NCBI RefSeq assembly: GCF_010500245.1
Contig: NZ_JAAGOX010000054.1
Coordinates: 62,001 to 126,000 of the forward strand
Length of the DNA: 64,000 nucleotides
DNA from: Ruegeria sp. PrR005
GTDB taxonomy: Bacteria; Pseudomonadota; Alphaproteobacteria; Rhodobacterales; Rhodobacteraceae
Direction of reading: 5' to 3'
Below, piece by piece: positions 1-64,000 of this stretch. How positions within the stretch are numbered: the stretch's first letter is position 1; each line of letters begins with the position of its first letter. Under the pieces are notes generated by a model that saw only the letters and a program-made list of their open reading frames with translations, made no database searches and was not told the origin of the DNA. The position numbers and the translations under genes are program-made.

Positions 1-498
1 CGCCATCAGCGCCATCGTCCGGTGTACGAGGTCGAGTTGCTGCACCAGATAGCGGTTGTGCGAAGCGAGGTGAATCTGCTCGTGAAAGCGGCGGTTGGCG
101 CGGCTCAGCGCCTGCGGGTTGCCCACCAGCTTGTCATCGGCCTCGACCATTTCGCGCAACACCGCGATCTCCTCGGCGGTGGCGTGTCGCGCGGCCAGCC
201 GCGCGGCCAGCCCCTCCAGCTCGCGCCGCACTTGATACAGCTCGGCCATCTGGTTGTGATCCAGCGAGGCCACGATCATCGACCGCCCGTCGCGTTCCAG
301 CAGCGACTGGGTCTCGAGCCGTTGCAGAGCCTCGCGGATCGGGGTTCGCGACACCCCAAAGCGTTCAGCCAGCTCGCTTTCCACCAGCCGGTCACCTGGC
401 TTGTAGACTCCGCTGTCGATGGCTTCGAGGATCAGGTGATAGGCGTCTTTCTGCGCCGGGCGGCTCTGGCTCATCTGTTTCTTGTCTCCCTGTTCCAT
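1..498 (-). CDS. GntR family regulator, FadR/FCD subfamily (3' end outside window)
   Basis: Reading leftward from 498 gives a winged-helix domain with the GntR signature ESELAERFGVSRTPIREAL at about residues 38-56. It is followed by the start of an all-helical FCD effector domain (ELYQVRRELEGLAARLAA), and the frame is still open at base 1. FCD regulators bind organic acid or amino acid metabolites and usually repress a neighbouring catabolic operon; the target lies outside the window. The start is ambiguous. ATG 498 has AGG directly against it, whereas ATG 474 has GGGAG about 11 bases upstream and is also plausible. The family assignment is firm; the ligand is unknown. Confidence 0.88.
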   Translation of the reverse strand, partial: MEQGDKKQMSQSRPAQKDAYHLILEAIDSGVYKPGDRLVESELAERFGVSRTPIREALQRLETQSLLERDGRSMIVASLDHNQMAELYQVRRELEGLAARLAARHATAEEIAVLREMVEADDKLVGNPQALSRANRRFHEQIHLASHNRYLVQQLDLVHRTMALMA

Positions 499-574
499 CC
501 TGTCTAGCCGCCGCCTGCCCTACGGATCAAGTGCGGGCGTTGAAATGAGGGCGGATCTGGCCTAAGTCCAAGCC

Positions 575-1219
575 ATGGTGCGCGATGCTTTCTCTCATGT
601 GACGACCTGGGTGTTCGATCTCGACAACACCCTCTATCCGCCCGCTATGCGGCTCTTCGACCAGATCGAAGTGCGGATGACCGCCTATGTGATGGAGGCG
701 CTCGGTGTCACCCGGGCCGAGGCCGATCGACTGCGCGCGCAGTACTGGCGGCAATACGGCACAACGCTCGCCGGGTTGATGCGCGAACACGGGCTCGACC
801 CCGATCCCTATCTGGTGGCGGTGCATGAGGTGGACATGAGCCACATGACCCCAGACACCGCGCTGGCCAGCCACATCCGCGCCCTGCCCGGCCGCCGCAT
901 CGTCTATACCAACGGCTCGGCCCCCTATGCCGAACGGGTGCTGGCCGCGCGCGGGCTGACCGGCCTATTCGATGCCATTTATGGCGTGGAACACGCGGGC
1001 TACCGACCCAAACCAGAGCGCGCTGCATTCGAAGAGGTGTTCACTCGCGACGGGGTGATCCCCGAGCGCGCCGCCATGTTCGAAGACGACCCCCGCAACC
1101 TGACCGCCCCGCACGAGATGGGGATGCGCACGGTGCATGTGGCCCCTGATCCGCATCCGGCCGACCACATCCACCACCATACCGACGATCTGACCGGCTT
1201 TCTCTCCCGGCTGACCTGA
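575..1219 (+). CDS. HAD-superfamily pyrimidine 5'-nucleotidase
   Basis: A 214-residue haloacid dehalogenase-type phosphatase. Motif I is FDLDNTLYP (about residues 14-22, nucleophile Asp and acid Asp), motif II is YTNGS, the motif III lysine lies in YRPKPERAAFEE, and motif IV is MFEDDPRN. DNTLYP and the helical cap are typical of the SDT1/PPM1-like pyrimidine 5'-nucleotidases, which dephosphorylate UMP/CMP-type nucleotides in the cytosol. It is divergent from the truncated GntR gene and ends 6 bases before the end of the converging metallo-beta-lactamase gene. Substrate specificity is inferred from subfamily resemblance only. Confidence 0.85.
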   Translation: MVRDAFSHVTTWVFDLDNTLYPPAMRLFDQIEVRMTAYVMEALGVTRAEADRLRAQYWRQYGTTLAGLMREHGLDPDPYLVAVHEVDMSHMTPDTALASHIRALPGRRIVYTNGSAPYAERVLAARGLTGLFDAIYGVEHAGYRPKPERAAFEEVFTRDGVIPERAAMFEDDPRNLTAPHEMGMRTVHVAPDPHPADHIHHHTDDLTGFLSRLT

Positions 1220-1225
1220 CGGCGC

Positions 1226-2794
1226 TCAGTGCCCGTCGCCCAGCACGGGCAGGAAGCCGCCGCTGTCGGGGTCGCGTTGCATCTCGTAATAGAACCAGCG
1301 CCGGTGCGCGGGCGCCTTTTCCTTACGAAAAGCGATCACCGCGTCGCGCCCGTCGGTACGCAGGTTGATGGCGCCATAGACGCCGACATTGCGGCGGAAC
1401 ACCTCGTCCAGCAGCTTGCGCTTGGCCGCACGCATCTCGGCCAGCGCCGCCGCATCCGCCCCTGTACCTTTGGCCAGTTCCACCTCGATCCGTGCGTTCA
1501 GCCGGTCAAGCGCCGGGCGCAGGTCATCGCGCTCGCGCTCGCGGGTCGAGCGCAGGAGTTCAGTGGACAGGATCAACGGCCGCGCCCCGGCGCCGGTCTT
1601 ACCTAACAGCCCCAGAAGGTCGGGGCGCGGATGCACGTGCCCCTCCTCATCGCCCGAGGACACAACATAGGCTGCCGGATGGGCGGCGAACAGAAACTCT
1701 TCGGTCACATCGGACGAGCCATGATGGCAGGTCTTCATCAGATCGACGCCGAACCGCTCGGCGGCAGCCGTGATCGCATCGGGCCTGGCGATCGCCTCCA
1801 GTTCGGTCTCGGTCGCCGCCAGCGGCGCCGAGACCGGCACATCGCCATAATGCTGCATCAGAAAGCACTCGGCCGAGGTGTTCAGATCGCCGCCGAACAG
1901 CACCCGGAACCCGTTGAAATCCAGCCGCAACAACACCGAATGGCCGTTCTTGGTCTTGCCCTCATCCATCGTTCGCGAGGTCGGCCTGTCGCCAAAGGCG
2001 CGCAGGCGCGGCTGGCCCGCGGCATCGGGTTCAACCACAGGCCCCAGCACCTCGATGGTCACCAGCCCGCCGTCAGCAGGGGCAAACCCCGGCAGCCAGG
2101 CGCGCCCGTCCTCCTGCACCGAATGGGCGGTGGTCAGCGCGGTCACCGGGCCGATCCGGTCCGCCTCCAGTGCGGTCTGCATCAGTTTGGGATAGAGCTT
2201 GCGCCCGCGCCGGGCCGGATCGGACAACAGCGCCCGCATCTGTGCGTCGGTCTCCACGATATCGGTCAGATAACCACCTTGTTCGGGCCCCAGCAGATCG
2301 TCGCCCACCCGCTCGACCAGCCCGCTGTGATAGACATGCTCGATCCGCAGGCGGCGGTTCTCGAAGATCGGCTGGAAACCGCGATAGTGATCGGCATCCG
2401 GATGGGTGACGATGGCGGCGTGGATCTGGCCCGAATTGTCGAAATCGCGGAACCGCCAGTTGAGAAACCCGTTGGTGTTGCGCCCTATCCCGGCGTCGAT
2501 AACCATCACGCGCGGCAGGTGATGATGGCCCGGTTCGGTCACGATACAGGCATCGCCCTGGCCGATGTCGAGAAAGATCAGTTCCAGCACCCGCTCGTCC
2601 TGTAATTCGGCGCGTTTCATCAGATAGGGTTTCTTGCCGTAACGGACATGGGTCCAGGTGGCATCGAGCGGATCGCGGACATCCACCCAGTCGCCCCAAA
2701 GCACCTGTTTGACCTTGCGGCGACTGGTTTTGCCGTTCTTTTCAATATCGCGGTAAAGATAGCTGACCGGACCGCGTGCATATTTCAGCGTCAT
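1226..2794 (-). CDS. ComEC/Rec2-like metallo-beta-lactamase-fold hydrolase, soluble
   Basis: A 522-residue protein whose core resembles the hydrolase domain of ComEC. FLDIGQGDACIV and VIDAG open the fold, THPDADHYRG is the THxHxDH-like metal motif with Asp at the second position, FGGDLN supplies a further ligand, and CHHGSSDV the distal histidine motif. There are no membrane segments, so it is not a DNA-uptake channel. An N-terminal stretch of about 70 residues and a charged, helical C-terminal section (about 400-460) flank the core. In this family the domain is thought to cut nucleic acid or phosphodiesters. No partner gene is evident, since the neighbours are unrelated. The role is unassigned; DNA repair, immunity or nucleotide turnover are all possible. 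Confidence 0.75.
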   Translation of the reverse strand: MTLKYARGPVSYLYRDIEKNGKTSRRKVKQVLWGDWVDVRDPLDATWTHVRYGKKPYLMKRAELQDERVLELIFLDIGQGDACIVTEPGHHHLPRVMVIDAGIGRNTNGFLNWRFRDFDNSGQIHAAIVTHPDADHYRGFQPIFENRRLRIEHVYHSGLVERVGDDLLGPEQGGYLTDIVETDAQMRALLSDPARRGRKLYPKLMQTALEADRIGPVTALTTAHSVQEDGRAWLPGFAPADGGLVTIEVLGPVVEPDAAGQPRLRAFGDRPTSRTMDEGKTKNGHSVLLRLDFNGFRVLFGGDLNTSAECFLMQHYGDVPVSAPLAATETELEAIARPDAITAAAERFGVDLMKTCHHGSSDVTEEFLFAAHPAAYVVSSGDEEGHVHPRPDLLGLLGKTGAGARPLILSTELLRSTRERERDDLRPALDRLNARIEVELAKGTGADAAALAEMRAAKRKLLDEVFRRNVGVYGAINLRTDGRDAVIAFRKEKAPAHRRWFYYEMQRDPDSGGFLPVLGDGH

Positions 2795-2992
2795 GGGAAA
2801 TCTCCGTCTTTAATACAATTCCCGGATGATAACACAAAAGCGGATTCGCCGCGCGCCCCGGTCTGGACCGCCCGATCAGCGGCGCCGCGCCGCAGGGGCT
2901 GCGGCATCGCGTTGCACTGCGGCAAAAGGTGACTTTTTTACTCAGGTTCCAACACCTATCTGCCCCCTTACAGATATCAGAAAGGACCTGAC

Positions 2993-3241
2993 ATGAGCGC
3001 CATCGACCTGCCCCGCAACCTGCCCCTGGGCCAGCGTGTGCTGTTTGCCATCCCGCTGCTGGGCCGCATCGCCAAGGAAGTGACCTATGGCGACAGCGAC
3101 AACATCTATTACGCCATCGCCGCCGGGCTCAGCCTGTGGGGCATCGCCATCCTGCTCTTTGGCATCCCCGGCCTCTATATCCCGGCGCTGGCGCTGGTGC
3201 CGGTGATCTGGACGCTCTTGATCCTGATCAGCCGCGGCTGA
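2993..3241 (+). CDS. Small membrane protein of unknown function
   Basis: An 82-residue protein with AAAGGA eight bases before its ATG. The first half is amphipathic; residues about 43-80 form one or two hydrophobic segments with a proline/glycine hinge (FGIPGLYIPALALVPVIW). No catalytic motif is visible and I do not recognise a family. It precedes the UbiH-like gene on the same strand by 76 bases and might be co-transcribed with it. Coding support comes from the ribosome-binding site, the hydrophobic pattern and G/C-rich third positions. Confidence 0.65.
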   Translation: MSAIDLPRNLPLGQRVLFAIPLLGRIAKEVTYGDSDNIYYAIAAGLSLWGIAILLFGIPGLYIPALALVPVIWTLLILISRG

Positions 3242-3317
3242 GACCACCGGACAGGATGTCGCTTGGCACCCCGGCCCGTTCCGGAATAGGGTGCCGCGCA
3301 ACAGACGGAGCCTGCCC

Positions 3318-4514
3318 ATGCAAGAGAGCTGCGACATCCTGATTTCCGGCGGCGGCATCGCCGGGTTGACTGCGGCGGCGGCCTTTGGAAGCGCCGGGTT
3401 CCGGGTGATCTGCGTCGATCCGGCGCCGCCGGTGACCGAACGCGACGTGGACGGATCGGACCTGCGCACCACCGCATTCCTGCAACCGGCGCAAGTGCTG
3501 CTGGAAAACTGCGGCCTCTGGGCGCGGCTGGCCGATCATGCCGCCCCCTTACAGATCATGCGCATCGTCGATGCGGGCGGCGAGGTGCCCGAACCGCGCG
3601 TGGTGCGCGATTTCAACGCCGCCGATCTGAGCGACAAGCCCTTTGGCTGGAACCTGCCCAACTGGCTGCTGCGGCGCGAGATGGTGGCGCGGCTGGCCGA
3701 ACTGCCCAATGTGGATTTCCGCCCCGGCACCGCCACCACCAGCCTGTTCACACGCACAGCCGAGGCACGGGTGGGGCTGAGCAACGGCAGCCGCGTGATC
3801 TGCAAGCTGGTGCTGGCCGCCGACGGGCGCAGCTCGCCCATGCGCGAGGCGGCGGGGATCGGGGTCAAGGCTACCCGATATGGGCAAAAGGCGCTGGCCT
3901 TTGCTGTCACCCACCCGATTGCACATCAGAATGTCTCAACCGAGATCCACCGATCCGGCGGGCCCTTCACGCTGGTGCCCTTGCCCGATTGGCAGGGGCA
4001 GCCCTCGTCCGCCGTGGTGTGGATGGAACGCGGGCCAAAGACGCTGGAATTGCTGGAGATGGCGCCCGAGGCGTTTGAGGTCGCGATGACGGAACGCTCC
4101 TGCGGCCTCTTCGGACCGCTGACACTGGCCTCGCGCCGGACCATCTGGCCGATCATCAGCCAACGGGCCGAACGGCTGGCCGGCGAACGGATCGCTCTGA
4201 TGGCCGAGGCCGCGCATGTGGTGCCGCCGATCGGCGCCCAGGGGCTGAACATGTCGCTGGGTGATCTCCGCACGCTGCTGGACCTGGCGCAGGCCCGGCC
4301 CGAGGGCCTGGGCGATGACCAGATGCTGTCTGCCTATCACAAGGCGCGCCATGCCGAGATCGAGCTACGTGTGAAAGGGATAGACCTGCTCAATCGCGCC
4401 TCGATGGTCGAGGCGCGCCCTTTGCGGGACGCGCGCGCGATGGGGCTGAACGCGCTCTATTCGCTGGCGCCGGTACGCCGGACCCTGATGCAGATGGGTC
4501 TGGGCGTGCGGTGA
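3318..4514 (+). CDS. ubiH: UbiH/UbiF/VisC/COQ6-family FAD-dependent hydroxylase
   Basis: A 398-residue flavin monooxygenase. It has the N-terminal dinucleotide-binding motif ISGGGIAGLTAAAAF (about residues 8-22), the second FAD motif LVLAADGRSSPMR near residue 165, and the family signature IALMAEAAHVVPPIGAQGLN near residue 300 (GDAAH-like, with E for G/D). This family hydroxylates the ubiquinone ring at the inner membrane using O2 and NADPH. The start at 3318 is chosen because GGAG lies 7 bases upstream; a GTG at 3291 lacks a Shine-Dalgarno site. Which ring position it attacks (UbiH, UbiF or UbiI role) cannot be decided from sequence alone. It ends at a copy of the dispersed intergenic repeat. 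Confidence 0.85.
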   Translation: MQESCDILISGGGIAGLTAAAAFGSAGFRVICVDPAPPVTERDVDGSDLRTTAFLQPAQVLLENCGLWARLADHAAPLQIMRIVDAGGEVPEPRVVRDFNAADLSDKPFGWNLPNWLLRREMVARLAELPNVDFRPGTATTSLFTRTAEARVGLSNGSRVICKLVLAADGRSSPMREAAGIGVKATRYGQKALAFAVTHPIAHQNVSTEIHRSGGPFTLVPLPDWQGQPSSAVVWMERGPKTLELLEMAPEAFEVAMTERSCGLFGPLTLASRRTIWPIISQRAERLAGERIALMAEAAHVVPPIGAQGLNMSLGDLRTLLDLAQARPEGLGDDQMLSAYHKARHAEIELRVKGIDLLNRASMVEARPLRDARAMGLNALYSLAPVRRTLMQMGLGVR

Positions 4515-4567
4515 GCCCCGGGGCGCTGCCCCGGACCCCGGAGTATTTCGACCAGAAAGAAGCCAGA
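4515..4567 (-). repeat. Dispersed intergenic repeat, copy 1 (short type)
   Basis: It lies between the converging UbiH-like and aminotransferase genes. On the minus strand it reads CTTTCTGG, then AAATACTCCGGGG, then the GGGGCAGCGCCCC hairpin. The variable middle hairpin is absent. It shares the ACCAGAAAGAAGCCAGA flank with copy 5 and, partly, copy 4. Confidence 0.8.
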
Positions 4568-4568
4568 G

Positions 4569-5696
4569 TCAGAGCACCTGGTCGAGCACGCGTTTCAGCC
4601 GGTCAATCGTACCGTCGACATCATAGAGCTTGTCGAGTCCGAAGAGACCCAGCCGGAAGGTGCGGAAATCGACCGGTTCGTCGCATTGCAACGGTACCCC
4701 GGCCGCAATCTGCATACCCAGGGCCACGAATTTTTTGCCGTTCTGGATATCGGGGTCGCTGGTATAGCTCACCACCACGCCCGGGGCGCCAAACCCTTCG
4801 GCGGCGACCGAAACGATGCCCTTGCCCTTGAGCAGCGCGCGCACCCCGTTGCCCAACGCCCATTGCGCGTCGCGTAGTTTGTCGAAGCCATAGTCGCGGG
4901 TTTCGGCCATGGTGTCGCGGAAGGCGCGCAGCGCATCGGTGGGCATGGTGGCGTGATAGGCATGCCCACCACCCTCGTAGGCCTTCATTATGTCGCGCCA
5001 TTTCTTCAGGTCGACAGCGAAACTGTCTGATTGAGTCTCAGCCAGCCGCGCCTCTCCCCGTTCGGACAGCATCACCAGTCCCGCGCAGGGCGAAGCGCTC
5101 CAGCCCTTTTGCGGCGCCGAGATCAGTACGTCGACGCCGGTCGCCTTCATGTCGACCCAGACGCAGCCCGAGGCGATACAATCGAGCACCATCAGCGCGC
5201 CCACCTCATGCGCGGCGGCCGCCATGGCGGTGATGTAATCGTCGGGCAGGATCACCCCGGCGGCGGTTTCCACATGCGGGGCAAAGACCACATCGGGTTT
5301 TTGCTCACGGATGGCCGCCACAACATCCTCGATCGGGGCCGGGGCAAAGGGAGCGGTGCTTTCGTTGCCGCTGCGGCGCGCCTTCATCACCGTTGTCTCT
5401 GACGTCAGGCTGCCGGTCTCGATGATCTGGCTCCAGCGGTACGAGAACCAGCCGTTTCGCACCACCAGCACGCGCGCGCCTCGGGCGAACTGGCGTGCGA
5501 CCGCCTCCATCGCATAAGTGCCACCGCCCGGGATGATGGCGACCCCATCGGCATTGTAGACCGTGCGCAGCATCTCCGAGATATCGCGCATCACCTGCTG
5601 AAAACTGGCCGACATATGGTTGAGCGAGCGGTCGGTAAAAACGACTGAGAACTCTTCGAGCCCATTGGGATCGACGGTATCAAGCAGGGCAGGCAT
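4569..5696 (-). CDS. Class V (alanine-glyoxylate type) PLP aminotransferase
   Basis: A 375-residue fold-type I aminotransferase. The PLP lysine lies in LISAPQKGWSAS (about residue 195), preceded by LDCIASGCVWVDM with the cofactor aspartate. GGGTYAMEAVARQF near residue 57 is the phosphate-binding turn. Relatives act on alanine, serine or phosphonate-derived amines with glyoxylate or pyruvate as acceptor; the substrate cannot be read here. The start at 5696 is favoured by AAGGA 7-8 bases upstream over an in-frame ATG nine codons earlier. It is flanked on both sides by the dispersed repeat and seems to be a single-gene unit. Confidence 0.82.
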   Translation of the reverse strand: MPALLDTVDPNGLEEFSVVFTDRSLNHMSASFQQVMRDISEMLRTVYNADGVAIIPGGGTYAMEAVARQFARGARVLVVRNGWFSYRWSQIIETGSLTSETTVMKARRSGNESTAPFAPAPIEDVVAAIREQKPDVVFAPHVETAAGVILPDDYITAMAAAAHEVGALMVLDCIASGCVWVDMKATGVDVLISAPQKGWSASPCAGLVMLSERGEARLAETQSDSFAVDLKKWRDIMKAYEGGGHAYHATMPTDALRAFRDTMAETRDYGFDKLRDAQWALGNGVRALLKGKGIVSVAAEGFGAPGVVVSYTSDPDIQNGKKFVALGMQIAAGVPLQCDEPVDFRTFRLGLFGLDKLYDVDGTIDRLKRVLDQVL

Positions 5697-5765
5697 GGGC
5701 GTATCCTTCTGAGGTTTGCCCAAAGACTACCCGCCCCGGCCCCAAGGTAAAGGGGCCAATTCGCA

Positions 5766-5836
5766 CTTCATCTCGCTGCAAGTACTCCGGGGTGAACTGG
5801 CCGAAGGCCAGGAGGGGCAGAGCCCCTCCCTCTGCC
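5766..5836 (+). repeat. Dispersed intergenic repeat, copy 2 (full type)
   Basis: It contains CTTCATCTCGCTGC, the core AAGTACTCCGGGG, a variable hairpin CTGGCC-GAA-GGCCAG and the closing hairpin GAGGGGCAGAGCCCCTC. It abuts the stop codon of hutU, so it may also terminate the hut operon. Confidence 0.85.
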
Positions 5837-7516
5837 TTACAGGATCGCCGGCAGGTTCAACCCATGCTCGCGGGCGCAGTCGCGGGCGATGTCATAGCCC
5901 GCATCGGCATGGCGCATCACGCCCGTCGCGGGGTCGTTCCACAACACGTTACCGATGCGCCGGTCGGCGTCCTCGGTCCCGTCGCAGCAGATCACCATGC
6001 CGGAATGCTGGGAAAAGCCCATCCCGACGCCGCCACCATGATGCAGCGACACCCAGGTCGCGCCCGACGCGGTGTTCAACAGCGCATTCAGCAGCGGCCA
6101 ATCGCTGACCGCGTCCGAGCCGTCCATCATTGCCTCGGTCTCGCGGTTCGGACTGGCGACCGAGCCGCTGTCCAGATGGTCGCGGCCGATCACGATGGGG
6201 GCCTTCAACTCGCCGTTGCGCACCATCTCGTTAAAGGCAAGCCCCGCCCGGTGCCGGTCGCCGAGACCAATCCAGCAGATCCGCGCCGGCAGGCCCTGGA
6301 ACGCGATCCGTTCCTGCGCCATGTCAAGCCAGCGATGCAGATGCTCGTTCTCGGGGAAGAGTTCCTTCATCTTGGCATCGGTTTTCAGGATATCCTCGGG
6401 ATCGCCCGACAGGGCGCACCAGCGGAACGGGCCGATGCCCTTGCAGAACAGTGGGCGGATATAGGCGGGCACAAAACCCGGAAAGGCAAAGGCGTTCTCG
6501 AACCCTTCGTCCAGCGCCACCTGGCGGATATTGTTGCCATAATCCAGCGTCGGCACGCCCGCGTTCCAGAAATTCACCATCGCCTCGACATGGGTGCGCA
6601 TGCTGGCCCGTGCGGCCGCTTCGACCCGTTTCGGGTCGCTCTCACGGGCCGCGCGCCATTCCGCCATGCTCCAACCCTGTGGCAGATAGCCGTTCAGCGG
6701 GTCATGGGCGCTGGTCTGGTCGGTGACGATGTCGGGGCGCATGCCGCCCGCCTGCATCCGGGCATAGATCTCGGGGAAGATATCGGCGGCATTGCCCAAC
6801 AGGCCCACCGATTTTGCCTCGCCCGCCTTGGTCCAGCGGTCGATCATCTCAAGCGCCTCGTCCAGCGTCTCGGCCTTTTCATCGAGGTATTTGGTGCGCA
6901 GGCGGAAATCGATCGAATCCGGGTTGCACTCCACGGCCAGACAGCACGCCCCGGCGAACACGGCAGCCAGCGGCTGCGCGCCCCCCATACCGCCAAGCCC
7001 CCCGGTCAGGATCCATTTGCCGGTCAGGTCACCGTTGTAATGCTGGCGTCCGGCCTCGGCAAAGGTCTCGTAAGTTCCCTGCACAATGCCTTGGGTTCCA
7101 ATGTAAATCCACGATCCGGCGGTCATCTGGCCGTACATAGCCAGGCCCTTTTTATCCAGCTCGTTAAAATGGTCCCAGGTGGCCCAATGCGGCACCAGGT
7201 TCGAGTTTGCGATCAGTACGCGGGGGGCATCCTTGTGGGTGCGAAAGATGCCGACCGGCTTGCCCGACTGCACCAGAAGGGTCTGGTCTTCGTCCAGGTC
7301 GCGCAGGCTGGCGACGATGCGGTCGAAATCCTCCCAGGTGCGCGCGGCCCGGCCGATGCCGCCATACACCACCAGTTCATGCGGGTTTTCGGCCACGTCG
7401 GGATGCAGGTTGTTCATCAGCATCCGCATCGGCGCCTCGGTCAGCCAGCTTTTGGCGGTGATCTCGGTGCCGGTGGCGGGATAGATGTCGCGGGTATTCT
7501 TGCGGGGATCGGTCAT
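5837..7516 (-). CDS. hutU: Urocanate hydratase
   Basis: Converts urocanate to 4-imidazolone-5-propionate, the second step of histidine breakdown, using tightly bound NAD+ as an electrophile. It is 559 residues, normal for the family. The glycine-rich NAD region [13 protein letters not shown] lies near residue 167. The C-terminal active-site block [17 protein letters not shown] lies near residue 490 and is followed by the conserved ADAGY. The start at 7516 is fixed by GGAGG five bases upstream and by the ATGA overlap with the hutG stop; an ATG four codons upstream would swallow the ribosome-binding site. It is the last gene of the leftward hutI-hutH-hutG-hutU operon. Confidence 0.97.
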
Positions 7517-8292
7517 GCCGGCCTCCATTCTGTGAGCAGGGTCAGGATCTGGGTGAGAGGAGCGCGCAGGCGGTCTGCGCGATCGGGCAGATAGGCCCAG
7601 GGCGCGGCCTCGGTCATATAGGAGGATTGCGCCAGTTCCATCTGGATGGCGTGTTGCCCTTCGGCCGGGCGGCCATAGTGGCGGGTGGTCCAGCCGCCCT
7701 TGAAGCGACCGTTGAGGATATGCGTGTAACCCTCTGCATTAGAACACATTTTCAACACACCGCATTCGATCTCCGCAGCGCAGGTCGTGCCCTCATTCGT
7801 GCCGATGTTGAAATCGGGCAAGGTGCCCTGGAACAGGAACGGGATATGGCTGCGGATCGAGTGGCAGTCGTAGAGCACCGCAAATCCGTGGATCGCGCGC
7901 ACCCGCTCCATCTCGGCCGTCAACGCCGCATGATAGGGCGCGTGCCAGGTGTCGCGGCGGTGCGCGATCTCGGCGGCGTCGGGTTCCTGCCCCGCGCGCC
8001 AGATCGGGTTTCCATCAAAATCGGTCAGCGGGCAGAGCGTGGTGGTGTTCTGACCGGGATAGAGGCTGACCCCCTCGGGGTCGCGGTTCACGTCGATCAC
8101 ATAACGGTGCACGGTGGTGCGCACCGTCGTTGCCGGGACCAGCCCTGCGTAAAGGTCGTGAATGTGCCAATCGGTATCGGCCAGCGCGCGGCCAGTGTCG
8201 TTCAGCCGCCCGGCAATTCCGTCGGGCAGATCGGTGCCGGTATGCGGCAGGCCCAGCACCAGCGGGCTGTCGGCGCGGGCGACCTCGATCAT
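7513..8292 (-). CDS. hutG: N-formylglutamate deformylase
   Basis: Hydrolyses N-formyl-L-glutamate to glutamate and formate, the last step of the HutF-dependent histidine pathway. At 259 residues it carries family features [11 protein letters not shown] near the N-terminus, [11 protein letters not shown], and [15 protein letters not shown] with likely Zn ligands. It is not the arginase-like formiminoglutamase that shares the hutG name in other bacteria. The presence of hutF next door supports the deformylase reading. It overlaps hutH by four bases upstream and hutU by four bases downstream, so translation is probably coupled. Confidence 0.95.
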
Positions 8293-9812
8293 GCCGCCAC
8301 CTCCATCCCGGCCACACGCGCGATATCGCCGTCACGCACCATGGCGGCCGCGGCCTCGATATCAGGCGCCAGATAGCGGTCCTCGGCCAGCGTCGGCACA
8401 TGGGCGCGCAGATGGGCGATTACCGCCTGCAAACGCTCCGACGTGACCAGCGGCGCGCGGGCCTCGATCCCCTGCGCGGCACACAACAGCTCGACCCCCA
8501 GGATCACCGACAGATTGTCGGTCATCCGGCGCAGGCGCAGCGCGCCATGCGCGGCCATGCTGACATGATCCTCCTGGTTGGCCGAGGTTGGGGTCGAATC
8601 GGTCACGCAGGGGTTGGCAAGATGCTTGTTCTCGCTCATCAGCGCCGCTGTCGTCACCTCGGCGATCATGAAGCCCGAGTACAGCCCCGGATCGGGGGTC
8701 AGGAACGGCGGTAGATCGTGGCTCAGCGTCGGGTCGACCATCAGCGCCACCCGGCGCTGCGCAATGGCGCCGATCTCGGCCACGGCCAGCGCGATCTGGT
8801 CGGCGGCAAAGCCCACATATTCGGCATGGAAATTGCCGCCCGAGACAATCTCGCCCCGCTCGACCAGAACCAGCGGATTGTCGGTGACGGCATTGGCCTC
8901 GATCTCCAGCGTCCGTGCCGCCATGCGCAGCACATCCAGCGCCGCGCCCACGACCTGAGGCTGGCAGCGAATGCAATAGGGATCCTGTACGCGGGTATCG
9001 CCCTCGCGATGGCTCTCGCGGATTTCCGAGCCTTTCATCAGCTTGCGCATCCCGCGCGCCACGTCGATCTGGCCCGCATGGCCGCGCAGGGCGTGGATCT
9101 CGGGTACCAGCGGCGCGGTCGAACCCATAATGGCGTCAGTCGAGAGCGCGGCGATGACCATTGACGCCTCGGCCATGCGCCAGGCGTCGAACAGGCCCGC
9201 CAGCGCGTTGGCGGTGGAAAACTGGGTGCCGTTGATCAGGCCCAGCCCCTCTTTCGGGCCCAGCACGACAGGGGTCAGCCCGGCCTCGGCCAGTGCCTTG
9301 TCAGCAGCCATGCGGCAGCCCTGAAACATCGCCTCTCCGGCGCCGATCATCGCCGCCGTCATATGCGCCAGCGGGGCCAGATCGCCCGAGGCCCCGACCG
9401 AGCCCTGCTCGGGCACCACCGGGATCACGCCGCGCTCCAGCATCGCCTCGATCAGCTCGATCACCTGCCAGCGCACGCCCGAGGCGCCCCGGCCCAGGGA
9501 CAACAGTTTCAGCACCATCATCAGCCGCGTGCGCGCCTCGGACAGGGGCTGGCCGACACCGCAGCAATGGCTGAGGATCAGGTTACGTTGCAGCGTGGCG
9601 GTATCCTTGGCTGCGATCTTGGTCGAGGCGAGCTTGCCAAAGCCGGTATTGATGCCATAGACGGCTGCCTCCCCTGCGGCGGCCTTGGCCACCATGGCGG
9701 CGGCGGCATCGACGCCCGCGCGCGCCAAAGGGTCCAGCCGGACGGGCACGCCGGTACGATAGATGTTGCGGAGCGTGGCCAGGTCGGTGGACCCGGGGGT
9801 AAGCGAGATCAT
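8289..9812 (-). CDS. hutH: Histidine ammonia-lyase
   Basis: Deaminates L-histidine to trans-urocanate, the committed step. The protein is 507 residues with the Ala141-Ser142-Gly143 triplet, in [15 protein letters not shown], that cyclises into the MIO electrophile. Tyr52 in [12 protein letters not shown] is the expected catalytic tyrosine, and [14 protein letters not shown] is also conserved. Its ATG directly follows the hutI stop codon (TGAATG) with GGAGAG as ribosome-binding site, and its stop overlaps hutG by four bases. No motif is missing. Confidence 0.97.
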
Positions 9813-11015
9813 TCAGAGCTCTCCGATAAGTCGTTCGTTCAGGGGGTTGAAGCCGATCCGATAGGCCAGCTCGGCGGGTGTCTCGACATCCCAGATGGCA
9901 AGATCGGCGCGCAGGCCCGGCGCGATCCGGCCCCGGTCGTCCAGACCCAAAGCGCGGGCGGCGTGACAGGTCACGCCCGCCAGCGCCTCGGCTGGGGTCA
10001 TGCGGAACAGGGTGCAGCCCATGTTCATGGTCAAGAGCAGCGAGGTCAGCGGCGACGAGCCGGGATTGCAATCGGTCGCCAGCGCCATCGGCACGCCATG
10101 GGCGCGGAAATGTGCGATGGGCGGCTGTTGCGTTTCCCGGATCGTGTAAAAGGCGCCGGGCAGGATCACCGCGACCGAGCCGCTCGCGGCCAGCGCTTGG
10201 GCGTCCTCTTCGGTGGCGTATTCCACATGATCGACCGACAGCGCACCATAGCGCGCAGCCAGTTGCGCACCACCCAGATGGCTCAGCTGTTCGGCATGCA
10301 GCTTGACGGGCAGGCCCAGTTCGGCGGCAATCTTGAAAACGCGCTCAATCTGATCAGGCGAAAAGGCGATCCCCTCGCAGAACCCGTCCACCGCATCGAC
10401 CAGCCCCTCGGCATGGGCCGCGCGCAGGGCGGGAATGCAGACCTCGTCGATATAGGCGTCGTCCCGCCCCTTGTATTCGGGCGGCGTCGCATGGGCACCC
10501 AGAAAGGTGGTGCGCACCGTGACCCGCCGCTGCTGCCCCAAAGCGCGGGCGGCGCGCAGCATGGACAGTTCGGTCTCCAGATCCAGCCCGTAACCCGACT
10601 TGATTTCGACGGTCCCTGCCCCTTCGGCAATCAGCGCATCCAGGCGCGGCAACGCTCCGGCTACCAGCGCCTCGGCGCTGGCCGCGCGGGTGGCGCGCAC
10701 GGTCGAGACAATGCCGCCCCCGGTGCGCGCGACCTCTTCATAGGTGGCGCCATTCAGCCGCATCTCGAACTCGGTGGCGCGGTTGCCGCCGAACACCAGA
10801 TGGGTGTGACAGTCGATCAGCGCCGGCGTCACCAGCCGCCCACCCAGGTCGCGCCGGGGCAAATCCTCGGGCAGCGTCGCGCCTTGCTCCAGCACCTCGG
10901 CGATTCGCCCTTCGCGCACCGCCAGCGCCCCGCGCCTCAGGCCATAACCCGCTGATCCTTCGGTCATTGTCGCCAAATGGGCGTTGCTCAGCAGATAATC
11001 CAACTTGTCGCCCAT
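9813..11015 (-). CDS. hutI: Imidazolonepropionase
   Basis: Opens the ring of 4-imidazolone-5-propionate to give N-formimidoyl-L-glutamate. It is a 400-residue amidohydrolase-fold enzyme with the metal motif [31 protein letters not shown] and the late aspartate in [11 protein letters not shown]. The start at 11015 ([11 protein letters not shown]) matches the family. GGAG lies about 11 bases upstream, whereas an in-frame ATG 21 codons earlier would run through the divergent promoter and the palindromic operator. It is the first gene of the leftward hut operon. Confidence 0.95.
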
Positions 11016-11050
11016 CCGCGTCACATCTCCTCTTGCTGGCGGGTAACGTA

Positions 11051-11066
11051 TGTGAGTAATATCATT
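11051..11066. promoter_or_regulatory. Possible CRP-type half-conserved site in the hut promoter
   Basis: TGTGA-GTAATA-TCATT matches 8 of 10 core positions of TGTGA-N6-TCACA and lies between the divergent hutI and hutF promoters. Catabolite control of hut by CRP is known in enterics; here it is only suggested. Confidence 0.35.
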
Positions 11067-11078
11067 ATGTCTAGACAT
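11067..11078. promoter_or_regulatory. Putative HutC operator, perfect 12-bp palindrome
   Basis: ATGTCTAGACAT is an exact dyad in the only divergent gap of the hut locus. Reading leftward, TAGACA inside it followed by 17 bases and TACGTT resembles the hutI promoter. Reading rightward, TTGCTG (11033) and TAATAT (11057) would place the hutF start at about 11069. A repressor bound here would cover both promoters. HutC-type GntR/UTRA proteins bind palindromes with this kind of TGT/ACA arms; the assignment is inference from position and symmetry. Confidence 0.7.
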
Positions 11079-11089
11079 TAGAGGAAGAC

Positions 11090-12457
11090 ATGCAGAGGAT
11101 TTTCGCGCGCCGCGCCCGCACCGCCGAAGGCTGGCAAACCGATGTCGCCGTCACGCTCGAAGATGGCCGGATCACCGCCGTTCAAGACGGCCAGTCGCCA
11201 CAATCCGACGACGTCCAAGTCGATGTTCTGCTGCCCGCCCTGGGCAACCTGCATTCGCACACGTTCCAGCGGGCAATGGCCGGCATGACCGAGCATCGCG
11301 CCGCCGGACAGGACAGTTTCTGGACCTGGCGCAGCCTGATGTACCGCTTTGTCGACCAACTGACGCCCGAGGATTACGAGGCGATCGCGGCGCTCACCTT
11401 CATGGAGATGATGGAGGCCGGATATGCCGCCGTCGGTGAGTTCCACTATGTCCACCACACGCCCGGCGGCGCCCCCTACGCGCGCCTGACCGAGCTTAGC
11501 GACCGGGTCTTTGCCGCGGCAGCCGAAACCGGCATCGGCCTCACCCATCTGCCGGTGCTTTACAGCTGCGGCGGCGCGGGCGAACAGCCGCTGGCCGGGG
11601 GCCAGCTCCGCTTTGGCAACGACATCGAACGGTTCGCGGCCCTTGTTACCCAGGCCCGGGCACACGCCGTCTGCGCCCTGCCCGCCGATGCCCACGTCGG
11701 CGTGGCGCCGCACTCGCTGCGCGCGATCCGCCCCGCTGACCTGGCCGAGGCAGTGGCCCTGGCCGAGGACAACCCGATCCACATCCACATCGCCGAACAA
11801 CCCCGCGAGGTCGAGGAGATCAGCGCCTGGCTGGGCGCGCGCCCGGTCGACTGGCTGCTCTCGCATGCCGAGGTGAACGCGCAATGGTGCCTGATCCACG
11901 CCACCCATATGACCGAGGCCGAGACCATCGCAATGGCGCGGTCCGGCGCAGTTGCGGGTCTTTGTCCGATCACCGAGGCTAACCTGGGTGACGGCCCGTT
12001 CAACGGGCCGCTCTACCTGCAAAACGGCGGCGCCTTCGGTGTCGGATCCGATTCCAACGTCCGCATCGCCCTGGGCGAAGAGCTCCGTACGCTCGAATAC
12101 TCCCAACGCCTGCATCACCTGCAACGCAACGTGATGATCGCGGGCGAAGGCTCGGTCGGCGCCGCGCTCTACCTTGGCGCGGCCTCAGGCGGGGCGCGGG
12201 CACTTGGCCGGAATTCAGGCCGCATCGTGCCCGGTGCGCTGGCCGATCTGGTGGCGATCGACGCCAGCGGCCCGGCACTCTGCACGCTCGACGGCGACGC
12301 CATGCTGGACGGGCTTTGCTTTTCGGCACCCGACAGGATCGTCACCGACCTGTGGTCGGCCGGACGGCACAGGGTCAGGTCCGGCAGACATGTTGAACAC
12401 GACCGGATCGTCCAGACCTATAAAACCCGATTGCAGGCTCTCCTGTCACGAATATGA
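11090..12457 (+). CDS. hutF: Formimidoylglutamate deiminase
   Basis: Converts N-formimidoyl-L-glutamate to N-formyl-L-glutamate plus ammonia, feeding HutG. It is a 455-residue amidohydrolase with the metal motif [14 protein letters not shown] near residue 60. Further motifs are [13 protein letters not shown] near residue 227, LIHATHM near residue 269, and the late aspartate in [10 protein letters not shown] near residue 322. AGAGGAAG precedes the ATG. It is transcribed away from hutI, with hutC following 82 bases downstream, so hutF and hutC probably form an operon that includes the repressor gene. Confidence 0.96.
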
Positions 12458-12539
12458 CACTAGTTAGCGTCAATTCCCCTTTACTCTCGGGCCGGAATCT
12501 GGGCAATAGCCAACGGAGTTTTTTTTCAGCGGAAGGCAA

Positions 12540-13247
12540 TTGCTGTTGAAGAAACAGATGCGCACCAGTTTTCACGCCGTCCGGGACGAGGTGAAACGCC
12601 GGATAGAAAGCCGCGTTTGGCCGCAGGGTACCTTGCTGCCGACAGAGGCGGAACTGGCCGAAGAGTTCGGCTGTGCCCGGGCCACGGTCAACCGTGCCTT
12701 GCGCGAGCTGGCGGATCAGGGTTTTGTCGAGCGCCGCCGAAAAAGCGGCACTCGCGTCATGACCGCCCCGGTCAAACAGGCGCGGTTCGAGATCGCAATC
12801 GTGCGCCACATCGTCGAAGAACAGAACGCCGAGTACCGCTATGCCCTGGTCGAGCGCAAGGTGGCCGAGGCCCCGGCCTGGCTTGCCTCGCAGCTTGGGC
12901 TCGAAACCGGCACGCGGGTGCTGCACCTGACGTGCATGCATTACGCCAACAACCGCCCCTTCCAGTTCGAGGAGCGCTGGGTCAACCTCCGCGTCGTGCC
13001 CGCCATCGAACAGGCCGACCTAACAAAAATCGGCCCCAACGAATGGCTGCTGAACGCGATCCCCTTCACCGATGCAGAGATTGCCTTTTCCGCAGTGGCC
13101 GCCGACAGCAGGCTGGCCGATTTCCTGGCCACCACGCCGGGCACCCCGGTCATGCTGCTGGAACGGACCACCTGGCTCAAGGGCCAGCCGGTGACCTTTG
13201 TCCGGATGACCCATCATCCGGGTTACCGGGTTCGCTCGGAGTACTGA
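12540..13247 (+). CDS. hutC: Histidine utilisation repressor, GntR family with UTRA domain
   Basis: A 235-residue regulator. The N-terminal winged helix (about residues 5-75) contains LPTEAELAEEFGCARATVNR. The UTRA ligand domain follows from about residue 95, with RVLHLTCMHYANNRPFQFEE and the C-terminal MTHHPGYRVRSEY typical of HutC. In characterised systems urocanate is the inducer. There is no ATG close to the ribosome-binding site. GGAAGG (12531-12536) is three bases from TTG 12540 and nine from an in-frame TTG at 12546, which is the better-spaced start; ATG 12558 is too far. A rare start codon would keep repressor levels low. Confidence 0.92.
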   Translation: MLLKKQMRTSFHAVRDEVKRRIESRVWPQGTLLPTEAELAEEFGCARATVNRALRELADQGFVERRRKSGTRVMTAPVKQARFEIAIVRHIVEEQNAEYRYALVERKVAEAPAWLASQLGLETGTRVLHLTCMHYANNRPFQFEERWVNLRVVPAIEQADLTKIGPNEWLLNAIPFTDAEIAFSAVAADSRLADFLATTPGTPVMLLERTTWLKGQPVTFVRMTHHPGYRVRSEY

Positions 13248-13466
13248 CCTCGCCTCCCAGCCGTCGCCTGTTTCCGTCGGGGAACAGTGCCGAGCGACAC
13301 AGGCAACGCCCGCTTGCAGTCGGCAAGTCGCTGCTGGCACGCGGCGCAGAACCGGAGCGTCCGAAACCTTGCCGTTCTCCCCTGTCCGGTATTAACATTT
13401 GATGTTTTTCAGGCTTTGCATGACAATAATCGCCAGGGTTTCCAGCCTGCGGTTCGAGGGGAAATA

Positions 13467-15230
13467 TTGAAAAGACGCCTGTCCACAATCATGGCAGCGG
13501 ATATCGTCGGCTATTCTGCCCAGATGCAGCGCGACGAGACCGGTACGCTCGACCGGACGACACGGCTGACCACGCTGCTCCAAAGAACAGCGGCCCGACA
13601 TAACGGGCGCATCTTCAACCGCGCCGGAGACGGCTTTTTCCTGGAATTCTCCAGCCCGGTAGCGGCTGTTCGCTGCGCTTACGAAACTCAGCTCCATCTG
13701 GCGGAACCCGCGTCGCGCCAGTCCATCGGCCTGGAACTCAGGATCGGGCTGCACCTGGCGGATGTTATCGTGGAAGGTGACGACCTGTTGGGCGACGGCG
13801 TGAACATTGCCAGCCGGATCGAAGGACTGGCAGAACCCGGCACGGTCCTGCTCAGCGGCGCGGTGTTCGACTACGCAAAGCGGGGCGCGCAGCTCAGGTT
13901 TCAGAAACTTGGTGAAAGGCCTCTCAAGAACATTGAACACACCGTCACGCTCTATACCGTCATTGGCGAGCTCGGCATGCAGAGCCTTGGCACGGCGATG
14001 ATCGAGGAGCCCCGACTGCCGGAACCTGCGCGGAGCGAGCGTTTGGTCAATTCGATAGCAGTCGTTCCTTTCCGAAACCTCAGTAGCGACCCCGACCAGG
14101 AATATTTCGCCGAAGGTCTGACCGACGACCTGATCACCGAGTTGGCACGCTTTCCAGATGTGACCGTGATCTCGCGAAATGCCAGCTTTGGTCTAAAGGG
14201 CATAGATGCGAATGCACCCGACATAGGACGGAGCCTGGCGGCGCGGTTCTGTCTCGAAGGCGGGGTACGCAAACTCGGGTCACGCGTCCGGATCAGCGCG
14301 CACCTGACCGACACGGAATCGAACGAACAGGTCTGGGCGGAACGCGCTGATTGCAGCATGGACGAATTGTTCGATATCCAGGACGACCTTGTGGCCAAGA
14401 TCGTCTCTTGCGTTGCCGGTCAGATAGAACGGCAGGCCGAGGCACTGGCCCGCCGCAAACGCCCCAAGGATCTGGAGGCATACGAATGCCTCATTCGCGG
14501 CCTGTCCTATCATCGCCTCGGCGGAGTGACCCGGGAAAACGCGGAACAGGCGCTGCGCTGGTTCGACGAGGCGTTGGATCGCGACCCTGAGTTCGGTCGG
14601 GCATATGCCTGGCGGGCCTGTGCGCTGGCCACGGTCTCTGAATGGACGGGTGAAGACGTCTGGGACGAGTTGATGCGTGCCGGCAAGCGCGCGATAGAGT
14701 TGGACGAAACCGACGCCGACAGCCATCGCATCGTCGGATCGCTGGCCTTCTATCAATCAGATTTCGCACTTGCGAAATACCATTTCGACCGCGCGCTGAC
14801 CCTCAACCCCAGCCATGCCTATGTGGTGGGGCGCACCGGCGAGCTATACAATTTCCTGGGCGATGGAAAAACGGCGCTCACCTATCTTGAACGGGCCAAG
14901 ATGCTCGATCCGTTCCTGCCGGAATACTGCCGCGAGCTCGAAGCGGTAGCCCACTACGTTCAGGGCGATTTCGAAACCTGCTACCGGGTGGTGGGCGAAT
15001 TCTCGCGTCTGACCCGGCGGTCGGCAGCCTATCGTGCCGCCGCCGCGACACAATTGAACCAGCCAGAGCGAACACAGACGGCGGCACGCGACCTGTTGAT
15101 GCTGGATCCGCAGTTCGACGCCGAACAGTTCATCCAGACAGAATATTACAAGGACCGTGACTTCGCGCACCTTTTGCGCGACCGGATCCGCGATGCGCTG
15201 TCAACCGTTTCGGTCCGACTTGCAGGCTAG
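13467..15230 (+). CDS. Class III adenylate/guanylate cyclase with TolB-like and TPR domains (paralogue 1)
   Basis: 587 residues. A class III nucleotidyl cyclase domain (about 1-165) keeps both metal aspartates (MAADIVGYS near residue 10, NRAGDGFFLEF near 54) and the Asn/Arg transition-state pair in LGDGVNIASRI near 110. A TolB-N/CadC-like region follows from about 193 (IAVVPFRNLSSDPDQEYFAE), then TPR-like helices from about 340 to 540. There is no transmembrane segment. The likely start is TTG 13467, with GAGGGG five bases upstream; it yields the same KRRLSTIMAADIVGYS opening as its two paralogues at 46.5 and 53.1 kb. It ends two bases from the converging Lrp gene. The product, cAMP or cGMP, is not determined. 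Confidence 0.85.
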   Translation: MKRRLSTIMAADIVGYSAQMQRDETGTLDRTTRLTTLLQRTAARHNGRIFNRAGDGFFLEFSSPVAAVRCAYETQLHLAEPASRQSIGLELRIGLHLADVIVEGDDLLGDGVNIASRIEGLAEPGTVLLSGAVFDYAKRGAQLRFQKLGERPLKNIEHTVTLYTVIGELGMQSLGTAMIEEPRLPEPARSERLVNSIAVVPFRNLSSDPDQEYFAEGLTDDLITELARFPDVTVISRNASFGLKGIDANAPDIGRSLAARFCLEGGVRKLGSRVRISAHLTDTESNEQVWAERADCSMDELFDIQDDLVAKIVSCVAGQIERQAEALARRKRPKDLEAYECLIRGLSYHRLGGVTRENAEQALRWFDEALDRDPEFGRAYAWRACALATVSEWTGEDVWDELMRAGKRAIELDETDADSHRIVGSLAFYQSDFALAKYHFDRALTLNPSHAYVVGRTGELYNFLGDGKTALTYLERAKMLDPFLPEYCRELEAVAHYVQGDFETCYRVVGEFSRLTRRSAAYRAAAATQLNQPERTQTAARDLLMLDPQFDAEQFIQTEYYKDRDFAHLLRDRIRDALSTVSVRLAG

Positions 15231-15232
15231 GT

Positions 15233-15691
15233 TCAGCCGATCGGCCCCGGCAAGCGCTCCTCGCTCAGCAGAACGTTGGCCTCGACCTCGCCCGCGCCGG
15301 GCAAGGTCATGATGCGCCGCCGCAGGATACGTTCAAAATCGCTCAGATCCCGTGCCACCACCCGCAGGCGATAGTCATAAAGGCCCAGCACATGCTCGAC
15401 CGTCTGCACCTCGGGGATAGCGCTGACGGCGCGTTCGAAATCCTCCAGGCTGACGCGGCCCTTGCGCGCCAGTTTGACCCCCAGAAATACGGTGACGCCA
15501 AATCCCAACGCCTCGGCGTTCAGGCGCAGGCGGCGGCCCTTGATCACCCCCGCCTCCTCCAGCCGCCGGATGCGCCGCCATGTAGCGGGCTGTGACAGGC
15601 CGAACCGCCGGCCCAGCGCGCCCGCGCTTTGGGTTGCGTCCTGCGCCAGGGCGCGCAGCAGCTTGCGGTCGATCTCGTCCAGCTCGGTCAT
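15233..15691 (-). CDS. Lrp/AsnC family transcriptional regulator (downstream member of tandem pair)
   Basis: 152 residues. The N-terminal helix-turn-helix is at about residues 7-55 (IDRKLLRALAQDATQSAGAL, then GLSQPATWRRIRRLEEAGVI). The RAM effector-binding domain carries the GLYDYRLRVVARD strand. Such proteins assemble as dimers or octamers and sense amino acids. It overlaps the next Lrp gene by four bases (ATGA), so the two are coupled and may form hetero-oligomers. Confidence 0.9.
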   Translation of the reverse strand: MTELDEIDRKLLRALAQDATQSAGALGRRFGLSQPATWRRIRRLEEAGVIKGRRLRLNAEALGFGVTVFLGVKLARKGRVSLEDFERAVSAIPEVQTVEHVLGLYDYRLRVVARDLSDFERILRRRIMTLPGAGEVEANVLLSEERLPGPIG

Positions 15692-16143
15692 ACCGGCAGT
15701 ACCTCGTCGCGCTTGAGCCGCGCGATATGCATCAGCGCCTCGATATCGGCGATATGCGGCAGGGTCAGGATGCGGTCGCGATAAAGCTGCTGGTAATGCG
15801 CCATGTCGCGGGCAATCACCGACAGGCGCACATCGACCCGGCCCAGAAAGGTCTGGATCTCGATCACCTCGGGCACCTTGCGGGCGGCCTCGATGAAATC
15901 GTCAAAGGCGCGCGGCTGGGTCTTGTCGAGCGTGACGCGCAAACTGACCTCGACCGCAAAGCCCAGCGCCGCCCAGTCGATCACCGCCTCCTGCCCCTGG
16001 ATGATGCCAGCCGCCTGCATCTTCTCGATCCGCCGCCAGCAGACGCCCGAGCTGATCCGGCACCGCTCGGCCAGTTCGGCGGCGCCGAGACTGGGGTCGG
16101 CCTGATAATGGCGCAGGATGCGGCGGTCGATATCGTCAAGCAT
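15688..16143 (-). CDS. Lrp/AsnC family transcriptional regulator (upstream member of tandem pair)
   Basis: 151 residues with HTH IDRRILRHYQADPSLGAAEL and CRISSGVCWRRIEKMQAAGI, then a RAM domain with GRVDVRLSVIARD. It differs clearly from the neighbouring Lrp gene, so this is an old duplication rather than a recent one. It is transcribed away from ilvC, and the 131-base gap contains an inverted repeat (TTTTCCA ... TGGAAAA). Control of ilvC and of itself by branched-chain amino acids is a reasonable inference. Confidence 0.9.
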   Translation of the reverse strand: MLDDIDRRILRHYQADPSLGAAELAERCRISSGVCWRRIEKMQAAGIIQGQEAVIDWAALGFAVEVSLRVTLDKTQPRAFDDFIEAARKVPEVIEIQTFLGRVDVRLSVIARDMAHYQQLYRDRILTLPHIADIEALMHIARLKRDEVLPV

Positions 16144-16146
16144 GAA

Positions 16147-17297
<1,151 letters not shown>

Positions 17298-17318
17298 TCG
17301 CCGGACAGCCGGAGATAC

Positions 17319-17349
17319 AAGAGGCGCGCCGCTGGCGCGCCTCTTTGTT
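17319..17349 (+). terminator. Intrinsic terminator of ilvC
   Basis: A 12-bp perfect stem, AAGAGGCGCGCC / GGCGCGCCTCTT with loop GCT, runs into TTTGTT 22 bases after the ilvC stop codon. Confidence 0.93.
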
Positions 17350-17374
17350 GGCAGATTTTTCGCTATAAATTCGG

Positions 17375-17420
17375 TTCCAATTTGGAAACGAATCGTTTCA
17401 CGGGTTCGTGAACCCTTTTT
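17375..17420. promoter_or_regulatory. Three consecutive palindromes upstream of the RTX gene
   Basis: TTCCAATTTGGAA (17375-17387), GAAACGAATCGTTTC (17385-17399) and GGGTTCGTGAACCC (17402-17415) follow one another. The last runs into TTTTTC and could be a short terminator; the first two look like adjacent operator sites. The region is AT-rich compared with the rest of the window. Confidence 0.5.
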
Positions 17421-17514
17421 CTTGCCATTTTGAAAATAACCGAAAAGGTCAATACTTGACTGACCTGAGTAACCGTCCTCCACTAGCGCCCTATTTTCCA
17501 GGGGGGGGAATACA

Positions 17515-18354
17515 ATGGCCACATTCATCGAAATCGCTGGGTTTTCGAGCGGCCCGTTCGCAGACGACACGTTTGACAGCGCAGATACCGGAGACAACTT
17601 TCTGATCGGGGACGCTGGGAACACGCTGCTCGGCCCGGGAACGGGCGGCAACGATACGCTAGCGATTTCGGCAAGCTATTCCGGAACAAATGTCATCGCA
17701 GGAGACAGCAGCAACCTGGCGAGCGGGGCCACCGGTGGCAACGACACCTTGACAGGCGGTGACAATGCTGAACGGAACGAGATGTACGGTGATGCCTATA
17801 ACATGCAGGCGTTTTCAACCGGTGGAAACGACCTTCTGATTGCGGGTGACGGCGCGTTCAAAAACGAGATGTACGGCGACGCTTACCTTGGGAATTTCCA
17901 ATCTGTTGGCGGCAACGACACCCTGATCAGCGGAACCGGCAACGACCTTTTGGTTGGGGATTTCATGTTTCAATTTGGGGCGCTCACGGGTTCGGACATC
18001 TTCGTATTTCGTCCAGATAATGGCCAGGATCAGATAGTCGATTTCGAGCGGGGCAAGGACAAGATAGACCTGTCCGAACTCGTAATAGTCGACCTTTCAA
18101 TCCCGAGGAAGGGCCTCGACAGACTCCCTGAAAAGGCTCTTGACGCGCTACTGGCGCGACACTCGCAATCCTTGAGCTTCGACGACCTGGATTCGAACGG
18201 TAGTGGCGTGCTGGACGACGGCGACGATTTTGTTTCAGTTGCCGATGGCCAAACGACGATAGACCTTGGGGCTGCCTTGGGCGGCGCCGTGGGAGAAAAC
18301 ACTGTTGAAATCCTGAACGTAACGGGTCTAACAGTCGACGACTTCATTTTCTAG
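17515..18354 (+). CDS. Short RTX-type calcium-binding repeat protein
   Basis: 279 residues. Several degenerate nonapeptide-like repeats (GGNDTL, GGNDLLIAGDG, GNDLLVGDF) occupy about residues 45-150. A serralysin-type C-terminal block follows (GSDIFVFRPDNGQDQIVDFE, then KDKIDLSEL), and it ends in TVEILNVTGLTVDDFIF. Such C-termini carry the uncleaved secretion signal for type I export, so the protein is probably secreted and folds on Ca2+. An EF-hand-like DLDSNGSGVLDDGDDF lies near residue 222. No enzymatic or toxin domain is present, and no transporter genes are nearby. An eight-G run precedes the ATG. Codon use is less G/C-rich than its neighbours, suggesting transfer. Confidence 0.8.
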   Translation: MATFIEIAGFSSGPFADDTFDSADTGDNFLIGDAGNTLLGPGTGGNDTLAISASYSGTNVIAGDSSNLASGATGGNDTLTGGDNAERNEMYGDAYNMQAFSTGGNDLLIAGDGAFKNEMYGDAYLGNFQSVGGNDTLISGTGNDLLVGDFMFQFGALTGSDIFVFRPDNGQDQIVDFERGKDKIDLSELVIVDLSIPRKGLDRLPEKALDALLARHSQSLSFDDLDSNGSGVLDDGDDFVSVADGQTTIDLGAALGGAVGENTVEILNVTGLTVDDFIF

Positions 18355-18684
18355 GGCTGCCAGAGCGGCGACGCTGGCGAAATCCCAACATTGGCTCATT
18401 TACCGGCGTGATCCCGCGCGGGTTCGTTTTGATGGAATTGGCCAATGTGCGATTTTGCAGACTGGCGCGCTGGCAGCGGCCGCGACCCCAGTCGGTATCT
18501 TGATTGCCGCCACCGCGATCGAGCAGCTGCTCGACCGGCACCTGACCGATGAAGAGGATCTTGCGGTGCCGATCCTCCTGCATCACAAGCTGAGGGGCTA
18601 ATCTTCGGCCCAAACCGAACCGTCGCCCATTGACCCCGGCGTCGCGCCGGGGTCATCTGGCGCGGCCCGAACGAAAGCGCATAA
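18355..18684 (+). other. Intergenic stretch holding an orphan open frame
   Basis: The plus-strand frame stays open from 18356 to a TAA at 18599-18601 and encodes protein-like sequence (for example AIEQLLDRHLTDEEDLAVP then ILLHHKLRG). It has no ATG or GTG and no ribosome-binding site; only a TTG at 18455 could start it. It may be the 3' relic of a lost gene. I do not recognise its family. No promoter for the following gene stands out. Confidence 0.3.
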
Positions 18685-19599
18685 GTGACCCAGACCCCCG
18701 ACATTACCGGCAAAAGCTGGGCCATGATCGCCACGCTCGGCTTTGTCTGGGGCGGCACCTTTCTGGTCCAGGCGATGGCGCTGGAAACAGCGCCGCCTTT
18801 CTGGGTTGCCGCCGGGCGCATCGGTTTTGCCGCCACGCTGACCGCTCTGGTCTGGCTGGCGCGCGGCGGGCGCATGTTCACCGCCGAAGATACCAACTGG
18901 CCCACGCTGACCTTGGTGGCGGTCCTCTCTGCTGCCGCGCCCTTCATGCTGATCGCCTGGGGCCAGCAATACGTGACCTCGTCCTTTACCGGCGTGTCGA
19001 TGGCGGCGGTGGCGCTGATCGTGCTGCCGATGGCGCATTTCCTGCTTCCAGGCGAGCGGATGACCTGGCGCAAGACCCTGGGCTTTATCATCGGCTTTGC
19101 CGGGATCGTGCTGCTGATCGGCCCCGGCGCCTTCGCCAGCAGCGGCGCGGGCATAGAGCCTCTGGGACGGCTCGCCTGCCTGTCGGCGGCGGGTTGCTAT
19201 GCAACCAGCTCGGTGCTGATGCGGCGGTTGCCGCCGCTCGACCCGGTGGGCCTTTCTGCGGCGACGCTGCTGATCGGCTCGGCCGTCGTGATCCCGCTGG
19301 CGCTGGTCAGCCACGGGCTGCCGCCTGACCCGGGCAGCAAGGGGCTGATGCTGATCGCACTACTGGGACTGGTGCCGACAGCGGCGGCGAACCTGCTCCG
19401 GATCATCGTGGCGCGCACCGCCGGTCCCGTCTTCATGAGCCTGACCAACTACCAGGTGCCGGTCTGGTCGGTACTCTTGGGCGCACTGGTGCTGGGCGAG
19501 CCGCTGCCACCCACCCTGCTCTGGGCGCTCCTGATGATCCTGACCGGTGTCGCGCTCAGCCAATATGGCGCGCTGCGGCGGCTGTTCACCGGCCGTTAA
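18685..19599 (+). CDS. EamA/DMT-family transporter
   Basis: 304 residues with ten predicted membrane helices in two EamA repeats. The first begins LGFVWGGTFLVQAMALE, the second LACLSAAGCYATSSVLMRRL at about residue 155. Drug/metabolite transporters of this group export amino acids or small metabolites across the inner membrane; the substrate is unknown. It starts with GTG (18685). It converges on glmM with a copy of the dispersed repeat in between. Confidence 0.88.
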   Translation: MTQTPDITGKSWAMIATLGFVWGGTFLVQAMALETAPPFWVAAGRIGFAATLTALVWLARGGRMFTAEDTNWPTLTLVAVLSAAAPFMLIAWGQQYVTSSFTGVSMAAVALIVLPMAHFLLPGERMTWRKTLGFIIGFAGIVLLIGPGAFASSGAGIEPLGRLACLSAAGCYATSSVLMRRLPPLDPVGLSAATLLIGSAVVIPLALVSHGLPPDPGSKGLMLIALLGLVPTAAANLLRIIVARTAGPVFMSLTNYQVPVWSVLLGALVLGEPLPPTLLWALLMILTGVALSQYGALRRLFTGR

Positions 19600-19610
19600 C
19601 GCCACCCTCG

Positions 19611-19672
19611 CTTCATTTCGCCGAAAATACTCCGGGGGAGTCGCGCGTCCGCGCGACGGGGGGCAGCGCCCC
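19611..19672 (+). repeat. Dispersed intergenic repeat, copy 3 (full type)
   Basis: It contains CTTCATTTCGCCGA, the core AAATACTCCGGGGG, a variable hairpin GTCGCGCG-TC-CGCGCGAC and the closing hairpin GGGGGGCAGCGCCCCC. It sits between the EamA gene and converging glmM and reaches the glmM stop codon. Confidence 0.9.
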
Positions 19673-21025
19673 CTAGGCCGGCGCGGATACCGCGTCGGCC
19701 ACCGCCTCGACCACGCTGTCGACGGTAAGGGTCAGCAGCGCCTCATCCTCGCATTCGGCCATCACCCGGATCAGCGGTTCGGTGCCCGATTTGCGGATCA
19801 GCAACCGGCCCGAACCCTTGAGCGCCACCTCGGCCTCGGCAATCGCCCGCTGCACCGGCGCCATCTCCAGCGGCGCCTGCCCGGCGGCATAGCGCACGTT
19901 TTTCAACAGTTGCGGCACCGGCGCGAATTGCCGCGCCAGCGCGCTGGCGGGCTGGCCCGAGCGCACCATCTCGGCCAGAAAATGCAGCCCCGCCATCAGC
20001 CCGTCGCCGGTGGTGGCAAAATCACTCATCACGATATGGCCCGATTGCTCGCCGCCCAGGTTGAAACCGCCCTCGCGCATCCGCTCGACCACGTAGCGGT
20101 CGCCAACGGCGGTGCGCTCCAGCCCGATCCCCTGCCCGGCCAGATACCGTTCCAGCCCCAGGTTCGACATCACCGTCGCCACCAGCGCGCCGCCTTTCAG
20201 CTGCCCCTCGGCCGCCCAGCGCGCCGCCAGCAGCGCCATCAGCTGGTCGCCATCAGCGGGGGTGCCGGTCTCGTCGATCACGATCACCCGGTCCGCATCG
20301 CCATCCAGCGCGATACCGACATGGGCGCCATGCGCCACAACCTGCTCGGCCGCCGTTTGCGGATGGGTCGAGCCGCAGCCGCGATTGATATTCAGCCCGT
20401 CGGGCGCGATACCCACAGGGATCACATCGGCGCCCAGTTCCCACAGGATCTCGGGCGCGGCGCGGTGGGCGGCGCCATTGGCGCAATCGACCACCACCTT
20501 GAGCCCGTCGAGCCGCAGATCGCGCGGCAGCGAGGATTTCACCCGCTCGCCATAGCGGAACCGGGCATCATCCACCCTCTTGGCGCGGCCGATATTCTGG
20601 GCCTGCGCCGGGTGCACACCCTCTTCGATCAGCGCCTCGATCTCGATCTCGGCCTGGTCGGACAGCTTGAACCCGTCCGGGCCAAAGAACTTGATGCCGT
20701 TATCCTCGGCCGGGTTGTGGCTGGCCGAGATCATTACCCCAAGATCGGCCCGCATCGAGCGGGTCATCAACCCGACGGCAGGCGTCGGCACCGGCCCCAG
20801 CAGCAGCACATTCATGCCGGTCGAGGTCAGCCCGGCAGTCAGCGCGCTTTCCAGCATATAACCCGACAGGCGGGTGTCCTTGCCAATAACAACCCGGTGC
20901 ACACCGCTGGCGTCGCGGCGGAAATAGCGCCCCACGGCGGCCCCGATCCTCAGCGCCATCTCGGCGGTCATCGGGTGGGTATTGGCGGTGCCCCGCACCC
21001 CGTCGGTTCCGAAAAGCTTGCGCAT
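19673..21025 (-). CDS. glmM: Phosphoglucosamine mutase
   Basis: Interconverts glucosamine-6-phosphate and glucosamine-1-phosphate for UDP-GlcNAc, hence peptidoglycan and lipopolysaccharide. It is 450 residues. The phosphoserine loop [12 protein letters not shown] places the catalytic serine at residue 102. The Mg2+ loop LDGDADR lies near residue 238, the sugar-binding GGEQSGH near 325, and the phosphate-binding [12 protein letters not shown] near 410. The N-terminus [11 protein letters not shown] is characteristic. It follows folP on the same strand, a glmM-folP proximity common in bacteria. Confidence 0.97.
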
Positions 21026-21064
21026 CGCCGCCTCACTGTCGTTCTGATCTTGTAAAGATCAGCT

Positions 21065-22063
21065 TTAACGGACGGCAGCCCACAGACGCAAGGCCTGCGC
21101 GGTTTCGGCCACGTCGTGGACCCGCAATATCTGGACGCCCTGCGCAAGCCCCGCCAATCCAACAGAAATCGAGCCCGGCGCGCGCGCCTGGGCCAGCGGT
21201 TCCTTGCCGATGGTGCCGATGAACCGCTTGCGCGAGACCCCCAACAGGATCGGACAGCCGATGCCGTGGAACAGCGACAGGTTCCGCAAGAGCGTCAGGT
21301 TATGCACCTGTGTCTTGCCGAACCCGATGCCCGGGTCGATCACGATCTGACCGCGCGCCAGACCCGCCGCCGCCAGCCTGTCCACCTGCGCCGACAGGAA
21401 ATCGTAGACGTCGAGCAATACGTTGTCGTAGTGCGGATCCTGCTGCATGGTCGCCGGATCGCCCTGCGCATGCATGATGCAGACCGGTGTGCCGGTGTCG
21501 GCGCAGAGCGGCGCCAGCCCGGCGTCAAAGGTAAACCCCGACACGTCGTTGACCAGGCTCGCACCGGCGGCCAGCGCCGCCTCGGCCACCGCTGCCTTGC
21601 GGGTGTCGATGGAAATCGCAGTGCCGGTTTCGGCCCGGATCGCCTCGATCACCGGCTCGATACGGCGGATTTCCTCGTCGACCGGCACTTCGATGGCGCC
21701 GGGGCGGGTGGACTCTCCGCCAATATCCAGCAGCGAGACGCCCTGCTCCACCATCGCCAGCGCGGCCTGCACGGCGTCGGCCACACCATAGTGCCGCCCG
21801 CCATCCGAGAAACTGTCGGGCGTGACGTTCAGGATACCCATCAGATGCGGGCGGGCCATGTCGAGCCCGGCAATCGCATCGCGCGCCCCGGTCAGCCGCT
21901 CCAGCCATGGCGCGGGAATCCCCGCGACCGGAACGACTTCGATTGCCCCGTCACGGGACAGGTGTTCGGCATGGGTGAACCACAACTCGCCACCACCCAG
22001 CGGCACTGCATCCTTGGGCCGTGCCGCGCCCTGCTGCACCAGCGGTCGGAAATAGTCGCTCAC
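21065..22063 (-). CDS. folP: Dihydropteroate synthase
   Basis: Joins 6-hydroxymethyl-dihydropterin pyrophosphate with p-aminobenzoate; this is the sulfonamide target. The DHPS signatures are MGILNVTPDSFSDGG, LLDIGGESTRPGA, and the C-terminal DPGIGFGKT and LLGVSRKRFIG. At 332 residues it has about 60 extra N-terminal residues before the barrel. The start is GTG 22063, whose GTGA overlaps the folB stop by four bases; longer readings upstream run through folB. It is cotranscribed with folB and probably glmM. Confidence 0.95.
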   Translation of the reverse strand: MSDYFRPLVQQGAARPKDAVPLGGGELWFTHAEHLSRDGAIEVVPVAGIPAPWLERLTGARDAIAGLDMARPHLMGILNVTPDSFSDGGRHYGVADAVQAALAMVEQGVSLLDIGGESTRPGAIEVPVDEEIRRIEPVIEAIRAETGTAISIDTRKAAVAEAALAAGASLVNDVSGFTFDAGLAPLCADTGTPVCIMHAQGDPATMQQDPHYDNVLLDVYDFLSAQVDRLAAAGLARGQIVIDPGIGFGKTQVHNLTLLRNLSLFHGIGCPILLGVSRKRFIGTIGKEPLAQARAPGSISVGLAGLAQGVQILRVHDVAETAQALRLWAAVR

Positions 22064-22980
22064 AGGTCGGCTTGCTCCACCGGCACCGCGCGCAGCGGCA
22101 CGCCGGCTTGGGCAGGCAGCGCCGCGCCGATCACCAGCATTTCGCCCGCCTCGAATGTGGCGGCGAACCAGGCGGCCAACGCCACTGCATCCGAGGGCTT
22201 GGCCGAGGGGCCATCGACCGCGTCCAACACGATCTTGGACGGCGCCCAGACGCAGATCTGGCCGTTCTTCATCGCCCAGTCCAGCTCGGTCCGGGTCGAC
22301 ACCACCTTGCAACGGTGATCCTTCGCCGCCAGCCGCCAGGCATTCTGTTCGATCGCGAGCAGGTCGATCCGCCGTTGGGTCATCGCGTGCCCGGTCTGCG
22401 GCACCGCCAGCGCCGAAGCGCCGACACAGATGATCAGCGGCCGGTCGCGATGTTCCAGCTGGTCGATCCAGCCCTTGAGGTGCCCCGAGTCTATCGCCGC
22501 GTTCGACAGATAGACTAGGCGCGGATGCGGGCGCAGATCCTCGGTCTGGTCCACATGCAGCTTGTCGCGGCCTCGCACGATCTCGACCCCCAGCGCGCCG
22601 GGGCCGCGATCCAGCTTCTCGATGCGGACAAAGGCCCGCACAGCCTGCGGCTCGTGCAGGATCAGTTCCGCTACCCGCTCGGCCAGGGTTTCGAGCAGGT
22701 TCAACCGCTCTTCGGCCAGGGCACGGGCAATCGCCTCGGTCACCCGGTCATAGGACAGGATCCGGTCCACGTCGTCGTCGATGGGGCCGGTCAGAGGCAT
22801 CACCTCGACCACCACGTTGAAACAGATGCGCTGGGTGGTGCCGCGCTCGGCCTGAAAGGCGCCGATCTCGACCTCGACCACATGATCGCGCAGCGAGATA
22901 CGGTCCAGCGGACCGCGCGATGCCGTCGCCTCGGACCGTTCCGAGGGATGGGCAAAGGCGAGGCGGATTTCGGAACTCAT
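22060..22980 (-). CDS. folB: Dihydroneopterin aldolase with a fused C-terminal kinase-like domain
   Basis: Residues about 25-125 are a FolB domain (ISLRDHVVEVEIGAFQAER, ILSYDRVTEAIARAL, LLETLAERVAELIL), which cleaves dihydroneopterin to hydroxymethyl-dihydropterin and glycolaldehyde. FolB is normally about 120 residues; this protein is 306. The extra part (about 150-306) opens with PLIICVGASALA and includes GHAMTQRRIDLLAIEQNA and KPSDAVALAAWFAATFEAGE, a pattern reminiscent of amino-acid-kinase-fold proteins of the MfnE type. That resemblance is my reading, not a search result. It is translationally coupled to folP. Confidence 0.85.
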   Translation of the reverse strand: MSSEIRLAFAHPSERSEATASRGPLDRISLRDHVVEVEIGAFQAERGTTQRICFNVVVEVMPLTGPIDDDVDRILSYDRVTEAIARALAEERLNLLETLAERVAELILHEPQAVRAFVRIEKLDRGPGALGVEIVRGRDKLHVDQTEDLRPHPRLVYLSNAAIDSGHLKGWIDQLEHRDRPLIICVGASALAVPQTGHAMTQRRIDLLAIEQNAWRLAAKDHRCKVVSTRTELDWAMKNGQICVWAPSKIVLDAVDGPSAKPSDAVALAAWFAATFEAGEMLVIGAALPAQAGVPLRAVPVEQADL

Positions 22981-23080
22981 CTGGCGGGCCTTTCCGGGGT
23001 CATGTCAATTTGGCCCTCAATAGGCGCTTTCGCCGTCCATAATATGACGACATACGCCATGCCGGCAACCGAATGCGGCA

Positions 23081-24457
23081 TCAGGTGACGCGAAACCAGC
23101 TTGTCATGCCCGACATGGCGTGGCCCAGCATGTGACAATGCAAAAGCCACTTGCCCGGATTGTCCGCCGCCAGCGCGATCTGCCGGGTTTCGCCCGGCGG
23201 CACCAGCACAGTATCGCGCCAGGGGCCCGGTTCGCCATTTGCCCCGATCAGGCGGAAATGGTGGCCATGCAGATGCATGCCATGGTCGAAACCCGTCTCG
23301 TTGACAAAAGCGATGCGATGCAGGCTGCCGCGCGCGGCGTCGAGGAACGGGGCCTCGGGCCGGTCGGCCCGGCCATTGAGCGCCCAGAACTTGCCCAGTT
23401 GCGCCAGTTCGCGCCCACCCATCTCGGTTTCGCCCAGCAGGGCGCGGTCGAGCCAGCGCATCGCCCCGCCCTGAAGGCGCATCTCATGCAGCGGCGCCGC
23501 CGCAAGATCGCCAATCTCGGGCAGCGGATTGGGCGGCAGCGCCTCGGGCACGCCCCGGCGCGCCTGGGCCGCCTGCCCGCCCACGTCGAACCGGCAGAGG
23601 CCAAAACCGCCGTCGCGTTCGATACTCAGCAGACTGGCCGCCGCGCCGCTCTCGGCGGTGACGTCCACGAACAGGTCGGCCCGCTGCGCCGGGGCCAGCG
23701 AGAAGGCACCGCTGACCACCAGCGGTGCCTCCAACGGCATCCCGTCCAGCGCCACGATCCAGCCCTCCAGTCCGTCCAGCCCGACCTCAAGCACCCGCGC
23801 ATTGGCGGCATTGACCAGCCGCAGACGCAACCGCTCGCCGTTCTTCACCTCGAAAGCCGGGTCAAACCGGCCGTTCACGGTGAACAGGTTGCCAAACCGC
23901 CCGGCATGGCTCAGGTCATGGCCGTTGTCGAAATTCCCGTCGATGGTGGCGGTTTCGGGATCAAGCCGCCAGTCGTCCAGCATCAGCACGATATCGCGGT
24001 CGATATCGGGGGCCTGCGGCTCGCCCACGATCAACGGGCCGTAAAGACCGCGCGCGACCTGCTCCATCGAGCGGTTGTGCGAGTGGTACCAATAGGTACC
24101 GGCATCCGGCACCTGAAAATCATACTCGAAACTGCCGCCCTGCGGCACCGCCTCCTGCGTCAGGCCGGGCACACCGTCCATCGCGTTGTCGATGCGGATG
24201 CCGTGCCAATGCACCGCCGTCGGCTGCGGCAATTTATTGACCAGTCGGCGGGAAACCCTGTCTCCCTGCGCGACCCGGATTTCGGGGCCGGGGGTGCCGC
24301 CGCCATAGCTCCAGATCGCGGTGTCGGGATATCCCTCGGGCGCGATCTGCTGGCGGCTCTCAGCCGCGACCAGCTCGGGCATGGCGGCAAAGGCGCGGCG
24401 CGGCAACAATGCCAACGCGGCGCCGGTCGTCAGAACCTGTCTACGGGTAAGTTTCAT
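23081..24457 (-). CDS. Periplasmic multicopper oxidase, Tat-exported
   Basis: 458 residues. The N-terminus KLTRRQVLTTGAALALLPRR is a twin-arginine signal, fitting export of a folded copper enzyme. The copper ligands are present in order: VHWHGIRID (about 82), YWYHSHNRS (about 124), MHLHGHHFRL (about 399) and LLHCHMLGHAMSGM (about 440). These build the type 1 and trinuclear sites. There is no methionine-rich segment of the CueO/CopA kind, so copper detoxification is not specifically indicated. The natural substrate is unknown; phenolic or metal oxidation are options. It is a single gene with no copper chaperone nearby. Confidence 0.9.
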   Translation of the reverse strand: MKLTRRQVLTTGAALALLPRRAFAAMPELVAAESRQQIAPEGYPDTAIWSYGGGTPGPEIRVAQGDRVSRRLVNKLPQPTAVHWHGIRIDNAMDGVPGLTQEAVPQGGSFEYDFQVPDAGTYWYHSHNRSMEQVARGLYGPLIVGEPQAPDIDRDIVLMLDDWRLDPETATIDGNFDNGHDLSHAGRFGNLFTVNGRFDPAFEVKNGERLRLRLVNAANARVLEVGLDGLEGWIVALDGMPLEAPLVVSGAFSLAPAQRADLFVDVTAESGAAASLLSIERDGGFGLCRFDVGGQAAQARRGVPEALPPNPLPEIGDLAAAPLHEMRLQGGAMRWLDRALLGETEMGGRELAQLGKFWALNGRADRPEAPFLDAARGSLHRIAFVNETGFDHGMHLHGHHFRLIGANGEPGPWRDTVLVPPGETRQIALAADNPGKWLLHCHMLGHAMSGMTSWFRVT

Positions 24458-24550
24458 CGCGGGCCTCCGTGACCCGCAATATAGACGCTCTTGGCACGTC
24501 TTCCAGCATGGCTGCGCGCGGGTGCGTCAATCGGTTCCGAACCGGCCCGA

Positions 24551-25189
24551 TCAGTTACTGGCGGTGCGCTGACCCGGGCTGTAGAACACGTGAACGCCGA
24601 TCTTGGCGGTCTGGGTGAACCGCCGCGACCAGCTGGGGCGCACGGCAGTGGTGTGATAATAGGTGGCGCCGCCCGTCAGCTTTTCGGCCACCCCGTCCAG
24701 CGCCAGCCGGGCCACCTTGGCCACCCGTTCATAAGCGGCCTTCTCGGCGATCACATCCTTGCGCCCGTCACAGGTGTAGGTGAACTGGCATTGGTACTTG
24801 CGACCCGTCCCCTGCTTGATCACACCACAGGGGGTGTCGGGAAAACGTTCGCTCTGGACCCGGTTCAGGATCACTTCGGCAACCGCGAACTGCCCTTTGA
24901 CAGTCTCGCCGCGCGCCTCGAAATAAAGCGCCTCGGCCAGACAGGCCCATTGCTCGCCGCCTTGCGCCTTGGGCTGTTCGTCGATCCAGGTCCGCGAAAA
25001 CGACACCTCGACCGGACCCGCGTCGGGTTGTGGACGGAAGGCGTTCAGATAGTCGCGAAACCGCTTTCCCTTCGGCGCAGATTCAGCAGATTTTGCCACA
25101 GCCTGGCGCTCTGACCCTCGATCCGCCATGGAAATATTCGGCACCGCGATGGCGGCCGACAGCAAGGCTGTCAGTAGAAATCGTTTCAT
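24551..25189 (-). CDS. Secreted cell wall hydrolase, SleB-like (Hydrolase_2)
   Basis: 212 residues with a signal peptide (KRFLLTALLSAAIAVPNISMA). The C-terminal Hydrolase_2 domain is marked by LAEALYFEARGE, VAEVILNRVQSERFP and GATYYHTTAVRP. Relatives include the spore cortex hydrolase SleB and, in non-sporulating Proteobacteria, peptidoglycan glycosylases or amidases of unclear role. The glutamate in the ALYFEARGE motif is the likely catalytic residue. The start at 25189 is preferred because it begins the signal peptide directly. Confidence 0.87.
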   Translation of the reverse strand: MKRFLLTALLSAAIAVPNISMADRGSERQAVAKSAESAPKGKRFRDYLNAFRPQPDAGPVEVSFSRTWIDEQPKAQGGEQWACLAEALYFEARGETVKGQFAVAEVILNRVQSERFPDTPCGVIKQGTGRKYQCQFTYTCDGRKDVIAEKAAYERVAKVARLALDGVAEKLTGGATYYHTTAVRPSWSRRFTQTAKIGVHVFYSPGQRTASN

Positions 25190-25374
25190 ATCCCAAACCC
25201 CACACAAGGCAACCGCGCCGGTTCCTCCCCAGTCGGCGCAGAGGTGCCAATACCTCAGACTTTCGCAAAGGTCCAGTTTTGGAGAATTTGCAAGGGTCTA
25301 TCGCCCGAAAACACAGAGATTTTTCGAACGCTGAATCGGTGCATCACCACTATATCTAGAGGTTGATCGCCAAA

Positions 25375-27915
25375 CTATATACCAAGTTTATCCGAGATTG
25401 CCAATTGCGCCGCAGCCAGGCGCGCGACCGGTACACGGAAGGGGGAACAGGACACATAGTCAAACCCGGCAGCCCTGCAAAAGGCGATTGATTCGGGGTT
25501 GCCGCCATGTTCGCCACAGACTGAAACGGTTACTTCAGGCTTGGCCCGCCGGCCCCGTTCCACCCCCAGTTTCAACAATTCGCCCACGCCATCCTGGTCC
25601 AGCACATGGAACGGATCTTCGGTGAACACCCCTTGCCGGACATAGGCCGACATGAACCGGCCGGCGTCGTCCCGCGACAGGCCATAGGTCATCTGCGTCA
25701 GGTCGTTGGTGCCAAAACTCAGGAACGAGGCGCAATGCGCAATCTCGTCGGCGCGCAGGCAGGCGCGCGGCGTCTCGACCATCACGCCAAGACGATAGTC
25801 GAACTCCTGCCCCCGCTCCGAGGCCACCGCCGCCGCCACCGCATCGATGCGCGCCTTGACCAGTTCCACCTCACGCTTGGCCGACACCAGCGGGATCATC
25901 ACCTCGGCCACCACCGGTTCGCCCTTGCGGCTGGCCTCCAGCGTCGCCTCGAAGATGGCCCGCGCCTGCATGTCGTAGATTTCGGGCACGGTCACGCCCA
26001 GGCGCACGCCGCGCAGCCCCAGCATGGGGTTGTACTCGCTCATCGCCTCGACCCGGCGGGTCACGTCGCTGACCGGAATATCCAGCGCCTCTGCCAGCTC
26101 GCGCTGACCGGCGCGCGTGGTGGGAAGGAACTCGTGCAGCGGCGGATCGAACAGGCGGATACAGACCGGCTTGCCCTCCATGATGCGGAAGAGCTGCACA
26201 AAATCCTCGCGCTGCATCGGCAACAGCCGCTCCAGCACGGCCTTGCGCCCCGCAGGCGTGGCGGCAAAGATCATCTCGCGCATCACCGTCAGCCTGCCCG
26301 GTTCAAAGAACATGTGCTCGGTCCGGCACAGCCCGATCCCCTGCGCATCAAAGTTGCGCGCAGTCTGCGCATCGGCAGGCGTGTCGGCATTGGCACGGAT
26401 GCCGATATCGCGCTCGGCATCGGCCCAGGCCATCAGCGTCTGGAAACTGTCGTCCAGCGCCGCTTCCATCATCGCGGGCTCGCCCGCCAGCACCTGGCCG
26501 GTGCTGCCGTCGATGGTCAGGATGTCGCCGGTACGAAACACCCGCCCGTCGGGCGCCTTGATCATCCGCGTCTTGGTCTGGAATTCCATGTCCGAGGCGC
26601 CAACGATACACGGCAGGCCCAGACCGCGCCCGATCACCGCCGCATGGCTGGTCATGCCGCCCCGCTCGGTCAGTACCGCCACGGCGGCATGCATGCCGCG
26701 CACATCCTCGGGCGAGGTCTCGCGCCGCACCAGAACGCAGGGTTCCCCCCGCGCGGCGCTGGCCTGCGCCTCGGCCGCGGTGAACACGATCTTGCCCGTG
26801 GCAGCCCCCGGGCTGGCGGCGATGCCAGTGGTCAGCACATCGCGCTTGGCCTGCGGGTGCACCTGCCGGTGCAACAGCTCGTTGATCGAATGCGGGTCGA
26901 TCCGCATCACCGCCTCTTGCGGCGGAATGATGCCGTCCTCGGCCAGCCGCACCGCGATCCGCAGGGCCGCACGCGCACTGCGCGGCACCCGGACGCCGTC
27001 GAGAATATGCACATGGCCGTTCTCGATCACGAACTCGACCTGCATCTCCTCGCGCAGTTTTTCACGCATCAGCGCCGCATGCGTCTTGAGCGCGGCAAAG
27101 GCCTCGGGCGCCACATCCTCAAGCGAGACACCGCGTGGATCCTTTTCGAGATAAAGCGCCTCGGCCCCTGCCCCCAGCGCGTCGCGCCCCTGGCTCTGGC
27201 TCAGGTAACGGCCGGTGATCTGCGGCAGCCCGGTGGCGGGCTCCACCAGTTGCAGCACGCCCGAGCCGCATTCGCCCTGGCCGACGCCCGGGATCATCTC
27301 CTGCACAACAAGGCCCAGCCCTGCATCGGCGGGCGCGCCCTTGGCCTGACGCAACAGCCGGGCCGAGGTGCCATCCCAGGCGCGCGCCATCGAGCGCAGC
27401 ACAGCAGCCAGCTGTTCACCCGGATCCTGCGGGAAACTCTCGTCGGTCTCGTCCTCATAGGCGCGCAAGCTCTGGCGCAGCCCCTCGCGGCCATCGGCCT
27501 CGATCTCGTCAAAAACATCCGGATCCAGCCGCGCCACGTGAATGGCAAAGGTCTGGACAAAGCGCAGATAAAGCGCCGCCGCCGCCTCGGCCCCCATCTT
27601 GTCGCTGAGTTCAACAAAACGGGCATCGTTCATGCCGATGTTCAGCACCGCGCCGGGCCCGCCCCAATCGGGATCCTCGGAGCTGGGCCGCACGCACAGC
27701 AGCGCGGTCGGTTCGAACTGGCTGACGATGGCGGCGATATCGGGCAGTTGCCCCCGCGCGATGTCATGCACCGCCGAAAAGGAGAGCGCCACGGTGCGTG
27801 GCACCGGCAGGTCGAGCCGCACCAGCCGTTGCAGGCATTTCGCCCGCCCGCCATGGGTGGCGGTTGCCACCGGTGCGATGGCGGTGATCAACGTCGTGTT
27901 CGGATTATTCTGCAC
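25375..27915 (-). CDS. ppdK: Pyruvate, phosphate dikinase (short form)
   Basis: Interconverts pyruvate, ATP and phosphate with phosphoenolpyruvate, AMP and PPi. It has an N-terminal ATP-grasp region, the swivelling histidine domain with GGMTSHAAVIGRGLGLPCIV (about residues 425-445), and a C-terminal PEP-binding barrel (GIGLCRTEHMFFE, EYNPMLGLRG, FLSFGTNDLTQ, catalytic cysteine in SVCGEHGG). At 846 residues it is slightly shorter than the usual 870-900. The N-terminus replaces the usual GGKGANL-like turn with HGGRAKCLQRL. The catalytic residues of the C-terminal half are intact. It lies 155 bases downstream of glyS on the same strand, with a degenerate repeat copy between. Confidence 0.9.
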   Translation of the reverse strand: MQNNPNTTLITAIAPVATATHGGRAKCLQRLVRLDLPVPRTVALSFSAVHDIARGQLPDIAAIVSQFEPTALLCVRPSSEDPDWGGPGAVLNIGMNDARFVELSDKMGAEAAAALYLRFVQTFAIHVARLDPDVFDEIEADGREGLRQSLRAYEDETDESFPQDPGEQLAAVLRSMARAWDGTSARLLRQAKGAPADAGLGLVVQEMIPGVGQGECGSGVLQLVEPATGLPQITGRYLSQSQGRDALGAGAEALYLEKDPRGVSLEDVAPEAFAALKTHAALMREKLREEMQVEFVIENGHVHILDGVRVPRSARAALRIAVRLAEDGIIPPQEAVMRIDPHSINELLHRQVHPQAKRDVLTTGIAASPGAATGKIVFTAAEAQASAARGEPCVLVRRETSPEDVRGMHAAVAVLTERGGMTSHAAVIGRGLGLPCIVGASDMEFQTKTRMIKAPDGRVFRTGDILTIDGSTGQVLAGEPAMMEAALDDSFQTLMAWADAERDIGIRANADTPADAQTARNFDAQGIGLCRTEHMFFEPGRLTVMREMIFAATPAGRKAVLERLLPMQREDFVQLFRIMEGKPVCIRLFDPPLHEFLPTTRAGQRELAEALDIPVSDVTRRVEAMSEYNPMLGLRGVRLGVTVPEIYDMQARAIFEATLEASRKGEPVVAEVMIPLVSAKREVELVKARIDAVAAAVASERGQEFDYRLGVMVETPRACLRADEIAHCASFLSFGTNDLTQMTYGLSRDDAGRFMSAYVRQGVFTEDPFHVLDQDGVGELLKLGVERGRRAKPEVTVSVCGEHGGNPESIAFCRAAGFDYVSCSPFRVPVARLAAAQLAISDKLGI

Positions 27916-28000
27916 TGCGGCACCTTTTGGTTTGGGTGCAGAATAAGGGCGTTTGGGGCTGGCGCAAGCGCCATGTGCGCACAGGCGGCACCTGCGGCAG

Positions 28001-28054
28001 CCGGGGAAATGAGTATTTGTTACCAGAAAGAAGCAGCAGGGGGCGCCCGCCCGG
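28001..28054 (-). repeat. Dispersed intergenic repeat, copy 4 (degenerate)
   Basis: Between the glyS stop and the ppdK start. The plus strand keeps GAGTATTT and ACCAGAAAGAAGC plus a GC-rich tail GGGGGCGCCC, but the closing hairpin is disrupted. It is a decayed relative of copies 1 and 5. Confidence 0.55.
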
Positions 28055-28070
28055 CACCCGCCCGCCTAGT

Positions 28071-30287
28071 TCAAGTCGCTCCGCCCTCGATCCGGGTCAG
28101 ATCGGCGGTGCTGGAACAGACCTTGCGGATCTGGCTGAGCAGGTTCAGGCGGTTGCGCCGCACCACCTGGTTGTCGGAATTGACCTGCACCTGATCAAAG
28201 AAGGCATCGACCGGCGCGCGCAAGGCGGCCATGGCCGTCATGGCGGCGGCGAAATCCTCGGCCTTGAGCGCCGCGTCGATTTTCGCCTGTGCCTGATCCA
28301 GCGCGGCAAACAGCGCCTTTTCGCTGTCGGCTTCGGCGAATTTGATATCGGCGCCAAAGGAATATTCGACCCCGTCCTTCTCCTCGGCCTGGGTCAGGAT
28401 ATTGTTGGCGCGCTTGAAGCCCTGCACCAGATTCTCGCCATCCTCGGTCGCGATCACCGCGTTGAGCGCGCGGGCGCGCTTGACCAGCAGGTTGAGGTCG
28501 TCGTTGCCCTCCATCGCGATACAGGCGTCGATCACGTCGTGGCGGATGCCCTCGTCGCGCAGGAAGACCTTGAGCCGGTCATGGATGAAGGAGAGGAGAT
28601 CGGCGGAAAGATCCGGCACGTCCCCGGCCAGCGCCTCCAATGCGCCCGGATCGCCCAGCTTCTCCTTGATGGTCTCAAAGGCGGCGCCAAACACACCATG
28701 ATCAGCGATCTCGTCGATCAGGTCCGACAGCGCGGCCGCGCCATTGCTGGCGTGGTACTTGTGCCGCACCAGCTGCGCGTCGATGGGTAGGTCGAGCGGC
28801 AGGCGCAGATCGTTCGTCAGCACCAGCCGGATCACCCCCAGCGCCGCCCGGCGCAGGGCAAACGGGTCTTTCGACCCGGTGGGTTTCTCGTCGATGGCCC
28901 AGAAGCCGGTCAGCGTATCCAGCTTGTCGGCCAACGCCACGGTGACCGAGAGCGGCGCGGTGGGCACGTCGTCCGAGGGGCCAAGCGGCGCGTAATGCTC
29001 TTGCGCAACCGCGGCGATGGCGGCGTCATGGCCAGCGGCCGCGATGTAATAGCGGCCCATTAACCCCTGAAGTTCGGGGAATTCGAATACCATCTCGGAA
29101 CTCAGGTCGGCCTTGGCCAGTGTTGCCGCCTGTTCGGCCTGCCCGGAATCCGCGCCGACAACCGGGGCCAGTTCGCGCGCCAGCGCGGCGATGCGGCGGA
29201 TACGGTCGCCCTGACTTCCCAGCTTGTTGTGGAAGGTCACGTTTTCCAGCGCGTCCGTCCAGTCGGACATGCCCGCGCGCGCCACGCGCAGATCATTGTC
29301 CCAGAAGAACTTGGCATCGGCCAGACGCGCCGACAGCACCTTCTGGTTACCGGCCAGGATGGTGGCGCCGTTATCAGCGGTCTCGCGGTTGGCCACGGTG
29401 ACAAACCGTTCGATCCGGCCGGTCTTGGGATTGCGGACCGAGAAGAACTTCTGATGCTCGCGCATCGAGGTTTGCAAGACCTCGGGCGGCAGGTCCAGGA
29501 ACTCACCCCCGATCTGGCCCATCAGCACGACGGGCCATTCGACCAGCCCCGCGACCTCGGCCAGCAGGCCCTTGTCATCGACCAGTTCCAGCCCGGCGGC
29601 AAAGGCCATGTTCTGGGCGTCGTTCCAGATATGCTCGGCCCGCTCGACCGGGTCCAGCACCACAAAGGCGCGTTTGAGCTTTGTCTGATAATCCTCGAAC
29701 GAGGTGACGGAAAACCGGTTCGGCGCCATGAAGCGGTGACCGGCGGTGCTGTCGCCCGCCTTGATCCCGTCGATGTCGAGCGGCACCACCTCGGCCCCGG
29801 CCTCGGTGGTCAGGATACACAGGATCGACTGCAACGGCCGCACCCAGCGCAAGGACCCCGCGCCCCAGCGCATCGACTTGGGCCAGGGGAAGTTGCGGAT
29901 GGTGTCTTCCAGCACCTCGGCCACGATCGCCGCCGCCGGCCGGCCCGGCTTTTCGATAGTGGCGAAATAGATCGCGCCCTTGGGCGTCTCGCGCTCTTCC
30001 AGCTGGTCGCGGCTGATCCCGGCGCTACGCAGGAACCCCTCGACCGCCTGCTCGGGCGCGCCCACCTTGGGGCCCTTGCGCTCTTCGCGCAGGGTCGGGC
30101 TTGCGTCCAGCAGCCCCTCGATCGCCAGCACAAGGCGGCGCGGCGTGCTGAGTGCCGCGGCATGGGCATAGGTCAGGCCCGCCTCGACCAGACCGTCAGT
30201 GATCCGCTTTTTCAGGTCCTCGCCGGCACGCGCCTGCATGCGGGCGGGGATTTCCTCGGAAAACAGTTCGATCAGCAGGTCGGGCAT
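28071..30287 (-). CDS. glyS: Glycine-tRNA ligase, beta subunit
   Basis: 738 residues, starting PDLLIELFSEEIPARMQARA, the family's N-terminal signature. MREHQKFFSVRNPKTG lies near residue 265, and the C-terminal anticodon-binding region contains ALRRAALGVIRLVLTN and FFDQVQVNSDN. With GlyQ it forms the alpha2beta2 bacterial enzyme that charges tRNA-Gly. Here glyS is separated from glyQ by gltS, a small membrane-anchored gene, marC on the other strand and the decayed methyltransferase. It ends nine bases after gltS begins the gap upstream, suggesting a shared leftward transcript. Confidence 0.97.
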   Translation of the reverse strand: MPDLLIELFSEEIPARMQARAGEDLKKRITDGLVEAGLTYAHAAALSTPRRLVLAIEGLLDASPTLREERKGPKVGAPEQAVEGFLRSAGISRDQLEERETPKGAIYFATIEKPGRPAAAIVAEVLEDTIRNFPWPKSMRWGAGSLRWVRPLQSILCILTTEAGAEVVPLDIDGIKAGDSTAGHRFMAPNRFSVTSFEDYQTKLKRAFVVLDPVERAEHIWNDAQNMAFAAGLELVDDKGLLAEVAGLVEWPVVLMGQIGGEFLDLPPEVLQTSMREHQKFFSVRNPKTGRIERFVTVANRETADNGATILAGNQKVLSARLADAKFFWDNDLRVARAGMSDWTDALENVTFHNKLGSQGDRIRRIAALARELAPVVGADSGQAEQAATLAKADLSSEMVFEFPELQGLMGRYYIAAAGHDAAIAAVAQEHYAPLGPSDDVPTAPLSVTVALADKLDTLTGFWAIDEKPTGSKDPFALRRAALGVIRLVLTNDLRLPLDLPIDAQLVRHKYHASNGAAALSDLIDEIADHGVFGAAFETIKEKLGDPGALEALAGDVPDLSADLLSFIHDRLKVFLRDEGIRHDVIDACIAMEGNDDLNLLVKRARALNAVIATEDGENLVQGFKRANNILTQAEEKDGVEYSFGADIKFAEADSEKALFAALDQAQAKIDAALKAEDFAAAMTAMAALRAPVDAFFDQVQVNSDNQVVRRNRLNLLSQIRKVCSSTADLTRIEGGAT

Positions 30288-30296
30288 GGTCGGTCC

Positions 30297-31508
30297 TTAG
30301 AAATTGACGATCATCTGGATGACGACCGCATTGGCGATGTCCACAAAGAAGGCGGATACAAGGGGGAGCACGATAAAGGCAAGAGGCGACGGACCATAGC
30401 GCTTGGTCACGGCCGTCATATTTGCAATCGCGGTCGGTGTGGCGCCCAGCGCAAAGCCACCGAACCCCGCCGCCAGCACCGCTGCGCGGTAACCGCCGCC
30501 CATCGCGGGGAACAACACCAGCAGGATGAACCCCAGGGCAAACAGCGTCTGAAGCGCGATGATCACCGCCAGCGCCAGGCCGGTCTCGGCAATGGTCCAG
30601 AGTTGCAGGCTCATCAGCGACATCGCCAGGAACGCGCCCAGCGCAAATTCCGAAATCAGCGCCAGCGTCGGCGTGCGCGACACGCGCGGGGCGCGCGGAA
30701 ACAGCGCCGTGCGCAAGTTGCCCACCACGATGGCGGTCAGCAGGCAGGGCACGAAGAGCGGCAGTTTCAGCCCCATCTGGTCAATGCTCTCATACAGGCC
30801 ATACCCCAGCAGGATCGAGACGTTCAGCGTCAAAAGTACCCGCATCAGCGACTTGTGGTCGATCCGGGGCGGTTCCTCGTCCTGCTCGTTGGGCAGACCA
30901 ACGGTCAGTTCCTCGTCCGGGCGGTTCGGGGTCAGCTTGCGGCTGTCCACCAGATAGGTGGCGATGGGCCCGCCGATCAGCGCCGCGATCACCAGACCCA
31001 GCGTCGCCACCGCGACCCCCAGCTCGGTGGCCGCAGGCAGGCCGGTCACCCGCGCCACCTCGGGCGCCCAGGCGATGGCGGTGCCGTGTCCCCCGATCAG
31101 CGCGGCCGAGCCGAACAGCACCCCCGACTGCGCCGGAAACCCGAAGACCACCGCGCCCAGCACCCCGATGACATTTTGCGCCACGATTGTCAGCAGGGTC
31201 AGCACCAACAGGATCGCCAGCGGCTTACCGCCCGCGATCAGATCGCCAAGCCGCGCGTTCAGCCCGATCCCGGTAAAGAACAGCACCAGCAGGAAATCGC
31301 GCCCGGTCAGGTCAAAGGCCAGCTCGATCCCGAACCCGGAATAAAGCCCCAGTACCACCAGCGAGGCCAGCAATCCCCCCGTCACCGGTTCGGGGATGCT
31401 GAACCGTTCCAGAAACGGCAGCCGGTCGTTGATCCGCACACCGATCAGATAGACCGCCAGCCCCAGGGTCACGGTCATGAAGGCGGATATGTGCAGCGTT
31501 TCTGTCAC
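30297..31508 (-). CDS. gltS: Sodium/glutamate symporter
   Basis: 403 residues, about ten to twelve membrane helices. The two family reentrant-loop signatures are visible: ALIGGHGTAIAWAP in the first half and GFGGFALGATPTAIANMTAV in the second. GltS imports glutamate with Na+. It starts with GTG at 31508 and ends nine bases before glyS. It lies between the two glycyl-tRNA synthetase subunit genes on the same strand, which is an insertion into an otherwise housekeeping group. Confidence 0.92.
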   Translation of the reverse strand: MTETLHISAFMTVTLGLAVYLIGVRINDRLPFLERFSIPEPVTGGLLASLVVLGLYSGFGIELAFDLTGRDFLLVLFFTGIGLNARLGDLIAGGKPLAILLVLTLLTIVAQNVIGVLGAVVFGFPAQSGVLFGSAALIGGHGTAIAWAPEVARVTGLPAATELGVAVATLGLVIAALIGGPIATYLVDSRKLTPNRPDEELTVGLPNEQDEEPPRIDHKSLMRVLLTLNVSILLGYGLYESIDQMGLKLPLFVPCLLTAIVVGNLRTALFPRAPRVSRTPTLALISEFALGAFLAMSLMSLQLWTIAETGLALAVIIALQTLFALGFILLVLFPAMGGGYRAAVLAAGFGGFALGATPTAIANMTAVTKRYGPSPLAFIVLPLVSAFFVDIANAVVIQMIVNF

Positions 31509-31526
31509 CTGTCCCGGCCTGTCGCC

Positions 31527-32051
31527 TCAATTCTCGGGCCGGGCCGGGCATTCCTCGCCGACCACGGTGCCGTCATAGGCCTTTTGCCCGCAGTTGTTCA
31601 GCACATGCCAGGCATAGCCCCGCCCAGCCTCGGTCACGGCGACAATCCGGTCGACGCCATAATGCACGTTCTTGGCCCCCAGATAGGCCCGCGCGCGGCC
31701 GCTTTTCAGCGCCTCGTCGATTCCGCCCGCATCATAACACTCGAACCACGCGGGCGCGGTCAGCGGCTCGGGGTTCTCGACCGGGGTATAGGCCGCGCTC
31801 AGCGCATCGAGATCAAGCGGGGTGGTGAAACAAGCACGGTAACGAATGGGGGAACTGTCGGCGTCGATGGCCTGAAATCCTTCATAGGCGATGACCTCCG
31901 CCCGGTCGCCGCCCTGTGGCACCAGCGTCACATCCTGCCCCGGGCGCGGCTCGACCTCGTAATAGTAGCCGTAGACCTGAAGATAATACATCGACAGGCC
32001 GGCGCTCACGGCGCACAGCGCCAGCAGGATAACAAGAACTTTGCCGGTCAT
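31527..32051 (-). CDS. Conserved membrane-anchored protein of unknown function
   Basis: 174 residues. One N-terminal membrane anchor (KVLVILLALCAVSAGLSMYYL) is followed by a periplasmic domain with four cysteines (RACFTT, WFECYD, NNCGQ, EECPARPE), which could form two disulfides. GGAGAGAGAC precedes the ATG. It resembles a Rhodobacteraceae protein often found with the glycyl-tRNA synthetase genes (I recall the label DUF6446, unverified). No enzyme motif is visible. Confidence 0.75.
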   Translation of the reverse strand: MTGKVLVILLALCAVSAGLSMYYLQVYGYYYEVEPRPGQDVTLVPQGGDRAEVIAYEGFQAIDADSSPIRYRACFTTPLDLDALSAAYTPVENPEPLTAPAWFECYDAGGIDEALKSGRARAYLGAKNVHYGVDRIVAVTEAGRGYAWHVLNNCGQKAYDGTVVGEECPARPEN

Positions 32052-32143
32052 GTCTCTCTCCTTCTGCGCCGCGCGCTTTCGCCGGGCGGCAGAATCGTTC
32101 AGGGTGGGCTTTGATCTGTGCGCATAAATGTAGGAGACCGGCC

Positions 32144-32776
32144 GTGGATACCAGCTTTGCCGTCACTTTTTTCGGCGCGCTCTTCGCGATCATGAACCCG
32201 GTTTCCAGTCTGCCGATCTTTCTGAGCGTGACCGAAGGCGCCCCGGCGGCGGTACAGCGTCAGATCGCGCTGAAGGTCGCGCTCTATTGCTTCGTGCTCG
32301 GCGCCGCCTTTGCCCTGGCCGGTACACAGGTGCTGACGCTCTTCGGCATATCGACCGACGATTTTCGCGTCGCGGGCGGGCTGGTCGTCCTTCTGCTTGC
32401 GCTCAACATGCTGAACGGCGACGAAAGCAGCTCGCATCACGGCACCGATGACGAAAAACGCTCCTATCCGGCGCCGGACGCTGTGGCCTTCTACCCGCTG
32501 ACCTTTCCCATCATCGTCGGGCCGGGCACCATCACCACGCTCATCGTCTATGCCCACCAGGCGACAACGCCTGCGCATGTCACCGCCTTTGCCGCGGTCT
32601 TTGTCGGGATGGTCGCGCTGCTCGCGCTGACCTTCTACAACGCGCCGGCGCTGGCGCGGCACCTGTCGGGAACCGCCCGCGTGATCATGAGCCGCCTGAT
32701 GGGGATGATCCTGGCCGCCATCGCGGTCGGCATGATCGTGACCGGTCTCAAGACCCTGTTGCCCGGCCTGGCCTGA
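32144..32776 (+). CDS. MarC family integral membrane protein
   Basis: 210 residues with six predicted helices. The family opening is FGALFAIMNPVSSLPIFLS and the second-half signature is FYPLTFPIIVGPGTITTLIV. The start is GTG 32144, since AGGAG sits seven bases upstream; an ATG 11 codons earlier has no ribosome-binding site. MarC proteins are inner-membrane proteins without a proven transport substrate and, despite the name, without a firm role in drug resistance. Confidence 0.9.
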   Translation: MDTSFAVTFFGALFAIMNPVSSLPIFLSVTEGAPAAVQRQIALKVALYCFVLGAAFALAGTQVLTLFGISTDDFRVAGGLVVLLLALNMLNGDESSSHHGTDDEKRSYPAPDAVAFYPLTFPIIVGPGTITTLIVYAHQATTPAHVTAFAAVFVGMVALLALTFYNAPALARHLSGTARVIMSRLMGMILAAIAVGMIVTGLKTLLPGLA

Positions 32777-32780
32777 GCCG

Positions 32781-33380
32781 TCAGATCCAGTCGAGATTGA
32801 CCTTCGACGGTGAAAACCGCCCGGCCATGCGCGTCTTCAGCGCCCGAAACCGGTCGCGCAGGTCCGAAAACTTGCGTTCATGGATCTCGACCAGCTTCAC
32901 CCGGATCGGCGCAAAGAGATCCCGCGCGTCCATCTCTTCCAGGATATCCAGCTCCGCCCCCTCGATATCCATTTTCAGCATCGCGATATCGCCGTGATCG
33001 GCGATCAGCCCCTCCAGAAAGGCGGGAGAGCGATCATCTCGACCTCGATCACATCCGCCGCATCCGCGCTGATGCCGCGCCCACCGGGAAGTGTGGTGCA
33101 AGATCGAATTGGGCGCAGCGCTGAACCGGCGTTCCAGCAGCGAATAGGCATAAGGGTCGGGTTCGAAACAATGCACGGTGGCGCCCGTCGCCGACAGAAC
33201 CTCTGTCACGTCGCCCTCATTGGCGCCGCAGTCGATCACCACGTCACCGGGCCGCAGCATGGCCGCCGCCCCGGTCATGAAGCCCTCGCTTTGCGCCGTG
33301 CCAACCTGCCGTTTCAGCTGCCGCCGCGCCTTGCGCAGCTTTTCCTCATAGCGCTCGCGCGTCGCCTCTTCTATTCGGAT
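32781..33380 (-). pseudogene. FkbM-type SAM methyltransferase, frameshifted and without start codon
   Basis: Reading leftward, the SAM motif VVIDCGANEGDVTEVL and CFEPDPYAYSLLERRF are followed by NSILHH in one frame. About 70 bases around 33030-33100 make sense only in the next frame (GISADAADVIEVEMIAL). The original frame then resumes with PAFLEGLIADHG, MLKMDIEGAELDIL and KLVEIHERKF. Two compensating indels therefore scramble about 25 codons and the middle domain is short. Upstream, coding-like sequence (IEEATRERYEEKLRKARR) continues to about 33380, but the first available start is ATG 33278. Decay, not a working methyltransferase, is the simplest reading; sequencing error is the alternative. 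Confidence 0.75.
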
Positions 33381-33398
33381 GCCTCTGCCCTGATGTCC

Positions 33399-34334
33399 TC
33401 AGGCGGCAGCATAGCCCCCGGCGGTCGTCTGCACAAACGCATCCGCGCATTGCTTGGCCAGCGCCCGCACCCGGCCGATATAGGCCTGCCGCTCGGTTAC
33501 CGAGATCACGCCGCGCGCATCCAGCAGGTTGAAGATGTGGCTTGCCTTGATGCACTGATCGTAAGCCGGATGCGCCATCACGATGCGCTTGCCGGTCTTG
33601 GGGTCGTCATGGGTTTGCGCCAGGATCGCGGCACATTCCGCCTCGGCCTCTTCGAAATGCCGCAGCAGCACTTCGGTATTGGCCACGTCGAAGTTCCAGC
33701 GCGCATATTCCTCTTCGGTCTGCTTGAACACGTCGCCATAGCTGAGCGGAATAGGTGACTGCGGATCGTTAAACGGCATGTCCATCACATGGTCGATGCC
33801 CAGAATGTACATCGCCAGACGTTCCAGCCCATAGGTCAGCTCACCCGAGACCGGCGCGCAGTCATGCCCGCCCACCTGCTGGAAATAGGTGAACTGGCTC
33901 ACCTCCATGCCGTCGCACCAGACCTCCCAGCCCAGACCCCAGGCGCCCAGCGTCGGGCTTTCCCAGTCGTCCTCGACAAACCGGATGTCATGCAGCGCCA
34001 TGTCGACGCCGATCGCCTCCAGCGAGCCGAGATACAGCTCTTGCAGGTCGGGCGGGCTCGGTTTGATCAGCACCTGGTACTGGTAATAATGCTGCAACCG
34101 GTTCGGGTTTTCGCCATAGCGCCCGTCGGTCGGACGGCGCGAGGGCTGCACATAGGCCGCGGCCCAGGGGCTGCTGCCCAGCGCGCGCAGCGTCGTGGCC
34201 GGATGGAACGTGCCCGCGCCCACCTCCATGTCATAGGGTTGCAGGATGGCGCAGCCCTTCGAGGCCCAATAGGTTTGCAGCCGCAGGATGATTTCCTGGA
34301 AAGAGCGCGGTGCGGAGCGGGTCGTGTCGGTCAT
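33399..34334 (-). CDS. glyQ: Glycine-tRNA ligase, alpha subunit
   Basis: 311 residues. It is the catalytic subunit that activates glycine and partners GlyS. Characteristic blocks are [40 protein letters not shown] and [36 protein letters not shown] and the Met-rich [11 protein letters not shown] are also present. It is the first gene of the leftward glyQ ... glyS group and is divergent from the protease-like gene. Confidence 0.97.
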
Positions 34335-34540
34335 CGGGCGGCCTCGGGCGCTGGAAAACGGGTCGCGCCTTTCCTATGCAAGCGGGGGGGCAGCGTCAAC
34401 GGCGCTTGTGGCGGCACGCCCGCCGCCGCTGCGATGATTGCGCCACACCCGTTTTTCCCCTGTTGCCGGGCATGGCATTTGCGCCAAATACCTGCATAAC
34501 CTGCTTCAACGATACGTATTTGAAGGTACGGAACCAAAGA

Positions 34541-36286
34541 ATGACCAGACTGTTTGCTGTAATCCTGTCCCTTGTTTCGCTGATTGCCTCGCCGCTCTTT
34601 GCCCAATCGGATACCGATGTCGTCTGGGTCCAGATCGAGGCGCAACCCAATCTGAGTACCGCCCAGGCACGGGCTCAGGATTATGCCGGCAGCCTGGGCG
34701 ATGTGGCCGGGTTCTCGCTGGGCGGTGGCTGGTACGGCATCGTGCTGGGCCCCTATCTGCGCCCCGATGCCGAACAGGTGCTGCGCGTCTACCGCGCCGA
34801 GGGCCGTATCCCCCGCGACAGTTTCATCGCCCTCAGTGCCGGGCTGGGCCAGCAGTTCTGGCCGATCGGCGCCAATGTCCTGGGTCAGGGCGCGGTCAGC
34901 GCCCCGGTTGAACAGACGGCCGAACCCGCCGCCCCCGCCACTCCCGCAGCGCAACCCGAACCGGCCGACGAAACCCCGGCCGAGGCGCGCCGCAGCGAAC
35001 AGGCGCTCAGCCGCGAGGAGCGCCAGGCGCTGCAAACCGCGCTTCAGGCGGCGGGCTTCTACAACGCCGCCATCGACGGCGCCTTTGGCGCCGGGACCCG
35101 CCGGTCCATGGCCGACTGGCAGAGCTTCAACGGGTATGAGGCGACCGGCGTGCTCACCACGCTCCAGCGCAGGGCGCTGATGGACCAGTACAACGCGCCG
35201 CTGATCTCGGTCGGCATGGCGCGGCGCTACGACTCGCAGGCCGGGATCGAGATGGACATGCCTCTTGGCGCGGTGCGCTTCAGCCGCTACGAGCCGCCCT
35301 TTGCCCATTACGAGGCCAGCGGCGACGAAGGCATCCGGGTGCTGCTGATCAGCCAGCCGGGCGACAAGGCGACGCTGTTCGGTCTGTATGACATCATGCA
35401 GACGCTGGAAATCGTGCCGCTCGACGGCCCCCGCGAACGCGGCAGCGACAGCTTCACGCTCGAAGGCCGCGGCAACGGCATCGTCTCCTATACCGAGGCG
35501 GCGCTCGCCAATGGCGAGATCAAGGGCTTTACCCTGATATGGCCGCAGGGCGACGAGGACCGGCGCGCCCGCGTTCTGGCGGCGATGAAAGAGAGCTTTA
35601 CCCGCACCGAGGGCGTGCTGGACCCTGCCGCAGGCGGCGATGCCGAACAGCGCGTCGACCTGGTGTCGGGCCTCCAGATCCGCAAACCGCGCCTGTCGCG
35701 CTCGGGCTTTTATGTCGACGGCAAGGGCACGGTGATGACCGTGGCCGAGGCGGTGACCGGCTGCACAAGGGTGACGCTGGATCATGATTACGAGGCACAA
35801 GTGATCGACACCGACGCCGGACTTGGCGTCGCCGTGTTGCGCCCGGTTGAGCCGCTGGCGCCGATGCAGGTGGCCGATCTGGCCACCGACGCGCCGCGCA
35901 TCAACGCCGAGGTGGTGCTGTCGGGCTTTTCCTACGAGGGCGTGCTGGGCGCACCGACGCTGAGCTTTGGCACGGTGGCGGATGTCTCAGGCCTGCGGGG
36001 CGAGACGGAACTTGCCCGGCTCAGCCTGACGACCCAGACCGGCGATGCCGGCGGGCCGATCCTGGATACCAGCGGCGCGGTGATCGGCATGTTGCTGGCC
36101 GAACCGGCAGGCAGCCAGCAACTGCCCCGCGACGTCAGCTTTGCCGCCAAGGCGCAGGCGCTGCGCGACGTACTGACCGTGGCGCAAGTTCCGGCACGGG
36201 ACGCTGTCGGCACAGGCACCGTCACGCCCGACGAGATGAGCCGCCGTGCAGACGGGATGACGGTTCTAGTCAGCTGCTGGAACTAA
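34541..36286 (+). CDS. Exported SPOR-like/peptidoglycan-binding protein with an inactive trypsin-like domain
   Basis: 581 residues. It has a signal peptide (TRLFAVILSLVSLIASPLFA), a SPOR-like segment (about 25-95, with GGGWYGIVLGPYLRPDAEQV), an Ala/Pro linker and a PG_binding_1 domain (about 163-205). A middle beta-rich region and a trypsin-like domain (about 380-540) follow. The triad is missing. The expected N-HV motif reads VMTVAEAVTGC (about 400), the DLAVL motif reads LGVAVLR (about 428), and GNSGGP reads GDAGGPI (about 500). It probably binds cell wall or a partner rather than cutting it. A trypsin-like protease label would be misleading. Confidence 0.8.
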   Translation: MTRLFAVILSLVSLIASPLFAQSDTDVVWVQIEAQPNLSTAQARAQDYAGSLGDVAGFSLGGGWYGIVLGPYLRPDAEQVLRVYRAEGRIPRDSFIALSAGLGQQFWPIGANVLGQGAVSAPVEQTAEPAAPATPAAQPEPADETPAEARRSEQALSREERQALQTALQAAGFYNAAIDGAFGAGTRRSMADWQSFNGYEATGVLTTLQRRALMDQYNAPLISVGMARRYDSQAGIEMDMPLGAVRFSRYEPPFAHYEASGDEGIRVLLISQPGDKATLFGLYDIMQTLEIVPLDGPRERGSDSFTLEGRGNGIVSYTEAALANGEIKGFTLIWPQGDEDRRARVLAAMKESFTRTEGVLDPAAGGDAEQRVDLVSGLQIRKPRLSRSGFYVDGKGTVMTVAEAVTGCTRVTLDHDYEAQVIDTDAGLGVAVLRPVEPLAPMQVADLATDAPRINAEVVLSGFSYEGVLGAPTLSFGTVADVSGLRGETELARLSLTTQTGDAGGPILDTSGAVIGMLLAEPAGSQQLPRDVSFAAKAQALRDVLTVAQVPARDAVGTGTVTPDEMSRRADGMTVLVSCWN

Positions 36287-36306
36287 GGTCCGCCCGAGCT
36301 TCAAGG

Positions 36307-36360
36307 CTGGGGGCGCTGCCCCCAGACCCCCGGAGTATTTCAGACCAGAAAGAAGCCAGA
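36307..36360 (-). repeat. Dispersed intergenic repeat, copy 5 (short type)
   Basis: Between the converging protease-like and ThDP-enzyme genes. The plus strand reads GGGGGCGCTGCCCCC, then CCCCCGGAGTATTT, then ACCAGAAAGAAGCCAGA. It has the same organisation as copy 1, in the opposite orientation to the full-type copies. Confidence 0.85.
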
Positions 36361-36372
36361 CCCGCGCCGCGA

Positions 36373-37953
36373 TCAGGCGTCGCGCAGGTCGGGGGTGAGA
36401 CGGATCAGCGTCGGCCACGGGCGTGACAGCGCCGCGACGACCTCGGCCTGCATGTCCGCCAGCGTGGCCGGGGCGGCAGCGGCGGCACCGTAAGCCTCGG
36501 CCAGTTTCACGAAATCGGGATTGCGCGCCACCACCGCGTTGGGGGCGATCTGGGCCCGGGTCATGCTGTCCTCGATCTCGCCGAGCTTGCCGTTGTCCCA
36601 CAGGATGATGGGCAGCGGCAGCCCCAGTTCCACCGCCGTGCCCAATTCCTGCACCGTGTACTGGAACCCGTAATCGCCCGCGATGGCCAGTGTCGGCTTG
36701 CCGCGCCGGGCCACCGCCCCGCCGATGGCGGCGGGCAGCGCATAGCCCAGCGTGCCGAACCCGGTCGGATGGTGCCAGTGCCCCGGCAGGGCCATGTCCC
36801 AGACCTCCTTGGCGACATAGGCGAACTGGGTCATGTCGGAATAGATCATCGTGTCATGCGGCAGCGCGGCGCGCAGGGCATCGGCCACCCGCGCGATGCC
36901 GGGGCGTTCGGCCTCGACCTCGGCCCGCCAGCGGGCGCGCGCGGTGGCGACCTCCTCCCGGCTCCAGCCGGTGGCGGGACGCGCGGTCTCGGTCGCGGCC
37001 CCCAGCGCGCGCGCGAAACTGTCGGCATCCGCCAGCAGTTTCACCTGGGCGCGCTGCGCATCGGCCAGAACGCCCGCGTCGATATCGACCCGCGCCAGCA
37101 TCGCGGAATGGCCCAGGTTCGGCCGCCAGAGATCGACCTCGGCCAGTTCGGTCCCCACCGCCACCACCAGATCCGCCGAGGCGATCACCTCGGCCGAAGA
37201 TGGCCGCGCCAGGGCGGCGCCGAAATCGAGCGGATAGTTAAGCCCTACCAGACCGCGCCCGGCATAGGTGGTCATCACCGCCGCGCCGAGCTGGGTCAGG
37301 ATCTGCCGCCAGAGCAGCGACCGGGCACCGCCGCCCAGGATGAACAGCGGCCGCCGTGCGAGGTTCAGCAGCGAGACCACCGGCCCGACCTCGGGCGGCA
37401 CCGCCCGCGCCCGCCGAGCCGGCTGGTTCGGGAAGGGCGCCGGATCGGCCTCGGCCTCCAGCACCGGGACCGGCACCTGGATATGCTTGGGCCGCGGGCG
37501 CGCGGTCTCGAACTCGTCAAAGGCGCGCTCGACCAGGCCATAGACAGCCCTGGCGCCGCGTGCCTCCTCGGACCAGTCGCAGACGGTGGCGGCGGCGGCG
37601 CGCTGGTCGCGCATCTGGTGCAGCTGGCCGCGCCGGGCGGCGGTTTCGTCCAGGCAGGAGGAGATCACCAGCATCGGCACCGAATCCGACCAGGCCTGCC
37701 CCATCGGTGTCAGGATGTTGCACAGGCCGGGCCCGGTGATCACATAGGCCACGCCGGGCTGGCCGCTGGCGCGGGCATAGCCGTCGGCCATGAACCCCGC
37801 GCCCTGTTCGTGCCGGGCCAGCACATGGGCGATACCCGCCTCCTCGATGCCGCGATACATCTCCTGGTTATGGACACCGGGAATACCGAAGATCACCTCG
37901 ACGCCGCGATCCCGCAGCATATGGGATATCTGCGCCCCAAGCGGTCGTTTCAT
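36373..37953 (-). CDS. Thiamine-diphosphate enzyme of the acetolactate synthase-like family
   Basis: 526 residues. The N-terminal Pyr domain has VIFGIPGVHNQEM and the activating glutamate in ARHEQGAGFMADGYAR. A central domain contains FILGGGARSLLW. The C-terminal PP domain has GTLGYALPAAIGG and the Mg/ThDP motif GDYGFQYTVQELGTA...WDN. It lacks a clear small regulatory subunit gene nearby and is unlikely to be IlvB. It resembles proteins annotated as 5-guanidino-2-oxopentanoate decarboxylase (AruI-like), which I regard as possible. The start at 37953 overlaps the trkH stop by one base (TGATG), with GGAG upstream. Confidence 0.82.
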   Translation of the reverse strand: MKRPLGAQISHMLRDRGVEVIFGIPGVHNQEMYRGIEEAGIAHVLARHEQGAGFMADGYARASGQPGVAYVITGPGLCNILTPMGQAWSDSVPMLVISSCLDETAARRGQLHQMRDQRAAAATVCDWSEEARGARAVYGLVERAFDEFETARPRPKHIQVPVPVLEAEADPAPFPNQPARRARAVPPEVGPVVSLLNLARRPLFILGGGARSLLWRQILTQLGAAVMTTYAGRGLVGLNYPLDFGAALARPSSAEVIASADLVVAVGTELAEVDLWRPNLGHSAMLARVDIDAGVLADAQRAQVKLLADADSFARALGAATETARPATGWSREEVATARARWRAEVEAERPGIARVADALRAALPHDTMIYSDMTQFAYVAKEVWDMALPGHWHHPTGFGTLGYALPAAIGGAVARRGKPTLAIAGDYGFQYTVQELGTAVELGLPLPIILWDNGKLGEIEDSMTRAQIAPNAVVARNPDFVKLAEAYGAAAAAPATLADMQAEVVAALSRPWPTLIRLTPDLRDA

Positions 37954-39401
37954 CAGGCTCTCCAGAATTGCAGGGTAAACAGGACATAGACCGACAGCAC
38001 CTCGAGCCGACCGATCAGCATGCCCGCGCTCAGCAGCCATTTGGCGGTGTCGTTCAGGCCGCTGAAATTGCCCGCCGGGCCGATCTGGTCGCCCAGCCCC
38101 GGACCGACATTGGCAATCGCTGTGGCCGCCCCCGACAGCGAGGTGATGAAATCGAGCCCGGTCAGCGACAGCGCCCAGGACAGGATGCCCAGCGACACGA
38201 TGAAGAAGACGAAAAAGCTCATCACCGAGCTCAGAACATCAGGCCCGACCGCGCGCCCCTGATACCGCGGCAGGAACACGCCATGCGGCGAGCGGATGCG
38301 CTGAAGCTGGGTCTTGATCGACGCAAACAGCAGCTGGTAGCGGAAGATCTTGACCGAACAGGCGGTCGACCCGGCGCAGCCGCCGATCAGCCCGATCACA
38401 AAGAACATGGTGATCAGAAGCGGCCCCCAGTTCATGTAATCGACACTGGCATACCCGGTGCCCGAGATGATCGAGGTGATGTTGAACAGCGCCTCGCGAA
38501 AGGCCTGTTCGATATGGTGCGGAAAGATCGAGGTGAGCACGAAAGTGGTCGCCACCACCAGCACGCCGATGACGATCAGAAACACCTGGATCTGGCTGTC
38601 CCTCAGGATCGGGGCGGAGTGGCCGTTCACCAGCTGCACATAGCGCACGAAGGGCAGCGCCGCGAGAATCATGAAGACCGAGGCCGCATATTCCGCCGGA
38701 CCCGAAAAGGTACCGAACGAGGCGTCGTAATTCGAGAAGCCCCCGGTCGACACCGTGGTCATCGCATGCACCAGCGCATCGAAGAAGTTCATCCCCAGCG
38801 CGGCATAGACGGTCAGGCAGGCAACGGTCAGCCCCACATAGATGACGGTGATCTGGCCCGCGATCTCCTGCGCGCGGGGCAGGATCTTGCCCATCGTGTC
38901 GAACCCTTCGGAGCGGAAGATCTGCATCCCGCCCACCCGCAGCTCGGGCAGGAACACCATCGCCACCACGATGATGCCGATACCGCCCAGCCATTGCAGG
39001 ATTCCGCGCCACAACAAGAGCCCGCGTGGCAGGGCGTCAAGCCCCGAGATCACCGTCGAACCGGTGGTGGTCAGCCCAGACATCGCCTCGAAAAACGCAT
39101 CGACAAACCGCAGCTCGGTCGCCCCGAACACAAAGGGGATCGCGCCAAAGATCGGCAGCGCCACCCAGACCAGGGTGGTCAGCAGAAAGGTCTGCTGGAT
39201 CGTCAGCCCTTCGCGCACCCCGTTGGCGCAGCTCAGCGCCATCAGCCCGCCGGTCAGCACGCTGATGATGCCGCTTTGCAGAAAGACATGCCATTCGCCG
39301 CGCCCGTCGATCACGTCGACAAACATCGGGAACACCATCGTCGCGCCCAGAATGGCGACGAGCAGACCGATCACATATCCGACGGGGCGAATGTCCAACA
39401 T
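37953..39401 (-). CDS. trkH: TrkH/KtrB-type potassium uptake membrane subunit
   Basis: 482 residues with four helix-P-loop-helix repeats. The selectivity filters can be recognised at AMSGLTTTGSTV (about 90), MTTVSTGGFSNYDAS (about 215), IISGTGYASVDYMNWG (about 305) and AATAIANVGPGLGDQIGPAG (about 430). It conducts K+ across the inner membrane and normally works with the NAD-binding TrkA subunit, not present in the window. The overlap with the ThDP gene downstream suggests co-translation of two functionally unrelated products. Confidence 0.94.
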   Translation of the reverse strand: MLDIRPVGYVIGLLVAILGATMVFPMFVDVIDGRGEWHVFLQSGIISVLTGGLMALSCANGVREGLTIQQTFLLTTLVWVALPIFGAIPFVFGATELRFVDAFFEAMSGLTTTGSTVISGLDALPRGLLLWRGILQWLGGIGIIVVAMVFLPELRVGGMQIFRSEGFDTMGKILPRAQEIAGQITVIYVGLTVACLTVYAALGMNFFDALVHAMTTVSTGGFSNYDASFGTFSGPAEYAASVFMILAALPFVRYVQLVNGHSAPILRDSQIQVFLIVIGVLVVATTFVLTSIFPHHIEQAFREALFNITSIISGTGYASVDYMNWGPLLITMFFVIGLIGGCAGSTACSVKIFRYQLLFASIKTQLQRIRSPHGVFLPRYQGRAVGPDVLSSVMSFFVFFIVSLGILSWALSLTGLDFITSLSGAATAIANVGPGLGDQIGPAGNFSGLNDTAKWLLSAGMLIGRLEVLSVYVLFTLQFWRA

Positions 39402-39453
39402 GGGGCGCAGGGTTGGCGCGCCCCACGGTCGGAGTCAAGCGGGCGCGGCCCTG

Positions 39454-39966
39454 TCACCCGTCGGTTTTCACTGTTGCCTTGGGCATCGGAGCCGGGGCCG
39501 AGGGCGCCTTGCGGCGCCGCGACGGCGCGGGCACCGGTTTTGCCTCAGCCTTGGCAGGCTGGCTGACCACGGTCTCCGGGGCTTCCGGCGCGGATGCCTT
39601 GACCTCGGCGACAACCGGCGCCGCCGCTTCGTCGGTCGTGACGATGGCTTCAACCGTGGGCGCGGGGGCCTTCGGTGCCGATTCCACGGTCGCAACGGCC
39701 GTCTCTTCAACCTTGGGCGCAACGGGCGCCTTGGGCAGGGCCGCCACCATGGCCGGACGGCTCTCTGCCCGCACAGCGGTAAAGGCCCGCGTCACCTCCG
39801 AGGGCAACGACGCAGCCGCCTGTATCGCCCGAACCTGCGCCATCGGCGCGTTGATGGCCGAGCACGCGAAGATCTGGGCCACACGCAACTGGCTGCTGAC
39901 AGCATAGCCAAAGGCGCGGATCGCGGCAGCCTGGGCATGCAACGGGGAGAGGATCGAAAGCATCAT
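39454..39966 (-). CDS. Ala/Pro-rich protein of unknown function
   Basis: 170 residues starting MMLSILSPLHAQAAAIRAFG, with GGAG seven bases before ATG 39966. The first half is helical and hydrophobic-amphipathic. The second half is a long low-complexity tail of Ala, Pro, Val and Glu that ends in a basic patch (PSRRRKAPS). There is no known domain. The composition suits a disordered linker or a surface- or nucleoid-associated protein. It is conserved in neither sequence nor context as far as I can tell. Confidence 0.6.
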   Translation of the reverse strand: MMLSILSPLHAQAAAIRAFGYAVSSQLRVAQIFACSAINAPMAQVRAIQAAASLPSEVTRAFTAVRAESRPAMVAALPKAPVAPKVEETAVATVESAPKAPAPTVEAIVTTDEAAAPVVAEVKASAPEAPETVVSQPAKAEAKPVPAPSRRRKAPSAPAPMPKATVKTDG

Positions 39967-40249
39967 GATATCACTCCGGTAGACACGGGGGGAAAAGCGG
40001 TGAACGAAAACATACTGCGGCACAGGCGACGCCCCTGCCCGGGTGGTTCAGAGATGGTAGGCCCTGTGCCAAACTGACGGTCCCTTTCAGCCCGGACCAC
40101 GGACAAAGCCGCCGGATGCCGAATCTTCGCTCAGACCCAATATAGGACGGTTCTGTTTGCAAGTGCAGAGAAATGCCGCGATGCGGCAAAAACACGCCAC
40201 AACCGGCCCGTTTACCGGGTCAAGCTGCCTGCGAATTGAGCCGTCCGGC

Positions 40250-41353
40250 TCAGCCGACGTGGAACAGGGTGGTGAACAGGCGCGGGTCCAGGCTGGCCGA
40301 GGCAAAGGTCGGCCCTTCGGTCAGCACCGACACCGCATCATGGCTGTGCAGGCTCTCCTGATGGCTCGCGATCACCCGGAAATCGCCGATATGGTGATCG
40401 GCCAACAGTTCGGCGCAAAACAGCCGCGCCGCATCCTCGACAAAGATCGGGTTGGCCGCGTTCAGCTCGGCAAAGGCCTGTTCGTCCTCGCGCTTGACCA
40501 TGACCTGGGTCTCGGTCGGCACCGCCCGACGGCAAAGCGCGATCAGATCTTCGAACCACAGGCAGTCCGCGTTGCAATCGACCACCACCGAAATCCGCGC
40601 CACCGAGCGCTGCGAATGCGGCGTGGCCAGCTGGCCACGCGCCGACCGCGCATGTTCGCTCAATTCCAGCGAACAGGGGCAGGTCGAGGAATAGACATAG
40701 TCGAGATGCATGATCTTCAGCCGCTCGCCGTCCTTTTCGACCAGCTCCAGCGCGATGTCGTAATACTGGTACCCCTCCAGCCCCGAGCGCAGGCTGCGCA
40801 CCTTGTCGGGATAGGAGAACCGCATCTGGATGCGCGCGTCGAACGTGTCGAGATCGGTCATGTAATCGTCCAGCGCCGCTTCCATCACCTCAAAGCTGAA
40901 GGTGCGCTCGGCATGTTTGTAGAACGACCGCATGATGCGGGACATGTTGATGCCCTTCTTCTCGGCATCCAGGCTCACCGTGCCGGTCACCGAGGTTTCC
41001 AGCGTCAGGTCGTCGCCGCTCTTGCGGTGAAACCGGATCGGCAGGCGAAAATTCGAGATGCCCACATGCTGGATCTGCTGCTTTGCCCCCCGGATCAGGC
41101 TGGCGGGCCCGTTTTGCAGATCGGGCAGCGTGTCGCGATAGGCCTCGTCTGCCACGAAATCCGCCGGATAACGGCGTGACAGGTCGGGATAGTTCGACGG
41201 CACGGACCCCGGCAGCAACCGGGCCACCGCCGGATCAAGCAGGCTGATCTCGGCCGCGCTCGCCTTGGCCGCCCAGCGCCGCAGCACATCCAGCGCCGCC
41301 TCGGCCTCGTCCCGGTCCGGGTTGGTATTCACATCGCGAGGGTGAATGTTCAT
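40250..41353 (-). CDS. folE2: GTP cyclohydrolase FolE2 (type IB)
   Basis: Makes dihydroneopterin triphosphate from GTP, the entry to folate and queuosine. At 367 residues it is the COG1469 type, not FolE. The catalytic cysteine motif YSSTCPCSLELSEH lies near residue 225, FRLPIRF near residue 102, and the C-terminal ASHQESLHSHDA is conserved. FolE2 tolerates several metals and is often induced under zinc limitation. Together with folB and folP at 21-23 kb, much of the folate pathway is in the window, though unlinked. The upstream leader contains a 10-bp inverted repeat. Confidence 0.96.
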   Translation of the reverse strand: MNIHPRDVNTNPDRDEAEAALDVLRRWAAKASAAEISLLDPAVARLLPGSVPSNYPDLSRRYPADFVADEAYRDTLPDLQNGPASLIRGAKQQIQHVGISNFRLPIRFHRKSGDDLTLETSVTGTVSLDAEKKGINMSRIMRSFYKHAERTFSFEVMEAALDDYMTDLDTFDARIQMRFSYPDKVRSLRSGLEGYQYYDIALELVEKDGERLKIMHLDYVYSSTCPCSLELSEHARSARGQLATPHSQRSVARISVVVDCNADCLWFEDLIALCRRAVPTETQVMVKREDEQAFAELNAANPIFVEDAARLFCAELLADHHIGDFRVIASHQESLHSHDAVSVLTEGPTFASASLDPRLFTTLFHVG

Positions 41354-41407
41354 GCCGTGCTTCCTCGATTGATCGCGGACCTATATATGATGCCGCTCAG
41401 GGTTCCA

Positions 41408-41442
41408 ATCCACCCTGTTACGCGCAACATAGCAGGGTGGAT
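41408..41442 (-). promoter_or_regulatory. 10-bp perfect inverted repeat upstream of folE2
   Basis: ATCCACCCTG (41408-41417) mirrors CAGGGTGGAT (41433-41442) around a loop containing TGTTACGCGCAACA, itself nearly symmetrical. It lies about 55 bases before the folE2 ATG. It could be an operator (Zur-like control is conceivable) or a leader hairpin. Confidence 0.45.
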
Positions 41443-41571
41443 CTGATTTTCCCCCCGAAATCCACCGCGTTGGCGTCCGAAACCGGCGTCGGGCGTAGCC
41501 GCCTCTGTAATATCCCTTGGCCCGAACCGAAACTATCTGCACTCTTGGGCTAACACCGCAGGAGGTCGCCA

Positions 41572-42357
41572 ATGCACGACAGTCTTGATCTCGACCGCTA
41601 TCCGCTGGATCGCCCCGGCAGCGCCGAATGGCAGGCGCTGGTCAACCGCTGCCGGGACGATCTGGCGCGGACCGGCATGTTCAACCTCGAAGGGCTGATG
41701 CGGGCCGAAACGGCAGCTTCCGAGACCGCCGCCCTGCTGCCGCGGTTCGCCAGCGATGCCTTCCTGCACGAGCGGATGCACAACATCTATTTCAAACCGG
41801 TCGCCGACCTGCCGCCGGATCACCCCGCGTTGCGCCGGTTCCACACCTCCAACCGCACGCTCTGCGCCGATCAGCTTGGCGGTTCGGCCCTGTTGCGCCT
41901 CTATGACTGGCCCGAATTCGCCCGTTTCCTGGCCGCGACCATGGATAAGCCCGTGCTCTACCCGATGGACGATCCGCTCGCGCGGGTGAACGTGATGTCT
42001 TATCAACAGGGCCAGGCGCTGAACTGGCATTTCGACCGGTCCGAGTTCACCACGACGCTCCTGTTGCAGGCGCCCGAGGCCGGCGGCGGCTTTGAATACC
42101 GCACCGACCTGCGCAGCGATGCCAATCCCAATTACGACGGCGTCGCCCGCCTGCTGGCCGGAGACGACCCCGACGCCCGCACCATCACGCTCAGCCCCGG
42201 CACCCTGAACGTGTTCCGGGGCCGCAACACCGCCCACCGCGTCACGCCCGTCGAGGGCGCCCGCGCCCGGGTCATCGCCGTGTTTTCCTATTTCGAACAG
42301 CCCGGCGTAACCTTTACCGAGGCCGAGCGGACGGGCTTCTACGGGCGGGCAGGCTAA
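41572..42357 (+). CDS. 2-oxoglutarate/Fe(II)-dependent oxygenase, HalD/BesD-like
   Basis: 261 residues of jelly-roll type. The facial triad appears as NWHFDRSEF (His near residue 153, Asp near 155) and a distal histidine in NTAHRVTP near 222. The arginine that binds 2-oxoglutarate is likely in RARVIAVFSYFE. The segment around the first histidine resembles the BesD/HalD amino-acid halogenase family. In true halogenases the aspartate is replaced by Gly or Ala; here Asp is kept, so hydroxylation is expected. The substrate, perhaps a free amino acid, is unknown. AGGAGGTCGCCA precedes the ATG. Confidence 0.82.
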   Translation: MHDSLDLDRYPLDRPGSAEWQALVNRCRDDLARTGMFNLEGLMRAETAASETAALLPRFASDAFLHERMHNIYFKPVADLPPDHPALRRFHTSNRTLCADQLGGSALLRLYDWPEFARFLAATMDKPVLYPMDDPLARVNVMSYQQGQALNWHFDRSEFTTTLLLQAPEAGGGFEYRTDLRSDANPNYDGVARLLAGDDPDARTITLSPGTLNVFRGRNTAHRVTPVEGARARVIAVFSYFEQPGVTFTEAERTGFYGRAG

Positions 42358-42368
42358 AGCGGCCCGCC

Positions 42369-42432
42369 TTTCATCTTTTCAACACTACCCCCGGGGGAGG
42401 CGCCCAAAAGGCGGCGGGGGCAGCGCCCCCAC
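42369..42432 (+). repeat. Dispersed intergenic repeat, copy 6 (full type)
   Basis: It contains TTTCATCTTTTC, the core CTACCCCCGGGGG (diverged), a variable hairpin built on GCGCC-CAAAA-GGCGG and the closing hairpin GGGGGCAGCGCCCCC. It lies between the converging oxygenase and metZ genes. Confidence 0.75.
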
Positions 42433-42442
42433 TCCCCCGGCA

Positions 42443-43633
42443 TCAGCCCTGAGATACCGCCAGCGCCTGCCGCAGATCCGCCAGCAGATCGCCCGCATCT
42501 TCCAGCCCGACCGAGAACCGGATCAGCCCCGGCGTGATCCCCAGCGCCGCGCGCTGCTCCTCGCTCAACCGCTGGTGCGTCGTGGTCGCCGGATGGGTGG
42601 CGATGGATTTCGCATCGCCCAGATTGTTCGAGATCACCGGAATCGTCAGCGCGTTCAGAAACCGGAATGCCGCCGGTTTGCCGCCCTTGATATCCAGCGA
42701 CAGAACGGTTCCCCCCTTGCCACCCAGCTGCGTCTGCACCAGCGCGTTCTGCGCATGGCTCTTCAGCCCGGGATAAAGCGTGCGCGCCAGCGCCGGATGC
42801 CCTTCCAGCGCCTCGGCCAGCTTCTGCGCGGTCTCGGCCTGCGCATTGACACGCAACGCCATGGTCTCGATGCCCTTGAGCATGATCCAGGCGTTGAACG
42901 GGCTGAGCGCCCCGCCGGTATGTTTCAGATAGGGCTCCACCGTGCCCCGGATAAACTCGCGGCTGCCGATGATCACCCCGCCCAGCGCGCGACCCTGCCC
43001 GTCGATATGCTTGGTCGCGGAATAGACCACCACATCTGCGCCCTGTTCGATGGCGCGCGAGAAGACCGGTGTCGAGAACACGTTGTCCACCACCACCTTG
43101 GCGCCCACCGCATGCGCGATCTCAGCCACGGCGGTAATGTCGATCACCTCCAGCGTCGGGTTCGACATGCTCTCGAAGAACACCGCCTTGGTGCCGGGCC
43201 GCACCGCCGCCCGCCATTGCTCCAGATCGGTGCCGTCGACGAATGTCACCTCCACCCCGTAGCGGGTCAGGATATTCTCAAGGATATAAAGGCACGAGCC
43301 AAACAGCGCCTTGGCCGACACGACATGGTCGCCCGCCTTCAGCATCGACACCAACGCGCCATTGACCGCCGCCATGCCCGAGGCGGTGGCAAAGGCATCC
43401 TCGCCCCCCTCCAGCGCCGCGATACGCTCCTCGAACATCGCCACCGTCGGGTTGCCATAGCGGGCATAGATGAACTCGTCCGGCCCGCATTCGATGAACC
43501 GCGCCTCGGCCTGTTCGGCGGTCTCGTAAACAAAACCCTGCGTCAGAAAGATCGCCTCGCTCACCTCGCCCCATTGGCTGCGGCGTGTGCCGCCATGGAC
43601 CGCCTGCGTGCGCTTGCTCCAATCCGTACTCAT
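42443..43633 (-). CDS. metZ: O-succinylhomoserine sulfhydrylase
   Basis: Makes homocysteine from O-succinylhomoserine and sulfide for methionine synthesis. It is a 396-residue Cys/Met-metabolism PLP enzyme. The PLP lysine lies in VVYSATKHIDGQGRALGG (about 205), with YARYGNPTV near 56 and the C-terminal RFSVGLEDAGDLLADL. The start MSTDWSKRT at 43633 matches the family and has AAGGA seven bases upstream. An in-frame ATG at 43711, directly after the riboswitch, would add 26 residues and is discussed separately. A SAM-II aptamer and a hairpin with a T-run lie in its leader. Confidence 0.95.
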   Translation of the reverse strand: MSTDWSKRTQAVHGGTRRSQWGEVSEAIFLTQGFVYETAEQAEARFIECGPDEFIYARYGNPTVAMFEERIAALEGGEDAFATASGMAAVNGALVSMLKAGDHVVSAKALFGSCLYILENILTRYGVEVTFVDGTDLEQWRAAVRPGTKAVFFESMSNPTLEVIDITAVAEIAHAVGAKVVVDNVFSTPVFSRAIEQGADVVVYSATKHIDGQGRALGGVIIGSREFIRGTVEPYLKHTGGALSPFNAWIMLKGIETMALRVNAQAETAQKLAEALEGHPALARTLYPGLKSHAQNALVQTQLGGKGGTVLSLDIKGGKPAAFRFLNALTIPVISNNLGDAKSIATHPATTTHQRLSEEQRAALGITPGLIRFSVGLEDAGDLLADLRQALAVSQG

Positions 43634-43666
43634 ATCCGTTCCTTTCGGCCCCGGAACCAGAAGGGC

Positions 43667-43703
43667 AAAGAAAAACCCCAATCGCGGGTCAAGCGAAAGG
43701 GGG
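43667..43703 (-). terminator. Leader terminator between the SAM-II aptamer and metZ
   Basis: On the minus strand CCCC-TT-TCGC pairs with GCGA-TT-GGGG around TTGACCC and is followed by TTTTTCTTT. The 5' arm starts right after the aptamer and can alternatively pair with the aptamer's own 3' strand (GGTC with GACC, AAA with TTT). Confidence 0.6.
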
Positions 43704-43716
43704 TCTTTCATCCTGA

Positions 43717-43770
43717 CCTTTTAGCGGTGATGTTTAGCGTGGCCCGCAATCCGGTAACAAATCGCCACGT
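43717..43770 (-). ncRNA. SAM-II riboswitch
   Basis: On the minus strand: CGTGGC, GATTTGTTACCGGATTGC, GGGCCACG, then TAAACATCACCGCTAAAAGG. P1 is CGTGGC pairing GCCACG. The conserved GATTT, ACCG-ATTGC and GCTAAAA-GG elements of the SAM-II (metA motif) pseudoknot are all present in order and spacing. It would sense S-adenosylmethionine and turn down metZ. Confidence 0.92.
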
Positions 43771-43916
43771 GGTTCCTGGGCATGGCGTTTACGCCCGCCG
43801 CCCGGTTCCGTCAAGCCCCGCAACGGCACCGTCACACAGATGTAATCGCCGCTTCATCCGCGCTTCATAGGCTTTTGCCAAGGCAGAACCACAAGTCTTG
43901 GGCGGGGGTCGGGCCG

Positions 43917-44852
43917 ATGCCGATGATCAGGATCAATCTGATGCAGACCGGGTTGCATCTGCACGACAGCCCCCGGCCCCTGGCCCCGGTGCTCCGGTCT
44001 GCAAGCCGGGTCGAAGGGCCGGTGATCGTGATGACGCACGGGTACCGGTACCAACCCGGCAACCCCAGGATCTGCCCGCACCGCCATATCCTGTCGCTCG
44101 ACCCGGAACCGCAGCCGCATCCGGCACCCAGCTGGCCCGGCGGTCTGGGCTTCGCCCCGGCCGAGGACACCCCCGGTCTCGCCATTGCGCTGGGATGGGA
44201 CGGGTCCGGCACGCTCTGGCAGGCGCGCCGCCGCGCGATTCTCGCCGGTCAGGCACTGGCCGGTCTGCTGGCCCGGCTACACCATCAGCGGCCCGACCGC
44301 CCGATCCATTTCATCGGACACTCCATGGGAGTCGAACTGGCGCTCGCCGCCCTGCCCCTGCTGCCCCCCGGCGCGCTGACACGGATCATCTCGATTTCCG
44401 GCGCGGTCTATGCGGGACAGGCGCAACAGGCCCTGCGCAGCCCCGCCGGTCAGGTGGCAGAGTTCATCAACGTGACCAGCCGCGAGAACGACCTCTTCGA
44501 CTGGCTCTTCGAGCGCGCGATCGCGCCGCCCCACCGCCGCGACCGCGCCATCGGCGCCGGGCTCGACCTGCCCAACGCGGTGACCCTGCAACTCGACTGC
44601 GCCCATACGCTCACCCACCTGGCGCGGCTGGGCCTTACGGTCGCCGCCCCCCAAAGCCGGGTATGCCACCGTTCGGGCTACCTTCGGCCCGGCGCCCTGA
44701 CCCTCTATCGCCACCTGCTGCGCCAGTCGCACTGGCTGACCCTCGATCTGCTGCGCCACGGCCTGCCACCGCACCCGGCACCGCGCTGGTCACGCATCTT
44801 TGCACCCGCAGGCGCCCGCCCGGGCTTGCCCTTTGCGCCGAATGCCTCATGA
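43917..44852 (+). CDS. Alpha/beta hydrolase
   Basis: 311 residues. The nucleophile elbow is IHFIGHSMGVELALAALP (Ser near residue 140). The oxyanion-hole region is VIVMTHGYRY near residue 40, and the probable catalytic histidine lies in CAHTLTHL or later in QSRVCHRSGYL. It has the shape of a DUF900-like or lipase-type esterase. The start at 43917 follows GGGGGTCGGG; an earlier in-frame ATG at 43782 has no ribosome-binding site and falls next to the riboswitch on the other strand. It is followed 28 bases later by the GST gene on the same strand. The substrate is unknown. Confidence 0.75.
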   Translation: MPMIRINLMQTGLHLHDSPRPLAPVLRSASRVEGPVIVMTHGYRYQPGNPRICPHRHILSLDPEPQPHPAPSWPGGLGFAPAEDTPGLAIALGWDGSGTLWQARRRAILAGQALAGLLARLHHQRPDRPIHFIGHSMGVELALAALPLLPPGALTRIISISGAVYAGQAQQALRSPAGQVAEFINVTSRENDLFDWLFERAIAPPHRRDRAIGAGLDLPNAVTLQLDCAHTLTHLARLGLTVAAPQSRVCHRSGYLRPGALTLYRHLLRQSHWLTLDLLRHGLPPHPAPRWSRIFAPAGARPGLPFAPNAS

Positions 44853-44880
44853 TCCCCGGCGCAGACCGCGCGGAGGATCC

Positions 44881-45579
44881 ATGACCCAGCCCATCGAACT
44901 CTACTACTGGCCCACGCCGAACGGCTGGAAGATCGCCATAGCGCTGGCCGAAATGGGCCTGCCCTACAATCTCCACCTGGTGAACATCGGCAAGGGCGAC
45001 CAGTTCGACCCCGAGTTCCTGAAAATCGCCCCCAACAACCGCATGCCCGCCATCATCGACCCCGATGGACCGGACGGCGCGCCCATCTCGGTGTTCGAAA
45101 GCGGTGCCATCCTGATGTATCTCGCCCGCAAGACCGGGCGCTTCTATGGCCAGACCGAACGCGACCGGATCGCGGTCGAGGAATGGCTGATGTGGCAGAT
45201 GGGCGGCGTCGGCCCGATGGCGGGCCAGGCGCATCACTTCCTGAAATACGCCCCCCAGCTCGATCCGCCCCAGGACCTGCCCTATGCCAAGGACCGCTAT
45301 CGTGCCGAGGTGGCCCGCCTCTACGGCGTGCTCGACCGGCGTCTGGCGGCAAACGAATACGTGGCGGGCGATTTCTACTCCATCGCCGACATGGCGATCT
45401 GGCCTTGGGCCTCGCTGTGGAAAGGCCAGCAGCAAACCCTTGACGACAAGCCGCATTTCGCCCGCTGGCTCGACGCGGTCGGCGCCCGCCCCGCGGTACA
45501 AGAGGGTCGCGGCCTGATGATCGAGTTGCGCGCCGACCACCGCGACAAACAGGCCCAGGACCTGCTGTTCCGGCGCTGA
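44881..45579 (+). CDS. Glutathione S-transferase, Nu-class (YghU/YfcG-like)
   Basis: 232 residues. The thioredoxin-fold N-domain has ELYYWPTPNGWKIAIALAEM, where the Thr-x-Asn segment replaces the usual catalytic Tyr/Ser, and NNRMPAIIDPDG with the cis-proline. VFESGAILMYLARKTG binds the gamma-glutamyl group. The all-helical C-domain follows. Nu-class enzymes bind two glutathiones and act as disulfide-bond reductases or peroxidases. GGAGGATCC precedes the ATG. Confidence 0.9.
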   Translation: MTQPIELYYWPTPNGWKIAIALAEMGLPYNLHLVNIGKGDQFDPEFLKIAPNNRMPAIIDPDGPDGAPISVFESGAILMYLARKTGRFYGQTERDRIAVEEWLMWQMGGVGPMAGQAHHFLKYAPQLDPPQDLPYAKDRYRAEVARLYGVLDRRLAANEYVAGDFYSIADMAIWPWASLWKGQQQTLDDKPHFARWLDAVGARPAVQEGRGLMIELRADHRDKQAQDLLFRR

Positions 45580-45604
45580 CGGACCCGCAAACCCGCCCCG
45601 CATC

Positions 45605-45676
45605 CTTCACTTTGCTGAAAATACTCCGGGGGTGAATTGGCCGCAGGCCAAGAGGGGGCGGCGCCCCCTGCCCCCC
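45605..45676 (+). repeat. Dispersed intergenic repeat, copy 7 (full type)
   Basis: It contains CTTCACTTTGCTGA, the core AAATACTCCGGGGG, a variable hairpin TTGGCC-GCA-GGCCAA and the closing hairpin AGGGGGCGGCGCCCCCT. It lies between the converging GST and DUF2726-like genes. Confidence 0.88.
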
Positions 45677-46459
45677 TCAGCGCATCCCGGCGCGCCTCCT
45701 GCCGCTGTCCTGCACCGGCAGCCCCAGCAGCGTCGACACCCGCGCCTCGATCTCCTCATCGGTCCAGGACGGCTGGATCTCCAAAAGTTCCACCCCGGCC
45801 CGCCGCAGCGCCTCGCGCTTGACCGCATCGCGCATGAAGGTCTTGTGGTGATAATGCCCGCTGCCCTGTACCTCCACCGCCACGGCAAGCATCCCAAAGG
45901 TGTCAACAATGGCGAAATCCAGCCGTTTCGAGTTGATCGAGGCAAAGGCATCCTGCCGGTCCCGCGCTGTCCCGGAACTGGAGACAGGTCGGATCAACTC
46001 GCCCATATTGGTCTGCGCCATAACCCGATGACCGCTGTTCGCCCCGTCGACGATCCGCTCCAGCAGCAGCAGCACCCGGTATTCGGTCCTGTTGAGCAGC
46101 CGGGTCTTTTCGAACCGGACCTTGGCAATTGCCGCCACCTGGTTTTCCGGTTCGGCCATCGACGGTTTTGCGACAGGCGGCGTTTCGACGGTCGGTCTTT
46201 CAACGGGGGGTTTGCTGCTGCCCGCCCTCGATGACGGGGCGAACCTGCCGCCAAACCGGCGCGTTCCACGCCAGCGTCCTCGCCTATGACGGCGCAGGGT
46301 CTCAACCAGCACGATGATCAGCACCGCCGCGATCAGAATCAAGGTGATCATGTGATCAGGCGAAACGCCCGTCTTTTCAACCAGTAAGTGTTTCATATCA
46401 AAAGAAGGACCAGCGTCTCGAATAGAACATCCCTTCACCAGACCAGGAATTTGCGGCAT
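45677..46459 (-). CDS. Membrane-anchored DUF2726-like protein
   Basis: A single N-terminal membrane helix (ITLILIAAVLIIVLVETL) and a basic/proline-rich linker precede a C-terminal domain. That domain has LLNRTEYRVLLLLERIVD, KRLDFAIVDTFGMLAVAVEV and KREALRRAGVELLEI. This is the DUF2726 pattern, thought to be a nuclease-like (restriction endonuclease fold) domain. The aspartate and glutamate positions DFAI and VEVQG fit such a core. The start is uncertain: ATG 46459, 46396 and 46351 all lack a well-spaced ribosome-binding site, and 46351 begins exactly at the membrane helix. Confidence 0.7.
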   Translation of the reverse strand: MPQIPGLVKGCSIRDAGPSFDMKHLLVEKTGVSPDHMITLILIAAVLIIVLVETLRRHRRGRWRGTRRFGGRFAPSSRAGSSKPPVERPTVETPPVAKPSMAEPENQVAAIAKVRFEKTRLLNRTEYRVLLLLERIVDGANSGHRVMAQTNMGELIRPVSSSGTARDRQDAFASINSKRLDFAIVDTFGMLAVAVEVQGSGHYHHKTFMRDAVKREALRRAGVELLEIQPSWTDEEIEARVSTLLGLPVQDSGRRRAGMR

Positions 46460-46489
46460 TTTTTCGGCGCCACTCCGCTCCCGGCAGAC

Positions 46490-48373
46490 CTATTCCGGCA
46501 AACCGCCGTCTTTCATCGCGTCAAAGTAACGATCCTGATCCGCCGGGTTCAGGAACGGCGTGTTCCTGTGCGTCGAAATCCTGAAATCAGGCCGGATTTC
46601 CAACAGCTTGCGGGCCTCTTCCCGCGCCTCCTCCAGACGTCCCATTTCCGCAAGGGTCGCCACCAGGATTCGGCGCGGCGGCAGCGATTTTGGATAGGTC
46701 GATATCCCGGCCTTCGCCAGCAGGATCGCTTGGTCGTAGTCCCTGAGAAAGAAATGCGCCAGTGCTGCGTTAAAGTTGTACCAGCCGGGATATCGCGGAT
46801 TGACCCGTTTTGCCTTGTTGTTCCACTCCAGCGCTTCTGCGGGCTCTCCCATCAGGAACCGCAGAAACCCCATGTCATACAGAACCTCCGGGTCATTCGG
46901 GTTGCCCTCTATCGCGCGCCGATAGGCAATGTAGGCCAGCTCGTGATCATGGTCGGCAAAAAGCTGAACCTGACCCAACCGATGCTGAACGCGGTAATCC
47001 GTCTGGTCCAGCTCCAAGGCCCGCGACAGGTGATCGCGCGCTTTGGCCAGGGCGGCGTCCGGGTCTTCGGCCCCGCCAAACCGCCACAGGCTCAGATACC
47101 GGCCCGACAGTTCCACATGCGCGGCCAGATACCCGGGGTCCAGGGCAACCGCCTGTTTCAGAAAATCGATCGCCTCCTGACGGCTTGCCGTGTTCAACAG
47201 CTTGCTTTTGGCGACCGCCCTCAGAAACAGGGCATAAGCCTCTGAATCCCGCGTCGGCCGCGTGCCAAGGGCGGCGATCTCCTCCTTCTCGATCTCGATC
47301 TCCAGGGTCGCGGCGATCTCTCTCACGAAATCCGCCTGCGCGTCGAACACATCCGCGATGGAAAACCGGTACTGGTCCGACCAGGCGGTATGCTCGGTTT
47401 CCGCCTCGACCAGTGCCGCCGTCACCGACAGCATATCGCCCCGTTTCAGGATGTTGCCGGACAGCACGTATCGCACACCCAGCGCGCGCGCGATGTCGCG
47501 CGGCCGTGTCGTGGTGTCCGCGAATGTGATCGCCGTCGATCCGGCGATCACGAAAAGCTGCGGAAACTTCGACAACTGGGTCGTGATCGCGGTGCCAAAG
47601 CCCTCGGCCAGATATCCGATCTCGGGATCGTCGGATGTGGTGGCAAACGGCAGGACAACGATCGACGGCCCGGACACCACCGGCTGCGCCATGTTGTCCG
47701 AACCGGCTATATCCGCCTCCGGGGCCCACAAGTGCCAGGACAGGACGGCGATCACCGCCAGAATCGCGCAACCGCCCACGATCAGCACCGGCCACCGCCA
47801 GGGCTTGGGGCGGCGGGCCGGGCGCGCGGGCCTGTCCGCCGCCAGCCGCTGCGCCCTTTCGTCCAGAACCACCTGAAAGACCGGAACCGGCCGGACGATG
47901 TTCTTGACCTGTATCTCTCCCAGATCCTTAAACCGCAGGTCCAGCTTGTCGCGCACCTGATCCCGGACGCTGCGGTGAATGCAGATGCCGCCGGGCTCGG
48001 CCAGCCCTTCGAGCCGCGCGGCGATGTTTACACCATCGCCATGAATGTCGTCCTCCTCGGCGATCACGTCGCCGATGTTGATGCCGATGCGAAAGGCGAT
48101 GCGGTCCTCTTCCGGCACCCCGGCCATCTGTACGGGCATCGCCTGTTGCACCGTGACGGCAAAACGGACCGCTTCGACGGCGCTGCCGAACTCCATCAGC
48201 GCGCCATCCCCCATCAGCTTGATCGTCTTGCCGCCATATGCGGCGGCCGCAGGATCGACGACATGGGACCGTATGGCCTTCAACGCCGACAGCGTCTCCG
48301 CCTCGTGCCGCTCCATCAGGCGGGAATAGCCGACGACGTCGATGCTCAATATGGTGGTAAGCCTGCGTCCCAA
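46490..48373 (-). CDS. Class III adenylate/guanylate cyclase with membrane helix, TolB-like and TPR domains (paralogue 2)
   Basis: 627 residues. The cyclase domain (about 1-165) keeps both metal aspartates (LSIDVVGYS, KLMGDGALMEF) and the GDGVNIAARL Asn/Arg pair. Unlike its two paralogues it has a membrane helix (about 190-212, WPVLIVGGCAILAVIAVLSW) that places the TolB-N-like part (VVLPFATTSDDPEIGYLAEG) and the TPR repeats (about 395-600) on the other side of the membrane. It could thus link a periplasmic signal to cyclic nucleotide synthesis. It is a single gene next to the DUF2726-like gene. Confidence 0.87.
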   Translation of the reverse strand: MGRRLTTILSIDVVGYSRLMERHEAETLSALKAIRSHVVDPAAAAYGGKTIKLMGDGALMEFGSAVEAVRFAVTVQQAMPVQMAGVPEEDRIAFRIGINIGDVIAEEDDIHGDGVNIAARLEGLAEPGGICIHRSVRDQVRDKLDLRFKDLGEIQVKNIVRPVPVFQVVLDERAQRLAADRPARPARRPKPWRWPVLIVGGCAILAVIAVLSWHLWAPEADIAGSDNMAQPVVSGPSIVVLPFATTSDDPEIGYLAEGFGTAITTQLSKFPQLFVIAGSTAITFADTTTRPRDIARALGVRYVLSGNILKRGDMLSVTAALVEAETEHTAWSDQYRFSIADVFDAQADFVREIAATLEIEIEKEEIAALGTRPTRDSEAYALFLRAVAKSKLLNTASRQEAIDFLKQAVALDPGYLAAHVELSGRYLSLWRFGGAEDPDAALAKARDHLSRALELDQTDYRVQHRLGQVQLFADHDHELAYIAYRRAIEGNPNDPEVLYDMGFLRFLMGEPAEALEWNNKAKRVNPRYPGWYNFNAALAHFFLRDYDQAILLAKAGISTYPKSLPPRRILVATLAEMGRLEEAREEARKLLEIRPDFRISTHRNTPFLNPADQDRYFDAMKDGGLPE

Positions 48374-48530
48374 GACCGTTCTCCCATAATAAGAGAGTAA
48401 CGATCACCGCGTTCCAAATCTACAGCGCGAAGGCTGGCGGTCGCCCAGGCGCAGGTCCAATGCCGGGCGGACCCGCAGACCGCAAGCCCCCGGGGCTGGC
48501 CAGGTCTCGCGTCAGGCAAGAGTCGAGGCT

Positions 48531-49061
48531 CTAGCCTTCGACCTGCACCGCGACCAGCCCCAGCTTGCGCGCGGCGGCCAGCGACAGGATCCCGCTATCG
48601 AGCCCCTGCGGCTTTTGAAAGCGGCGGATGGCGGCGCGGGTGCGGTTGTCCATCTCGCCGGTGACCGCGCCGCGATACATCCCGCGCGCGGCCAGCGCCC
48701 GCTGCACCGAGGCCACGAATTCCGGCGTCATGTCCTGCTGGCAGGGGGTTTCGAACCAGGTCTCCTTGCGCTCGCGCACGATCTGCTGCCGGGTCTCGGT
48801 CTTGTAGATCGCCGGACGCAGCACGGTGCCATCGGTCTGCACCTCGGCCGGCTGCATCAGCACCTGATGGGTCACCGTCTCGATGATCGCGGGCGTCACA
48901 TGCTTGCCCCAGCAGGTGCCGGGCGCCGCCCCCGGCGGCGCCACCTCGGTGAACCGGCTGACCTCGGGCTCGGCCAGCGCCTCGACATCCGGCAAGGCAC
49001 CGGAACAGGCGGCCAGACCGGCAAGCGCTAGCGCACACACAACGGGAAACACTCGGATCAT
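48531..49061 (-). CDS. Peptidoglycan-binding lipoprotein
   Basis: 176 residues. A type II signal peptide has the lipobox LAGLAACS (Cys about 19). A middle region contains two further cysteines. The C-terminal PG_binding_1 domain reads VQRALAARGMYRGAVTGEMD and TRAAIRRFQKPQGL. It is probably anchored in the outer membrane and holds the cell wall. The function beyond that is not visible. Confidence 0.82.
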   Translation of the reverse strand: MIRVFPVVCALALAGLAACSGALPDVEALAEPEVSRFTEVAPPGAAPGTCWGKHVTPAIIETVTHQVLMQPAEVQTDGTVLRPAIYKTETRQQIVRERKETWFETPCQQDMTPEFVASVQRALAARGMYRGAVTGEMDNRTRAAIRRFQKPQGLDSGILSLAAARKLGLVAVQVEG

Positions 49062-49094
49062 GCTCGGGCCTCTGAGGGGCGTTTTGCCGACACT

Positions 49095-49547
49095 CTAGCG
49101 CATTTCCCCCTCCGGCGCAAAGCCCGCCGGCCCCTCGGGCCGGACCAGAAGGTCGAGCAGGGCCGAGATATCTTCGATCTCTTCGGCGATCACATGGGTG
49201 ACCGAATGCGCCCGCTGCATCCGCCCCGTCACCCGCAGCATCCGCCCCGCGATCACCGCCCGGCGGAACCGCTCGTAGATCTTGCGCCAGACGATCACGT
49301 TGACCACCCCGGTCTCGTCCTCGAGCGTGACAAAGATCACCCCCTTGGCGGTGCCCGGCCGCTGCCGCAGGATCACCAGCCCGGCCACCGCCACCCGCGC
49401 GCCCTCGGGCGGCAGACCCAGGTCGCAGGCGCGCAGACAGGCCGGCGGCCGCGGCCAGACGGGCCCCGAGCGACGCGGCGCGGATGCGGCCCGGCGGCCC
49501 GGCAGCGGATCTGATTGGGGAACTGATTGGGGATTCGTCAGCATCAT
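49095..49547 (-). pseudogene. dnaE2: Remnant of error-prone DNA polymerase DnaE2 (C-terminal OB domain only)
   Basis: Residues about 40-150 match the C-terminal end of DnaE2/ImuC: LGLPPEGARVAVAGLVILRQ, RPGTAKGVIFVTLEDETG, VIVWRKIYERFRR, MLRVTGRMQR. The full enzyme has more than 1000 residues; the PHP, palm, thumb and finger parts are absent, as are imuA and imuB. The short N-terminal lead (MLTNPQSVPQSDPLPG, then Arg/Pro/Ala-rich) is not polymerase-like. A consensus LexA box sits just upstream. Most likely a large internal deletion removed the polymerase and left promoter plus tail. A functional small OB-fold protein under SOS control is the alternative. Confidence 0.8.
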
Positions 49548-49563
49548 CCTCACCCGGAAATGG

Positions 49564-49578
49564 GAACAAAGATAGAAC
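49564..49578 (-). promoter_or_regulatory. LexA (SOS) box
   Basis: On the minus strand GTTC-TATCTTT-GTTC, an exact GTTC-N7-GTTC, the alphaproteobacterial LexA operator. It ends 16 bases before ATG 49547 of the dnaE2 remnant. On the plus strand it reads GAAC-N7-GAAC and lies about 110 bases before the ferredoxin gene. Confidence 0.8.
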
Positions 49579-49651
49579 ATATGCGCAGAAAGTCCAGACG
49601 CGCCGCCCGAGGTCGCAAATGAGGCTGGCGCGCCCTAAATGGCTTGTCTAA

Positions 49652-50010
<359 letters not shown>

Positions 50011-50011
<1 letters not shown>

Positions 50012-50943
50012 TGCGCGGCGCGATGCCCGGACCGGTGGAACTACGGCTCCCCTCCGGCATCGCACGCCTGTTTGGCAAGGCGCCGCGCCCACCGTCGCGC
50101 CCGTGGCCCGCGCGGGCCACGGGCGCGGGGCTGGCGCTCAGCCTGTGGCTGGCCGGACAGGCGGCCACCGCCTGCGAGGCCCGCTATCCCGAACGCGGCC
50201 TGCAAGGTCGCGCGGCCGAGGTCGCCTTCTCCAACCGCACCGCCACTGGCCGGCACGAGACCTGGGCGCCCCGCGACGCGGGGCTGCACCTCTTTGCCGC
50301 CTATGCGGTGGAGACCGATGAATATGGCCATGGCGTGCTGGGCAGGCTGCGCGACGCCAAGGCGCTGACCATCCATGTCTCCCGCCCCGGTGACCCCCGC
50401 ATCACCTGCCCGGCCGAGGTCACCCTGCCCCCCGGCCATGTCTTCGAGGATATCGCGCCGCATCTCGCCGATCTCGACGGCGACGGCCTGCCCGAGGTGA
50501 TCGCGGTGCGCAGCACGGTGACCGATGGCGCCCGGCTCGAGGTCTATGACCGCCGCGCCCGCCTCTTGGCCGCGACACCCCCCATCGGCACCCGCAACCG
50601 CTGGCTGGCGGTGCTGGGTGCTGCCGATCTGGATGGCGACGGATACATGGAAATCGCCTATGTCGACCGCCCCCACCTGGCCAAGACCCTGCGCCTCTGG
50701 CGCTACCGCGACGGCAGGCTGACCGAGGTCACCGCCCTGCCCGGCCTCAGCAACCACCGCATCGGCGAGGAATTCATCAGCGGCGGCCTCCGCGACTGCG
50801 GCACGGGTCCCGAACTGGTGCTGGCCAGCGGCGACTGGCGGCAGGTTGTCAGCGTCCGCCAAGCAGGCGGCTGGCAGGTCCAACCGCTGGCGCCCTTCAG
50901 CGCAGATGCCATGGCCGCCGCGCTGGCCTGCCAGATCCCCTGA
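50011..50943 (+). CDS. Exported FG-GAP/VCBS-like repeat protein
   Basis: 310 residues. A hydrophobic segment (about 37-54, GAGLALSLWLAGQAATA) follows an Arg/Pro-rich N-terminus and looks like a signal peptide or anchor. Two integrin-like calcium loops, LADLDGDGLPEVIAV and AADLDGDGYMEIAYVD, indicate a beta-propeller of FG-GAP type. There are three cysteines. It is translationally coupled to the ferredoxin (one-base overlap). The role is unknown; the coupling does not by itself suggest a shared function because this protein should be outside the cytosol. Confidence 0.75.
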
Positions 50944-50954
50944 CCGCCCGGCCC

Positions 50955-51569
50955 TTACGGCCCTGACTGCACGATATGCTGCCCCTCGATATCGCCCAGC
51001 GACTGGAACAGCGCAGCGGTATTGCTGACCCCGAATTTCTTGAGCAGCCGCGCCCGGTGCACCTCGACCGTGCGATAGCTCAGCTCCAGCTCGCGTGCGA
51101 TCTCCTTGCTGGTCTTGCCCTCGCCGAGCAGAGAATAGACCTCGCGCTCACGCCGGGTCAGCGGCTGGTACCGGCGGATCTCCGACAGGTCGGCAAAGGT
51201 CCAGACGGCGCGACCAAGCGGATCTTCCGGGGTAAAGGTCTGGCCCCGCACCCGGCACCAGAACAGCTCGCCATCGCGCCGCCGCATCACCCGCTCGTCC
51301 CAATACAGGTTCCCCTCGCCCAGCTCCTTGTCGCCCCGGTGCAGGACATTCTGGAACTCCTCGTCCGAGGGGTAGAGAAACACGAAAAGCCGGTCCAGCA
51401 GCTCCGCGCGCCCATAACCGAACATCGAGCAGAACCTGTGGTTCACTTCGCGGATCACCCGCGCTTCGGTCACCACGATGCCGACAGGCACCCAGTCAAA
51501 GGCCAGCCCGCGCAGATCGCGCGTGGCATAGGCCTCGTCCAATACCTGCTTGTCTATCGGTCCCGGCAT
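50955..51569 (-). CDS. PAS-LuxR transcriptional regulator
   Basis: 204 residues. The N-terminal PAS domain (about 15-130) contains DWVPVGIVVTEARVIREVNH, MFGYGRAELL and RRRDGELFWCRVRG. The C-terminal GerE/LuxR helix-turn-helix has LTRREREVYSLLGEGKTSKE and ELSYRTVEVHRARLLKKFGV. The layout resembles oxygen- or redox-sensing PAS regulators without a receiver domain. Whether it binds a cofactor is unclear, since no heme-ligand histidine is obvious. GGAG precedes the ATG by about eight bases. Confidence 0.88.
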   Translation of the reverse strand: MPGPIDKQVLDEAYATRDLRGLAFDWVPVGIVVTEARVIREVNHRFCSMFGYGRAELLDRLFVFLYPSDEEFQNVLHRGDKELGEGNLYWDERVMRRRDGELFWCRVRGQTFTPEDPLGRAVWTFADLSEIRRYQPLTRREREVYSLLGEGKTSKEIARELELSYRTVEVHRARLLKKFGVSNTAALFQSLGDIEGQHIVQSGP

Positions 51570-51663
51570 CTTTGCTCTCCTCGCCCGGAACCATACGTCG
51601 CAACCGCGGCAAATGAAAACCTTTCACCGCAGCCGAAACGCACAGGCGCAAAGCACAACCTGC

Positions 51664-51729
51664 TCCATCCTCTTGCCGGAAATATCCCGGGGGAGGCGCC
51701 CGGAACGGGCGGCGGGGGCAGAGCCCCCC
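51664..51729 (+). repeat. Dispersed intergenic repeat, copy 8 (full type)
   Basis: It contains TCCATCCTCTTGCCGGA, the core AAATATCCCGGGGG, a variable hairpin GCCC-GGAAC-GGGC and the closing hairpin GGGGGCAGAGCCCCC. It lies between the LuxR-type start and the purD stop, so not every copy separates converging genes. Confidence 0.82.
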
Positions 51730-51734
51730 TTACC

Positions 51735-52997
51735 TCAAAGCGCGCGCCAACCGATGTCGCGGCGATAGAACCCGCCGGGCCAGTCGATCGCCTCGACCAT
51801 GGCATAGGCCCGCTCGCGCGCCTCGGCCAGGCTGTCGCCCCGCGCGGTCACATTCAGCACCCGGCCGCCGGAGGCCACAATCGCGCCCTCCCGCGCGGCG
51901 GTCCCGGCATGGAACACCATGTTGCGGCTGTCCTCGGGAAGCGCATCCAAACCCTTGATCTCACTGCCCTTCTCATAAGAACCCGGATAGCCATTGGCGG
52001 CCATCACCACGGTGATCGCATGATCGTCGGACCAGTTCACCTGCGCCTCGTCCAGCCGTCCTTCGGCGGCGGCATGCATCAGGTCCATCGCCTGCGCGCC
52101 CAGCCGCAGCATCAGCACCTGGCATTCCGGATCGCCAAAACGGACGTTGTACTCCACCAGGCGCGGCGCGCCGTCCTTGATCATCAGCCCGGCATACAGC
52201 ACGCCCCGGAACGGCATGCCGCGCCGCGCCATCTCGGCCATGGTGGGGCGCACGATCTCGTCCATCGCGCGCGTCTCGACCTCGACGCTCAGCACCGGCG
52301 CCGGGGAATAGGCGCCCATGCCGCCGGTATTGGGGCCGGTATCGCCCTCGCCCACTCGCTTGTGGTCCTGCGCGGTCCCGATCGACAGCACCGTCTCGCC
52401 ATCCACCAGCACGAAAAGCGAGGCTTCCTCGCCCTCCATGAACTCCTCGATCACCACCTCGGCCCCGGCACCGCCAAAAGCACCGCCCAGCATGTCGTCG
52501 ATGGCCGCCAGCGCGGTCGCCTCGTCCATCGCCACGATCACGCCCTTACCGGCGGCCAGCCCATCGGCCTTGATCACGATGGGCGCGCCCTGCGCCCGGA
52601 TATAGTCCTTGGCCGGTCCTGCCTCGGAAAACCGCGCATAGCCTGCCGTCGGCGCACCGGCAGCATCGCAGATCTCCTTGGTGAAACTCTTAGACGCCTC
52701 CAGCCGCGCCGCCGCCTCCGAGGGGCCAAAGACCAGCAACCCCGCCTCGCGCAGCCGGTCGGCCACGCCCGCGGCCAAAGGCGCCTCGGGGCCCACGATG
52801 ACAAAGTCGATGGCATTCTCCTCGGCAAATGTCGCCACCAGCCCGCCATTCATGATGTCGAGATCGGCGCATTCCGCGATCTGCGCAATCCCCGCATTGC
52901 CCGGCGCCACGATCAGCTTGTCGCATTTGGGGTTCTGCATCACCGCCCAGGCCAGCGCATGTTCGCGCCCGCCGCTGCCGAGAATGAGGATGTTCAT
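51735..52997 (-). CDS. purD: Phosphoribosylamine-glycine ligase (GAR synthetase)
   Basis: Second step of purine synthesis, joining phosphoribosylamine and glycine with ATP. It is a 420-residue ATP-grasp enzyme. The N-terminus NILILGSGGREHALAWAV, PEAPLAAGVADRLREAG, the ATP lysine region IVIKADGLAAGKGVIVA, VVIEEFMEGEEAS, and the late VRFGDPECQVLMLRL are all present. The start at 52997 follows GGAGATCCCG. Confidence 0.97.
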   Translation of the reverse strand: MNILILGSGGREHALAWAVMQNPKCDKLIVAPGNAGIAQIAECADLDIMNGGLVATFAEENAIDFVIVGPEAPLAAGVADRLREAGLLVFGPSEAAARLEASKSFTKEICDAAGAPTAGYARFSEAGPAKDYIRAQGAPIVIKADGLAAGKGVIVAMDEATALAAIDDMLGGAFGGAGAEVVIEEFMEGEEASLFVLVDGETVLSIGTAQDHKRVGEGDTGPNTGGMGAYSPAPVLSVEVETRAMDEIVRPTMAEMARRGMPFRGVLYAGLMIKDGAPRLVEYNVRFGDPECQVLMLRLGAQAMDLMHAAAEGRLDEAQVNWSDDHAITVVMAANGYPGSYEKGSEIKGLDALPEDSRNMVFHAGTAAREGAIVASGGRVLNVTARGDSLAEARERAYAMVEAIDWPGGFYRRDIGWRAL

Positions 52998-53104
52998 CGG
53001 GATCTCCACGCATTGCCGTCGCGCGCGGTCTACCCCCCGGAACCGCCCCCTGCAAGGGCGACACCGTCACACCCTGCACCCAGGCGAAACAAGACAGGCC
53101 CGGT

Positions 53105-54868
53105 TTAGCAACGCTGCCCCGATTTCTTCAGGCCCTCCACCAGCAGCGCATTGTGTTCGGGAAGACGATAGAGCGTCAGGCGGCCCGACACCAAACTGTC
53201 CAAGAAGGCGGGTGCGAAATCGGCCAGCGCCTCTGTATGAGGGCGCGCCTGCTCCAGAAGACCTAGATGGGCCGCCGCCGCAATCATCAGGGCTCGCCTG
53301 ATCGGGGCACGTGGCGTCATTTCGATCGCCCGTTCGCCCCACCGGCGGGCCTCGATGAAATCACCCTCGGCAAAACTGGCCTGGGCCAGTGCCAGGTATG
53401 CGTCTCCAACCCAGATATCGGCATCCCTCGGCGAGAGCCGCAGCGCCAGCAACGCGTGTTCCCTCGCGTCTTCGGTGCGCCCTACCAGCGACTCATGCCA
53501 GGCCATGAAGAAGAGGTTCAGCGCAAAGTTCGGGTTGAGCTCAAAGGCACGTCTGAAATCGGCGGTGGCCGCGTCATAGTCATGTCGAAAATGGCGGATC
53601 ATACCCCGCGCCGCCAGCGCTCTGGGATCGGACCTGTTGTTCTGGAACAGCCGATCCGCTGCGGCTTCGGCATGTCCCAACGATTCCTCGGGCGCTTCAC
53701 CAAACTGGTAAAGGTACCGGATTGTATAGACATAGGCCTGGATCCAAAGCGCTTGCGTGTTGCGCGGATCAAGTTCCAGCGCCCGCCGGGTAAGCTCCAG
53801 AACCTTATCATGGCCCTCGATGTCGGAAAATGCACCTTCCTGGAACGTTGCCTGCGCCTTTAGCGCCAGATCGTAGGAACTGATGTCGATACCCCGCGCG
53901 CGCCCCGCGCGCTCCAGTTCGGCCTTGGTGATCTGCGGAGCGATCGCGCCGACGACGCTGCTGGTGATCTCGTCCTGCAGTTCGAACACGTCCTCGATAT
54001 CGCGGTCATAGCGCTCCGCCCAGACATGAGCGCCGGTTTCGCAATCAATCAGCTGGGCCGTGATGCGCACGCGACTAGCCGCGCGGCGCAGGCTGCCCTC
54101 CAGCATGTACCGTACACCGAGACCCCGGGCCACTTCGCTATGGGTGACGGGCCGACCCTTGTAGGAAAAGGATGAATTGCGGGCTATCACGAACAAGTCG
54201 GGGAACCGCGACAGCTCGGTGATGATATCCTCGCAGACCCCGTCGCAAAAGTACTCCTGCTCCGGGTCGGCGGACATGTTCTGGAATGCGAGAACCGCGA
54301 TTGAGGGTTTCCTCTGGACCGGATCGGGCGCTTGCGCCTGAACGAACGGCGCTGTGCCCTCCAGGTCGATGGCATAGGCATGTACCGGCGACGGTATGTT
54401 CTTCAGACTCAGCTTGCCCAGATCGACAAACGACAGCCCGACCTTGCCCCGGACCTGGCTTTGAACATCCGCCGAAACAACGATACCGCCGGGCTCGGCC
54501 TGTGCCTCTAGGCGCGCCGCAATGTTCACCCCGTCACCGTAGATCTCTCCATCATCGACGACGACATCCCCGACATGAATACCGATGCGGTAGCGAATGC
54601 GCTCCTCCACGGTGCCGGTTTCTATCCTGCCCACGGCGTCTTGAATCAGGGCTGCGGTCTCGACAGCCTCCACGACACTCGCGAAAAGGACCAGCAACCC
54701 GTCCCCGGTCAGCTTTACGATCTCGCCACCCCCCCGCAGGATCGCGGGGTCAAGAACATCCCGGCGCATGTCCTTCAACCGGGCAATCGTCCCGGCCTCG
54801 TCTGTCGCCATCAACCGCGAATACCCGACCATATCGGCGGCGAAGATTGCTGCAAGCCGGCGTGACAC
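53105..54868 (-). CDS. Class III adenylate/guanylate cyclase with TolB-like and TPR domains (paralogue 3)
   Basis: 587 residues, same length as paralogue 1. The cyclase domain has both metal aspartates (FAADMVGYSRLM, LTGDGLLVLF) and GDGVNIAARL. The TolB-N-like region begins near 195 (IAVLAFQNMSADPEQEYFCD), and the TPR repeats span about 345-560 (ELDPRNTQALWIQAYVYTIR and similar). There is no membrane helix. The start is GTG 54868, with AAAGG seven bases upstream, giving SRRLAAIFAADMVGYS. Earlier in-frame ATGs at 54889 and 54919 lack ribosome-binding sites. Confidence 0.86.
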   Translation of the reverse strand: MSRRLAAIFAADMVGYSRLMATDEAGTIARLKDMRRDVLDPAILRGGGEIVKLTGDGLLVLFASVVEAVETAALIQDAVGRIETGTVEERIRYRIGIHVGDVVVDDGEIYGDGVNIAARLEAQAEPGGIVVSADVQSQVRGKVGLSFVDLGKLSLKNIPSPVHAYAIDLEGTAPFVQAQAPDPVQRKPSIAVLAFQNMSADPEQEYFCDGVCEDIITELSRFPDLFVIARNSSFSYKGRPVTHSEVARGLGVRYMLEGSLRRAASRVRITAQLIDCETGAHVWAERYDRDIEDVFELQDEITSSVVGAIAPQITKAELERAGRARGIDISSYDLALKAQATFQEGAFSDIEGHDKVLELTRRALELDPRNTQALWIQAYVYTIRYLYQFGEAPEESLGHAEAAADRLFQNNRSDPRALAARGMIRHFRHDYDAATADFRRAFELNPNFALNLFFMAWHESLVGRTEDAREHALLALRLSPRDADIWVGDAYLALAQASFAEGDFIEARRWGERAIEMTPRAPIRRALMIAAAAHLGLLEQARPHTEALADFAPAFLDSLVSGRLTLYRLPEHNALLVEGLKKSGQRC

Positions 54869-55067
54869 CTGAAAACCTTTGTTTCCCATCAAGCGTGAAA
54901 TCGACGTCGAATGGTACATTTGACCGGCTTGGCATTCAAAGCCCTATTCTCCCATGGCAAGACGCCCGCCACTCAGCGCGACCGCGACCGGGATACTGCA
55001 TGTCCTCCAAGACACAGGCGAAGGTTTTCGATACTCTGCTCCCCATAGGCTCAAAAGAGGTTCCCCA

Positions 55068-55454
55068 ATGAATAAGACGGTCGCGATCTTTACGTTCTTC
55101 TTCTGTACACCCCTCGCTGCATTCGCCGACCCCGCCACTGAATGCGGTGGAAGCAGCCAGGTCGAGATCGGGGCCTGCGTTTCCGACACGCTGGCCCGCG
55201 TCGATGCGACGGTCGAGCTCTATCTCGGCTTTGCCATGGCCGCCGCCCAAGAGCTGGACGAAGTCACCGGCCGCAAGGTTGCCGCCCCGGCGCTCACAGC
55301 CTCGCAAGACGCCTGGGCGGCCTATCGCGATGCCCATTGCGAATATGTCGGCGCAACCTTCGGTGGTGGGTCGGGCACCGGCATCGGGATCAATTCCTGC
55401 CGGATCGAACTTGGCCGCGACCGCGCCAAGGATCTGATGCGCTACACGCAATGA
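55068..55454 (+). CDS. Secreted DUF1311 (LprI-like) protein
   Basis: 128 residues. A signal peptide (NKTVAIFTFFFCTPLAAFA) is followed by a domain with four conserved-looking cysteines (ATECGGSS, GACVSDT, DAHCEYVG, NSCRIEL) and SQDAWAAYRDAHCEY. This is the DUF1311 pattern shared with the lysozyme inhibitor LprI. AGAGG lies eight bases before the ATG. A role in protecting the cell wall from lysozyme is possible but unproven. Confidence 0.83.
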   Translation: MNKTVAIFTFFFCTPLAAFADPATECGGSSQVEIGACVSDTLARVDATVELYLGFAMAAAQELDEVTGRKVAAPALTASQDAWAAYRDAHCEYVGATFGGGSGTGIGINSCRIELGRDRAKDLMRYTQ

Positions 55455-55678
55455 CACCCCAGACGACAGGCCCCGTAGGGTGGGCAGTCTGCCCACCGCT
55501 GCTCCTTCCGATGCACCCCTCGTGAAGGCTGATCGCAAGCCCCAAACCGATGTACAAAACGGTCAATCCCCCTCTGCACACCGGTACAAAACGGTCAAAA
55601 CACAGCCTTCGCCCAACCTGCTTGGCCTTCTGCACCGACAGGTCTAATCTGGCCCGACAGGCAAATCAGGACACGGAC

Positions 55679-57163
55679 ATGGACCTCCTCGACGACCCCC
55701 AACCGGGCCAGAACATGCCCGAATTCACCGTCTCCGAGATTTCGGGCGAGGTGAAGCGCGCGCTGGAAACCAGCTTTGGCCGCATCCGTGTGCGCGGCGA
55801 GGTCGGGCGGGTTTTTCAGGCCCGGTCAGGGCATCTCTATTACGACATCAAGGATGATCGGAACGTGCTGGCCTGCACCACCTGGAAAGGCCAGGTCGCC
55901 AGCCTTTCCGTGGTGCCCGAAGAGGGGTTGGAGGTCGTCGTGACCGGCCGCCTGACCGCCTTTGGCGCCCAGTCGAAATACAATCTCAACGTCGACGAGG
56001 TGGCCGTCGCCGGTCAGGGTGCGCTGATGGCGCTTCTGGAGAAGCGCAAGAAAGCCCTTGAATCCGAAGGACTTTTTGCGCCCGAGCGCAAGCGGCCCCT
56101 GCCCTATCTGCCACAGATCATCGGCGTGATCACCTCGCCCCAGGGGGCGGTAATCCGCGATATCCTGCACCGGCTGCGCGACCGCTTTCCGCGCAAGGTG
56201 CTGATCTGGCCCGTCGCGGTGCAGGGCGCCAATTGCGCCCCCGAGGTGGCCCGCGCCATCGACGGGTTCAACCGGCTCACCCACGGTGGCGCACTGCCCC
56301 GGCCCGACCTCTTGATCGTGGCGCGCGGCGGCGGCTCGATCGAGGATCTCTGGGGCTTCAACGAGGAAATCGTCGCCCGCGCGGCGGCTGCCAGCCAGAT
56401 CCCGCTGATCTCGGCCGTAGGGCACGAGACCGACACCACGCTGATCGACTTCGTCTCGGACCGCCGCGCCCCCACCCCCACCGCCGCCGCCGAGATGGCC
56501 GTCCCCGTCCGCCTCGAACTGCTCGCCTGGACCGGCGAACAGGGTGCCCGCCTGTCGCGCGCGGCCTCGGATGCGGTACAGCGCCGCGCCCAGCGCCTGC
56601 GCGACCTCTCCCGCGCCCTCCCCACCGGAGAAAGCCTTTTTTCCGTTCCACGACAACGGTTTGACCGGGTCGCCGACAAGCTCGACGGCGCCCTTGTGAC
56701 CGGGGTCCAGCGCCGCCGCCTGCGCCTGGCCGAGCTATCGGCCCCGCTGCGCCCCTCCAGCCTGCGCGCCTTGGTCACCGCCCGCCGCGACCGGCTCGCC
56801 CATCTCGGCTCGCGTCTGTCGCCCCGCGCGCTGGACCGCGAGATCGCGGCGCAGGGCGACCGGCTGACCCGTCTGTCCGATCGCTTGCAGGCCGCCCAGA
56901 CCACCCGCGTCGACCGCCTGCGCCAGCGGCTCGACGCCACCGACCGTCTGCGCGAGACGCTGGGCTACAAGGCGACGCTCGCGCGCGGCTACGCTGTCGT
57001 GCGCGACGATCAGGGCACGCTGCTCACCACCCGTGCAGAGGCGGCCAAGGCCACAGCCCTCCAGATCGAATTCGCCGATGGTACGCTCGACACCAGCGGC
57101 GCCCCCACAAAATCCGCCAGCAAACCGAAACAGAAACCGCCCGAACAGGGCTCGCTGTTCTGA
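55679..57163 (+). CDS. xseA: Exodeoxyribonuclease VII large subunit
   Basis: 494 residues. The N-terminal OB fold is EFTVSEISGEVKRALETSFG, then VRGEVGR and GHLYYDIKDD. The catalytic domain has IGVITSPQGAVIRDILHRL, LIVARGGGSIEDLWGFNEE and SAVGHETDTTLIDFVSD, followed by RAPTPTAAAE. A long coiled C-terminal part (about 300-440) ends in LGYKATLARGYAVV. With XseB, not present here, it degrades single-stranded DNA from both ends. The start at 55679 follows AGGA. Its stop overlaps the next start by one base. Confidence 0.96.
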   Translation: MDLLDDPQPGQNMPEFTVSEISGEVKRALETSFGRIRVRGEVGRVFQARSGHLYYDIKDDRNVLACTTWKGQVASLSVVPEEGLEVVVTGRLTAFGAQSKYNLNVDEVAVAGQGALMALLEKRKKALESEGLFAPERKRPLPYLPQIIGVITSPQGAVIRDILHRLRDRFPRKVLIWPVAVQGANCAPEVARAIDGFNRLTHGGALPRPDLLIVARGGGSIEDLWGFNEEIVARAAAASQIPLISAVGHETDTTLIDFVSDRRAPTPTAAAEMAVPVRLELLAWTGEQGARLSRAASDAVQRRAQRLRDLSRALPTGESLFSVPRQRFDRVADKLDGALVTGVQRRRLRLAELSAPLRPSSLRALVTARRDRLAHLGSRLSPRALDREIAAQGDRLTRLSDRLQAAQTTRVDRLRQRLDATDRLRETLGYKATLARGYAVVRDDQGTLLTTRAEAAKATALQIEFADGTLDTSGAPTKSASKPKQKPPEQGSLF

Positions 57164-57804
57164 TGCTGACGATCTGGGGCCGCAAGACATCCTCGAACGT
57201 GCAGGCGCTGATGTGGTGCGTGGGTGAACTCGACCTGCCCCATATCCGCCATGACGCAGGCCACCGGTATGGCGGGCTCGACACGCCCGAGTTCGGCCGC
57301 CTCAATCCCAACCGCACCATCCCGGTGCTTCAGGACGGCAGCAACCCGCCGATCTGGGAAACCGGCGCCATCCTGCGCTATCTCGCCGCCCGCTATGGCA
57401 AGGACAGCTTCTGGCCAGCCGATCCCACCCGCCGCGCGCGGGTCGATCAATGGGCCGAATGGGCCAAGCTGAACGTGGCCCAGGCCTTTACCACCCCGGT
57501 CTTCTGGCGCGTGGTCCGCACCGCCCCACAGCAGCGAGACCCCATTGCCATCGCCCAGGCCCTGCAAGAGCTGGAGGCGAAACTCGCCCTCGCCGACACC
57601 CAGCTGTCACGCCACGCGCATCTTGCCGGAGACGCCTTTACCCTGGCCGATATCCAGCTCGGCCATATCCTCTATCGCTACTACGACATCGACGTCACCC
57701 GCATGCCGCTGCCGCATCTGCAACTCTACTATCAGCGCCTCTGCGCGCGCCCGGCTTTCCGCCAGCACGTGATGATCTCCTACGAAGAGCTTCGGGTCAC
57801 CTGA
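57163..57804 (+). CDS. Glutathione S-transferase family protein
   Basis: 213 residues. The N-terminal thioredoxin fold reads LTIWGRKTSSNVQALMWCVG, with the Ser of KTSSNV as the likely catalytic residue. LNPNRTIPVLQDG carries the cis-proline and IWETGAILRYLAARYG the glutathione-binding Glu-Thr. The C-terminal helical domain has AGDAFTLADIQLGHIL. It is coupled to xseA through TGATG. The substrate is unknown. Confidence 0.88.
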   Translation: MLTIWGRKTSSNVQALMWCVGELDLPHIRHDAGHRYGGLDTPEFGRLNPNRTIPVLQDGSNPPIWETGAILRYLAARYGKDSFWPADPTRRARVDQWAEWAKLNVAQAFTTPVFWRVVRTAPQQRDPIAIAQALQELEAKLALADTQLSRHAHLAGDAFTLADIQLGHILYRYYDIDVTRMPLPHLQLYYQRLCARPAFRQHVMISYEELRVT

Positions 57805-57807
57805 GCC

Positions 57808-57871
57808 CCTTCATCTCGTTGCAAAATACTCCGGGGGAATCGCCGCAGGCGATGGGGGCAGCGCCCCCCTG
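57808..57871 (+). repeat. Dispersed intergenic repeat, copy 9 (full type)
   Basis: It contains CTTCATCTCGTTGCA, the core AAATACTCCGGGGG, a variable hairpin ATCGCC-GCA-GGCGAT and the closing hairpin GGGGGCAGCGCCCCC. It lies between the converging GST and the small secreted protein gene. Confidence 0.9.
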
Positions 57872-57878
57872 CCCGGCC

Positions 57879-58271
57879 TCAGACCCCGACATCCGGCCCG
57901 TAACAGAGCATCTCTTCTCCGATCTCCTCGGCCTCGTAGAGCTCGGTCTGGGTCGGGTCGCCCTCGAACTGTGCCACCAGACCACGGCCCGTATCGCGAA
58001 AGACCCAGCATTGGGGGTCGAAACGGTCCTCGTAAACGAAACAGATCTGCCCCGCCTGTTCGTACCAGACGCCTTCCTTGCACTCGCCATCCAGGAACGA
58101 CCAGATCACCCGCCGCCCGGACATGTACCGCTCGACCCCATAGGCGGTGCCGTCAAAGCCATAGAACAGCGTCTTGCCCTGCGTATAGCGGTCGAACTCC
58201 TCCGCCGACATGACAGGCTGCGCCAGCACCGGCGGCGCCAGCATCGCAAGAATCAGGGCCATTCGCATCAT
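57879..58271 (-). CDS. Small secreted protein of unknown function
   Basis: 130 residues with a signal peptide (MRMALILAMLAPPVLAQ). The mature part has MSAEEFDRYTQGKTLFYGFD, the pair DGECKEGVW and GQICFVYED, and QCWVF, giving four cysteines with LCYGP. It is rich in aromatics and acidic residues. I recognise a Rhodobacteraceae-type conserved periplasmic protein but no function. Confidence 0.72.
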   Translation of the reverse strand: MMRMALILAMLAPPVLAQPVMSAEEFDRYTQGKTLFYGFDGTAYGVERYMSGRRVIWSFLDGECKEGVWYEQAGQICFVYEDRFDPQCWVFRDTGRGLVAQFEGDPTQTELYEAEEIGEEMLCYGPDVGV

Positions 58272-58304
58272 GCGTTCAAGTTTGGCAGAAGCCGCCGCCG
58301 GGGG

Positions 58305-59303
58305 CTACTCACACTTCCCTGTGACCGCGTGAACCCGGGGGTCCATCACCCGCCGCCAGAGCGGCGGCACAGTGGCCAGAACCGCCATGATCGGCATCGC
58401 ATAGGGCCATTGCGGCATCTCGGGGTCCAGCCGCAACGCCGCGAAATCGCGGCTTGGGTTCTGGTGATGATCGGAATGGCGCGGCGCGTTCAGCATCATC
58501 GCCGAACTGTACCAATGCGGCGCATTCCAGGAATGGTGCGCGCGGGCCGGTTCGTATTTGCCATTGGCCAGGGTTTTGCGCCGCAGCCCGTAATGCTGGA
58601 TATAATCGGCCAGCAGTAGCTGTATCTGCGCATAGCCCGCCAACAGCAGCAGCACCAGCACCCCGCGCCCACCCGCCAGCAGCCAGGTCGCCGCCGCAAC
58701 CGCCCCCGCACCCAGCAGATACCCCCGATAGGGCGTCGCGCTCCTGCCGTCGCGCAGCGCGCGTTCCGCCGCCAGCCCGGCCCGGAACGAGCCGATCCAG
58801 GCGCGCGGCAGAAAGCTCCAGAACCCTTGCCCAAACCGCGCCGAGTTGGGGTCGCGCGGGGTTGCCACCCAGATGTGATGCACCCGCATATGGGCCGAGC
58901 TATGGTGCCCGAACAGCAGGCTGGTATAGATCGCCGCCCCCAGCCAGCGCTGCCAGCGGTCGCCCCGGTGGATCAGTTCATGCGCGTTCGAGTTCGACAC
59001 TTGCCCGAAACAGAGCGCCACTGCGACCCCCAGCGCCAGCGCCTGAACCCCGGTCAGCGGGCCATCGGCCAAAGCCGGGATCGCCATCGACAAAAGCGCG
59101 AAATGCGCCGCAGCCAAGACCAGCGGCAAGACCTGAGCCCCCGCCCAATCCGCCGCCCCCAGCGGCCGTACCGGCAGCTTGTCCATCACCGCCACATAGA
59201 CGGTCATCGAAATCAATGCGCCCCAGGCCCAGCCGCCCCCGATCAGGCAGGCGGCGCCCAGGACGACATAGGGCAACAGGCTGGCAACGACATAGCGATA
59301 CAT
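58305..59303 (-). CDS. AlkB-like membrane di-iron hydroxylase
   Basis: 332 residues with about six membrane helices and the histidine boxes of alkane 1-monooxygenases. These are NAHELIHRGD (about 106), SAHMRVHHIWVATPRDPNSA (about 134), NAPRHSDHHQNPSR (about 272) and the HYG motif DYIQHYGLRRK (about 231). Differences from classical AlkB are HELIHR for HELxHK, DYIQHYGL for NYxEHYGL, and a shorter chain than the usual ~400. Terminal hydroxylation of alkanes or another hydrophobic compound is likely. No rubredoxin or rubredoxin reductase gene is adjacent. Confidence 0.85.
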   Translation of the reverse strand: MYRYVVASLLPYVVLGAACLIGGGWAWGALISMTVYVAVMDKLPVRPLGAADWAGAQVLPLVLAAAHFALLSMAIPALADGPLTGVQALALGVAVALCFGQVSNSNAHELIHRGDRWQRWLGAAIYTSLLFGHHSSAHMRVHHIWVATPRDPNSARFGQGFWSFLPRAWIGSFRAGLAAERALRDGRSATPYRGYLLGAGAVAAATWLLAGGRGVLVLLLLAGYAQIQLLLADYIQHYGLRRKTLANGKYEPARAHHSWNAPHWYSSAMMLNAPRHSDHHQNPSRDFAALRLDPEMPQWPYAMPIMAVLATVPPLWRRVMDPRVHAVTGKCE

Positions 59304-59414
59304 GCGATCTCCAAATGCACCTGGCCCCTGCTTAACATCACGTCAGCCCGGCGAAAATCCCTTGCCCGCATCCTACCTCCCAAGCCACCCTGTCCCAAAG
59401 ACCGGAGGACCCCC

Positions 59415-60053
59415 GTGACCCAGACCCTGTTCCTTGGCGCCGCCGCCTGCGCGCTGGCCTATCTGGCGCTCACCGCCCGCCCCACCAGCCTGACGCGCAG
59501 CGCGGTCAAGACTGCCTCGGTGGCGCTGCTTGCGCTGATGGTGCTGGCCGCGGGCGGACCTGTGCTGCTGGTACTGTCGTTGGCCCTCTGCGCGCTTGGC
59601 GACTGGCTCCTCTCGCGCGAGACAGAGGCCACCTTCATGGCGGGCGTCGGCGCCTTTGCCGCAGGCCATCTGGCCTATGTCGCCCTGTTCCTGACGCACG
59701 CCGCCAGCGAGACCGCACGCCTCGCCGCAGAGTGGCCGCTGGTCGCGGCCCTTGCGGTGCTGGGACTGGTGATGGCCAGCCTGCTCGGCCCCCGCGCGGG
59801 CGCGCTCAAGGGGCCCGTGCTGGCCTATATCCCGATCATTCTCGGCATGGGGCTGGCCGCGCTGACCCTTCCACAGTCGGGCATGCTGGCCTGGGTGCTG
59901 CCTGCGGCGGCCGCCTTCATCGCCTCGGACATGATCCTAGCGACCGAGAAATTCCTGCTGCCGCCCGGCCACCCGGCCCTGCGCCTGACGCCCTATCTGG
60001 TCTGGCCACTCTATTGGGGCGCGCAGATGGGCTTTGCCCTTGCGCTCACCTGA
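59415..60053 (+). CDS. YhhN/TMEM86-family (lysoplasmalogenase-like) membrane protein
   Basis: 212 residues, about eight helices. The family signatures are LALCALGDWLLSRE, GVGAFAAGHLAYVALF and ASDMILATEKFLLP, followed by LVWPLYWGAQ. Relatives hydrolyse the vinyl ether bond of lysoplasmalogens. It starts with GTG after GGAGGACCCC and is divergent from the AlkB-like gene, both acting on hydrophobic substrates. Confidence 0.87.
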   Translation: MTQTLFLGAAACALAYLALTARPTSLTRSAVKTASVALLALMVLAAGGPVLLVLSLALCALGDWLLSRETEATFMAGVGAFAAGHLAYVALFLTHAASETARLAAEWPLVAALAVLGLVMASLLGPRAGALKGPVLAYIPIILGMGLAALTLPQSGMLAWVLPAAAAFIASDMILATEKFLLPPGHPALRLTPYLVWPLYWGAQMGFALALT

Positions 60054-60114
60054 CCCTTTGCAACCGGCGCCAATCCGCATTAGGTGAGACAGGATCGCAA
60101 GCGGAGGCCCGGAC

Positions 60115-61290
60115 ATGGCGTTTTTCTCGAAACTCAAGGACCGTCTGTTCAAATCGTCCTCGAAACTCGAACAGGGGCTCGACGCCATTGTCGAGGATGG
60201 CGGGGTCGAGGAGACGATCACTGCGACCCAACCCGACCCGGTGATCCCCCAGCCCGACCCGGAACCGCAGCCGGTGCCGGAACTGCCCGACACGCCCGAA
60301 CTGCCGCAGCCCGAGCCGGTCGACCCGGCCCCGGCGCCGATGCCGCCCGAGGCGCCGCAGCCCATCGACCCGACTCCGCCCGCGGAAACCGGCACGGGCC
60401 GTGGCCTGCTCGGCCGCCTTTTCGCCCGCCCCGGCGGCGCGACCGTGGTCCGCCGCACGCTGGACGACGACATGCTGGAACAGCTCGAAGAGCTGCTGAT
60501 CGCCGCCGACATGGGCGTCGACACCGCCCTGCGCGTCACCGCCAACATGGCCGAGGGGCGGATCGGCCGCAAACTCTCGACGCAAGAGATCAAGGAACTG
60601 CTGGCGCAGGAAATCACCCGCATCATGGAGCCGGTCGCGCGCCCGATGCCGCTCTACCCCAAACGCCCGCAGGTGGTGCTGGTGGTGGGCGTCAACGGTT
60701 CTGGCAAGACCACCACCATCGGCAAACTCGCCAGCCAGTTCAAGGCGGCTGGTAAAAAGGTGGTGATCGCCGCCGGAGACACCTTCCGCGCCGCCGCCGT
60801 CGAACAGCTCCAGGTCTGGGGCGACCGCGCCGGCGTGCCGGTGCTGACCGCGCCCGAAGGCTCGGACCCCGCTTCGCTTGCCTTCGACGCCATGACCCGC
60901 GCTCAGGCGGACGGCGCCGACCTCTTGCTGATCGACACGGCGGGCCGGTTGCAGAACCGCGCCGACCTGATGGAGGAACTGGCCAAGATCGTCCGCGTCA
61001 TCCGCAAGAAGGACGACACCGCCCCCCACAACACGCTCCTCGTGCTCGACGCCACCACCGGCCAGAACGCGATCAGCCAGGTCGAAACCTTCCAGAAACT
61101 GGCCGATGTCTCGGGTCTGGTGATGACCAAGCTCGACGGCACCGCCAAGGGCGGCATCCTGGTGTCGCTGGCCGACCGTTTCGGCCTGCCGATCCATGCC
61201 ATCGGGGTGGGCGAACAGATCGACGACCTTGCCCCCTTCGACCCTCAGGACTTTGCCGCCGCCCTGACCGGCCTCGACACACAGGCATGA
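60115..61290 (+). CDS. ftsY: Signal recognition particle receptor FtsY
   Basis: 391 residues. An acidic, proline-rich A domain (about 20-100, repeated PQPDPEPQP-like units) precedes the N domain. The GTPase G domain follows with VVGVNGSGKTTTIGKLA (about 188), GDTFRAAAVEQLQVWGD, DTAGRLQNRADLMEEL and TKLDGTAKGG. It docks ribosome-SRP complexes on SecYEG at the inner membrane. Confidence 0.97.
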   Translation: MAFFSKLKDRLFKSSSKLEQGLDAIVEDGGVEETITATQPDPVIPQPDPEPQPVPELPDTPELPQPEPVDPAPAPMPPEAPQPIDPTPPAETGTGRGLLGRLFARPGGATVVRRTLDDDMLEQLEELLIAADMGVDTALRVTANMAEGRIGRKLSTQEIKELLAQEITRIMEPVARPMPLYPKRPQVVLVVGVNGSGKTTTIGKLASQFKAAGKKVVIAAGDTFRAAAVEQLQVWGDRAGVPVLTAPEGSDPASLAFDAMTRAQADGADLLLIDTAGRLQNRADLMEELAKIVRVIRKKDDTAPHNTLLVLDATTGQNAISQVETFQKLADVSGLVMTKLDGTAKGGILVSLADRFGLPIHAIGVGEQIDDLAPFDPQDFAAALTGLDTQA

Positions 61291-61301
61291 CGCTCCTCCC
61301 C

Positions 61302-61358
61302 CTTCATTTCGCCAGAAATACTCTCGGGGGGTCCGGGGGGCAGACAGCCCCCCGGCGC
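61302..61358 (+). repeat. Dispersed intergenic repeat, copy 10 (variant)
   Basis: It contains CTTCATTTCGCCAGA, the core AAATACTCTCGGGGGG and the closing hairpin CGGGGGGCAGACAGCCCCCCG. The middle variable hairpin is absent. It sits after ftsY and before the codirectional EamA gene. Confidence 0.8.
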
Positions 61359-61384
61359 TGGCCTCTGAACGCCGTCCCCCAATC

Positions 61385-62287
61385 ATGAGCAGCTGGCTCG
61401 TCTCTCTCGAAGGTACCGCTGCGGGCCATGACCTTGCGCTGGCGCTGGCCATCATGGCCGCCTTCCTGCACGCGGTCTTTGGCGCGCTGCAAAAGGGCCG
61501 CCACGATCCCTGGCTCAGCCGGGGGGCCATCGACGGCGCCTATGCGCTGATGGCCGCGCCCTTCGCCTTTTTCGTCGTGCCCTGGCCCGAGCCGCATATG
61601 TGGCTCATCTTTGCCACCGCCTGGCTGGTCCATGTCTTCTACAAGCTGTTTCAGGCAATGGCCTATACCAAGGGCGCCTACACGGTGGTCTATCCGGTGG
61701 TGCGCGGTACCGGGCCACTCTTTACCGTGATCGGCGCATATCTGCTCTTTGGCGAGACCTTTACCGGCCTGCAATGGCTGGGCGTCGGAGTGCTCTTGGC
61801 GGGCATCTTCGGGCTGGCCGTCTACAACATGATCTTTCTCGACACCGCACGCGAAACGCTGGTCCCCGCGCTGGGTCTGGCGGCGATCACCGGGCTCTTC
61901 GTGGCGCTCTACACCACCTATGACGCCTATGGTATCCGTGCCACCGCCGACCCTTTTACCTTCCTGGCCTGGTTCTTCTTCATCGACGGGCTGGTATTCC
62001 CGGTCATCGCCGGGCTGCGCTGGCGGTCGATGATCCACCGCCCTGCACCCGGTCCCCTGATCCTGCGCGGCTTTGCGGGGGGCATTACTGCCTTTCTCTC
62101 CTTCGGTGCCATCATGCTGGCCACAAGGCTCGACAAGGTGGGCGAGGCCGCCGTGCTGCGCGAGACCTCGACCGTGTTTGCCGCGCTTATCGGTTGGCTG
62201 GTGCTGAAAGAGACGGTTGGACCCCGCCGGATTGCTCTGATGGGGTTGATCGCGGCGGGTGCGGTGATAGTTGAGTTTGGAAGCTGA
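61385..62287 (+). CDS. EamA/DMT-family transporter
   Basis: 300 residues, ten helices. The first half contains LHAVFGALQKGRHDPWLSRG and AYTKGAYTVVYPVVRGTGPL, the second half AAVLRETSTVFAALIGWLVL, typical EamA repeat ends. The substrate is unknown. It is codirectional with ftsY, and its stop lies 20 bases before the yciB start, so it probably shares a transcript with yciB. Confidence 0.88.
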   Translation: MSSWLVSLEGTAAGHDLALALAIMAAFLHAVFGALQKGRHDPWLSRGAIDGAYALMAAPFAFFVVPWPEPHMWLIFATAWLVHVFYKLFQAMAYTKGAYTVVYPVVRGTGPLFTVIGAYLLFGETFTGLQWLGVGVLLAGIFGLAVYNMIFLDTARETLVPALGLAAITGLFVALYTTYDAYGIRATADPFTFLAWFFFIDGLVFPVIAGLRWRSMIHRPAPGPLILRGFAGGITAFLSFGAIMLATRLDKVGEAAVLRETSTVFAALIGWLVLKETVGPRRIALMGLIAAGAVIVEFGS

Positions 62288-62306
62288 AAGAACGGACAAG
62301 GGCAGA

Positions 62307-62918
62307 ATGACGGCGCAAAAGGATATCAACCCGATCATCAAGCAGGTGCTGGAACTGGGCCCCACCGTGGCCTTCTTCCTGATCTACCTGCGGCTCAGGG
62401 ACGACACGTTCAGCCTGGGCGGGACCGAGTATTCGGGCTTCATCGTCGCCACCCTGCTGTTCATTCCGATCCTGCTGGTGGCCATCGCCGTGCTCTGGGG
62501 ACTGACGGGCAAGCTCAGCCGGATGCAGATATTCACCGCCTTCATGGTGATCTTCTTCGGCGGGCTCACCGCCTGGTTCAATGACGAACGGTTCTTCAAG
62601 ATGAAGACAACGCTGGTCTATGGCGTCTTTGCCATCCTGCTGGGGATCGGCCTGATGCGCGGGCGCTCTTACCTGGCTTATGTGCTGGGCGACGTGCTGC
62701 CGATGCGCGACGAGGGCTGGATGATCCTGACCCGCCGCCTCTGCGCCGCCTTCACCCTGCTGGCCCTGGCCAACGAGGCGGTCTGGCGCACGCTGTCGAC
62801 CGACCTCTGGGTCAAGATCGAGACCTTTGGCTTCCCCATCGCGCTCATGGGGTTCATCATGTTGCAGTTCGGCCTGCTCCAGGAGCATATGATCGACCCG
62901 GAAGAGGGCGAAAACTGA
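62307..62918 (+). CDS. yciB: YciB/IspZ-type septation-associated inner membrane protein
   Basis: 203 residues, about five helices. Family signatures are LELGPTVAFFLIYL, then GGLTAWFNDERFFKMKTTLV and NEAVWRTLSTDLWVKIETFG. It is known in enterics and Shigella as a septation and envelope protein. The start at 62307 is chosen because AAGGGCAG lies upstream; an ATG 12 codons earlier is inside the preceding gene. Confidence 0.9.
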   Translation: MTAQKDINPIIKQVLELGPTVAFFLIYLRLRDDTFSLGGTEYSGFIVATLLFIPILLVAIAVLWGLTGKLSRMQIFTAFMVIFFGGLTAWFNDERFFKMKTTLVYGVFAILLGIGLMRGRSYLAYVLGDVLPMRDEGWMILTRRLCAAFTLLALANEAVWRTLSTDLWVKIETFGFPIALMGFIMLQFGLLQEHMIDPEEGEN

Positions 62919-63035
62919 CATTCAGGCGGGGCCGCTCGCGCCCGTCGCCGAACCACCTGCGACGCCCGGACCTGACATCACTTGATTGTGACGCCGCTGC
63001 CCCTTAGACCAAGTGGTCGAGGAGATCCGGTACCC

Positions 63036-63704
63036 ATGATATCCCTGCCCCACAGTGGTTTTCTGGCCGAAGCATCGCCCCGGCTGCGGCAGATGCTGGC
63101 CGCCCAGGCCAGCGAGGTGCGGCTTGCGCGCGGGGAAGTTCTCTTCGAGCAGGGCGATACCGGCGATGCGCTCTATGCCGTGATCGACGGGGCGATGGAG
63201 GTCTCCATCCTGTCGTTCGACGGGCGCAAGCTGTCGCTCGACCTGCTCGCACCCGGTGCCGTCTTTGGCGAGATCGCCCTGTTCGATCCGGGCACCCGCA
63301 CCGCCACGGTGACCGCCACCGAGCCCGCGCGGCTGCTGCGGGTTCTCAGCGCCGATGTCCTGCGCGAATTGCACGCTCATCCGGAACTGGCCATCGACAT
63401 GATCCGCCTGGCCGGGCAGCGGATGCGCTGGATGGGCCGGCAACTGAAGGAACAGGTGTTCCTGCCGGTTCCCACGCGGGTCGCACGCAAGCTTTTGCAT
63501 CTGGCCCCGCGCCAGGGCGCGCAGACCGGTGCGGTGCGCCTGTCCCAGGCCGAGCTGGCGGAATATGTCGGCGCCACCCGCGAAGCGGTCTCCAAGACAC
63601 TCGCGGTCTGGAAACGTCAGGGCATTGTCGACGTGACCCGTGGCCATGTCTCGATCCGGGATTTTCCGACGCTGGAAACCTTGGCCGATCCCGACCAATT
63701 CTGA
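63036..63704 (+). CDS. Crp/Fnr family transcriptional regulator, cyclic-nucleotide-binding type
   Basis: 222 residues. The cNMP-binding barrel (about 15-120) carries the phosphate cassette FGEIALFDPGTRTATVTA, whose Glu and Arg-Thr are as in cAMP binders. There is no N-terminal cysteine cluster, so it is not an oxygen-sensing FNR. The C-terminal winged helix has LSQAELAEYVGATREAVSKT, with the Arg-Glu-xxx-Lys spacing of CRP's recognition helix (Arg-Glu-xxx-Arg). Together with a perfect TGTGA-N6-TCACA palindrome 16 bases after its stop codon, a CRP-like specificity is likely. Three nucleotide cyclases occur in the same window. Confidence 0.9.
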   Translation: MISLPHSGFLAEASPRLRQMLAAQASEVRLARGEVLFEQGDTGDALYAVIDGAMEVSILSFDGRKLSLDLLAPGAVFGEIALFDPGTRTATVTATEPARLLRVLSADVLRELHAHPELAIDMIRLAGQRMRWMGRQLKEQVFLPVPTRVARKLLHLAPRQGAQTGAVRLSQAELAEYVGATREAVSKTLAVWKRQGIVDVTRGHVSIRDFPTLETLADPDQF

Positions 63705-63719
63705 AAAACCTCTGCCCGG

Positions 63720-63735
63720 TGTGACGTGGATCACA
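63720..63735. promoter_or_regulatory. Perfect CRP-type palindrome
   Basis: TGTGA-CGTGGA-TCACA matches the CRP consensus core at all ten positions. It lies 16 bases after the stop of the Crp/Fnr-family gene and upstream of a terminator-ended segment with no protein gene. Confidence 0.75.
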
Positions 63736-63784
63736 GCACCGACTCACCCCTGGCGGCCAAAGTGTCCGTGGTTACCGTCCTGAG

Positions 63785-63869
63785 GTTGGGGGAGCATCCC
63801 CAGTGTTCCGTCCTAAACCCACCTCTTACCTGACTTGAGCCATGTGCTTCGGCACATGGCTCTTTTTCT
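63785..63869 (+). ncRNA. Candidate small RNA or structured 3' UTR
   Basis: About 85 bases without an ORF. Hairpin TGGGG-GAGCAT-CCCCA lies at 63787-63802, followed by single-stranded, CCUCUU-containing sequence and the TTCG-capped terminator. With the CRP palindrome 50-65 bases upstream it could be a separately transcribed sRNA; alternatively it is the 3' UTR of the regulator gene. TACCGT at 63773 is a weak -10 candidate. Confidence 0.35.
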
Positions 63870-63870
63870 T
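63837..63870 (+). terminator. Intrinsic terminator with TTCG tetraloop
   Basis: GAGCCATGTGC-TTCG-GCACATGGCTC, an 11-bp perfect stem, followed by TTTTTCTT. It is oriented rightward; on the other strand no T-run follows. Confidence 0.95.
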
Positions 63871-63876
63871 TACCTG

Positions 63877-64000
63877 TCACTCGACCGCCGGCGTGTCCTG
63901 GCTGAACAGGTTGATCCAGCCGCCCGCGGCCTGTCGCCGCCAGATCGAGCTGACAAACATCCGTTCCTCCCGGTCGCGGCCCACCCGCCGGAACCGCGCG
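63877..64000 (-). CDS. C-terminal end of an NTF2/SnoaL-like (DUF4440-type) protein
   Basis: The minus-strand frame is open from the window edge to TGA at 63877-63879 and gives 40 residues ending ERMFVSSIWRRQ...GWINLFSQDTPAVE. The W-x-NxFSQDTP ending resembles DUF4440 proteins of the NTF2-like fold. Only the end is visible, so the assignment is tentative. Confidence 0.5.
   Translation of the reverse strand, partial: ARFRRVGRDREERMFVSSIWRRQAAGGWINLFSQDTPAVE

Follow-up and report, generated by a model that had tools for sequence, protein, structure and literature searches.

An apparently undescribed gene-end hairpin repeat in a Ruegeria-like host and many Rhodobacteraceae

The window analysed here, a 64,000-nt stretch of Ruegeria sp. 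PrR005 DNA, contains ten copies of a gene-end hairpin repeat that is shared with many other Rhodobacteraceae and looks like an element not previously described. We give even odds to the explanation that best accounts for the whole, namely that this family-wide, REP-like repeat provides a ready-made mRNA 3' end. Read 5' to 3', the repeat consists of a pyrimidine-rich head, a AAATACTCCGGGG core, an optional variable hairpin and a GGGGGC-AGC-GCCCCC hairpin, with the head and core occupying ~27 nt and one or two hairpins following. The terminal hairpin has a stem of 6–7 bp, all or mostly G-C, and a loop of mostly 3 nt: sense-strand folds give a 3-nt loop in 8/9 window copies and a 5-nt loop in the ninth.

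All ten copies listed in an earlier note on this DNA are present (Table 1), and the middle-hairpin sequences quoted there are correct as written. The note had also set apart a short type (copies at 4515 and 36307 and a decayed one at 28001) carrying ACCAGAAAGAAGCC in place of CTTCATTTCG. We rejected this division into short and long heads, since both are one element read on two strands: copies 1, 4 and 5 lie on the minus strand, where CTTCTTTCTGGT is their head and takes the usual 5' place.

Table 1. Copies of the repeat in the window, with the parts of copy 3
Feature	Position	Strand	Description	Gene gap
Copy 1	4517..4563	-	head CTTCTTTCTGGT, core, terminal hairpin; no middle hairpin	convergent
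Copy 2	5766..5829	+	full; middle hairpin CTGGCC-GAA-GGCCAG	tandem
Copy 3	19611..19674	+	full; middle hairpin GTCGCGCG-TC-CGCGCGAC	convergent
Copy 3, core AAATACTCCGGGG	19625..19637	+	family-wide common part	
Copy 3, middle hairpin	19640..19657	+	variable	
Copy 3, terminal hairpin	19658..19673	+	near-invariant	
Copy 4	28005..28034	-	decayed: head CTTCTTTCTGGT and AATACTC; no G-run, no hairpins	tandem
Copy 5	36308..36355	-	head CTTCTTTCTGGT, core, terminal hairpin; no middle hairpin	convergent
Copy 6	42369..42431	+	core diverged (CACTACCCCCGGG); middle and terminal hairpins	convergent
Copy 7	45605..45669	+	full; middle hairpin TTGGCC-GCA-GGCCAA	convergent
Copy 8	51666..51730	+	core AAATATCCCGGGG; past purD stop (purD on minus strand)	tandem
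Copy 9	57809..57869	+	full; middle hairpin ATCGCC-GCA-GGCGAT	convergent
Copy 10	61302..61353	+	no middle hairpin; one extra base in core	tandem

With at most one mismatch allowed, the core matches 85 times in the 5.07-Mb host genome, compared with 2 matches for the reversed pattern. The CTTCTTTCTGGT head matches 67 times, compared with 0 for its control. The family also held up in a covariance-model search, which returned 87 matches at E ≤ 0.01 in 1.98 Mb of the host and one congeneric genome, the model's source sequences included. Both of our models derive from alignment A1, which holds 33 of the 37 delimited copies; L001, L005 and copies 6 and 10 of the window were excluded for their divergence or odd shape, and for L004 and L015 the delimiting script found no end. 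Of 248 family genomes sampled, 194 carry a degenerate core, with a maximum of 195 copies per genome; about 141 have at least five copies, corresponding to over half the genera in the sample. The repeat is also found on plasmids (10 matches). Six of these were opened, and in all four that were annotated a stop codon lies 7 to 55 bases before the start of the match.

Gene calls place six of the ten window copies between converging genes, as had been noted; the copy at 28001 fell below the context-assignment threshold and was placed by hand. That most copies 'touch' a stop codon is slightly too strong, since only copy 3 overlaps one, although in nine copies (all but that at 28001) the distance to the nearest stop is −1 to 25 nt. 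The gene-end bias was borne out when positions relative to stop codons were compared in two genomes: 42/84 sites lie in convergent gaps and 3/84 in divergent ones. In the host genome, 20/42 sites fall in convergent gaps, which make up 13.7% of the intergenic sequence (p = 1.3e-7), and 2/42 in divergent gaps, which make up 31.5%; in the congener G001 the counts are 22/42 and 1/42. In tandem gaps the upstream stop is the nearer one for 33/39 sites (p = 7e-6), comprising 11/16 single copies in sense, 18/19 in antisense and 4/4 pairs. Within convergent gaps, elements are no closer to the stop than unweighted random placement would put them (8.0 versus 8.4, p = 0.63); they are closer only by comparison with a length-weighted model. 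The midpoint falls inside a called gene in 6/99 copies. With 42 sites in each of the two genomes, an element is present in just 3 to 4% of the gaps between genes, and the repeat is therefore no general 3'-end device.

Single copies in tandem gaps show no orientation bias, 16 being sense and 19 antisense. Of the earlier proposal of bidirectional terminators, 'bidirectional' thus fits; the sequence around the hairpins does not support a canonical intrinsic terminator. In the sense direction no T-run follows the hairpin (T at +1 in 44/71, then G/C-rich sequence), and the antisense strand, which runs hairpin, hairpin, GGAGTATTT, offers only a short TATTT with no constant stem abutting it. A strict terminator scan scored 5/84 convergent and 3/39 tandem gene ends with an element, and 24/610 and 38/625, respectively, without one; in each class, canonical terminators were found at 4 to 8% of the gene ends. 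Could the repeat nevertheless be a true intrinsic terminator for transcripts entering from the hairpin side, with the hairpins followed by CCCCGGAG-TATTT and a head-to-head pair stopping transcription from both sides? The order of parts on the antisense strand would suit this, as would the CTCC..GGAG-TATTTTT arrangement of some minimal variants and the nearer upstream stop of 18/19 antisense singles. Moreover, close pairs are always head-to-head (22/22), and therefore each outer gene reaches a hairpin first. We nonetheless consider this unlikely: the U-tract is short and interrupted by a variable NN, the core GGAG has, by eye, no constant partner across types, the sense hairpin is followed by C and no T-run while sense copies are still about as common, and the strict scan is hardly higher at gene ends with the element than at those without.

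The covariation of the middle hairpin, proposed from the window copies, is confirmed in the larger set: all 6/6 pairs show changes on both sides, 0/500 shuffles score as high, and the stem lies above both controls. Across both alignments, mismatches in this stem are asymmetric, with 24 G-U against 3 A-C and 71 G-A/A-G against 5 C-T/T-C. The asymmetry, which stems from a few recurring hairpin subtypes, suggests that the RNA of the head-first strand may be the functional form. In 11 folds of individual copies, the energy often did not improve on that of shuffles (z −0.2 to −3.5). RNAalifold and several single folds predict a third hairpin, between the head and GGGG, whose 3' arm is constant and hence carries no covariation signal. 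Together with the mismatch asymmetry, this possible head–core hairpin would suggest one functional strand, which is at odds with the missing orientation bias.

Heads behave as a dialect. Each of the six genera compared in depth has its own head; over 12 nt, heads differ by 1.33 mismatches within genomes and 4.98 between them (30 elements, 6 genomes; 0/2000 shuffles), and 45 loci, a sample meant as one locus per genome, yielded 41 distinct 11-nt heads. Head types are mixed within a genome as well, with four in the host's own stretches and five in G001. Spacing in the head-to-head pairs is 11–19 bp in 19/22, two head types are combined in 9/22, and 77/121 heads stand outside any close pair. An apparent association of G-rich heads with C-rich cores was dropped, as only 3 heads lay behind it. 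Where a gene pair is adjacent in both the host genome and G001, which makes 5 of the 42 host sites comparable, all 5/5 are occupied in both genomes, and at most of them the heads or the middle hairpins differ. This comparison supersedes an initial one on 0.8 Mb of G001 (193 pairs: 2 sites in both, 2 in G001 only).

Dialects of this kind could mean that the repeat is an address for a genome-specific trans-acting factor, such as a DNA- or RNA-binding protein or an uptake-sequence-like dialect system, to which the hairpins would be secondary. The within- and between-genome head distances, the diversity of heads and the near-constant spacing of pairs speak for such an address. The mixture of head types within genomes and within pairs speaks against it, and so does abundance: known uptake sequences are far denser than the roughly 200 core copies per genome that form the upper limit here. 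We regard this as very unlikely. In a version that we judge improbable, the pyrimidine-rich head of a family-wide gene-end element would be the address of a genus-specific factor at tens to hundreds of gene ends, with head and middle-hairpin cassettes rewritten in place so that the set tracks the factor, and with no REP transposase involved.

The earlier note had also raised a REP-like element moved by an unseen transposase. The classical REP transposase is not the answer: a Y1_Tnp (PF01797) gene was found in 0/5 genus genomes and 0/10 copy-rich family genomes, in a search that covered this transposase family and was positive in 5/14 control genomes, and we rejected a RAYT-driven REP for the 15/15 genomes searched. 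No phage match was found. A selfish REP- or MITE-like repeat, copied by some mobiliser and surviving mostly at gene ends, where insertion does least harm, is a possible but doubtful alternative. High copy number, occurrence both in genomes and on plasmids, genome-specific heads and pairs resembling the REP dimers described in PMC3733652 speak for it, and purifying selection would equally predict the scarcity in divergent gaps. Against it stand, besides the missing Y1_Tnp, the conservation of all five testable sites between species and the covarying middle stem. Furthermore, the handful of presence/absence comparisons contained neither a clean empty site nor a target duplication, and among pairs 200–4000 bp apart in 2.46 Mb (3 head-to-head, 4 tail-to-tail, 5 tandem) no orientation is in excess, including the outward-facing one able to enclose a parent gene. 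Gene adjacency is broken at 10/12 tandem gaps with an element against 73/142 without (p = 0.04), and at 8/11 against 9/17 convergent gaps (p = 0.43); the test is weak, and we do not claim the elements as rearrangement hot spots.

Our preferred reading, which we hold about as probable as its negation, is a REP-like element of mRNA 3' ends that works in either orientation and lacks both a RAYT and an adjacent GTAG/CGTC tag. The gene-end bias, seen on plasmids too, the covarying middle stem with its mismatch asymmetry and the sites shared with G001 speak for it; the absence of an orientation bias, the stop distances in convergent gaps, the small share of gene gaps occupied, the copies inside called genes, the small number of comparable sites and the folding energies speak against it. 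Transcription of the upstream gene would run into the element, whose RNA would form two or three consecutive hairpins: the possible head–core hairpin, then the exchangeable middle hairpin, then the constant GGGGGC-AGC-GCCCCC. After termination, which they perhaps also aid, these would block 3'–5' exonucleases and thereby fix the 3' end. Both orientations would be functional, and a single copy could therefore serve both convergent genes. Copies within a genome would swap heads and middle hairpins in place, in a conversion-like manner, so that the head dialect comes to differ from genus to genus around an unchanged core and last hairpin.

Although Rhodobacteraceae are abundant in the sea, to our knowledge the ends of their mRNAs have received little study. 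The repeat offers a searchable 3'-end mark for existing RNA data. Its fixed core, interchangeable hairpins and genus-specific heads, with no known mobiliser, make it a tractable system for asking how dispersed repeats are kept uniform in one genome without a RAYT, and what role REP-like elements play at gene ends.

We found no description of the repeat in Rfam or in the titles and abstracts of the open-access literature searched, with some doubt left by the REP survey PMC3733652. At gathering score, Rfam yields only SAM_alpha in the window, located elsewhere, and copy 7 alone gives 3 chance matches far under their cut-offs. According to that survey, REPs are short palindromic repeats, unpaired at one end, that follow genes in unidirectional as well as convergent gaps, mostly as head-to-head dimers. 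Our repeat shares these features, with many extragenic copies at gene 3' ends and 22/22 close pairs head-to-head, as in GTAG/CGTC REPs and BIMEs. The survey reports CGTC REPs from all alphaproteobacterial orders; they, too, lack a dedicated transposase. Our repeat differs in that GTAG lies within 6 nt 5' of the terminal hairpin in only 4/71 elements (2 per strand) and CGTC in 1/71; anywhere in the element, CGTC occurs in 16/71 on the antisense strand, edging GTCGC-type middle stems, and in 4/71 on the sense strand. REPs are also single palindromes of 20–40 bp rather than a head, a core and one or two hairpins, and the CGTC type has an 8–9 bp stem with A-T first pairs, a 4–5 nt loop and a CCA tail, unlike the terminal hairpin of the nine window copies that were folded. 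Going by the survey's description, the repeat is set apart from CGTC REPs, with which it may partly overlap. REPINs with a RAYT share inverted pairs of nearly fixed spacing, whereas here Y1_Tnp is missing from 15 genomes and most heads are unpaired. Within the same order, PMC11578231 describes an intergenic, RNA-folding MITE-like element of Paracoccus yeei, which differs in its 159-bp length, IS1182-type terminal repeats, 4-bp direct repeats and 1–3 copies. The HRC-8-4 motif of Rhodobacterales (PMC8632094) shares a terminator-like structure with our repeat but is linked for the most part to a single locus, between cco operons, whereas our repeat is dispersed.

All ten repeat places named in the earlier note were confirmed in the window sequence. 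Read 5' to 3', the element consists of a head (about 12-14 nt, beginning with CTTC or TTTC), the core AAATACTCCGGGG, an optional middle hairpin and the terminal hairpin GGGGGC-AGC-GCCCCC. A separate short kind with a replaced head, also proposed there, was not upheld, and a division into two kinds by head was rejected: the copies concerned are minus-strand copies of one element (see table).

Positions of element copies and neighbouring features (G001, sister genome; L091, Ruegeria sp. XHP0148; L092, R. marina)
Feature	Sequence	Position	Strand	Remark
Element copy	window	4515	-	head CTTCTTTCTGGT
Element copy	window	28001	-	head CTTCTTTCTGGT
Element copy	window	36307	-	head CTTCTTTCTGGT
Breakpoint at copy 6	window	42356-42460		copy 6 replaced in L091 by 1.86 kb including one gene
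SAM_alpha (SAM-II) riboswitch	window	43701-43778	-	5' end of O-succinylhomoserine sulfhydrylase gene
Segment behind copy 7	window	45691-48531		2.8 kb, starts 22 bp behind copy 7; missing from L091 and L092
G001-only site	C11	248212		degenerate own-genome copy, by eye
Site with differing modules	C11	359488		own: head CTTCTTTCTGGT, middle GTCGCCGCCTGCGGCGAC; G001: head CATTTCGC, middle GGCCTACAAAATTCGACGAATTTTGTAGGCC
Wide pair L079	C22, own genome	270656-270772		head-to-head
Elements sharing an AT-rich middle hairpin	S, G001	383208, 405726, 1091619, 1095669		CCTACAAAATTCG..CGAATTTTGTAGG

The earlier reading of the middle hairpin as covarying is borne out. A covariance model of the middle and terminal stems (R2), built from 33 of 37 delimited copies, gave 87 matches in 1.98 Mb made up of all own-genome stretches and 36 of the 60 G001 stretches, and 103 matches in 71 loci of relatives that had been preselected for holding the core or an earlier match. 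All six pairs of the middle stem vary on both sides in both alignment sets, and the covariation scores of 0.239 and 0.212 exceed the shuffled means of 0.063 and 0.054, with 0 of 500 shuffles reaching the observed score; the alignments, being fitted to the structure, are biased toward covariation, and orthologous sites agree without any model. Shifting the partner by one column abolishes most of the signal. The terminal stem shows almost no variation. Summed over both alignments, middle-stem mismatches are G-U 24 times versus A-C 3 times, and G-A/A-G 71 times versus C-T/T-C 5 times, an asymmetry that, mostly carried by a few recurring subtypes, suggests the RNA of the head-first strand. RNAalifold and several single folds pair the pyrimidine-rich head with GGGG, and the resulting predicted hairpin with AAATAC in its loop is offered as a suggestion only. 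An AT-rich middle hairpin recurs in G001 as if it were a copied cassette.

Across the 5.07-Mb own genome, the core (at most one mismatch) matches 85 times versus 2 for the reversed pattern, and the CTTCTTTCTGGT head 67 times versus 0 for the control. The exact core is present at 41 to 70 copies in each of five genus genomes (controls 0) and in 111 of 248 family genomes, a sample of about one per genus. A degenerate core, AAATAYYCYGGGG, occurs at least once in 194 of these 248 genomes, with a maximum of 195 copies, and at least five times in about 141 (counted from the search table). Since the reversed degenerate pattern also matches 25 of the 248 genomes, at most twice per strand, lone degenerate matches carry little weight. 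A class-wide draw gave the exact core in 6 of 289 genomes, our own among them; the other five hold one copy each, and one belongs to the same family. Ten plasmid records (Paracoccus, Ruegeria, Roseinatronobacter, Marinibacterium, Leisingera, Tritonibacter) match the element, and none of the phage records searched does.

Among 262 gene pairs adjacent in both the own genome and the G001 stretch, five carry the element in both, two in G001 only and none in the own genome only, with only 5 of 42 own sites open to this comparison. One G001-only site is listed in the table; at the other, the own gap holds unrelated sequence and no clean empty site. Modules differ at most common sites. In six copy-rich genera with five loci each, three genome labels being taken from listing order, heads show 1.33 mismatches over 12 nt within a genome and 4.98 across genomes, a separation that none of 2000 shuffles reached; the script misplaced the anchor of 2 of the 30 heads, a bias that runs against the observed difference. 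Over the 37 nt past the core, differences are almost as large within (20.3) as across genomes (22.0), yet even this small gap is reached by only 11 of 2000 shuffles. Of 52 loci intended as one per genome, 47 hold the element and 45 a head, and the first 11 nt of these heads take 41 forms, some being one-base shifts. By these comparisons the core and last hairpin are constant, the head is uniform within each compared genus and distinct between them, and the middle hairpin can vary in sequence provided that pairing is kept. The exception to head uniformity is the window's own genus, where four to five head types occur together.

In its purD protein the window shares 97% identity with Ruegeria sp. 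XHP0148 and 93% with Ruegeria marina, and relatives of this kind are the ground for the family name Rhodobacteraceae. Behind purD, R. marina has head CTTCTTTCTGGT and the window ATCCTCTTGC. Named purD loci hold 52 profile matches in 32 of 80, and in 17 of the 80 a match lies, by its coordinates, no more than about 300 bp from where purD ends. Another GC-rich hairpin repeat (GCAGCCCGC..GCGGGCTGC, GCATC..GATGC) at the purD 3' end of loci L096, L098, L104, L105, L106 and L108 appears by eye to be a different family, found in several Ruegeria in a similar kind of place. Two gene-content breakpoints relative to Ruegeria sp. XHP0148 coincide with elements (copies 6 and 7).

A search of 2.46 Mb with five head motifs gave 121 head-plus-core matches, among them 22 close pairs (under 200 bp), all head-to-head; 19 have a CTTC-to-CTTC spacing of 11-19 bp, and nine combine two different head types. 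Three head-to-head pairs (L079, and L175 and L180 in G001) are spaced 116-155 bp rather than about 15. The sequence GGTACAGGCTGGNNAGCCGATGACCG, which lies between the heads of all three and again beside a lone head in locus L043, is a second repeat nested with the gene-end element.

Placement was assessed on script-based gene calls, which covered 1.264 Mb of the own genome and 1.2 Mb of G001, with elements taken as profile matches at E <= 0.01 (46 and 53, respectively). Convergent gaps hold 20 of 42 own and 22 of 42 G001 sites, versus 13.7% and 16.7% expected by length (p = 1.3e-7 each), and divergent gaps 2 of 42 and 1 of 42, versus 31.5% and 26.8%. Counting gaps of at least 60 bp, the element occupies 19/63 own and 22/84 G001 convergent, 20/338 and 19/326 tandem, and 2/161 and 1/131 divergent gaps; the midpoint falls within a called gene for 6 of 99 copies. 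Within tandem gaps, 33 of 39 copies lie nearer the upstream stop than the downstream start (p = 7e-6), and single copies are sense in 16 cases and antisense in 19. The nearer stop in convergent gaps lies at 8 nt versus 57 predicted by a length-weighted random model, but closeness to the stop is no evidence here because an unweighted model predicts 8.4. Six of the ten plasmid matches were inspected: at the four with annotation the match begins 7 to 55 bases downstream of a stop codon, and the other two lie in regions without annotation.

An mRNA 3'-end element is the best fit and the most likely reading, given the biased placement seen in two genomes, a middle hairpin that pairs without a fixed sequence, a last hairpin that stays constant and copies that favour neither orientation; the structure of such an element would block exonucleases, or aid polymerase stopping, read in either direction. 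The chief counter-argument is that tolerance of a repeat at gene ends, and nowhere else, would produce much of this bias. Upstream-stop placement in tandem gaps and the retention between species of the few testable sites speak for function, short of proof.

Members of the Y1_Tnp family, that of the classical REP transposase RAYT, were found in none of five genus genomes and none of ten copy-rich family genomes, in a search that covered this transposase family alone and was positive in 5 of 14 control genomes. Tags no more than 6 nt from the terminal hairpin are rare (GTAG 4/71, CGTC 1/71) among the 71 of 99 profile matches counted, the 28 without a script-delimitable core or hairpin being omitted; anywhere in the element, CGTC occurs antisense in 16/71 and sense in 4/71, mostly at the edge of GTCGC-type middle stems. 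An Rfam search gave no match to the element, searches of open-access articles yielded no description of it, and Rhodobacter, Ruegeria, Roseobacter and Paracoccus are absent from the main text of two REP surveys. One of these surveys, PMC3733652, has CGTC REPs in all alphaproteobacterial orders, and a Rhodobacterales entry in it might overlap the element, although the stem, loop and tag that it gives for CGTC REPs differ from those of the element. The survey places REPs at the same sites and in the same arrangements as our element, which we regard as REP-like.
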